From a virus, in the IMG/VR virus record IMGVR_UViG_3300049733_000035, positions 1 through 29,700 of that record: a DNA stretch of 29,700 nucleotides; one strand, given 5' to 3'. Position 1 is the stretch's first letter. Each line of letters opens with the position of its first letter. The notes under the pieces are model-generated. The model worked only from the letters and a program-made list of their open reading frames with translations, had not been told where the DNA came from and did not search any database. The position numbers and the translations under genes are program-made. Below are positions 1 through 29,700 of this stretch, one piece after another.

Positions 1-14
1 GCAACGGTCCAGAA

Positions 15-30
15 TTCCACCCGTTTTTCC
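15..30 (-). repeat. 16-bp direct repeat, copy 1
   Basis: The sequence TTCCACCCGTTTTTCC is repeated exactly at 781-796; read leftward it is GGAAAAACGGGTGGAA. Copy 2 sits just upstream of the leftward promoter at 747-775. This copy lies just beyond the end of the leftward operon, past the hairpin at 43-76, where a promoter for the next leftward gene would be expected outside the window. A shared regulatory element is inferred from position only. Confidence 0.6.
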
Positions 31-42
31 AGCCGCCCTAAT

Positions 43-76
43 TGGGAGCAGCGGCCATTACGGTTCGCTGCTCCCA
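43..76 (-). terminator. hairpin after leftward operon, possible terminator
   Basis: An 11-bp perfect GC-rich inverted repeat (TGGGAGCAGCG / CGCTGCTCCCA) with a 12-nt loop lies 13 bases beyond the stop codon of the leftward 90-aa gene. No T tract follows on either strand, so it is not a classical intrinsic terminator. Actinobacterial terminators often lack the T run, and the position at an operon end fits termination or 3' end protection. Confidence 0.45.
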
Positions 77-88
77 TTAGAATTGTGA

Positions 89-361
89 CTAGTTGTGCAA
101 GGTGCGCCATTGCCTAATGGTGTCATCCTCATTGCGGCGGAAGTGTTCGACCGCTGACAAATTCATACCGATGAAGATTCGTACGTTAATTTCGTGGATG
201 TCTTTGTAATCCTGGTTGAAACGGAGTGTGTTCTTTACATGCTCAACCAGAGCCTGAACGTAATTCGAGAAGTCGATTATGTCCTCAGAGATATACGAGA
301 CATTGAACTCCTTCGCATCATCGAAGTAAGAGTTTGAGTGTGCCTGCGCGAGAAACTTCAT
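89..361 (-). CDS. hypothetical protein, 90 aa, leftward operon
   Basis: The 90-residue product is acidic and mostly helical in character (SEDIIDFSNYVQALVEHVKNTLRF) with no recognisable domain, signal peptide or membrane segment. The start is well supported: GGAGGAG lies 7 bases upstream of the ATG, within the last codons of the preceding 21-aa ORF, so the genes are tightly packed and probably translationally coupled. It is the last gene of the leftward operon starting near 740 and is followed by a hairpin at 43-76. Divergence from the dual-HTH gene suggests an early, host-interaction type of gene, but nothing in the sequence gives a function. Confidence 0.8.
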   Translation of the reverse strand: MKFLAQAHSNSYFDDAKEFNVSYISEDIIDFSNYVQALVEHVKNTLRFNQDYKDIHEINVRIFIGMNLSAVEHFRRNEDDTIRQWRTLHN

Positions 362-362
362 T

Positions 363-428
363 TTAGTTCTCCTCCGAGAAGATACGACCAGCGAGATAGA
401 TGATTCCGGCGAGAGCGAGCAACGCCAT
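363..428 (-). CDS. putative 21-aa membrane micropeptide
   Basis: This reads MALLALAGIIYLAGRIFSEEN: one hydrophobic segment followed by a short charged tail, as in a tiny single-pass membrane peptide. Its ATG lies 4 bases after the stop of the upstream 89-aa gene, with AAGAAGGG about 9 bases before it. Its own last codons (GAG GAG) form the ribosome-binding site of the next gene. The close fit between two well-supported genes argues that it is translated, but at 21 codons chance cannot be excluded. The function is unknown; modulators of membrane proteins are a known role for such peptides. Confidence 0.5.
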   Translation of the reverse strand: MALLALAGIIYLAGRIFSEEN

Positions 429-432
429 TAGC

Positions 433-702
433 TCAGCCCTTCTTAGCGAACGTGTAGCTTCCTGAGTTACCCTGGCGAATCATAAGCCGCCCGTTCTTAG
501 ACCATTTAGTTTCGTAGCTGTTGAAAAGCGCGTCGAACTCGGAGAGATATTCCTTGTACGCCTCAAAACCGTAAAGCTCCCAATCGTATTCGTCGCTGAT
601 AACGCGAGAGCTAATAGAGGTCTGCCGATAGTCGGCGTGAATCCAGCACGAGGGAGCAATGCCACACATAAGGCTTATGGTCCAGACAATAAGCGCGAGC
701 AT
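433..702 (-). CDS. hypothetical membrane-anchored or exported protein, 89 aa
   Basis: This is the first gene of the leftward operon. Residues 1-17 (MLALIVWTISLMCGIAP) are hydrophobic, like a signal peptide or signal anchor, and are followed by a polar, aromatic-rich region (DEYDWELYGFEAYKEYLSEF). There are two Cys (13 and 19) near the hydrophobic segment, but no clear lipobox. AGGGAGA lies about 6 bases before the ATG, and the promoter TATAAT at 747-752 lies about 45 bases upstream. The family is not recognised. As an early, envelope-directed product it could take part in superinfection exclusion or host membrane modification, but that is only inference. Confidence 0.75.
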   Translation of the reverse strand: MLALIVWTISLMCGIAPSCWIHADYRQTSISSRVISDEYDWELYGFEAYKEYLSEFDALFNSYETKWSKNGRLMIRQGNSGSYTFAKKG

Positions 703-746
703 TGTGTTCTCCCTGGCTACTATCGGCTGCGTTCTGTTGTGTCTCT

Positions 747-775
747 ATTATATAGCTCCGTTTGGATGTTGTCAT
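747..775 (-). promoter_or_regulatory. leftward sigma70-type promoter
   Basis: On the minus strand ATGACA (770-775) is followed after exactly 17 bases by a perfect TATAAT (747-752). The predicted start near 740 gives a leader of about 38 bases carrying the AGGGAGA ribosome-binding site of the 89-aa gene. The -35 box matches the TTGACA consensus at 5 of 6 positions. The 16-bp repeat (781-796) ends 5 bases upstream of the -35 box. Confidence 0.75.
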
Positions 776-780
776 AAAAT

Positions 781-796
781 TTCCACCCGTTTTTCC
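781..796 (-). repeat. 16-bp direct repeat, copy 2
   Basis: This is an exact copy of 15-30. On the minus strand it is GGAAAAACGGGTGGAA, ending 5 bases before the -35 box of the leftward promoter. The position fits an upstream activator or repressor site. Confidence 0.6.
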
Positions 797-799
797 CAT

Positions 800-816
800 A
801 GTAATTTACCCTTACT
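800..816. promoter_or_regulatory. possible operator between divergent promoters
   Basis: AGTAA-N7-TTACT is a 17-bp interrupted palindrome lying between the leftward promoter (747-775) and the rightward promoter (833-861), next to the gene for a helix-turn-helix protein. The 5-bp arms are short and could arise by chance, so this is only a candidate operator. Confidence 0.25.
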
Positions 817-832
817 GAATAACTAAATCACC

Positions 833-861
833 TTGTCAACCCACCTTTATTCTGCTACGAT
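833..861 (+). promoter_or_regulatory. rightward promoter for the dual-HTH gene (leaderless)
   Basis: TTGTCA (833-838) is followed after 17 bases by TACGAT (856-861). The ATG of the gene starts 6 bases later at 868, where transcription itself would be expected to start. No Shine-Dalgarno sequence precedes the ATG. Together these point to a leaderless mRNA. Confidence 0.65.
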
Positions 862-867
862 TAACAC

Positions 868-1419
868 ATGGATAATCCACTTCGCATCATCCGCACTTAC
901 AATGGCTATACTCTCGAAAAGATTTCAACGATGACCGATGTAACTCGTCAATACATCGACCAGCTTGAAAAAGGTTTCTACGAAGTTCCCAACTTCTCAG
1001 TTCTCAGAGCCTATAGCAATATAACAGGTAATGAACTAAGTGTTGGTGAACTTAATAACAGCTATAGCGAATGGCGAATTAGGAACCGGCTCGAAAGCGT
1101 GAAGCGTTATGGCCTACAGCCGATTAAGGAACACCTAATGCAACCCCACCTAACCCGAAAGCCCCCTGTAGACGACGCCGGAGGCGTGAAAGTAGTTCTC
1201 CGTCAACCCAACTTTATCAGTGACCGGCAACCCAGGTACAGGGTTTTCAAGAACTGGAGAGAATTTTACTTTACTACTCAATACGAATTCTGTGTAGCGA
1301 TGTGTGTGCGTCCCAGGGATGTAAGTCGCTATGAGATTGGCCATGCTAGAGGGATGCCACATACCCTACAGGTAGCTATGGGAAACCTAACGGAAGGATT
1401 TGCAGTTGAGTACCGGTGA
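868..1419 (+). CDS. regulator with two helix-turn-helix regions, 183 aa
   Basis: Residues 5-55 look like an XRE/Cro-type helix-turn-helix, with the recognition region around TDVTRQYIDQLEKG. A second region at about 133-172 (QYEFCVAMCVRPRDVSRYEIG) has the same plan, so the protein seems to carry two DNA-binding units joined by a basic linker with many Pro and Arg residues. The gene lies directly after a divergent promoter pair and probably controls one or both. Its ATG sits where its own promoter should start transcription, so the message is probably leaderless. No integrase is seen in the window, so a lysogeny role is not implied; an early or late switch is equally possible. Confidence 0.8.
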   Translation: MDNPLRIIRTYNGYTLEKISTMTDVTRQYIDQLEKGFYEVPNFSVLRAYSNITGNELSVGELNNSYSEWRIRNRLESVKRYGLQPIKEHLMQPHLTRKPPVDDAGGVKVVLRQPNFISDRQPRYRVFKNWREFYFTTQYEFCVAMCVRPRDVSRYEIGHARGMPHTLQVAMGNLTEGFAVEYR

Positions 1420-1579
1420 AAAAGTTAATCTCAAGAAGCATAGACATCAACTACTTAAGAGCAAAACTAGCCTTACCTATTGGTGCCTAGTTAAAGGATG
1501 CTGGTTTCATATTGGAACTAAACTTCCTAAGACAGATAACTACTCTATTTTGAATAGGTATTACTATGGCTGCTACTAA
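1406..1579 (+). CDS. putative small protein, 57 aa, TTG start
   Basis: This ORF opens with TTG at 1406 inside the last codons of the HTH gene and has GGAAGGA 7 bases upstream. It ends 14 bases into the small terminase gene. The product is basic in its first third (GEKVNLKKHRHQLLKSK) and rich in aromatic residues and Cys in the rest (TYWCLVKGCWFHIGTKLPK), with three Cys and several Trp/Tyr. It fills what would otherwise be a 146-base gap in a tightly packed region. No family is recognised. The non-ATG start and short length keep confidence moderate. Confidence 0.45.
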   Translation: MSTGEKVNLKKHRHQLLKSKTSLTYWCLVKGCWFHIGTKLPKTDNYSILNRYYYGCY

Positions 1580-2282
1580 GCGTGAGTTCCTGGAACCATG
1601 GGAACGTGAAGTCGTTCTATTTATAGAGCGTTGGCACAGCATGTATGGAACGCTTCCTGATGATAATCAAGTAATCGATTACCTTAATAGCATTGACTTT
1701 GAACTAGCTTTTGAAAAGCTTGTCGCGCTGAAGCGTGATTTTCTTTTTCAGGAGTCAATGCGGGTCCGTGGAATTTTCATCGATGCTAATGAACGACTTA
1801 AGACAGGTCAGCTTAGTCCCCGTCAAATGCAAGCTGCTGCTACTATGCTTAACTACGTAGATGGTAGAAGTGACGCTAAAAAGTTGAGAGATCTAGGTAT
1901 CACAGCTGAAGAGTGGGATAGCTGGATGCTTAATGAAGGTTTCGCTAATTATGTAAATGGTCGCGCTGAAAGGATGATGAATAATCTTACACATGAAGCG
2001 CATAAGGGTCTAATTAAGGGAATGAGACAGGGCAACACTAAATCAATTGAGCTTTTCTACGAACTGACCGGACGTTATACTAAGAATCAAGACAGTGGGA
2101 TTAATCCCCGACAGTTCATCGGTCAAATCTTGGAGATTATTCAGCGTCACGTTAAAGATCCTCAGACCCTTAATCAAATGGCGTTGGAGATGAGTCAACT
2201 AGCTATTGAAGCTTCATCACCGGCTCAAACAACGATTAAGGTAGGACCTACAGCGATAACCCATAGGGAACTGGAGTTTTGA
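1566..2282 (+). CDS. terS: terminase small subunit, 238 aa
   Basis: The small terminase recognises phage DNA and hands it to the motor subunit during packaging. The central part (about 75-165) has the helical pattern of phBC6A51-type small terminases: LRDLGITAEEWDSWMLNEGFANYV followed by AHKGLIKGMRQGNTKSIELFYELTGRY, where the last section corresponds to the usual A-x-G-N/D-x-K-x-I-x-x-x-Y-E-x-T-G-R signature. The N-terminal region is also helical and acidic. The usual partner, the large terminase, lies 2.5 kb downstream rather than next door, with seven ORFs between. The ribosome-binding site before this ATG is weak, so translation may depend on the overlapping 57-aa ORF. Confidence 0.75.
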   Translation: MAATKREFLEPWEREVVLFIERWHSMYGTLPDDNQVIDYLNSIDFELAFEKLVALKRDFLFQESMRVRGIFIDANERLKTGQLSPRQMQAAATMLNYVDGRSDAKKLRDLGITAEEWDSWMLNEGFANYVNGRAERMMNNLTHEAHKGLIKGMRQGNTKSIELFYELTGRYTKNQDSGINPRQFIGQILEIIQRHVKDPQTLNQMALEMSQLAIEASSPAQTTIKVGPTAITHRELEF

Positions 2283-2629
2283 TGGAACTAGCTCCTACAG
2301 GTAAAATAAAGCAACAGCGCGTCACCCCTGTAGAGACGCCCGAAGGGCGGGAGGTTAATTCTCCTAATTACACCCCACCACCTAATGTAGTTAAAAATTT
2401 CCATACCAGGTCGGATGTAGACAGTAGTTCTAGCAGTCAGCATCACACGCTGGGAGTTAAAAGAACTCAAGCTTCTCAAGGAAACCATAATCATGATGGT
2501 GTAACTTCCTTGAAAATAGCCAAAGGTGCAGGCTTGACCCTGACCGGAAGTAAGGGTGGAAACACAGCTCTTACTAATTTGATTAATATGTTGAAGCCTT
2601 ATGTCGAGTTTACGGATAACACGACATGA
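2282..2629 (+). CDS. small His/Ser-rich virion-type protein, about 115 aa
   Basis: The ATG at 2282 overlaps the stop of the small terminase gene (TGATG); a TTG one codon earlier is also possible. The product has a disordered, Pro-rich N-terminus and a section with SSSSSQHHTLGVKRTQASQG and NHNHDGVTSLKI. That His-Asp-Gly pattern is common in short structural proteins and fibre-associated proteins of actinophages. The C-terminus looks helical. A role as a small fibre, spike or head-decoration protein fits the neighbours, but no domain is recognised with certainty. Confidence 0.7.
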   Translation: MELAPTGKIKQQRVTPVETPEGREVNSPNYTPPPNVVKNFHTRSDVDSSSSSQHHTLGVKRTQASQGNHNHDGVTSLKIAKGAGLTLTGSKGGNTALTNLINMLKPYVEFTDNTT

Positions 2630-2757
2630 ACTGTCCAATATGTGACCGTGAAATGACAGAGCTGTCAGTTAATAGACTTAAGCTCGAACGTGCGTGGTTT
2701 TGTAGCTACTGTACTTACAACTTCTTGGAGCTAATTAATGCCGTGTCAGAAGGCTGA
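2626..2757 (+). CDS. zinc-ribbon microprotein, 43 aa
   Basis: The ATG overlaps the preceding stop (ATGA). The product starts MNCPICDRE and carries a second pair, FCSYCTYNF, near residues 25-32, so it has CxxC-x19-CxxC (Cys 3, 6, 26, 29), the layout of a small zinc ribbon. It is followed with overlap by another Cys-rich microprotein. No promoter is seen between the genes, so both should be transcribed with the packaging block. The function is unknown; small zinc ribbons often bind nucleic acid or partner proteins. Confidence 0.65.
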   Translation: MNCPICDREMTELSVNRLKLERAWFCSYCTYNFLELINAVSEG

Positions 2758-2839
2758 AGAAGAGTGCAACGTCTGTAATTCAGGTGACTGTATGAATCTT
2801 AATGGAGATGAAGCTCCTGTAGATCTTTCGGAGGAATAA
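2738..2839 (+). CDS. Cys-rich microprotein, 33 aa
   Basis: GGAG lies 7 bases upstream of the ATG, and the ORF stops immediately before the ATG of the first fibre-like gene, with its own last codons (TCG GAG GAA) forming that gene's ribosome-binding site. The N-terminal half has four Cys (3, 10, 13, 18) in MPCQKAEEECNVCNSGDC, enough for one metal site; the C-terminal half is acidic and ends LSEE. The good ribosome-binding site and exact packing support expression. The family is unknown. Confidence 0.55.
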   Translation: MPCQKAEEECNVCNSGDCMNLNGDEAPVDLSEE

Positions 2840-3496
2840 ATGGGAACGTACACAACTTATTTTAAATTTTATAAACCAGGGCCTACAGAACTTGTAGACG
2901 CTGAAACGGATGTTGCTCAAAACCTTCGTACTTTTGATAAACTAGCGAAAGGTATGTTTGAATATCAAAATACTGATGTAAGTTCTATTAGTAGTCTAAT
3001 ACCTCTTGAAGATAAACAATCTGGAGCCCGCTACTATAAGACTTACTCTAATTCAATTTATTTTATTAATGATGACTTGAATACTGAACAAGATCCTGTA
3101 ACTAATGCAGATTTTATAGATTTGTCTTCTTATCTGATTAATGGATTTAATCCCATACCAGGTGGTTATGTAGCATATAAACTTACAGGTAATTCTGGTA
3201 CTTTGTCACAGCTTTGTGAGCTAGAAGGAGAGATACGTCTTAATATTTATGATGCAATGACAGTTAATACAACCTATACAGTAGCTACACTGCCTTCACC
3301 TGTTTGGCCTTCTGTAGGGCATTATTTTGATTTGTCAGCAGGTAATACAGGGCTTAATTATTCAATGGGACGTATGCTTATTAATACTAATGGAAATATG
3401 ACATGGACTCGTTATGGTGATACTATAACAGCTGGTAGTACAGAAAATAAAATTAGCCTGTCCGGTATACGTTTTTGGTTGGGAACTACTCCATGA
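2840..3496 (+). CDS. fibre-like / receptor-binding protein A, 218 aa
   Basis: This is the first of three consecutive genes of similar size and plan. The N-terminal 50 residues (YFKFYKPGPTELVDAETDVAQNLRTFDKLA) follow the pattern seen in the next two, aromatic-x-Phe-x-x-Pro then a Leu/Asn-rich helix with N-x-x-x-x-D, as in short phage fibre N-termini that attach to the virion. The C-terminal region from about 105 is beta-rich and ends with ISLSGIRFWLG, typical of a jelly-roll carbohydrate-binding domain. GAGGAATAA precedes the ATG. Codons here are visibly more AT-rich than in the portal-capsid region. Host surface recognition is inferred from the architecture, not from a known family. Confidence 0.65.
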   Translation: MGTYTTYFKFYKPGPTELVDAETDVAQNLRTFDKLAKGMFEYQNTDVSSISSLIPLEDKQSGARYYKTYSNSIYFINDDLNTEQDPVTNADFIDLSSYLINGFNPIPGGYVAYKLTGNSGTLSQLCELEGEIRLNIYDAMTVNTTYTVATLPSPVWPSVGHYFDLSAGNTGLNYSMGRMLINTNGNMTWTRYGDTITAGSTENKISLSGIRFWLGTTP

Positions 3497-4113
3497 GTTA
3501 CTTTAGTTTTACAAATGTTACTCCACCTCCCAATGATGAACTTGTTAATGAAATTACTCACCTAAATAATAATTGGGATCACCTAGACGCTAAAATAGCA
3601 GCTCTACAGGGTCATGGTTCTTTTACTAATCAAGAAGTAGGACAGGAAGTTATAGTTCTTAATACAGGTAATCTTAGTCTAGGTGTTTGGAATGGTTCAA
3701 CATGGGTTTTTCCTTCACAGCCTAATAGTGCATGGACAACATGGACAGCTTTGCCTTTGACTTCTTCTCCTATAGCTCGTCCTAGTTTTACTCCTCGTTA
3801 TAGAGTTAATACTGGACTAAAAGTAGGTGAACTAACTGGTGGATTGCAAGTAGACGGAGCTGCGTCGGCTTGGACTGCATCTGCAATAGTTACAGTTACT
3901 CCAACAACTACAGGAGTTTTGGGATCAACTTATACTCCAGGAACACGATTCTATACAGGTGATTGTGCTACATCTATCCCGACTTCAAATGTTGCTGGAG
4001 GCCAATGGATGATAGATAATGCAAATGATGGTTTTAGATTGAGAGTACGTTTTATGGGTACTTCTGGAGGAGGTAATTTCCTTCAGCTTAATGGCATAAG
4101 GTGGTTTTGGTAA
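3493..4113 (+). CDS. fibre-like / receptor-binding protein B, about 206 aa
   Basis: The ATG at 3493 overlaps the stop of gene A (ATGA); an in-frame GTG at 3475 is also possible. The product starts MSYFSFTNVTPPPNDELVNEITHLNNNWDHLDAKI, matching the adaptor pattern of genes A and C, then a Gly-rich beta section (GSFTNQEVGQEVIVLN...VWNGSTWVF). From about 80 on there is a beta-sandwich-like domain ending FLQLNGIRWFW, very close to the ISLSGIRFWL end of gene A. The three genes look like products of tandem duplication and divergence. They probably form short fibres or spikes, possibly as alternatives or a mixed trimer. Confidence 0.65.
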   Translation: MSYFSFTNVTPPPNDELVNEITHLNNNWDHLDAKIAALQGHGSFTNQEVGQEVIVLNTGNLSLGVWNGSTWVFPSQPNSAWTTWTALPLTSSPIARPSFTPRYRVNTGLKVGELTGGLQVDGAASAWTASAIVTVTPTTTGVLGSTYTPGTRFYTGDCATSIPTSNVAGGQWMIDNANDGFRLRVRFMGTSGGGNFLQLNGIRWFW

Positions 4114-4808
4114 TGTCTGATGAGACGACAGATAATTATGATTTTGTATTGCCTAATAATAATTCTTTGATGAAAGATCCTGTAAAATATCTTAATGATA
4201 ACTGGACAAAAATTGAGAACATTCCTGCACCTAATATCATCACAGATAATCTTCCTACTGCGGGTGATTATAAGCTTTATGATCGTATTTATTATACTAA
4301 TGATAGCAGTATTTATATTTTGGTAGTTAATGACCCTAACTGGGGATTTGTTTGGCGACCAGTTCATTCGTATATAAGTCCATGGCAAAGTCTTCCATTT
4401 ACTATTTATTTTGATGGAAGTCTATGGCAGAATACAGCAAGCCCTAATAGTCCTCAGATTGCTATGGATAATCGAGGACGTATTTATTGGCGTGGAGCTG
4501 TTACATACATACCTGGTGCTATTCCTCGTAATACGAGTTTTAGGCTTTTTAAAGACATGCCTGCTGGAATTGCACCTTCACGCTCTAATACTTTTATGCT
4601 TGGTCTTAATTCATTGAGTCTCTCAGGTTCAGGTTTGGGTATGTGGCAGGGAGCACGTCTTTATATGGAGGCTCCCGATACTAATGGGCTAGGTTCTAAT
4701 CCACGATATACAACAGTTCGTGTATTTGGTGGGTCTGTTGATCCAGCTACAAATATTTATCTTAATATGAGTTATTATCCTGGTGAAAAGGCTTACTATG
4801 GCACGTGA
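4113..4808 (+). CDS. fibre-like / receptor-binding protein C, 231 aa
   Basis: The ATG shares a base with the stop of gene B (TAATG). The N-terminus (YDFVLPNNNSLMKDPVKYLNDNWTKIENI) matches the adaptor pattern of A and B, including the L-N-x-N-W also found in B. A short section IYYTNDSSIYILVVNDPNWGFVWRP is like the beta hairpin units of phage fibres, and the C-terminal domain (PWQSLPF ... IAMDNRGRIYWRGAV) is beta-rich. The gene ends 11 bases inside the large terminase gene. Finding fibre-like genes between small and large terminase is unusual for podoviruses, where they normally follow the tail genes. Confidence 0.65.
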   Translation: MSDETTDNYDFVLPNNNSLMKDPVKYLNDNWTKIENIPAPNIITDNLPTAGDYKLYDRIYYTNDSSIYILVVNDPNWGFVWRPVHSYISPWQSLPFTIYFDGSLWQNTASPNSPQIAMDNRGRIYWRGAVTYIPGAIPRNTSFRLFKDMPAGIAPSRSNTFMLGLNSLSLSGSGLGMWQGARLYMEAPDTNGLGSNPRYTTVRVFGGSVDPATNIYLNMSYYPGEKAYYGT

Positions 4809-6324
4809 TCGTAAAATCGTAACTATACATGATGCACTTAAAGAATTGGGAAGTAATCTAAGTAAACTCTCTTATGCACCAAACATGCATAGCTATGAAC
4901 CACATATTAAGCAAAAGAAGTTCCATAGCTCACCTAAGAAGCGACGTCTGTATATCGGAGGTAACCGATCAGGTAAAACCGTTGGTGGAATTATGGAGGA
5001 TATTTGGTGGTCTACAGGAAAGCATCCTTTTTTGAATCTACCTCAGCGGCCTATGGAAGGTCGTATTGTAACCGTTGATTTTACCTACGGTCTTAATCAA
5101 ATTATCATACCTAAACTTAAGCAATGGATACCTCCCTCAGAACTTAGGGGAGGTTCTTGGTTTACAGCTTATGATGCTGGTTTGCGCGTACTTAACTTTG
5201 AAAACGGTTCAACTATTGAGTTGATGTCTTATGAACAGGACATGGAAAAGTTCGCTGGTGTTCCTCGTGACTGGACTCATTTTGACGAGGAACCACCTAA
5301 ACCAATCTATGATGAATGTCAAGCTCGACTAATTGACCGAGCTGGTAGGTCATGGATAACTATGACACCGCTCGATGGTATGACGTGGGTTTATGATCTA
5401 CTCTATGAACCTGGAATAACCGGAAATCCTGGTGTAGATGTTATCCAGGTTGATATGGCAGAAAATCCTTATATCGATCCAGAATCACGAGATGAATATC
5501 TTAGTAATCTGGATGAAGATGATATAGCAGCACGAAAAGAAGGTAACTTCGTTCAACTCGGTGGTTTGGTTTACAAGATATTTAAACCAGAGATACATGT
5601 AATAGATCCTGTAGATCCTGTAGAGTTTTCAGGTCAGAATTATAAACATTATATGTCATTGGATCATGGCTTTAATAACCCCACAGCAGTGCTATGGCAT
5701 GCTGCTGATGTAGATAACCGAGTCTATACTTTTGATGAACATTATGTAGCAGGCATGACTATTGACTTTCATGCTAAGATAATTAAACAAAAAGAACTTG
5801 AACATAAACGTAACCCTGACATGCGGATATGCGATCCAGCGCTCGCGCAGCGTCAGGGTGTTACAGGCACCTCTATTCAAACTGAATATGCTATTCGTGG
5901 CGTAGGTATGGTCTTGGGTAATAATGACGTAATTACTGGTGTAGCTAAAGTTAACCAGTATCTAGCTATTCAGGCTGATGGTAAACCTTCTTGGCGAATT
6001 ACTCGTAACTGCGCTAACCTGATTAAAGAAATAGCTCGACTAAGGTGGAAGACTTGGGCAAGTAAAAAGCAGGCAGCGGATAATAATCCGTATGATCAGA
6101 TTCATAAAAAAGATGATCATGCGTGTGATAGTGCTCGCTACTTCTTTTCATTTATGCCCAGCCTTAGGCAAACTGTACCACCCCCTGTAGTTAGACAAGT
6201 TCCTTCAGGATTTGGGGGAGTACCTAGGAATCCTAATACTGGATTTATAGATTCAAATCTTACTCCTTCAGCTCTTGCAGGAAATAAAGAAACTCAGTGG
6301 CAAATTCGACTTAACGAGGATTAG
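4798..6324 (+). CDS. terL: terminase large subunit, 508 aa
   Basis: This is the ATPase-nuclease motor that packages DNA into the prohead. The N-terminal ATPase has Walker A GGNRSGKT (54-61), and Walker B with the catalytic acid at THFDEE (Asp163-Glu164-Glu165). The C-terminal RNase H-fold nuclease shows the acidic patches expected for metal binding: MSLDHGFNNP, RICDPALA and the late KKDDHACDSARYF. Its length is normal for the family. The ATG at 4798 with AAAAGG about 6 bases upstream is preferred over the in-frame GTG at 4783; it overlaps the fibre C gene by 11 bases. The 149-aa gene starts 2 bases after the stop. Confidence 0.95.
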   Translation: MARDRKIVTIHDALKELGSNLSKLSYAPNMHSYEPHIKQKKFHSSPKKRRLYIGGNRSGKTVGGIMEDIWWSTGKHPFLNLPQRPMEGRIVTVDFTYGLNQIIIPKLKQWIPPSELRGGSWFTAYDAGLRVLNFENGSTIELMSYEQDMEKFAGVPRDWTHFDEEPPKPIYDECQARLIDRAGRSWITMTPLDGMTWVYDLLYEPGITGNPGVDVIQVDMAENPYIDPESRDEYLSNLDEDDIAARKEGNFVQLGGLVYKIFKPEIHVIDPVDPVEFSGQNYKHYMSLDHGFNNPTAVLWHAADVDNRVYTFDEHYVAGMTIDFHAKIIKQKELEHKRNPDMRICDPALAQRQGVTGTSIQTEYAIRGVGMVLGNNDVITGVAKVNQYLAIQADGKPSWRITRNCANLIKEIARLRWKTWASKKQAADNNPYDQIHKKDDHACDSARYFFSFMPSLRQTVPPPVVRQVPSGFGGVPRNPNTGFIDSNLTPSALAGNKETQWQIRLNED

Positions 6325-6326
6325 TC

Positions 6327-6776
6327 ATGGTTGATATTAATCAGGAGATTCTCAATAACCCTGATCTGGGTAAGGCTTCTCATCTTCCTTATCTTGATGA
6401 AGTTACTGAGCAACTTAATGAAAACCTTCACGCTAAGCGTGAGGACCGTGAGCCGGAAGAGATTTCCCCTAAGAACGAATACTCAACCGGCGCAGTAGCT
6501 GTTCACGGATTTACTACAGAACTTCAGCGTAGGACTGAAAATGCTGATTCTTCTGTAGAGGCCGATAAGGCTATTGCTGACGAAGACTGGAATAAGGCTG
6601 GTCAGGTTCCTCTTTCTGAGGAAGAAAAGGAAGAGCAGGATAAGAAATCTGAGACCGAAAAATCCACAGGGAATACCACTGAAAGTAGTCTTGGATCTCC
6701 TCAGGAAGAAGAAGAAAAGCGCCTTACTATGAAGGTTACTTCTACTAGGCGAACTTCTGCTAAGAAGACTAGCTAA
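6327..6776 (+). CDS. hypothetical acidic protein with basic tail, 149 aa
   Basis: The product is highly charged and low in hydrophobic residues: helical at the start, then Glu/Lys-rich (SEEEKEEQDKKSETEK, QEEEEKRL), ending in a basic Ser/Thr/Lys/Arg tail (TSTRRTSAKKTS). It is probably largely disordered. It lies between the large terminase and portal genes and overlaps the next gene by one base (TAATG). The basic tail could bind DNA, and the position suggests a role in packaging or early head assembly, but no family is recognised. Confidence 0.8.
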   Translation: MVDINQEILNNPDLGKASHLPYLDEVTEQLNENLHAKREDREPEEISPKNEYSTGAVAVHGFTTELQRRTENADSSVEADKAIADEDWNKAGQVPLSEEEKEEQDKKSETEKSTGNTTESSLGSPQEEEEKRLTMKVTSTRRTSAKKTS

Positions 6777-7264
6777 TGACAGATGTTAATTCGCGTATTC
6801 AAGTACTAGATTTTGCTCCAGCTAATCCAGGTACCTGCATTTTGTGCGGAAGTGCCGGGGGTGATAGCCGCAAGTTTATCGACTTCGGCTTTCAGTTTGA
6901 TATGTATGGTGCAGTCTATTTCTGTAGTTTCTGTATGGAGTCTACAGTAGAGACTCTAGGCTATGTATCTAAGCTGGATCTAGAGGTAGCTAACGATAAG
7001 CTTATTGAAATTCAAAATATTGTCGGTAAATACATTGTAACGAATCAGGCGCTTAAACATGCTTTGGTGGCAGTTTTCACTTCTAGCTTTGATCGCAACA
7101 TTGATATTGATGAGCTTTTGTCTGTTCTTTTGGCTAATGTGGAAAAACAGCTCGAAGCTTATGACAAAGCTTATGGATCAGAACCTGTATCTGACGAAAC
7201 TAGCAGCGAGCAAAGACCTAAGCACGTTCCAGCAGCTAGAAAAAAGCTCAACCCTGAGTTCTAA
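6776..7264 (+). CDS. zinc-finger protein, 162 aa
   Basis: Residues 20-55 contain two Cys pairs, TCILCGSAGG and YFCSFCMES, separated by about 26 residues, a zinc-ribbon layout. A long helical, amphipathic region follows (about 60-135), then a polar basic tail. The ATG shares a base with the previous stop. The N-terminal ribbon plus helical body suggests a DNA-associated or assembly partner protein next to the packaging genes. The last codons contain A AAA AAG (7240-7246), but a -1 slip there would reach a stop after three codons. A different ORF is open in the +1 frame beneath the last 200 bases. Confidence 0.8.
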   Translation: MTDVNSRIQVLDFAPANPGTCILCGSAGGDSRKFIDFGFQFDMYGAVYFCSFCMESTVETLGYVSKLDLEVANDKLIEIQNIVGKYIVTNQALKHALVAVFTSSFDRNIDIDELLSVLLANVEKQLEAYDKAYGSEPVSDETSSEQRPKHVPAARKKLNPEF

Positions 7265-7412
7265 CTCTTCTGTAGAATTTATGCCATCAGACGATGCTTC
7301 TATGGTAGAATATCTACAGAAATCTTATAGAGAAGCTGGAATAGATCCCAGTAATGCGATAAATCAAGATGATATTGTAGACTTTGGTGGTTTTGATAAC
7401 TTTCGTACTTAA
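7173..7412 (+). CDS. small protein before portal, start uncertain (79 aa or 43 aa)
   Basis: The reading frame is open to 7412 and ends one base before the portal ribosome-binding site (AAGGAGGAGGGAG). Its C-terminal part (MVEYLQKSYREAGIDPSNAINQDDIVDFGGFDNF) looks like a real, acidic peptide. ATG at 7173 (MDQNLYLTKLAASKDL) and ATG at 7281 (MPSDDASM) are both possible, and neither has a clear ribosome-binding site. The ORF lies in the +1 frame relative to the zinc-finger gene it overlaps, so re-initiation, coupling or a +1 frameshift are alternatives. The function is unknown. Confidence 0.5.
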   Translation: MDQNLYLTKLAASKDLSTFQQLEKSSTLSSNSSVEFMPSDDASMVEYLQKSYREAGIDPSNAINQDDIVDFGGFDNFRT

Positions 7413-7427
7413 GGAGGAGGGAGCTAA

Positions 7428-9674
7428 GTGGCACAGAGTGTAATTCCTCCTCAGCCAAAGCTTTCTCGGAAGCAAAAGCAGGGCAATAAGGAAATAGAGA
7501 AAAAAGTTGTAGAGTGGACACACAGTAAGCAGTTTCAATGCAAAACTGTGCGTCAGATTTATGAGCGTCAGTGGTATTTGAACATAGCTTTTTATCTAGG
7601 AAAGCAGAATGTTCAGTTTCTAAATGTGCAGGGAACTAGTCCAGGTGGTTCGACGCGCCTGTATACTCCTCCTGCACCTTTTTATCGTTCACGTCCTATT
7701 ATGAATCTTATACGTCCTGCTATTCGTACAGAACTTGCTAAGCTTACAGCACAGAAGCCTACAGCTGTTATTGTTCCCTCTACTACAGAAGACAGAGATT
7801 TGTATGCTGCCCAAGCAGGTGAACAAATCTGGGAATCTATCTATAGAGACAAAAGGCTCAAGCAAAAGTTCCGTCAAAATGTAATGTGGACTCTTACTAC
7901 AGGTAACGGGTTCATGAAAACGTATTGGGATTCTAATGCACAAGACAAGTCTGGGGCCCAAGGGGATTTTTGTTATGAAGCCGTAAGTCCATTTCATCTT
8001 TTCTTTCCTGATATGCTTTGCGAAGATATAGAAGATCAGCCATATGTTATACAGATAACTACACGTACTATTGATTGGATTCGTCTTAATTATCCTGATA
8101 TTAAGGTTGAACCTAATGTTACAGAAGCGTCCGATCTATTTAATGATTCGTTTCTTCAGCTTGTAGGTGCTACTGATGTTCGTAGAGATTCAGTTGTTTG
8201 CCATGAAGTATGGATCAAACCAAAACAAGTAGATTTTCTTCCTAATGGAGGAATGTTTACTCTTATTGGTGATAATCTCGTACAGTTTGTAGAAACTAAT
8301 CCTTATATTCATCAGCAGTTTCCTTATGCCCATACTCGTCATATTCCAGCTTCACGTTTCTATGGTGAGTCTGTAATTACGGATCTTATTCCTATCCAGC
8401 GTGAGTATAATCGTACACGTGGTCAGATCATTGAGAATAAAAATCGTATGGGTCATATTAAGCTTCTTTACGCGAAGGGCTCTGTAGATCCGACTAAGAT
8501 TAATACCGATCCTGGGCAGGGTATTCCTTATGAACTAGGTTTTCCTGCACCTCAGCCTGTACCGCCTGTACCACTTCCTAACTATGTTCTACAGGAAGTT
8601 GATAGGCTTAGGATGGATTTTGAGGATATATCGGGACAGCATGATGTATCGAAGGGGCAAACACCACCAGGTGTCACAGCAGCTACTGCTATTTCGTTCC
8701 TTCAAGAGCAAGATGAAACAATGCTCTCGTCTACCTTCCAGAGTATTGAAGAAACCTTTGAAAAAATAGGTTATCAAACTCTATGTCTTGTTAAGCAGTA
8801 TTGGAATGTCCCTCGTATTGTTAAAGTTACTGGTACCGATGGTCAGTTTAGTGCTATGACTTTTAAAGGTTCTCAGATCGGTGATAATACAGATATACGA
8901 GTAGAGGCAGGTTCTGCTCTTCCAACTTCCCGCGCTGCTAAGCAGGCGTTTATTATGGACCTTATGTCTCAAGGCTTTATTCAGCCTGAACAAGGTCTTG
9001 AGCTTTTGGATATGGGTGGAGTTCAGCGACTCTACGATAACCTTAAGGTCGATAACGCTCAGGCTTCACGTGAAAATCTTAAGATGAGCGCGGTAACTCA
9101 AGAGATGATTAGTGCATATCTTGAAAGTTACATGCCAGACCCCGTTATGCAACAGCAGCCGCAGAATTCGACTATTGAGTCTATTCTAGGTATTCCTGTC
9201 TCTAATCCTCAGCCTGATTTGAGTGGAGACCTGTCCATGATGGGTCTTAGTTCAGATCCTATGGCTGAAGATCCTACGGCTCAACAACAACAACAATCAC
9301 CTTTTATTGACCCTCATACAGGACAGCCTCTAGTTGATGGAACTGGACAACCGACTGAACCTCCTCTTATTGTTCCTGTCAATAGTTACGATAACCATCA
9401 AGTACATATCCAGGTACACAATAATTTCCGTAAGTCACAGGCTTATGAAACGCTTCCGCAAGAAACTAAGGATCTTTTTGAACAGCATGTAAATCAGCAC
9501 CTAATGGCGCTGGGTGTTATTCCTGGACAACCGCAGCCTACAGGTGAGATGATGGATTCAGGTGCAGCTCAGAATTCTCCTGTAGCTTCTTCAATAGATC
9601 CTCAGGCTTCTGAACAACAGCAAGCTAATCCTTTTCAGCAAGACCCGCAGGGAGGTACACAACCTAATGGCTAA
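7428..9674 (+). CDS. portal protein, 748 aa
   Basis: The portal forms the ring through which DNA enters and leaves the head. The N-terminal 400 residues match P22-like portals of podoviruses, including RQWYLNIAFYLGKQ, PIMNLIRPAIRTELAKLTAQKPTA and the crown/stem section GESVITDLIPIQREYNRTRGQIIENKN. The C-terminal 200 residues are rich in Gln and Pro and probably disordered (EDPTAQQQQQSPF), which makes it long for the family. GTG at 7428 is chosen because AAGGAGGAGGGAG precedes it. It sits between the packaging genes and the scaffold-capsid pair, as usual, and overlaps the next gene by 8 bases. Confidence 0.92.
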   Translation: MAQSVIPPQPKLSRKQKQGNKEIEKKVVEWTHSKQFQCKTVRQIYERQWYLNIAFYLGKQNVQFLNVQGTSPGGSTRLYTPPAPFYRSRPIMNLIRPAIRTELAKLTAQKPTAVIVPSTTEDRDLYAAQAGEQIWESIYRDKRLKQKFRQNVMWTLTTGNGFMKTYWDSNAQDKSGAQGDFCYEAVSPFHLFFPDMLCEDIEDQPYVIQITTRTIDWIRLNYPDIKVEPNVTEASDLFNDSFLQLVGATDVRRDSVVCHEVWIKPKQVDFLPNGGMFTLIGDNLVQFVETNPYIHQQFPYAHTRHIPASRFYGESVITDLIPIQREYNRTRGQIIENKNRMGHIKLLYAKGSVDPTKINTDPGQGIPYELGFPAPQPVPPVPLPNYVLQEVDRLRMDFEDISGQHDVSKGQTPPGVTAATAISFLQEQDETMLSSTFQSIEETFEKIGYQTLCLVKQYWNVPRIVKVTGTDGQFSAMTFKGSQIGDNTDIRVEAGSALPTSRAAKQAFIMDLMSQGFIQPEQGLELLDMGGVQRLYDNLKVDNAQASRENLKMSAVTQEMISAYLESYMPDPVMQQQPQNSTIESILGIPVSNPQPDLSGDLSMMGLSSDPMAEDPTAQQQQQSPFIDPHTGQPLVDGTGQPTEPPLIVPVNSYDNHQVHIQVHNNFRKSQAYETLPQETKDLFEQHVNQHLMALGVIPGQPQPTGEMMDSGAAQNSPVASSIDPQASEQQQANPFQQDPQGGTQPNG

Positions 9675-9933
9675 TATAGAACTTAGTCCTCCGGATATTA
9701 ATTTTACTATCTCCACTAAGGCTGTAGCTAGTCCAGGATCAAGTTCAGGTCTTGCTACACCTCTTAATTATTCTTCTATCTCAGCTCTCGATACTGCCCT
9801 CGCAGCTGTTAGTGGGTCTTATTATACTACTGCTCGGCTCGACCAGATGGGAGTTAACGACAAGGTTTACGCTCTCAGGATGCATCAGGATGCGACTACT
9901 GTCGCTAATTACCTGTCGAACACTACCCCGTAG
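9667..9933 (+). CDS. small virion-type protein, 88 aa
   Basis: The ATG overlaps the portal gene end and has GGAGG about 11 bases upstream. The product is Ser/Thr/Ala-rich and uncharged (SPGSSSGLATPLNYSSISALDTALAAVSGSYYT), ending with a short helical section (MRMHQDATTV-like region near 70-80). No family is recognised. Its place between portal and scaffold suggests a minor head protein or assembly factor. Confidence 0.75.
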   Translation: MANIELSPPDINFTISTKAVASPGSSSGLATPLNYSSISALDTALAAVSGSYYTTARLDQMGVNDKVYALRMHQDATTVANYLSNTTP

Positions 9934-9942
9934 GTGACTTAA

Positions 9943-10140
9943 ATGGCTACTCCTCCTCAGATGAAAAAGAAGCTTCCACCGTGGATGCAGGGTAAAGGAA
10001 ACGCTAATTCTGGTGTTTCTCGCTTTATTAATAAGGGACAGAATCAGAACCAGTCCGACTCTAATGACTCTGAAAAGGGTATTAGGGGAGCGGCTGGCCG
10101 TAGGCTTAAGGCTATTCAGAAGCAATCTAATCCTTCTTGA
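9943..10140 (+). CDS. small basic protein, 65 aa
   Basis: The product is strongly basic and probably disordered: MKKKLPPWMQGKGNANSG at the start and AAGRRLKAIQKQ at the end. The K-K-K-x-P-P-W-M-x-x-K-G stretch resembles short basic head-region proteins of actinophages, whose role is not established. TAGGTGA lies about 8 bases before the ATG. An 86-base gap with one copy of the CCTGTAGA motif (10147) separates it from the scaffold gene. Confidence 0.75.
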   Translation: MATPPQMKKKLPPWMQGKGNANSGVSRFINKGQNQNQSDSNDSEKGIRGAAGRRLKAIQKQSNPS

Positions 10141-10226
10141 CCTTTTCCTGTAGACCCTTCTAAACTTTATATCAGGTTCAGGGCCTCCCTTAGCTGGGCA
10201 AGGTACAAACCGGAATAGGATACCTT

Positions 10227-11018
10227 ATGGGTACCCCTGTAGAGTCGTCCGATAGTGGTGAAGTTACAGAGCCAACTACTACCTCTTCTGATCAGGGAGG
10301 TAATAGTTCTCCAGGGACTAATCCGGCTTGGAATGACGTACTCAGTGTAATTCCCGAGCAGCTTCACTCTCAGGTTACTTCTCACTTTCAAAAGTGGGAT
10401 CAGGCGGCTAATAGTAAGATTTCCAGTCTGAATAGTCAACTGGAGCAGTATAAGCCATTTATGGAACATGGTATTGATGGTGACATCCTTACTCAGGGTG
10501 TTCAGCTTCTTTATCAGCTTCAGAATGATCCCAAGTCTCTATACGATGCTCTTGTTCAGAACTTTAATTTTAGTCCTGAAGAAGCAGCTGAAGCAGTAGA
10601 GGAAGCTACAGAAGAATCTGAGAATAGTAATCCTGAGTTTAAAAAGCTTCAGGATGGCTTTGAACTGCTCGCGCAGCACGTTCTTAATCAGGAAAATCAG
10701 AAGCAAGAAGCTGCTGCTGATGCTCAACTTGATAAAGACTTGAAGGCTGCGGCTGAGAAGCATGGAGAATTTGACGAGCCGTACGTTCTTTATCAGATGT
10801 ACACGCACGGTAAGTCTATGGATGAAGCCGTTCAGGCTTATCAGGACATGGCTAATGGAATTCTCCAGAAGAATCAGTCTCCTTTTGCTCCCAATATTTT
10901 GGGTAGTAGTTCAGGAAACGGTTCTGGTCTTCCTTCTCAGGCTACAGATGTAACTAAGCTGAACAACAATGATACTAAAGCTCTTGTTGCTCAGATGCTT
11001 AAGGCCCAGCTTGGATAA
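10227..11018 (+). CDS. capsid scaffolding protein, 263 aa
   Basis: The scaffold guides capsid assembly and leaves the prohead before or during packaging. The product shows the usual plan: disordered Ser/Thr/Gly N-terminus (1-35), long helical, Gln/Glu-rich coiled-coil region (about 45-205; QLEQYKPFMEHGIDGDIL, PEEAAEAVEEATEES, EAAADAQLDKDLKAAAEKHGEF), and a short C-terminal helix (NNNDTKALVAQMLKAQLG) of the kind that binds the capsid protein. It lies directly upstream of the major capsid gene with a 17-base gap. The assignment rests on composition and position, which are both typical. Confidence 0.85.
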   Translation: MGTPVESSDSGEVTEPTTTSSDQGGNSSPGTNPAWNDVLSVIPEQLHSQVTSHFQKWDQAANSKISSLNSQLEQYKPFMEHGIDGDILTQGVQLLYQLQNDPKSLYDALVQNFNFSPEEAAEAVEEATEESENSNPEFKKLQDGFELLAQHVLNQENQKQEAAADAQLDKDLKAAAEKHGEFDEPYVLYQMYTHGKSMDEAVQAYQDMANGILQKNQSPFAPNILGSSSGNGSGLPSQATDVTKLNNNDTKALVAQMLKAQLG

Positions 11019-11035
11019 TTTACGGAGGATATACC

Positions 11036-12226
11036 GTGGGCGCTACGCTTACTACTGCATCTAATATTCTGAAGGAAATTTACGAGCCAAAGATTCGTGA
11101 ACAGCTTCAGAACTATCTCAAGACTTCTAAGCGTCTTGAACAATCTACAGAAGGTGTAACTTCTGAAGTTGGCGGTAAGTACGTTAAATTCCCTCTCCAC
11201 ACGAAGCGCAATCCTGGTATTGGCGCTCGTAATGAGATGGAACTTCTGCCTGTCGCCGGTAATCAAGGCTATGACAGCGCCCAGGTTACTCTTGCGTATC
11301 TTTATGGTGCTATTCGACTTTCCGGTCAGACTTTTGAACTTGCTAAGTCTAATCCCCAGGCTTTTGCATCAGTTCTTGATCAGGAAGTTGAAGGTATTCA
11401 ACGCGACCTTGCGAAGGACTTTAACCGTCAGGTTTATGGTACTTCTGTAGGCGCTCTTATGACAGCATCTGCTGCTTATGCTGTAAACACTATTACGACC
11501 ACCAATACACAATACATGGAAGTTGGTCAGGTTGTAGATATTTACGATTCTACCGGTACTACTCTTCGTGCTTCTGGTCGTAATGTCACTACGGTAACTA
11601 AGAATACAAGTGTTGTGGTTGATGGTGCAGCAATCGCTACCGGCGCTTCTGGTGACATTGTAGTTCGTACTGGTAATCTTAACCGAGAGACTATTGGTCT
11701 TTCGCAGATTGTAAATGATACTTCTGTTTTGTTTGGCGTTAACCCGGCTACGGTCCCTACCTGGAAGTCGGTTATGAACGCTAATGGTGGAACTAATCGT
11801 CCTCTTTCTGAATCTCTTATGATTCGGATGGTGGATGATATCTACACTAATGGCGGTAATACTACTGCCATCTTTACTACTCTTGGTGTTAGGCGTTCGT
11901 ATTTTAACCTTCTTGTTCAGCAGAGGCGTTATGCTGACACCAAGGAATTTACTGGAGGCTTCAGCGGTCTCGCATTTACTACGGATAACGGCGATATCCC
12001 TGTAGTAACTGATGTTGACTGCCAGCCTAACCGTATGTACTTTATTAATGAGAAGGAGCTTAAGATCTATCGGGAGGGAGACTGGTCCTTTATGGACCGT
12101 GATGGGTCTAAGTGGTTCCGCGTCGCTGGTTACGATGCTTATGATGCAACTCTTTTTAAGTATTGTAACTTTGGAACGCATCGGCGTAACTCTCATGGTC
12201 TTATCAGTGACGTTACTGAAAGCTAA
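11036..12226 (+). CDS. major capsid protein (HK97 fold), 396 aa
   Basis: GTG at 11036 is preceded by GGAGGATATACC. The N-terminal arm is helical (ILKEIYEPKIREQLQNYLKTSKRLEQS), followed by the P-domain and E-loop region with VGGKYVKFPLHTKRNPGIGARNE, then a long helix DQEVEGIQRDLAKDFNRQVYGT typical of podovirus-type HK97-fold capsid proteins. The section around 130-215 (TTTNTQYMEVGQVVDIYDSTGTTLRASGRNV) looks like an inserted beta-rich domain, common in this group. Codon use is less AT-rich than in neighbouring genes, as expected for the most abundant virion protein, and a strong terminator follows directly. Confidence 0.92.
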   Translation: MGATLTTASNILKEIYEPKIREQLQNYLKTSKRLEQSTEGVTSEVGGKYVKFPLHTKRNPGIGARNEMELLPVAGNQGYDSAQVTLAYLYGAIRLSGQTFELAKSNPQAFASVLDQEVEGIQRDLAKDFNRQVYGTSVGALMTASAAYAVNTITTTNTQYMEVGQVVDIYDSTGTTLRASGRNVTTVTKNTSVVVDGAAIATGASGDIVVRTGNLNRETIGLSQIVNDTSVLFGVNPATVPTWKSVMNANGGTNRPLSESLMIRMVDDIYTNGGNTTAIFTTLGVRRSYFNLLVQQRRYADTKEFTGGFSGLAFTTDNGDIPVVTDVDCQPNRMYFINEKELKIYREGDWSFMDRDGSKWFRVAGYDAYDATLFKYCNFGTHRRNSHGLISDVTES

Positions 12227-12232
12227 TAGTCT

Positions 12233-12257
12233 TCTGTAGTATTAGCCTCACTACAGG
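12233..12257 (+). other. hairpin ahead of the capsid terminator
   Basis: CTGTAGT and ACTACAG form a 7-bp stem with a loop of about 9 bases, just before the main terminator. Both arms are copies or near-copies of the dispersed CCTGTAG motif. It could protect the 3' end of the capsid mRNA. Confidence 0.4.
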
Positions 12258-12262
12258 AAAAG

Positions 12263-12310
12263 AAAAGCCGCTACAGGAGGTAACTCTACGCCCCTGTAGC
12301 GGCTTTTTTA
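12263..12310 (+). terminator. intrinsic terminator after major capsid gene
   Basis: AAAAGCCGCTACAGG (12263-12277) and CCTGTAGCGGCTTTT (12293-12307) form a perfect 15-bp stem with a 15-base loop, followed by a T run. Both arms contain the dispersed CTACAGG/CCTGTAG motif. No promoter is evident before the next gene at 12326, so partial read-through would make tail and ejection genes less expressed than capsid. Confidence 0.9.
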
Positions 12311-12325
12311 ATTTAAGGAGAAGTC

Positions 12326-12778
12326 ATGGCAGGTAGTATAAATGAATTGACACAAGAACTTCTTGAAGCTCTTGTTAATGGAGATGTAAATAGTGGGGTA
12401 GCAGGTTTTACTAATATTGGTGGAGTAGTAGCACTTAATGTTTTTACGCGTCCCGCTGCTACTGCATCAGTTGTTTCACTTACCAATGCAACTGCTGTAT
12501 CAAATGGTTCTACTTATGACTGTGGTTATGTAGCCTTTGCTACTGTTGTACAGATTACATCCTCTGCTGCCCTTACAGCTGGTCAAATTAAAATTCAGGG
12601 TTCTCTTGATGGAACTACTTGGGCAGATATGAAAACAATTGATGCAACTGCTGATTTTCCATCCGCAGTTAGTAAAATCTATAGCTTTGATACTACTAAT
12701 ACTGCTAAAGTATGGCGTGTAGCTATTACAACGACACTTACTGGTGGCAATGTCACCGCTCGTATTCGGAGTTCTTGA
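12326..12778 (+). CDS. beta-rich virion protein, 150 aa (possible capsid decoration)
   Basis: AAGGAGAAGTC precedes the ATG. After a helical N-terminal 25 residues (MAGSINELTQELLEALVNG) the product is beta-rich and Thr/Ala/Val-rich, with CGYVAFATVVQITSSAALTAGQIKIQGSLDGTTWADMKTI resembling beta-sandwich or jelly-roll domains of phage decoration and spike proteins (the Q-G-S-x-D-G-T-x-W section is typical of these). Its place directly after the capsid gene supports a head-decoration role. A tail-side role is an alternative. Confidence 0.7.
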   Translation: MAGSINELTQELLEALVNGDVNSGVAGFTNIGGVVALNVFTRPAATASVVSLTNATAVSNGSTYDCGYVAFATVVQITSSAALTAGQIKIQGSLDGTTWADMKTIDATADFPSAVSKIYSFDTTNTAKVWRVAITTTLTGGNVTARIRSS

Positions 12779-13233
12779 TGATTCTTAAAAACGATGGAAC
12801 TATCTATTTTCCAGATCAAAATGGACATTTTGTTTCTGAAAATCAGCGTCGTATAGCAGAAGTTCTTCAGGACTATGATCCCAATCTAGAACTACAGTGG
12901 ATACCTCCTGTAAATCGAGGTCCGCAGGATTATGCTTTTAGAATTGTGTGTAGAAATAATCGTGGTAGTGATTATGTAGTTTGTTTTGCTAATGAATGCG
13001 ATGAACGTCTACTAGCCAAGGTTTTTCATTCAGATCAGCAACGCTTTAATAATAATACACTTAATTATCTTGACGCACATAACGCCGCTATAGAGGCTAT
13101 TAATCTAAAGCGTGCTATGGAAGAACGTGAAGAGGCACATAACCTAGCTTATAGTGCATGGACAAGTTCTAAAATTCATTATAAACATAATGGAATTGAC
13201 TTTGGTAAGCCATTTGGAGGGAGGTTTGAGTGA
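12778..13233 (+). CDS. hypothetical protein before the adaptor, 151 aa
   Basis: The ATG overlaps the previous stop (TGATG) and has CGGAG upstream. The product has a mixed alpha/beta start (MILKNDGTIYFPDQNGHFVSENQRRIAEVLQDYDPNLELQWIPP) and a helical, charged C-terminal half (LDAHNAAIEAINLKRAMEEREEAHNLAYSAWTS). The D-P-N-L-E-L-x-W-I-P-P phrase resembles conserved phage proteins found upstream of head-tail adaptor genes, but the role of that group is not known to me. It overlaps the adaptor gene start by 4 bases, suggesting coupled expression. Confidence 0.75.
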   Translation: MILKNDGTIYFPDQNGHFVSENQRRIAEVLQDYDPNLELQWIPPVNRGPQDYAFRIVCRNNRGSDYVVCFANECDERLLAKVFHSDQQRFNNNTLNYLDAHNAAIEAINLKRAMEEREEAHNLAYSAWTSSKIHYKHNGIDFGKPFGGRFE

Positions 13234-13910
13234 ACGTACAGGATATTATTAATCGTGTGCAGCGTACTTTCGGAGATGAAGGTAGTGCACAGATTAGCTC
13301 TATCGATATTATTCGATGGATTAATGATGCTCAGGTAGATATTGTTAAAGATAATGAAAATCTTCTACAGGCAAATGGTACTGCTGACATCGTAGTTTCT
13401 ACAGGAACTTATACTCTTCCTTCTGATATCTATAGGCTTGCTGGACTTCAGTATCAGGGATTTAAGCTTAAATCACTTACTCGTAATGAATTTGATGAAT
13501 ATGTAAATGGCTACGCTTCTCCCGCTAATTTGAACCCATATGGACCTGGTACGCCTGAATATTTTACAATTTGGAACAATATTATCAAGCTTTTTCCTAT
13601 TCCTGATACTTCTATTACTGGTGGTTTGATTATTTATTACACTAAGCGACCTTCTGCCATTACAACTACAGCAGATGCGCTCTCAATTCCAGCCGAATAT
13701 CATAACGCTATAGTTAATTACTGTTTGTCTCAAGCATATGAGCTGGACGAGAACTATGATGCAGCAGATCGACAGTCTAATAAGTTCAGCAATACTACTA
13801 TGAAGCTTAACGATGCAAATACTTGGTCGACACGAGACGTTTATCCTAGTATTACTGTAAATCCTGAAGATGAGACTTTTGGAGGAGCTAATGGCTTCTT
13901 CTATAGCTGA
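13230..13910 (+). CDS. head-tail adaptor (T7 gp11 / P22 gp4-like), 226 aa
   Basis: GTG at 13230 follows GGAGGGAGG. The N-terminal helical part (IINRVQRTFGDEGSAQISSIDIIRWINDAQVDIVKDNE) and the following beta section (STGTYTLPSDIYRLAGLQYQG) are the signature of podovirus adaptor proteins that sit between portal and nozzle, and the later EYHNAIVNYCLSQAYELDENYDAADR helix is also typical. Its length is close to the T7 tubular A protein. It is followed, with a short overlap, by the nozzle gene, which is the usual order. Confidence 0.8.
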   Translation: MNVQDIINRVQRTFGDEGSAQISSIDIIRWINDAQVDIVKDNENLLQANGTADIVVSTGTYTLPSDIYRLAGLQYQGFKLKSLTRNEFDEYVNGYASPANLNPYGPGTPEYFTIWNNIIKLFPIPDTSITGGLIIYYTKRPSAITTTADALSIPAEYHNAIVNYCLSQAYELDENYDAADRQSNKFSNTTMKLNDANTWSTRDVYPSITVNPEDETFGGANGFFYS

Positions 13911-15609
13911 GCTTAAGATAGGTCCATTTTCTGGAGGTATTAATACTGCGTCTGACGGATCAGCTATTGCTGATAATGAACTTGTAGATTGTGTTAATTT
14001 TGATGTAGACCTGGATGGCTCTCTTAAGTCTAGGCCACCATGGCGTGTTTTGTATGGCATTCAGACATCTGTAACTGATACAACAGCCCCTAAGTGTTCA
14101 CAAACTGTACTTGGTACTTTTGTATATGGTGGTGTACGATTTATTCTTTTTACTTTGCATATTGAAACTACAACCACCATTACAGATAGTGTTCGTATTT
14201 ATTACATGGATGGTGTTAACGCTGGAAATGTAGTTCAAATTGGAACAGGTCGTTTTAGTAGAGCTATTCGTTATGGAGATGATATTTATATCGTTCCTGA
14301 TATTAATACTACACATGGTGGATTGAAGTATAGCCTCAATGATGGTGTCGTTACTGTACTTGCTACAATGCCTACAGGTTATTCTGCTGCTGTTTACAAA
14401 GATCGACTCTGGATTACAGGAAGACGGGCTGTAGTAACTGCGCAAAATAATGTTACTGGTGGAAGTTCTCGTCTTTTCTTTTCTAATCTAGGAGATTTTA
14501 CAGGCTGGCCTACTTCTCAATTTTTCGATATTAATCCCGGAGATGGAGATGCTACACAAGAACTTGTAGTTTATCAGGATAATCTTCTCATATTTAAAGA
14601 TAGTGCTACTTATGTACTTGCATATGATACTCAGCCCACAGCGGCGACTCTTCTTGTTGTAAATCCTGATATAGGAGTTCAGGGACCGCGCACTGTAGTT
14701 TCATATGAAAACTCAGTTTTTCTGCAAATGCATAATAAAGTTTATGAAATGGCTAATTATGACTTTAACCTTATCAGCGTTAAGATGCCATTTGAATATG
14801 ACACTACTGTACCTACAACTGCGCCTTATGGAACATCTTCACAGAGTTTTAAATGGCCAATCTTTATAAGTTTGGTGGGGGATAGACTTATCTCCCGTTT
14901 TTATAACCGTCTATATATTTACCATACACGCCTAAGAGCTTGGACTAGGTATGAAAGTAATGACACTAATATCCATTATCTTGGTCCAATTGTTGAGCTA
15001 GATAGCACTAATGCTGGGCCTGTTCGAGGTTGGAAAACCTTTATAGCAACTAGTGCGTTGACTCTAACTCCTGATTCCTTTAGTTTTGACGGTACTGAAA
15101 ATAACTGGTTCAGATATACTAAGCTATTTATAATGGAAGATAGATACGAAGAAAGTAATACTGAATTTGGTAACACACTCGATACAACGCCTGTAGACAT
15201 AGATTTGGATATTAAAACTAAAATCTACGATATTGGAGTATCTCATAGATTTAAACGTCTGTTTCATTGGGGTGTAGATGTAATTACAGGTAAGGATGTA
15301 ACCGGTATTCTTACACCTTTCTCTATTGAGTATCGAGTAACTTGGGAAACTCTGCACAATTATCACTGGCATGATCTTCAAACTTGGGGTTATCCTTTGT
15401 ATGGAAACCCTGCTACAACTCAGATTCAGCCTGTGGAATCAGGCCTGTATCGTCGATTTATTAGATTTCCTAAGAGTTTGCGTTTTAGACTTCTACAGTT
15501 TCAAGTACAGATGATGACATCAGGTAGTACCGTAGATGGACCAGCTAGGCTTTATTCACTTACTGCCTTTATAGCATCAAAACAGCTTGTTCCTAAGACA
15601 TTCAACTAA
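13891..15609 (+). CDS. tail nozzle / tubular protein B-like, 572 aa
   Basis: ATG at 13891, with GGAGGAG 4 bases upstream, is preferred over the in-frame ATG at 13870. The product begins MASSIAELKIGPFSGGINTASDGSAIADNELVDCVNFDVDLDGSLKSRPPWR, the F-x-G-G-I-N opening and N-x-x-x-x-x-D-G-x-L-x-x-R-P phrase common to podovirus nozzle and tail-hub proteins. The rest is beta-rich, with repeated short blades in the middle (DDIYIVPDINTTHGGLKYSLNDGVVTVLATMP), consistent with a beta-propeller. It would extend the portal-adaptor channel outward. Confidence 0.8.
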   Translation: MASSIAELKIGPFSGGINTASDGSAIADNELVDCVNFDVDLDGSLKSRPPWRVLYGIQTSVTDTTAPKCSQTVLGTFVYGGVRFILFTLHIETTTTITDSVRIYYMDGVNAGNVVQIGTGRFSRAIRYGDDIYIVPDINTTHGGLKYSLNDGVVTVLATMPTGYSAAVYKDRLWITGRRAVVTAQNNVTGGSSRLFFSNLGDFTGWPTSQFFDINPGDGDATQELVVYQDNLLIFKDSATYVLAYDTQPTAATLLVVNPDIGVQGPRTVVSYENSVFLQMHNKVYEMANYDFNLISVKMPFEYDTTVPTTAPYGTSSQSFKWPIFISLVGDRLISRFYNRLYIYHTRLRAWTRYESNDTNIHYLGPIVELDSTNAGPVRGWKTFIATSALTLTPDSFSFDGTENNWFRYTKLFIMEDRYEESNTEFGNTLDTTPVDIDLDIKTKIYDIGVSHRFKRLFHWGVDVITGKDVTGILTPFSIEYRVTWETLHNYHWHDLQTWGYPLYGNPATTQIQPVESGLYRRFIRFPKSLRFRLLQFQVQMMTSGSTVDGPARLYSLTAFIASKQLVPKTFN

Positions 15610-15618
15610 GGAGGGGAT

Positions 15619-15894
15619 ATGCCTATTGTCGATCTATTTGGTAATAATAGAGTTCCTAATCCTCCTCCAGGTATGGGAGGCTTTAACTCTTACTCAGCGG
15701 GTAATAAACGATATGGTGGGGGGCGATCTATGCCTAATATTGGTCCTGTGTCGGATATGCTGGGGTATAATCAACGGGATAATGAAGCACAGGCTCGAAA
15801 ATCAGCTATTTTGCGGCGTCTTAAGGGTCAGTCTACAGGAAACCCTATGAATAACTCAGTAATCAGCGCGCTTGGGGGAGGAGGGTTTATATAG
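15619..15894 (+). CDS. small Gly/Pro/Asn-rich protein, 91 aa
   Basis: AAGGAGGGG stands directly upstream of the ATG. The product is Gly-, Pro- and Asn-rich and probably disordered (NRVPNPPPGMGGFNSYSAGNKRYGGGRSMPN), with a short helical section near 50-75. It stands first in the run of genes for putative ejection proteins and overlaps the next start by one base. Its function is not known; small, flexible proteins at this spot in podoviruses can be minor ejected proteins. Confidence 0.75.
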   Translation: MPIVDLFGNNRVPNPPPGMGGFNSYSAGNKRYGGGRSMPNIGPVSDMLGYNQRDNEAQARKSAILRRLKGQSTGNPMNNSVISALGGGGFI

Positions 15895-16514
15895 TGGATA
15901 TAGACTGGGTTAACAACGCCATTAGTAAACGCTTGGGTATAACTAATAAGCCTGCCCCTACAGGAGTCAACTACACTCCTGTAGGTGTAGGTCCAGGAAT
16001 ACCTCACCGTCCTCCTGTTAAAGCTAATCCACCTACTAAAGCTGCACCAGCTAAGCCTAAAGCTCCGGCTAAAAAGAAGACCTCTACGTCTAAAAAGAAG
16101 CAGTCAGCTCTTGATAAGTGGCTAGCTGGAGATACTACATATCAACAGCAGCTCTCTAACTATAATAAAGAGAAATCTGATTACCAGGCTCAATATAATA
16201 CACAGGTAGGCAAAACTAATCGAGATTATAATACCACACAGCGTTCTATGAATCAGCAGGCTGTAAAGGATCGAGATCAGCAGGCTAATGACTTTGCTGG
16301 TCGTGGTATTTTGCATTCCGGTGTTTATGCAAAAGCTCTCGGTGATTATAATTCAGACTTCAATACCAAACTGACTAATCTTCTACAGGGACGTACTGAT
16401 TCGTTGGGGGATCTTTCTTCTGATCATACTAATTTCCTGAGGCAGATAGCTTTGGATTTGCAATCAGCTAAGCAGGATGCTATTCGGCGCAGGGCGGAGA
16501 AACTGGGGATTTAA
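15894..16514 (+). CDS. putative ejection protein, Pro/Lys then Gln-rich, 206 aa
   Basis: GTG at 15894 follows a GGGGGAGGAGGG stretch. The first 80 residues are disordered, with an Ala/Pro/Lys-rich section (PTKAAPAKPKAPAKKK) followed by TSTSKKK. The rest is a helical, Gln/Asn/Asp-rich section (TYQQQLSNYNKEKSDYQAQYN) with a conserved-looking FAGRGILHSGVYAKALGDY. This composition and its place before two larger helical proteins suggest a counterpart of the T7 internal core proteins. An 11-bp inverted repeat of the dispersed motif lies inside the gene at 15957-15985. Confidence 0.7.
   Translation: MDIDWVNNAISKRLGITNKPAPTGVNYTPVGVGPGIPHRPPVKANPPTKAAPAKPKAPAKKKTSTSKKKQSALDKWLAGDTTYQQQLSNYNKEKSDYQAQYNTQVGKTNRDYNTTQRSMNQQAVKDRDQQANDFAGRGILHSGVYAKALGDYNSDFNTKLTNLLQGRTDSLGDLSSDHTNFLRQIALDLQSAKQDAIRRRAEKLGI
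15957..15985 (+). repeat. perfect 11-bp inverted repeat of the dispersed motif
   Basis: CCTACAGGAGT (15957-15967) and ACTCCTGTAGG (15975-15985) are exact reverse complements with a 7-base loop. Each arm contains one copy of CTACAGG/CCTGTAG. The repeat lies within an open reading frame and has no T run, so it is not a terminator. Confidence 0.85.
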
Positions 16515-17789
16515 ATGGCAGACTATTCGTATCTTAAGGATCTGGCTTCTGTCTTTTTTCCTCAACAGCAGGCTCTTAACCTTGCTGATGTCCTAGCTAA
16601 TCAGGCAAAAGTTCAGAAGGAAAAAGCTCTAGGTATCTCACCTTCTGATGGGGCTAGTGCTTTTGGAATTCCTGGAGAAGCTACCTCAAGTCCTTATGAA
16701 GCTCTTATGTCACAGCTTCAGCAGCAGATTAACAGTATTAATTCACAGAACTATCTTACCCCGCTGGAGCAACTTAGGAAACAGGCTACTTCCCAGGTAA
16801 GCGCACAGTACGATCCTCAAATTCAGGCTCTACAGGGCGAGATGAGTATTACTCGTCAGCGTGGAGAAAAGAATATTGGACAAGTACGTCAGATGTATAG
16901 TGATCTGTCTAAGGATATTGCTGGCCAGCTTCCTGGTATTACATCTGATATGAAGGCTTCTCAGGATCAGACTACACAGCAGTATGCAGCTGATAAGGCT
17001 GATCTACAGAAGAATTATGATCAGCAGGCTGCCCAGCAAGATGCAGTACTTAAACAGCTCGGCATTACTGCGGCAGCTCCTGACGCTTCTGCGCAATCTA
17101 ATGCTGATAAATCTTATTTTACGCAACAGCAGTCAGCAGATAAGCAAGCTACTATGGACGCTCTAGCGCAGATTCAAGCTGGAGCTGAACAATATAATCA
17201 GCAGTCAGCTAATAATGCTAATCTGGCTGGTTCTAACGCTGCTACGGATATTCGTTCTCAACTTGAAGATTACTTGCAGCAAGCTGGCGGTCAAATGTCT
17301 GCGTTGCAAAGTGGTAAACAATCTTCTATCGCTGCATTGCTTTCTCAACTTCAATCAGCAGATCAGCAATCAGCTCAAGCTCGACAGCAGCAAGAACTTG
17401 CTAATACTATGCAAATGAATAATTTCCAGCTTAATGCTATGAAGGCTTCAGGCGCATTTGATAACTCATCTTCAGGAAGTGACTCTCTTTTTAAGGGCAC
17501 CACTGGTCTTAGTGGGGCTACTAATTATCTTGCTGAAGCTTATCCGGATTCACCTTCCCGCGCTTCTGCTCTGAGTTCTTTGGTAGCATCCGTTCTTTCT
17601 GATCAAGAGGTTCAGCAAGGTAAGCAGACAGTTAAAGATCCTGTTACCGGACAGGATAAGATGATTGATATTACTCCGGAAAAGATAATTCAGCTTATTC
17701 GGGAACAAGGTATGCAGAAAGGTTTTCAGGACGCTGATCTTAATAATGCCATCAACGCATATCTTGCATACGCTGGAAAGTTGAGGTAA
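16515..17789 (+). CDS. Gln/Ala-rich helical ejection-type protein, 424 aa
   Basis: The product is dominated by long helical Gln/Ala/Ser/Asp-rich segments (about 60-310; for example QQQINSINSQN and QLQSADQQSAQARQQQELAN) like a long coiled coil, followed by a more compact C-terminal part (RASALSSLVASVLSDQEVQQ). No membrane segment or enzyme motif was seen. Composition and location resemble the internal core proteins (T7 gp14/gp15 type) that leave the virion with the DNA to build a channel across the envelope. The gene directly follows the 206-aa gene with no gap. Confidence 0.7.
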   Translation: MADYSYLKDLASVFFPQQQALNLADVLANQAKVQKEKALGISPSDGASAFGIPGEATSSPYEALMSQLQQQINSINSQNYLTPLEQLRKQATSQVSAQYDPQIQALQGEMSITRQRGEKNIGQVRQMYSDLSKDIAGQLPGITSDMKASQDQTTQQYAADKADLQKNYDQQAAQQDAVLKQLGITAAAPDASAQSNADKSYFTQQQSADKQATMDALAQIQAGAEQYNQQSANNANLAGSNAATDIRSQLEDYLQQAGGQMSALQSGKQSSIAALLSQLQSADQQSAQARQQQELANTMQMNNFQLNAMKASGAFDNSSSGSDSLFKGTTGLSGATNYLAEAYPDSPSRASALSSLVASVLSDQEVQQGKQTVKDPVTGQDKMIDITPEKIIQLIREQGMQKGFQDADLNNAINAYLAYAGKLR

Positions 17790-17792
17790 TTA

Positions 17793-20700
17793 ATGCTTGA
17801 GGGATGGAAACCGCTCGACCTTAGTATGCTTGTCCGTCCCGACACAAGCAGCGAGCGCGCACAATTGGCTAAGAATATTCTTGCCAATACAACTTGGCCA
17901 TCTCTTGAACAAATGGCTGCAAGTCTTAATAATGCTTCAGGGGAGGGGGCTCCTCATAATGTCAGTCTACTTTCTCGTCTATTCTCTCTACTTCAGACGC
18001 CTTTGCATACTATTGCTAATGCAGCAGATGAAGCTCTTGCAGGCCATCAATCAGATGATACCGATAGCGTACTTGATGACTTCGGTAAAACTATTGGAGG
18101 AGTCGCTACAGGGGGAGCTAGAGGTTTTGCGGCTGGACTTCGAGGAACTTTTGGAAGCGATGAAGCCGCCTCTGATCCTTCGGATAGGACTGGCTTCGGA
18201 GATGTAATTAATCGTTTCTATCTTCATATGCCTACGGCAGAAGCTCTTGATCCAGCTAATAGACAAGAAGTTATTGACCGCCTTACTAAGGCTAAGGTTA
18301 ATCAGCTTGGGGGAAATGATAAGGGTAATCTTCTCTACATGAATGGCGTAGGGGACTCAGAAGTTCAAGACTTTTTTAAGAAGTCTCAATGGGCAGGACT
18401 CGCCAGTGATATAGTCGGTGATCCTACCAACTTTATTAGTCTTCCTGCTAAGGGTGTTAAGGCAGCTACAGAAATAGGTGAAGCTACCGAAGATATAGGT
18501 AAGGGTATTAAGTCCTCCCAGGAAGCTCTTAACTCAGGATATGAGATAGCCCCTGTAGACCCTAATAAAATAATCAAACGTACACCTGGTTCTTATCGAA
18601 TTACACTCAAGCCTGGTACGGTTCAAAACTCTATTGTTAACTCTACAGGGGATATAATTAAACCCCCTGAGTGGTTTAACTTTCCCAATTCTGCTGATGA
18701 GATACCCACTAACGTTCCGGTACCTCGGCCAATAGCTCCTGTAGAAGCCCCTGTAGAAATTCCAGCTAATAGTTTTCTTGATGATATAGAATGGCCTGGA
18801 GATCCTACACAAAGACAATTGCAAGAAGTTGCTAAGAGCGCTGTTCCTGATTTTGACTCTCTCCTTGGAGATATGGTTAAATCAGGAGAAATGTCTTCTG
18901 CACTTCCTAAAACTACAGAAGCGATAACTCCTGTAAAAAATATTGCTGATAAGCTCATGCTCGCTAAACCTGAAGTTCAAGCTAAATTGGCAGGTAAGCT
19001 TGCTCGTGACGTTATTGCGCATGTTACTTCAGGACGTAAAGGTTGGCAGTATGAGGTAGCTGACCTTCTTTCAAAGGCGCATGCTCAGGTCAATTTCAAT
19101 AAGGTTTCAGGTTATCTTGATAAACTTGCTAAGAACCCTGAAGCAGTTAAAAATCTAGCTCGAACGGCTGATGGTCGTAAAAGACTAGTTGGTAATCTTA
19201 GCGCTGCAATTGCTGATGATGTGTCTGAAGTAGTTAGTCAATCTCAAAAAGTACAGAAGGCCATTACAGCCCCTGTAGCCGCTGACCAGATAGTAAATAA
19301 AATGGCTACAGGTGATCAGGCTATTCTTGCTCGTAGCGCTGAAGTTGAGACTAAAGCGAAAGCTATTGGGCTTAAGCCTCGCTATTTTGAAACTGCTCAA
19401 AATATAATCAATCACTATACTGAGATGATTCTGGGTAATAAAGCAGCCGCGGGAATGAAGAATCCTGAAGCTTATAATCGAGCTATTACTTCAGGTAAGA
19501 ATGTTCGTTATAGTGGTCCTCAACAGTCTCAGATGCTTAATCGTATCATTAATGCTATTCCGCAGTTCAAGCGTGCAAATGATGCTGCGCGTTATGAGAC
19601 TGCTATGAAGATTCTCAACCTTGTTGAAACTCACTTCATTAGTAAGGGTGCTATTCCTCACTCTGCGGTAGCAGTTAAGGATTCAGTACCTCTCAGGCTT
19701 AGTGAAGTTATGGCCGCCGTAGGACCACAAGCTATTGCACGTGATCCTAAGCTCATGACTGAAATTCTTAGGGCTTTTAATCCTAGGAATACTAAGCCTC
19801 TGGATGAAATAGTTCAACAGGCTGTTGAAGAAGTTAAGGCTGGAAATGCAGTTAATTCTGCTCCCGCTGTAGACACAGGTATCAAAGCTGGTGAAGAAGC
19901 AATTCAATCTACAGGGGATGTATCTCTAGCTCGTATGCAGGAAGCTGTTAATTCAGCAGGTAAAGCTGCTAATGCAATGGCTAACGCTACAGGGGCTGGT
20001 GAGACTGGCGCTAAAATAGCTCAGGATTTTATTAAAAATACCTATATGCCTGTAGTAACTATTGATACAGCCATAGCTCGTTCTCATCTTAATACTCTTA
20101 CTGCGCTAGGTAATGATACTTTTAAAAACTACGCTAAATATGCTAATGGTCCAATTCTTACTCGCGCCATTGTTAGGCAGACTGGCCTTCCTTGGCCTCG
20201 TCAGCTTGCTAATAAGATAGAAGCTAAGGTTCCTGAATGGCTTGGGGCTCGATTTAATGCTGCTTATAAAAACATGGATATGCGCGAAATATATCTTCGT
20301 GAAGCAGCAACCGCTAAATCTTCTGTAGCTAAGCGTGCCAGTTACATTAATCAGCTTGTTAAGACTTACGGCAGAGATCCTGGTACATGGCGCGATGCTA
20401 TGCAGGGTGCCCAGGGCTTTAAAATGACTATAGATACTACAAATGAACTTTCAAAGCAACTTATTAAAACTATGGAAAATCTTTTTGGTAGTTCTGGACT
20501 TCGATATGGCGCTGCTCTCGATAATGCTGTAGCAGGGCGTTCGCAACTTCTTATGCGTGAACTTAATGAAACTTTGAAGAGGTATGGACTAGGTAATTTT
20601 AAATTCATTAAGAGTAAAGATGTTAAGGACGGTATGGGAGGTACTAGGGACTTCTCTAAGGGAATTGACTGGCTTAATTCATGGGAAATTTGGAACATTA

Positions 20701-22166
20701 CTAATCCTATTGATTTTCTTTATCGTATCCAGAACGCTGTAGAAACTGCTGTTCGACAGAAGAATATGTTTGATGATATTGCTGCTCGTTGGGGCAATAT
20801 TGGGCGAAGTGGGGCTTATAAGGTAACTGTTAATCATCCCCGATTTAATGGAATTTTCTTTACCGCAGAGGATGCTGAGCAGGTTAATAGGTTCTTGAAA
20901 AATCTTAAGGAAATTCAGAAGCCTAATTCTAAGCCTATGCAGCTTTTTGATAATGTACTTTCTAAGTGGAAATCATCTGTAACTATTTATATGCCATCTC
21001 ACCATATTCGTAATCTTATTGGTGACGTGTATTTTAACTGGATGGCTGGAGTTAACTCTACTCATGCTTACACTAAAGCTCTTTCAGTTATGCGCGCTCA
21101 GAAGGGCAAATATGAAGGATTGGAAGATATCGGTGATTTGGTATCTCCCATGGCTCTCACTCGCGCTATTATGCGTAAGTCTGATCCTAAATCTGCTGGT
21201 GATCGTATTGCACTAACCATGAAGAATGGCACACGTATCACTAATGATATGATTTACGTGTCAGCTTTTCAGCAGGGGCTACTTCCGGCAGCGCGAGTTT
21301 TGGAAGATATTCCCGATGATGCCGCTATTTCTGTACTTGATAAATTCAGACCACTAGGAGGTAAGGGTCAAAAGTTTGCCCATAACGTAGCAGAGGGTCG
21401 AGATCATTACATCAGGTTGGCTCATTACATAGACCAAATTAATAAGGCTGGACCTGGTGTTACTTTTGAACAAGCGACGCGAAACGCTGCTAAGCAAATT
21501 CGTAAGTGGCATCCCGACGGTATGGATTTGACGGCTTTTGAACGTAATGTAATGCGACGTATCTTTCCGTTTTATAGCTGGACTCGTAAAGCCTTGCCTC
21601 TTATTATCGAATCTATTGTATCGAACCCTGGTAAAACTATGGTCTATCCTAAAGCCATGAATACTATTCAGCAGTATATGGGAATGGATACCTCCGTAGA
21701 GGACCCATTTCCTGTAGACCAGCTTTTTCCTGACTGGATTCGTGATAAAGGTGTAGGGCCCATTTTGGGTGGTCCTGGAAGTTATGGTTTGCTTAATCCT
21801 AGCAATCCAATGCTAGATATTGGTGCACAAATGAGTAATCCCCGTGCTTTTGTCGGTGGGATGGTCAATCCAGCACTTCAAATTCCGGCCGAAGTTATGA
21901 CTGGAGTTAACATTGACACTGGAGCACCTATCCAAGACAAGTCTCAATACATAACTCAGCAGATTCCCGGAATTTCCCAGGCTAGTCGTCTTACTAACGT
22001 AGATATTGGTGGACCCGGTCCAAAGTATGAGGATCAGGGCTTTGGAAATACTCAAAACCTTATTAACTTCTTGACTGCTATCGGGTATCTTGATACTGGA
22101 CCTTATCAAAAGTCGGCTCAATTTGACCTTAAGAATTATTTGAGGAGTCACAGTGGCAATAGCTGA
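17793..22166 (+). CDS. giant internal virion / ejection protein, 1457 aa
   Basis: This is the largest gene in the window. The first 300 residues hold helical sections with SQWAGLASDIVGDPTNFISLPAKGVKAATEIG, a phrase common in huge actinophage and cyanophage virion proteins. A Pro-rich linker follows (about 305-340; VPVPRPIAPVEAPVEIP), then long Ala/Lys-rich helices. A C-terminal section carries YMPSHHIRNLIGDVYFNWMAG and MRRIFPFYSWTRKALPLIIESI, a conserved pair in such proteins. No catalytic motif is visible. Length and position fit a T7 gp16-like ejection protein, but the transglycosylase that gp16 carries is encoded separately here (23055-23624). The stop overlaps the NlpC/P60 gene by 14 bases. 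It contains at least ten copies of the dispersed motif. Confidence 0.8.
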   Translation: MLEGWKPLDLSMLVRPDTSSERAQLAKNILANTTWPSLEQMAASLNNASGEGAPHNVSLLSRLFSLLQTPLHTIANAADEALAGHQSDDTDSVLDDFGKTIGGVATGGARGFAAGLRGTFGSDEAASDPSDRTGFGDVINRFYLHMPTAEALDPANRQEVIDRLTKAKVNQLGGNDKGNLLYMNGVGDSEVQDFFKKSQWAGLASDIVGDPTNFISLPAKGVKAATEIGEATEDIGKGIKSSQEALNSGYEIAPVDPNKIIKRTPGSYRITLKPGTVQNSIVNSTGDIIKPPEWFNFPNSADEIPTNVPVPRPIAPVEAPVEIPANSFLDDIEWPGDPTQRQLQEVAKSAVPDFDSLLGDMVKSGEMSSALPKTTEAITPVKNIADKLMLAKPEVQAKLAGKLARDVIAHVTSGRKGWQYEVADLLSKAHAQVNFNKVSGYLDKLAKNPEAVKNLARTADGRKRLVGNLSAAIADDVSEVVSQSQKVQKAITAPVAADQIVNKMATGDQAILARSAEVETKAKAIGLKPRYFETAQNIINHYTEMILGNKAAAGMKNPEAYNRAITSGKNVRYSGPQQSQMLNRIINAIPQFKRANDAARYETAMKILNLVETHFISKGAIPHSAVAVKDSVPLRLSEVMAAVGPQAIARDPKLMTEILRAFNPRNTKPLDEIVQQAVEEVKAGNAVNSAPAVDTGIKAGEEAIQSTGDVSLARMQEAVNSAGKAANAMANATGAGETGAKIAQDFIKNTYMPVVTIDTAIARSHLNTLTALGNDTFKNYAKYANGPILTRAIVRQTGLPWPRQLANKIEAKVPEWLGARFNAAYKNMDMREIYLREAATAKSSVAKRASYINQLVKTYGRDPGTWRDAMQGAQGFKMTIDTTNELSKQLIKTMENLFGSSGLRYGAALDNAVAGRSQLLMRELNETLKRYGLGNFKFIKSKDVKDGMGGTRDFSKGIDWLNSWEIWNITNPIDFLYRIQNAVETAVRQKNMFDDIAARWGNIGRSGAYKVTVNHPRFNGIFFTAEDAEQVNRFLKNLKEIQKPNSKPMQLFDNVLSKWKSSVTIYMPSHHIRNLIGDVYFNWMAGVNSTHAYTKALSVMRAQKGKYEGLEDIGDLVSPMALTRAIMRKSDPKSAGDRIALTMKNGTRITNDMIYVSAFQQGLLPAARVLEDIPDDAAISVLDKFRPLGGKGQKFAHNVAEGRDHYIRLAHYIDQINKAGPGVTFEQATRNAAKQIRKWHPDGMDLTAFERNVMRRIFPFYSWTRKALPLIIESIVSNPGKTMVYPKAMNTIQQYMGMDTSVEDPFPVDQLFPDWIRDKGVGPILGGPGSYGLLNPSNPMLDIGAQMSNPRAFVGGMVNPALQIPAEVMTGVNIDTGAPIQDKSQYITQQIPGISQASRLTNVDIGGPGPKYEDQGFGNTQNLINFLTAIGYLDTGPYQKSAQFDLKNYLRSHSGNS
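19272..19312 (+). repeat. 9-bp inverted repeat of the dispersed motif
   Basis: CCTGTAGCC (19272-19280) and GGCTACAGG (19304-19312) are reverse complements separated by 23 bases, inside the 1457-aa gene. It is a second case of two motif copies facing each other. Confidence 0.65.
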
Positions 22167-23061
22167 CTTCTTGGAAGCTAGGAGGAAAAACCTAGCAAGT
22201 AACCCTTATAAAAATTACATGCTTGGAAACTCTAATAGCTTGACCAGCTCGAAACTGGGACAGTCTACAGGCGGATTGAAGTTTAAGTCCCCTGTAGCTG
22301 GGGGAGACACTAATTTCGGAGCCTTGCTTAGTGATACAGTAGCAAATGCCGCATCTAGTAGGGCTCAGTTTCAGACTGACTATAACAATCAAGAAATAAC
22401 TGATCTCGCTGCGGATATTACTCAGAAGTCAGCGGGAAAAATCAACACAAATGAATTTGGAATACCGACCAGTACCAAGCCTGACTTTTTTAGTTCTTTT
22501 AAAGATCATCTGAGTTCAATTAATAACACAGGAAAACTTGCGCTACAAACAGAACAAGCCAAGTCTGCATACAGACAAGCTGTAAGTATGCAAAACTTGG
22601 CTGGTTTTTCTGTTGTGCCAGGTACTACCCAATTTTATGATGCTAATGATTTGCCTGCTGGAGCTAGTAAAAATAACCCTGGTGCTCAGGCTGTAGCATC
22701 AGCTATGACTGCTTATAAAAACCATACTCCATATGTTTGGGGTGGTAATTCGCTTACTGGGGGAGTAGATTGCAGTGGGCTTGTTCAACAGGTTTACAAA
22801 AAACTCGGTATCAATCTTCCCCGTACTACGTATCAGCAAGCGAAAGCTGGCAAAATTATCTCCACCAAATCACTACTCCCCGGAGATTTGGTGTTCTATA
22901 ACACCGGTTCACGTGATCCAAACGGGATCGGAACATATGGACACGTTGCCATTTATATCGGAAATGGACAAGTAGTTCAGGCGTATAACACTAAGAAGGG
23001 GATTATGGTTACTTCCCTGACTTATGCTGGTCAGCCTTCTTTGGGGGTTAGGCCATGGTAG
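22153..23061 (+). CDS. virion NlpC/P60 peptidoglycan endopeptidase, 302 aa
   Basis: NlpC/P60 enzymes cut peptide links in peptidoglycan. The catalytic domain fills the last 120 residues: YVWGGNSLTGGVDCSGLVQQ (nucleophile Cys207), then LPGDLVFYN and YGHVAIYIGNGQ (His264). The third position is Gln276 (VVQAYN) where many members have His; Gln, Asn and His all occur in the family. Residues 1-170 are helical and polar and may dock the enzyme in the virion. The GTG start has GAGGAG upstream and overlaps the giant gene end. Being next to ejection genes and away from the lysis cassette suggests local wall opening at entry rather than lysis. Confidence 0.88.
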   Translation: MAIADFLEARRKNLASNPYKNYMLGNSNSLTSSKLGQSTGGLKFKSPVAGGDTNFGALLSDTVANAASSRAQFQTDYNNQEITDLAADITQKSAGKINTNEFGIPTSTKPDFFSSFKDHLSSINNTGKLALQTEQAKSAYRQAVSMQNLAGFSVVPGTTQFYDANDLPAGASKNNPGAQAVASAMTAYKNHTPYVWGGNSLTGGVDCSGLVQQVYKKLGINLPRTTYQQAKAGKIISTKSLLPGDLVFYNTGSRDPNGIGTYGHVAIYIGNGQVVQAYNTKKGIMVTSLTYAGQPSLGVRPW

Positions 23062-23624
23062 GAATTAATGTACCTGATCCTAACTTGTCACAAGACTTCT
23101 ACAGCCGTCTACAGCGGATTGTGAACTCAGGTAACTACGACGTACCTATGAAGTTGCCTGATCCTCCTAAACCTAGTGTTGCTAATTACAACGTTGGCGT
23201 AGGTGGAAACTACAACACAACAAGTAGCTCTACAGGGGGTATGAACCAGCTCGATAGAATTATCAAAGCTATTAAAGGTCAGGAATCAGGCAATAACTAC
23301 AGCGCTAGGAACTCTATGTCTGGAGCTTCTGGCGCCTACCAAGTAATGCCGTCCAATATCACAGGCTCTCATAGTGGCTGGGACTGGGAAGCTCTCGGTA
23401 GAGATGTTTCTATGTCTGAGTTTATGAATAATCCTGCTATACAAGACTCTATTGCCCGTTACAAACTTAACCAGTACCTTAGTCAGTACGGAGCCGCTGG
23501 AGCCGCTGTAGCTTGGTATGGAGGACCCGGAGCAGTTAAGAATATGTATTCTAAAACTACCCAAGCCGGGGGTTATCCTTCACTTTACGACTATTGGCAG
23601 GCGGTACTTCGGCGAATGGGTTAG
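23055..23624 (+). CDS. virion lytic transglycosylase (SLT-like), 189 aa
   Basis: This enzyme would cleave glycan strands. The domain covers about 65-170: IIKAIKGQESGNNYSARN with the likely catalytic Glu77 in the E-S-G-x-x-Y motif, then GASGAYQVMPSNI and AAVAWYGGPGAV, all landmarks of SLT/Rpf-like domains. The first 60 residues are a polar, Pro-rich linker (KLPDPPKPSV). The ATG overlaps the NlpC/P60 stop by 7 bases, so the two wall enzymes are translationally linked. Their place after the ejection genes fits entry enzymes. There is no signal peptide, consistent with delivery in the virion. Confidence 0.87.
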   Translation: MVGINVPDPNLSQDFYSRLQRIVNSGNYDVPMKLPDPPKPSVANYNVGVGGNYNTTSSSTGGMNQLDRIIKAIKGQESGNNYSARNSMSGASGAYQVMPSNITGSHSGWDWEALGRDVSMSEFMNNPAIQDSIARYKLNQYLSQYGAAGAAVAWYGGPGAVKNMYSKTTQAGGYPSLYDYWQAVLRRMG

Positions 23625-23626
23625 TG

Positions 23627-23929
23627 ATGCCTACAAGAATAGAGCCAGAGTCTTTTAGAGAGGTAGCTATACTTCTTGAAAACTTGCGTGAAGCTATTAT
23701 TAACGTACGAACAGATCATACCGATCTGAAGACAGAACTTTCTGTAGATATCGCTACCGTTAAGACTGAACTTACTGATAAGATAGATAAGATCACAGAA
23801 ATGTTGGAGGAAGATAGAAGGAAAGAAGAGATGGCTAAGACTCAACGAACCTTCCTTATCATTTCTGCCTTTATCGGTCCTCTTGTTGTTTCATTTTTCG
23901 TTAACGCTGCGGGGATTGGAAAACTATGA
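23627..23929 (+). CDS. XhlA-like membrane protein of the lysis cassette, 100 aa
   Basis: ATG at 23627 lies 2 bases after the previous stop and is preferred over the in-frame TTG at 23594. The N-terminal 70 residues are a charged helical or coiled-coil region (REAIINVRTDHTDLKTELSVDIATVKTELTDKIDKITEMLEED), and residues 75-93 (TFLIISAFIGPLVVSFFVN) form one membrane segment at the C-terminal end. This is the plan of XhlA-type proteins, which assist holins. The stop overlaps the holin start (ATGA). A second holin is the alternative. Confidence 0.7.
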   Translation: MPTRIEPESFREVAILLENLREAIINVRTDHTDLKTELSVDIATVKTELTDKIDKITEMLEEDRRKEEMAKTQRTFLIISAFIGPLVVSFFVNAAGIGKL

Positions 23930-24156
23930 CGAAACTCACTTTTACTAAGGAACCTGTAGCTTATATAGGTCTTGCTATTCTTATCTTGCAGATTCTACAG
24001 GCGATATATAAGGGACAGCCTCTTGAGGGTTTTTCTGATTCACTCCTTACTATCGGCGGGACCATTATTACGCGACAGCTCGTAACCCCTGCCATTGGTA
24101 AGACTAAGCGCCAGTTTGAGATGGACCCTGTAGAGGAGACTGACCCTCATGCCTAA
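23926..24156 (+). CDS. holin, 76 aa
   Basis: Holins make the membrane lesions that let the endolysin reach the wall. Residues 10-29 (PVAYIGLAILILQILQAIYK) form a first membrane segment, and 36-57 (FSDSLLTIGGTIITRQLVTPAI) a weaker second one, followed by a charged tail ending VEETDPHA. The pattern E-P-V-x-x-x-G segment, short loop, then T-R-x-x-V-T-P is shared with many actinophage holins. It sits between the XhlA-like gene and the endolysin, overlapping both by a few bases. Confidence 0.82.
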   Translation: MTKLTFTKEPVAYIGLAILILQILQAIYKGQPLEGFSDSLLTIGGTIITRQLVTPAIGKTKRQFEMDPVEETDPHA

Positions 24157-25051
24157 CATGTGGATGCCCGGAGCTATTAAGTACGACCTTGGTGTAAGGG
24201 CTAGAGGTGAGTGTGACTCTAGCGCTGCACCTAAGGCTATTGCACATATCACGTGGGATCGTAATGCTACTAAGAATAAGCCTCAACTTCTTGTACCTTT
24301 CAGTAACCTTGTTAATTACTTTACTGGTGATGGTAAGGGTAAGTCATCACACCTGCTTTGGAATCCGTTTACTGGGCAGGTAGGTCAGTTCTTTCCTGCG
24401 GATTCACGTAGTATGAGCCTGGTAGATTTGTCTGGAGGAATTAGGACTAATCGCGCCGGTAAGTACGTTATTCAGATCGAAGCTCTGTTCTTTCCTTGGT
24501 GTATGATTAATGGTAAGGTTTATGAGAAACTTACTGATACTCCCTGTAAGGGTTGGGGAGCTATTCAGGAATGGACTGAAAGTCTGGGAATAGCTTCAAT
24601 TTGGCCAGGCGGTAAGCCTAATGGCTATAGCCGGGACACAGTTAGCGCGAGCTTCTTTAATTCTCATAGTGGCTGGTACGGACATAATCAGGTCCCGGAG
24701 AACACCCATACTGACCCCGGTTATTGGCCTAACTTCATCAAGAATGACGGTGGAGATAAACCCCAGGGCGTAACTGGTAGCACAATAGTTAACGTTCCTG
24801 CTTTCCCTGGACGTCAGTTCTTTGTCGTTGGGGCCAATAACAAGTACGTTACTGAAGTAGATAAGAACCTAATTCGTTTGGGCTTCACTAAGCACAACGA
24901 CGGTAATGGTTACCAGGCCGGTCCTCGCTATACGACTTATACAAAGTCCAACGTTGCCGACTTCCAGAGGTCAAGGGGTTGGTCTGGAAGTGACGCAGAT
25001 GGGCTTGTAGGGCCTCAGACATGGCATGATTTGTTTACGGTTAAGCATTAA
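24149..25051 (+). CDS. endolysin: amidase-type domain plus wall-binding domain, 300 aa
   Basis: This enzyme degrades the host wall at lysis. The N-terminal domain (about 10-200) has the landmarks of zinc N-acetylmuramoyl-L-alanine amidases: IAHITWD (His33) and GHNQVPENTHTDPGYWP, with likely ligands His179 or His187 and Asp189. The C-terminal domain (about 219-296) begins FPGRQFFVVGANNKYVTEVDKNLIRLGF and ends with the peptidoglycan-binding section VADFQRSRGWSGSDADGLVGPQTWHDLF. This C-terminal domain is typical of Streptomyces phage lysins and is the best host clue here. No signal peptide is present, in keeping with holin-dependent release. A terminator follows. Confidence 0.9.
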   Translation: MPNMWMPGAIKYDLGVRARGECDSSAAPKAIAHITWDRNATKNKPQLLVPFSNLVNYFTGDGKGKSSHLLWNPFTGQVGQFFPADSRSMSLVDLSGGIRTNRAGKYVIQIEALFFPWCMINGKVYEKLTDTPCKGWGAIQEWTESLGIASIWPGGKPNGYSRDTVSASFFNSHSGWYGHNQVPENTHTDPGYWPNFIKNDGGDKPQGVTGSTIVNVPAFPGRQFFVVGANNKYVTEVDKNLIRLGFTKHNDGNGYQAGPRYTTYTKSNVADFQRSRGWSGSDADGLVGPQTWHDLFTVKH

Positions 25052-25061
25052 ATACATAGAC

Positions 25062-25109
25062 AAAAACCCTATGGCATGTGCAACAAAAGCACTTGACATA
25101 GGGTTTTTT
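25062..25109 (+). terminator. terminator at end of the late block
   Basis: AAAAACCCTATG (25062-25073) and CATAGGGTTTTT (25097-25108) form a 12-bp stem followed by a T run; the 23-base loop can form a small inner GTGC/GCAC pairing. Its right arm overlaps the -35 box of the whiB promoter. It lacks the dispersed CCTGTAG motif seen in the other two terminators. Confidence 0.9.
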
Positions 25110-25120
25110 AGTACTAAAAT
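25093..25120 (+). promoter_or_regulatory. promoter of the whiB-like gene (leaderless)
   Basis: A perfect TTGACA (25093-25098) and TAAAAT (25115-25120) are separated by 16 bases. The ATG begins 6 bases after the -10 box, where the transcript should start, and there is no ribosome-binding site, so the mRNA is probably leaderless. The -35 box overlaps the right arm of the preceding terminator. Confidence 0.75.
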
Positions 25121-25126
25121 AGGTCT

Positions 25127-25414
25127 ATGGGGACCGCTATAGACCCCTTTGCGTGGAAAACGCTAGCAGCATGCAAGGGGAAGAAGACAGCACTATTTTT
25201 CGAGGAACACGCTAGACAAGGATATACAACGATATGTCCTGAATGTCCTGTTAAAGATATGTGTTTGGAGACGGCTCTACTATATAATCTTGAAGGTGTC
25301 TGGGGCGGTATGTCTGATAGGCAGCGAAATAGAAAATTCAGCAAAGAATATCGTGAATCACTACGTGATGATGCCATAGAATCGGGTACCTTTGTTCCTG
25401 GACTAAAGCTTTAG
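25127..25414 (+). CDS. WhiB-family iron-sulfur regulator, 95 aa
   Basis: WhiB-like proteins hold a 4Fe-4S cluster and regulate transcription, usually by binding the main sigma factor. Four Cys in the family layout are visible: Cys16, then CPECPVKDMC (Cys37, Cys40, Cys46), followed by the GVWGG turn (57-61) and a basic RQRNRKFSK tail. All landmarks are intact. The gene has its own consensus-like promoter overlapping the late terminator and is probably leaderless, so it is likely expressed early and independently of the late block. Phage WhiB proteins are known in mycobacteriophage TM4, where one interferes with a host WhiB and blocks septation. That role here is inference. Confidence 0.95.
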   Translation: MGTAIDPFAWKTLAACKGKKTALFFEEHARQGYTTICPECPVKDMCLETALLYNLEGVWGGMSDRQRNRKFSKEYRESLRDDAIESGTFVPGLKL

Positions 25415-25425
25415 ATAAATAAGAA

Positions 25426-25461
25426 AACCCCCTGTAGAGGGTCAAGACTCTACAGGGGGTT
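25426..25461. terminator. two-way terminator between convergent blocks
   Basis: AACCCCCTGTAGAG (25426-25439) and CTCTACAGGGGGTT (25448-25461) form a perfect 14-bp stem with an 8-base loop, with T-rich sequence on both sides. It lies between the rightward whiB-like gene and the end of the leftward block. The core of the stem is two facing copies of CCTGTAGA. Confidence 0.88.
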
Positions 25462-25470
25462 ACTTTTACT

Positions 25471-25599
25471 TTACTTGCCTTCTCGCAAACCAGAAACTAG
25501 CTCACAGGGCTTACAAACATTTACCCAATGACCAGGTGAGATTTCGTGTTTAATAGTTTCTTCTTTTTCTTCTCCACAAGCCCAGCACTTTTTAGTCAT
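25471..25599 (-). CDS. zinc-ribbon microprotein, 42 aa
   Basis: Reading leftward, the product starts MTKKCWACGEEKEE and has a second pair in WVNVCKPCELV: CxxC-x20-CxxC, a small zinc ribbon. AGAAGG lies about 10 bases before the ATG. The ATG overlaps the stop of the previous gene by 8 bases, and the gene ends 10 bases before the two-way terminator, so it is the last gene of the leftward block. The layout resembles the 43-aa ribbon at 2626-2757, though the sequences differ. The function is unknown. Confidence 0.7.
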   Translation of the reverse strand: MTKKCWACGEEKEETIKHEISPGHWVNVCKPCELVSGLREGK

Positions 25600-25996
25600 C
25601 TTCTATAACCTTCTTTGCAGCTTCTAGAGCAGCAGGTCCTACAATCTTGGGAATCTTATTTCCCCAGCGCTCACTATCGGTTCGTCCTACAGGGTTCCAA
25701 TCAATCCCCAAACGTTCGAGCGCGTTAGCTCGGCAGAGTTCTGAACAATACTGGACAGCGACATAGGTACTAGAGAAAGGTAGTTCACACTCTTTACAAA
25801 TCTTATCTTTAAAACCAGCTCCCTTACCCTGTACATAATAGAGAACTGATTCAGCCTCAAGCTGTCGCCTAAGACCAGCCTCGGCACTTTGTTCAGGTGT
25901 AGGAATACTGATAGCGCTAAGATCGATACCTAGAATTTTAGCGGATGCTTCAAGTTTAGCTTTAGTAAGACGGCTAGATTTACGACGAGGTGGCAT
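25592..25996 (-). CDS. zinc-finger protein of the replication block, 134 aa
   Basis: The N-terminus is basic (MPPRRKSSRLTKAKLEASAKILGI), followed by a helical acidic section. Residues 67-90 hold ICKECELPFSSTYVAVQYCSELCRANALERLGIDW, with four Cys as in the small zinc fingers that many actinophages encode near replication genes (CxxC, then YCS-x-x-CR and L-x-x-x-G-I-D-W). DNA binding is inferred from the basic start and finger. Its neighbours are the zinc microprotein and a 60-aa protein. Confidence 0.82.
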   Translation of the reverse strand: MPPRRKSSRLTKAKLEASAKILGIDLSAISIPTPEQSAEAGLRRQLEAESVLYYVQGKGAGFKDKICKECELPFSSTYVAVQYCSELCRANALERLGIDWNPVGRTDSERWGNKIPKIVGPAALEAAKKVIEDD

Positions 25997-25998
25997 AT

Positions 25999-26181
25999 TT
26001 ACAACTCTACTTCGATGTTGGTCATGTCATTTACCAATTTCTTAGCTTCTTTAATTAGATTTTCTTTTTGTCCATCATTACAGTCATCCCATTTATTTGA
26101 AGAAATAATAGCTAGGATTGATTGTAGAGCAATATACTCCTCATAAGAAACAGTGAATGTGACTTCTAGTTTTGTTTGCAT
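25999..26181 (-). CDS. hypothetical protein, 60 aa
   Basis: The small product begins with a beta-like section (MQTKLEVTFTVSYEEYIALQ) followed by helices (NLIKEAKKLVNDMTNIEVEL). It has one base between it and the resolvase upstream and two bases before the zinc-finger gene downstream, so it is part of the tight leftward operon. There is no clear ribosome-binding site beyond a weak purine run. The function is unknown. Confidence 0.7.
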   Translation of the reverse strand: MQTKLEVTFTVSYEEYIALQSILAIISSNKWDDCNDGQKENLIKEAKKLVNDMTNIEVEL

Positions 26182-26182
26182 A

Positions 26183-26635
26183 TTAAAGATCCAATACAGG
26201 GTGACGACGAAGCTTGTTATTAATTAGCCAGTAAACGCCATGAGCGTAAGCTGAATTCTGATCAGGAGTATGTTTCTTAGGATTATAAGGTACTTGAGCC
26301 CATTTACAAGCTTGAGACAAAATAGAAGAGGGTTGTGTATGTAGTGGTACATCCATTATCTGAGCCGCCAACTCAACAGCTCCATAAGCGCGGGAGGCTG
26401 GCATATCTGAACCTGATTGTTCAAGAGCTTTATCTTTACGCAGCCAGAAGCCTTCAATAATAAAAGCTTCTACAGGCTCATAGGTATTGGTAAAAGGAAG
26501 CTGGGACTGTTTGATGTGAATACCTAGATAAGCTCTGAGGTCCTTTTCCTGTAGAACGCCTTTGCTTCTGTCCGATCCATCATTATTAAATGTTGCAACG
26601 CCACAGCGTTTACCTGGATCGATTGCTACATACAT
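26183..26635 (-). CDS. RuvC-like Holliday junction resolvase, 150 aa
   Basis: This would resolve branched DNA formed during replication and recombination before packaging. The start MYVAIDPGKRCGVATF carries the first catalytic Asp (DPG-x-x-x-G), AFIIEGFWLRKD the Glu, and HTPDQNSAYAHGVYWL the C-terminal Asp of the RNase H-like fold. Its length is typical. ATG at 26635 puts the first strand at the usual distance; an in-frame TTG at 26644 is nearer to AGGGAAG and is an alternative. The gene overlaps the zinc-ribbon ORF before it by 26 bases. Confidence 0.82.
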   Translation of the reverse strand: MYVAIDPGKRCGVATFNNDGSDRSKGVLQEKDLRAYLGIHIKQSQLPFTNTYEPVEAFIIEGFWLRKDKALEQSGSDMPASRAYGAVELAAQIMDVPLHTQPSSILSQACKWAQVPYNPKKHTPDQNSAYAHGVYWLINNKLRRHPVLDL

Positions 26636-26819
26636 TTCGCTCAATCTTCCCTAGCTTTTTGCAGTTTTTACACCATGTCAAGGTGATGTCGGGGAAATTG
26701 AAACTTTTCTTATCAAAGTAGTCTAGAGGATTTCCACAATCACTACAATCAGGCAGTGAGTCCCCAAAATTCAGACTCGACGTTGAAATTGACCCCAAAG
26801 TCCTTCTCCCTCTTAACAT
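26610..26819 (-). CDS. putative zinc-ribbon protein overlapping polymerase 3' end, up to 69 aa
   Basis: The ORF overlaps the end of the polymerase gene by 71 bases in another frame and the resolvase start by 26 bases. Its unique part has two Cys pairs, PDCSDCGNPLDYF and TWCKNCKKLGK, a clear zinc-ribbon layout. AAGGAG lies 10 bases before the ATG at 26819; TTG at 26798 would give a shorter product. The long overlap lowers certainty about the start, but the Cys pattern in the unique region supports a real gene. DNA or RNA binding is possible. Confidence 0.55.
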   Translation of the reverse strand: MLRGRRTLGSISTSSLNFGDSLPDCSDCGNPLDYFDKKSFNFPDITLTWCKNCKKLGKIERNVCSNRSR

Positions 26820-27966
26820 CTTGCATAAGCTCCTTAATCATCGGTTCAAAGTAATCGACCTTGTTTTCCTTGATTTCAAAGAGAACTGAGTCATGAACCT
26901 GTAGAAGCATACGACACTCTGAATTATCCAACTCCTTAAACAGTCGGATCATGGCGCTGAATACAATCTCAGCTCCACCACCCTGAATAAGAGAATTGAA
27001 AGCCTTATGAGTTTCAGACCGGTAATCAAACCTACGACGACGACCGGTCCAGTAGTTAATATAGAGTTCACGGTAAGCTTTATCGTTGACGCGTTTAGCT
27101 AGATTGACGATATCGTCATGGCTAGCTTCCCACTCTGCGATGAATTTAAGAGCTTCCTGAGGATCTCCGCCAAGTAGATAAGCAATCTTAGCCTGTTGCG
27201 CTCCAAACATTTTGGCATAAGTAATAGTCTTACAGCCCTGTCGAGGAAGATCTAGTTCCTTAGACATCATAGTGAAAACGTCTGGAAACTTTCCTGTCTC
27301 ATCTGGAGGAGAGTTGAATACTTCAAGCCAGTTTCGCTGTGCAGCATAAGCGCTTGCCAGTCGCAATTCCAACTGCGAATAGTCAACGTTGAGTAGAACA
27401 TATCCAGATTTTGCGATGAACACCTGCTTAAGCTTACCATTCCAGCGCTTTTCTGATTCTTTCGGGATCTGTTGTAGATTAGGCTGTCTACAAGATAGAC
27501 GCCCGGTTTTTGTGCCATGAAGCCAGTAATTAGGTCGCAATCGTCCATCAGGGGAGAGGAGTTCCAAGTAAGGTTTATAATTAGATGAAACAGTTTTCTG
27601 CCACCCACGGTATTCCAAGACCAGCTTGGCTGTATTTCCGAATTCATCAACACGAGCCTCCAACATTTCATCATATTCAGCCATAGCATCCTTATTAAAG
27701 GACGGCTTACCACTTGGAGTTCTAGCTACTACAGGCATCTCCATTTTCTTAATAAGAAGTTCTTCAAGATCCTTAGGTGAGCTAGGTTTAAATCCTCCCA
27801 ATTCTCGCTGAATTTGAATCATTCGACCAGTACCAATGGCAGCTTCACGCTTAGCCATCTCCTGGTCAATTAGTACACCACGGTTTTCCATAGCCATTAG
27901 TACTTTCATTTTTTCACACTCACGATCCCATAGATTAGGAATCGTCGATGGGGGAGTGAAGGCCAT
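26749..27966 (-). CDS. family A DNA polymerase, polymerase domain only, 405 aa
   Basis: This is the replicative polymerase. Motif A is LLNVDYSQLELRLASAYA (Asp195), motif B is RQGCKTITYAKMFG (Arg242, Lys246) and motif C is LLQVHDSVLFEI (His358-Asp359). The thumb and TGRLSCRQPNLQQIP are also typical. There is no 3'-5' exonuclease domain; a separate exonuclease lies 470 bases upstream in the operon. In the O helix the position equal to Klenow Phe762 is Tyr250, as in T7 polymerase, and the one equal to Tyr766 is Phe254. GAGGATAA stands upstream of the ATG, which follows the previous stop directly. Confidence 0.93.
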   Translation of the reverse strand: MAFTPPSTIPNLWDRECEKMKVLMAMENRGVLIDQEMAKREAAIGTGRMIQIQRELGGFKPSSPKDLEELLIKKMEMPVVARTPSGKPSFNKDAMAEYDEMLEARVDEFGNTAKLVLEYRGWQKTVSSNYKPYLELLSPDGRLRPNYWLHGTKTGRLSCRQPNLQQIPKESEKRWNGKLKQVFIAKSGYVLLNVDYSQLELRLASAYAAQRNWLEVFNSPPDETGKFPDVFTMMSKELDLPRQGCKTITYAKMFGAQQAKIAYLLGGDPQEALKFIAEWEASHDDIVNLAKRVNDKAYRELYINYWTGRRRRFDYRSETHKAFNSLIQGGGAEIVFSAMIRLFKELDNSECRMLLQVHDSVLFEIKENKVDYFEPMIKELMQDVKREKDFGVNFNVESEFWGLTA

Positions 27967-28203
27967 TTAAGACTTATCCTCCGAAAAGCCCATCATAGCC
28001 CATAGTTCTTTCTTCAACTTATTTTGAAGATCACTAGAGCTACTTTCATCAGCAATACGTACCACAATTGAATAAGAACCATTGCTAAGGTTTAGCAATT
28101 CTTCTCGCGCGTCAATAGCAGCTTGTGGAGTTGACCAAACACTCTCAATAGGTCCATGTGTCTGGCCACTAACAATAATATATACTGCAATTTTATCACT
28201 CAT
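27967..28203 (-). CDS. hypothetical protein between exonuclease and polymerase, 78 aa
   Basis: ATG at 28203 (MSDKIAVYIIVSGQTHGPIES) is preferred because GGGGGA lies 5 bases upstream and it overlaps the previous stop. The product is alpha/beta in pattern: two short strands, a helix (TPQAAIDAREELLNLS), a strand (SYSIVVRIAD) and a C-terminal helix. The family is not recognised. Its place between exonuclease and polymerase suggests a replication role, perhaps linking the two split subunits, but this is a guess. Confidence 0.72.
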   Translation of the reverse strand: MSDKIAVYIIVSGQTHGPIESVWSTPQAAIDAREELLNLSNGSYSIVVRIADESSSSDLQNKLKKELWAMMGFSEDKS

Positions 28204-28471
28204 GAAATCCCCCACAGCATTTACATGCATCTATAAACATGTCAACGGCAAATTTTTCTAGATCCTGTAGAAGCTTAGTTAGATTTTCGTCTTGTTCTAC
28301 AGTAAACCACTCTTCACGTAGAAACTTGATAAGTGTCAGAACTTCGCGCTCATTGACAATAAAAGGTTGATATCCGGGAGGTAGTTTAATAACTACTTCA
28401 TCAGGATCGTATACCTCTACAGGGATGAGCTTTTCTTGTTTATCTTCCTGTTTTCTTTTCCACAGGCCCAT
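28196..28471 (-). CDS. hypothetical acidic protein with CxCC tail, 91 aa
   Basis: ATG at 28471 (MGLWKRKQEDKQE) is the most likely start; TTG at 28489 is also in frame. The N-terminus is basic, then acidic and helical (EREVLTLIKFLREEWFTVEQDENLTKLLQDLEKFAVDMFIDA). The last residues are CKCCGGFHE, three Cys and a His that may bind metal. It overlaps both the exonuclease gene and the following gene, so it is firmly within the operon. The function is unknown. Confidence 0.7.
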   Translation of the reverse strand: MGLWKRKQEDKQEKLIPVEVYDPDEVVIKLPPGYQPFIVNEREVLTLIKFLREEWFTVEQDENLTKLLQDLEKFAVDMFIDACKCCGGFHE

Positions 28472-29060
28472 CAAAGCCAGCTTCCACAAAGAAAGGATAG
28501 ATTAGATTGAAGAGCATACGTGTACGGATAGCATCTTCAGTGGCGTATTTAGACATCGCGCGAGCTGGAAAGTCAGGTGACCACCCGTAAATATTGAACA
28601 TAGCTTGCCATACTGGATCTTTTACCTTACCATCTGGTAGATGTAGCTCATTCTTGATAAGCCAATCCAATCCCTTAGGCTTATTCTCATTGAGCATATG
28701 ACACATGATCATAGTGCAGTAAAAAGGTATGTCAAAAACATCCAAACCAGCAGTAGCCAGGCTAGGGATATCAAACTTAGCATTATGATAACCAAGCCTG
28801 CGACGACTTTTGATGATATTGAATAGTATTGTCTTCTGAGCATCTGGAATGTTATCTTCTGTATGAGCTACAGGAAAATAGGCGCCTTTAATCTCTCCCT
28901 TATACTCAGCTGCAATAGAGATACCGATACAAAAACCACGACCATCTCTGATATCTTCAGCATTAGTCTCGGTATCGATAACAAGAAACGGATCAGCCAG
29001 CGCGCAGCTAAGAGTAGCAGATCGCTGTTTCTGTAGCTCTTCGTTAGAAATCAAATCCAC
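28440..29060 (-). CDS. 3'-5' exonuclease (DEDD type), separate from the polymerase, 206 aa
   Basis: This supplies proofreading-type exonuclease activity. Motif I is VIDTETN (Asp29, Glu31), motif II is YHNAKFDIPS (Asn93, Asp97) and motif III is KYATEDA (Tyr172, Asp176), the set found in PolA-linked exonucleases. GTG at 29060 is chosen because AAGGAG lies 7 bases upstream; an upstream GTG at 29087 is in frame. In T7 and most PolA phages this domain is fused to the polymerase, but here two small genes lie between. It overlaps the ATPase gene before it by 17 bases. Confidence 0.88.
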   Translation of the reverse strand: MDLISNEELQKQRSATLSCALADPFLVIDTETNAEDIRDGRGFCIGISIAAEYKGEIKGAYFPVAHTEDNIPDAQKTILFNIIKSRRRLGYHNAKFDIPSLATAGLDVFDIPFYCTMIMCHMLNENKPKGLDWLIKNELHLPDGKVKDPVWQAMFNIYGWSPDFPARAMSKYATEDAIRTRMLFNLIYPFFVEAGFDGPVEKKTGR

Positions 29061-29700
29061 TCTTAGTCTCCTTAGTCTTAGGAGCACTACGCTGCTTAGG
29101 AACTTCAGCCTTAGCTACAAGTTCACCAGCAGTATATCGACGGAACATTAGAGTTTCTTTGTCTAGCTTAGCTGAAGTTCTAGCATTATCTCCAGTAAAT
29201 CGAGTTTTAAGATAAGTTAGATTAGCGATATCACTTAGTGCACCAGTCTCTTCATTTTTCTCTCTACTTACTGCAATAATTGCACTAGCGTCCTGTTGAA
29301 GTGCCTGCGCTCCAAACATGTCATCAATATCGGCTTCTTTAAAACCATGCGATGGAATAGATTTACGTGGGTGATGAATAACAATCATAGCTGTATCAAG
29401 TTCATTACGGATACGGTAAATCATTTCCATAGACTTAGTTACTTCAGACTGAACATTCATATCCTGAGCGATAGCCTTAGTAGCTGAATCCACAAGAATG
29501 ATGTCTGGGTTAAGGTGCTCAATTGTAGCGATAAGCCGGGTAATATGTTCCTGGTTATAAAACTTTAGAGGTAGATACTGTTCATTCTCACGAGCTGCAT
29601 AAGTAAAGAAATTCTCTTCAACAAACTTCAACTCAGTCTCATTAAAAGCTTTGTCCTGCTTAAAGAAAAACTCCTTTAGTTCACCTACGTTCATTTCCAG
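29044..29700 (-). CDS. RecA-fold ATPase / putative replicative helicase, 5' part outside window
   Basis: The frame is open to the window edge, so the N-terminus with the expected Walker A is missing. Visible are a Walker B-like strand PDIILVDSATKA, the next strand AMIVIHHPRKSI (in RecA/DnaB/RepA-type hexamers a residue at the end of this strand contacts phosphate), and ASAIIAVSRE. The C-terminus is basic and disordered (VPKQRSAPKTKETKSGFDF). An in-frame ATG at 29694 has no ribosome-binding site in view. It lies upstream of the exonuclease and polymerase in the same operon, which favours a helicase or helicase loader. Confidence 0.75.
   Translation of the reverse strand: MEMNVGELKEFFFKQDKAFNETELKFVEENFFTYAARENEQYLPLKFYNQEHITRLIATIEHLNPDIILVDSATKAIAQDMNVQSEVTKSMEMIYRIRNELDTAMIVIHHPRKSIPSHGFKEADIDDMFGAQALQQDASAIIAVSREKNEETGALSDIANLTYLKTRFTGDNARTSAKLDKETLMFRRYTAGELVAKAEVPKQRSAPKTKETKSGFDF

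Follow-up and report, generated by a model that had tools for sequence, protein, structure and literature searches.

Which protein, if any, is served by the heptamer CCTGTAG (CTACAGG on the opposite strand), which occurs 57 times between positions 1165 and 28874 of the window, i.e. the whole 29,700-base stretch analysed here? The window is the complete virus record; judged from its relatives, the entire phage genome probably measures about 45 kb, and the record would cover only a part of it. A tRNA scan of the window found none.

Abundance and arrangement of the CCTGTAG word

The exact count yields 26 copies on the plus and 31 on the minus strand, against about 4.5 expected from a trinucleotide (second-order Markov) background (z = 24.6), which rules out Markov composition as the cause. 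CCTGTAG is the most over-represented of all 7-mers in the whole record, and CCTGTAGA with 33 copies against 1.2 expected is the most over-represented of all 8-mers. The excess proposed by the sequence-only reading is thus real and holds in the 7- and 8-mer count on a Markov background that it had called for, run here on the window; its figure of 57, however, applies to the 7-mer and not to the 8-mer of its title. Single-mismatch neighbours of the CCCTGTAGA core are found at or near background, so that each core position is specific. Positions -1 and -2 of CCTGTAG are mainly C or T and an A follows directly in 33 of the 57 copies; the extended word in the window reads YYCCTGTAGA, and a pyrimidine-rich flank upstream of the word is found across the CTGTAG group.

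As noted before, copies are located in genes on both strands and in non-coding DNA. The 24 sense coding copies all lie in the frame CCT-GTA (Pro-Val), the 26 antisense coding copies are spread over two frames, and seven copies fall within about 2.1 kb of non-coding DNA; the frame that would create a TAG stop is used by none of the 50 coding sites. Permuting synonymous codons within each gene 500 times, with protein and codon usage kept, left 13.4 ± 2.9 coding copies (maximum 23) compared to the 50 observed. Codon bias, already doubted from the sequence alone, is thereby ruled out as the source of the excess.

Site orientation is mixed in every 5-kb bin of the window, in agreement with the lack of strand bias described earlier, and the orientation bias relative to replication or genome that characterizes Chi is not found. 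The mean spacing is 495 bases over both strands and about 1 kb per strand, while most relatives carry one word per 1–2.5 kb and strand. These are Okazaki-like distances on both template strands, a property needed only for a lagging-strand role. Regular spacing was dropped as an explanation, the coefficient of variation being close to random (mostly 0.64–0.95, 1.38 in EqG8). Clustering into site pairs likewise shows no overall excess over random, and the sites within the two terminator hairpins (Table 1) therefore look like secondary use. The regions 12240-12312 and 25415-25475 containing these hairpins fold with -34.3 and -28.5 kcal/mol, respectively, the latter hairpin being likely a bidirectional terminator.

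Table 1. Word copies, hairpins and replication genes located in the window
Feature	Position	Strand	Profile match
CCTGTAG site	1165..1171	+	
CCTGTAG site	1366..1372	-	
CCTGTAG site	2295..2301	-	
CCTGTAG site	2327..2333	+	
CCTGTAG site, non-coding	2816..2822	+	
CCTGTAG site	3604..3610	-	
CCTGTAG site	3908..3914	-	
CCTGTAG site	5012..5018	-	
CCTGTAG sites, two (5608, 5617)	5608..5623	+	
CCTGTAG site	6184..6190	+	
CCTGTAG site	7897..7903	-	
CCTGTAG site	8589..8595	-	
CCTGTAG site	9538..9544	-	
CCTGTAG site	9579..9585	+	
CCTGTAG site, non-coding	10147..10153	+	
CCTGTAG site	10236..10242	+	
CCTGTAG site	11999..12005	+	
CCTGTAG site, non-coding	12251..12257	-	
Terminator-like hairpin of inverted sites (12271 -, 12293 +), then T-run	12261..12309	+	
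CCTGTAG site	13365..13371	-	
CCTGTAG site	13399..13405	-	
CCTGTAG site	14372..14378	-	
CCTGTAG site	15190..15196	+	
CCTGTAG site	15833..15839	-	
Inverted site pair (15958 -, 15978 +)	15958..15984	.	
CCTGTAG site	16383..16389	-	
CCTGTAG site	16830..16836	-	
CCTGTAG site	18106..18112	-	
CCTGTAG site	18552..18558	+	
CCTGTAG site	18643..18649	-	
CCTGTAG sites, two (18738, 18750)	18738..18756	+	
CCTGTAG site	19272..19278	+	
CCTGTAG site	19306..19312	-	
CCTGTAG site	19909..19915	-	
CCTGTAG site	19987..19993	-	
CCTGTAG site	20049..20055	+	
CCTGTAG site	21711..21717	+	
CCTGTAG site	22265..22271	-	
CCTGTAG site	22291..22297	+	
CCTGTAG site	23230..23236	-	
CCTGTAG site	23953..23959	+	
CCTGTAG site	23995..24001	-	
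CCTGTAG site	24127..24133	+	
Hairpin, stem of inverted sites (25431 +, 25450 -), between convergent late/early genes	25426..25461	.	
CCTGTAG site	25687..25693	-	
CCTGTAG site	26470..26476	-	
CCTGTAG site	26548..26554	+	
Family A DNA polymerase, polymerase part	26749..27966	-	Pfam DNA_pol_A, E 5.6e-61
CCTGTAG site	26898..26904	+	
CCTGTAG site	27729..27735	-	
CCTGTAG site	28264..28270	+	
CCTGTAG site	28417..28423	-	
Family A polymerase, 3'-5' exonuclease part	28440..29087	-	Pfam DNA_pol_A_exo1, E 4.9e-9
CCTGTAG site	28868..28874	-	
Primase-helicase, C-terminal RecA-like helicase part, proposed reader	29044..29694	-	Pfam AAA_25, PHROG 239/3123

The word and the primase among related phages

The primase-helicase gene of the window matches its profiles only towards their C-terminal ends; judged from relatives, the contig would stop short of its AEP and helix-bundle part. 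Where relatives have the gene in full, it encodes an AEP catalytic domain together with a helix bundle, and every relative that bears the motif and includes an early region possesses a primase-helicase of about 550–645 residues including the N-terminal primase part. In searches with sequence profiles, Pfam gave only weak matches (Prim-Pol, E 0.0023; RepB_primase, E 0.007–0.1), and the AEP plus helix-bundle profile found no relative among PDB sequences. Searching IMG/VR with the primase protein of Shocker returned no match. The fold was settled by structure comparison. The AlphaFold model of the N-terminal 340 residues of the G007 protein (pLDDT 79.7) matches the RepB' primase (PDB code 3h20, E 4e-10) and the S-2L PrimPol (6zp9, E 2e-8), the modelled fold being that of an AEP closest to RepB' primase.

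Four relatives with 60–63% identical terminase (G002, G003, G005 and G006) contain no such word. Their primase-helicase homologue comprises merely 348–390 residues and is helicase only, with the AEP part missing also in a profile search; absence of the primase domain thus goes along with absence of the word in all four. In genes with homologues in G002 and G003, 26 and 28 sites of the window stand against one and four, respectively, while in homologous genes of the primase-bearing G009 and G007 the counts are 39 versus 25 and 33 versus 20, respectively. Only 1 of 39 (G009) and 2 of 33 sites (G007) are kept in place, no more than for other 7-mers. Single sites turn over, whereas their density persists with the primase and is lost without it. 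Of the conservation at synonymous positions to which the sequence-only reading had looked, the density is therefore retained, but positional conservation of individual sites is weak or absent.

A hexamer of the form [C/G]TGT[A/G/C][G/A/C] ranks at or near the top in nearly all primase-bearing phages but does so in no control genome (lambda, T7, phiKMV, D29 and the four relatives lacking the AEP part). Exceptions are CN1A and Gibbous, which have the primase and no TGT-type word among their top hexamers, and in Elinal such a word is only eighth by rank. The layout is CT-GTA-GA in the window, CT-GTG-GGA in Jasmine (also given as CTGTGGGA), CT-GTC-GC in DS1 and CT-GTA-AAGG in Shocker, and GT-GTG-G is found in phages of Pseudomonas, Serratia, Gordonia, Mycobacterium, Microbacterium and Curtobacterium. 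CT-GTA, CT-GTG, CT-GTC and GT-GTG all present GTG or GT-x with a putative initiating pyrimidine just 5' of it. Overall, the apparent primase words are CTGTAG, CTGTGG, CTGTCG, CTGTAAAGG, GTGTGG and GTGTGC.

The core word requires seven changes on the primase tree, with a minimum of six and a mean of 12.2 after shuffling; none of 200 shuffles was as low. Jasmine (CTGTGG) and Amigo (GTGTGC) carry different words, although Arthrobacter ATCC 21022 is the host strain of both. The word tracks the primase tree rather than the host.

A probable priming site and competing readings

CCTGTAG(A) is very probably where the phage's own predicted AEP-type primase-helicase recognizes the template and initiates. 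Our results contribute to this reading the excess, its AEP-linked presence and absence, the placement of the words on the primase tree, the AEP fold and the turnover at constant density; that the helix bundle reads GTG and that synthesis begins opposite the two bases on the 5' side of GTG is taken from the literature, and we infer that the phage primases would bind the words and that the sites would act on the lagging strand. The helix bundle would bind GTA-GA on the single-stranded lagging template and the catalytic domain would form the initial dinucleotide opposite the C-T adjoining it on the 5' side. The primer would start with 5'-A-G and continue in purines, owing to the pyrimidine-rich template upstream, and would presumably be extended by the phage family A polymerase (PolA). 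If priming needs a word of 6–9 bases, selection would keep copies scattered over each strand with a density of about one per kb, in any frame the proteins allow, and the genome-wide word would drift along as primase specificity drifts between phages. A genome-wide binding site for a phage protein was among the roles originally listed and is probably correct; the AEP domain of the primase-helicase is what tracks the motif. Against a primase speaks that known AEP primases need only 3–8 bases, as do the scarcity of sites in NrS-1 (two copies of the 8-base site) and RSF1010 (one per strand), the modest enrichment of the T7 primase word, and the primase-bearing CN1A, Gibbous and Elinal, in which a TGT-type word is missing from the top hexamers or ranks eighth.

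A site of another co-inherited replication or recombination protein, Chi-like for instance, is unlikely. PolA is present in every relative that has both the motif and an early region, and absent in the four motif-less ones, so that its loss coincides with that of the AEP part and this contrast alone cannot separate the two; genes for a Cas4/RecB-like exonuclease and an SNF2-like helicase reside in the same module as the primase. However, T7, phiKMV and D29 have PolA and no AEP primase of this kind, and the word is absent from them, which led us to reject PolA as the reader in spite of its co-occurrence in this lineage. RuvC, the exonuclease and the SNF2-like helicase (clusters 15, 16 and 19) occur in motif-less relatives too, and the strand bias of classical Chi is absent. 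We know of no PolA, exonuclease, SNF2 or RuvC family that reads a CT-GTG-type word, whereas AEP primases do.

Quite improbable is an operator or stoperator array for the HTH protein (868-1419), the WhiB-like protein (25127-25414) or the zinc-finger protein (25592-25996). Stoperators of cluster A mycobacteriophages are dispersed asymmetric sites too, and the zinc-finger gene is present in eight motif-bearing genomes and in none of the four motif-less relatives; it was not found, though, in the word-bearing Shocker, G021 and EqG8. Instead of being mostly intergenic and oriented with transcription, 50 of the 57 sites lie inside genes without orientation bias (24 sense, 26 antisense). The HTH and WhiB-like proteins, earlier put forward as binders, do not co-occur with the word as a dedicated repressor would: HTH homologues are found in the four motif-less relatives and none was found in several motif-bearing ones, and the distribution of WhiB homologues is uncorrelated with the motif. 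All three regulators were rejected, their distribution not following the word.

A host-imposed or general signal (protected modification site, uptake sequence or avoidance of a defence nuclease) is hardly credible: the two hairpins built of inverted sites do resemble uptake sequences, which also form inverted pairs in terminators, but the word follows the phage primase, with GTGTGG across six host genera and different words in the two Arthrobacter-strain phages.

Beyond this locus, we lean somewhat towards a widespread phage group whose replicative AEP primase recognizes a longer word of 6–9 bases, the whole genome being recoded with it at Okazaki spacing; specificity and word would co-evolve, and lagging-strand priming would be private to the phage's own DNA. 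No report of genome-wide enrichment or selection of primase sites with co-evolving specificity was found in the literature. Primase sites have so far mainly been short words from in vitro work on few enzymes, while in these genomes the apparent specificities of many AEP primases can be read side by side. If the reading is true, the specificity of any such primase could be inferred from sequence alone via its word, and self and host DNA would be told apart at the level of priming. The enzyme-site pairs include the lab-cultured phages Jasmine, Shocker, DS1, Amigo, Emalyn and Muddy, and may be used to study DNA reading by the helix bundle, change of specificity and priming restricted to the own genome. 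A priming function would also account for a signal that otherwise resembles a regulatory or recombination code.

Comparison with known primase systems

The archaeal plasmid pRN1 protein ORF904 shares the domain order AEP, helix bundle, helicase. Its helix bundle reads GTG in the template CTGTGCTCA, and synthesis starts opposite T and then C (PMC11009956, PMC8076596). This experimental template, with the layout CT-GTG-CTCA and a start opposite C-T just 5' of GTG, resembles the Jasmine word CTGTGGGA. However, pRN1 needs GTG only, whereas the phage words comprise 6–9 bases and vary between GTA, GTG and GTC, and genome-wide enrichment as in the phages here is not described for pRN1.

Phage NrS-1 likewise has an AEP primase with a helix bundle, whose recognition is long or of the GTG type. 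Its primase sites are GTGG and GTGA (PMC8718748), and an 8-base site, TTTGGTTA, occurs just twice in its genome (PMC7102993). The efficient site GTGG forms part of the GTGTGG word; in contrast to the phages described here, which encode a separate family A polymerase, the NrS-1 enzyme is itself the replicative polymerase.

For RepB' of RSF1010 (ssiA/ssiB), which the modelled domain matches best in structure, initiation has been proposed to take place at GTG, and each RSF1010 strand carries one site (PMC4434180). That site is of hairpin type and replication is leading-strand only, whereas tens of words per strand are found here.

The gene 4 primase of T7 likewise uses short template words on both strands for lagging-strand primers, but it is a TOPRIM primase with a zinc domain and a 3-base core. 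Its sites are GGGTC and TGGTC, and the T7 genome shows mild enrichment only (40 copies of AGGGTC versus 17.6 expected).

Finally, Chi, stoperators and uptake sequences are likewise short, dispersed and strongly over-represented. The phage word differs from them in having no strand or transcription bias and in being tied to a primase instead of a host recombination, repressor or uptake machinery.

The over-represented word and its counterparts in related phages

CCTGTAG/CTACAGG is the top over-represented 7-mer of the window's 29,700 bases, with 57 copies against 4.5 expected from trinucleotide composition, so that the excess claimed by the sequence-only reading is borne out, as is the near-equal strand split (26 plus, 31 minus). 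The top 8-mer is CCTGTAGA (33 vs. 1.2 expected). The core is specific, its single-base variants being near background, and is flanked by C or T at -1 and -2 and by A on its 3′ side. Also as described earlier, the copies are spread over frames, strands and non-coding DNA, with 24 in sense (CCT-GTA), 26 antisense in two frames and 7 in about 2.1 kb of non-coding sequence; none of the window's coding copies uses the TAG-creating frame. Codon bias, already doubted in that reading, does not account for the 50 coding copies, since within-gene synonymous codon shuffling leaves 13.4 ± 2.9 (maximum 23 in 500). Mean spacing is 495 bases for both strands together and about 1 kb per strand, which is the scale of Okazaki fragments. 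Two strong terminator-like hairpins, the stems of which are inverted copies of the word, recall uptake sequences reused as terminators; the one at positions 25426 to 25461 separates convergent late and early operons.

Features of the window with their coordinates
Feature	Position	Strand	Remark
Word-built hairpin	12261-12309		
Word-built hairpin	25426-25461		
Zinc-finger gene	25592-25996	-	Small CxxC/CxxxC family, phrog_32248
Primase-helicase, C-terminal part	29044-29694	-	Gene cut by the right end; primase part, predicted from relatives, would lie beyond the record

The window comprises one entire virus record, which probably represents part of a phage genome and encodes terminase, portal, capsid, WhiB, a family A DNA polymerase (PolA) and the helicase part of a primase-helicase. 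Its terminase relatives include uncultured phages (29 loci), with Arthrobacter phage Jasmine/Brad, Cellulosimicrobium phage DS1 and Microbacterium phage Shocker as isolates, and judged by this kinship the host is therefore likely actinobacterial. In the assembly of Streptomyces griseosporeus JCM 4766, one contig of 46,429 bp (L038, NZ_BNBR01000011.1) encodes a terminase with 62% identity to that of the window and has the look of a complete related phage.

The relatives' words have the same build in different letters, namely CCCTGTAG followed by A, C or G in genomes G007, G009 and G021 and loci L071-L073, CTGTAGCGG in G008, CCTGTAGG in G015 and EqG8, CTGTGGGA in Jasmine (CTGTGG, 101 vs. 16 expected), CTGTCGC in DS1 (CTGTCG, 116 vs. 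28) and CTGTAAAGG in Shocker (CTGTAAAG, 45 vs. 0.1). Second over-represented words occur in Shocker (L042; TACCCTAA, 15 vs. 0.1), DS1 (L041; AGGCTATC, 12 vs. 1.1) and Jasmine (L039; CTATGCTA, 10 vs. 0.7). In G012, a terminase-related fragment that does not include the early region with the primase gene, the top hexamer is AATGTC. No comparable word is found in the genomes G002, G003, G005 and G006, with terminases 60-63% identical to the window's.

The primase domain and the turnover of sites

Clustering of all ORFs across word-bearing and word-less relatives yields two features that split the groups, PolA and the length of the primase-helicase. Every word-bearing genome that includes an early region has PolA, and none of the four word-less ones does; the primase-helicase comprises about 550-645 aa in word-bearing phages and 348-390 aa, helicase only, in the word-less four. 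By profile search its N-terminal part occurs in every word-bearing genome with an early region and in 0/4 word-less relatives. Genes for HTH, WhiB, RuvC, exonuclease and SNF2-like helicase fail to split the groups, and with them fall the HTH and WhiB-like proteins formerly proposed as binders. The zinc-finger gene, found in 8 word-bearing genomes and 0/4 word-less relatives, is not found in word-bearing Shocker, EqG8 or G021; its product is possibly a replication accessory.

The N-terminal part has the invariant motifs D-G, S-S-x5-H and R-P. An AlphaFold2 model of residues 1-340 from G007 (mean pLDDT 79.7) matches the RSF1010 primase RepB' (3h20, E 4e-10, 311 alignment columns), the archaeo-eukaryotic primase (AEP) domain of S-2L PrimPol (6zp9, E 2e-8) and the RepB' catalytic domain (3h25, E 3e-7), with helices at residues 207-301. 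By its modelled fold this part is therefore an AEP primase domain with a helical bundle behind it.

PolA as reader of the word would fit the same distribution, as AEP domain and PolA are both missing, lost together, in the four word-less relatives, so that this contrast is confounded; other PolA phages argue against PolA. Separation of AEP from PolA is only hinted at by phage CN1A, in which the primase is present, PolA is not found in the 33.6 kb read and the word is weak. The word-less lineage (L044-L054) has kept helicase and RuvC and may now rely on the primase and polymerase of its host.

In genes aligned with the window, site number stays high in G009 (39 vs. 25) and G007 (33 vs. 20), with 1/39 and 2/33 at matching positions, a share like that of any 7-mer (4.7%); in L071-L073 the positions of 11-17% match, vs. 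3-4% for any 7-mer (small numbers). AEP-less G002 and G003 have 1 and 4 copies vs. 26 and 28 in the same window genes. Of the conservation looked for in relatives, density is thus kept with the primase, while in-place conservation is at background in G009 and G007. Selection is therefore mainly for density rather than for individual positions, and it is not evident in relatives that have lost the primase.

Primase-bearing phages of other lineages

With the primase domain as query, named phages of Gordonia, Pseudomonas, Serratia, Mycobacterium, Microbacterium, Curtobacterium, Arthrobacter and Clavibacter were retrieved. GTGTGG is the top hexamer in Lebethron, PMBT14, Serbin, Triscuit, Emalyn and Muddy; in Cozz and Shrew it ranks second, in Elinal eighth. 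The top hexamer of Amigo is GTGTGC. Hexamer ranking gave no word of this kind in T7, lambda, phiKMV, D29 or the four AEP-less relatives. Exceptions with primase and without a TGT-type word are CN1A (L083; CCGTGCG, 43 vs. 9.6) and Gibbous (L086; GTGCCCCG, 11 vs. 1.0). Both weaker words contain GTGC, as noticed after the fact; as candidate words, CCGTGCG(G) and GTGCCCCG may point to a primase of altered specificity. On the primase-domain tree the core words require 7 changes, against a minimum of 6 and a mean of 12.2 after shuffling (0/200 shuffles as low). Jasmine and Amigo share one Arthrobacter strain as host and differ in their words, and GTGTGG is common to phages of hosts from Pseudomonas to Mycobacterium; the word therefore goes with the primase rather than with the host.

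Putative primase start sites and known systems

GTG is the site bound by the helix-bundle domain of pRN1 ORF904 within the single-stranded template CTGTGCTCA; the first two nucleotides pair with the adjacent T and C on its 5′ side (PMC11009956; PMC8076596). NrS-1 primase uses GTGG/GTGA and TTTGGTTA (PMC8718748), and a GTG has been proposed as RepB' start (PMC4434180). This layout is matched by the phage words (YY)CT-GTA-GA, CT-GTG-GGA, CT-GTC-GC, CT-GTA-AAGG and GT-GTG-G. Primers on the window word would read 5'-A-G-purine-purine, in keeping with the fact that primases in general prefer templates of pyrimidines (PMC10345425).

The word is thus very probably the template site that the phage's own primase recognizes and at which it starts; its high density on both strands would be kept up so that the phage polymerase can synthesize the lagging strand. 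From the equal strand counts we infer that both strands would serve as lagging template genome-wide, as in bidirectional, multi-start or recombination-driven replication.

Primase sites as such are known; no description of a set that is genome-wide, extended and co-evolving was found in the literature searched. Unlike this phage group, NrS-1 and RSF1010 show no such saturation with sites (PMC7102993, PMC4434180); dense sites are therefore a property of the group, not of AEP primases in general. Corynebacterium phage BFK20 (L087), which encodes another kind of AEP primase-polymerase (gp43), shows a very strong genome-wide word of its own, GCCGGGG (78 vs. 8.2). The known primase word of T7 (L088), within AGGGTC, is mildly enriched (40 vs. 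17.6), so that such selection, in a weaker form, may be widespread.
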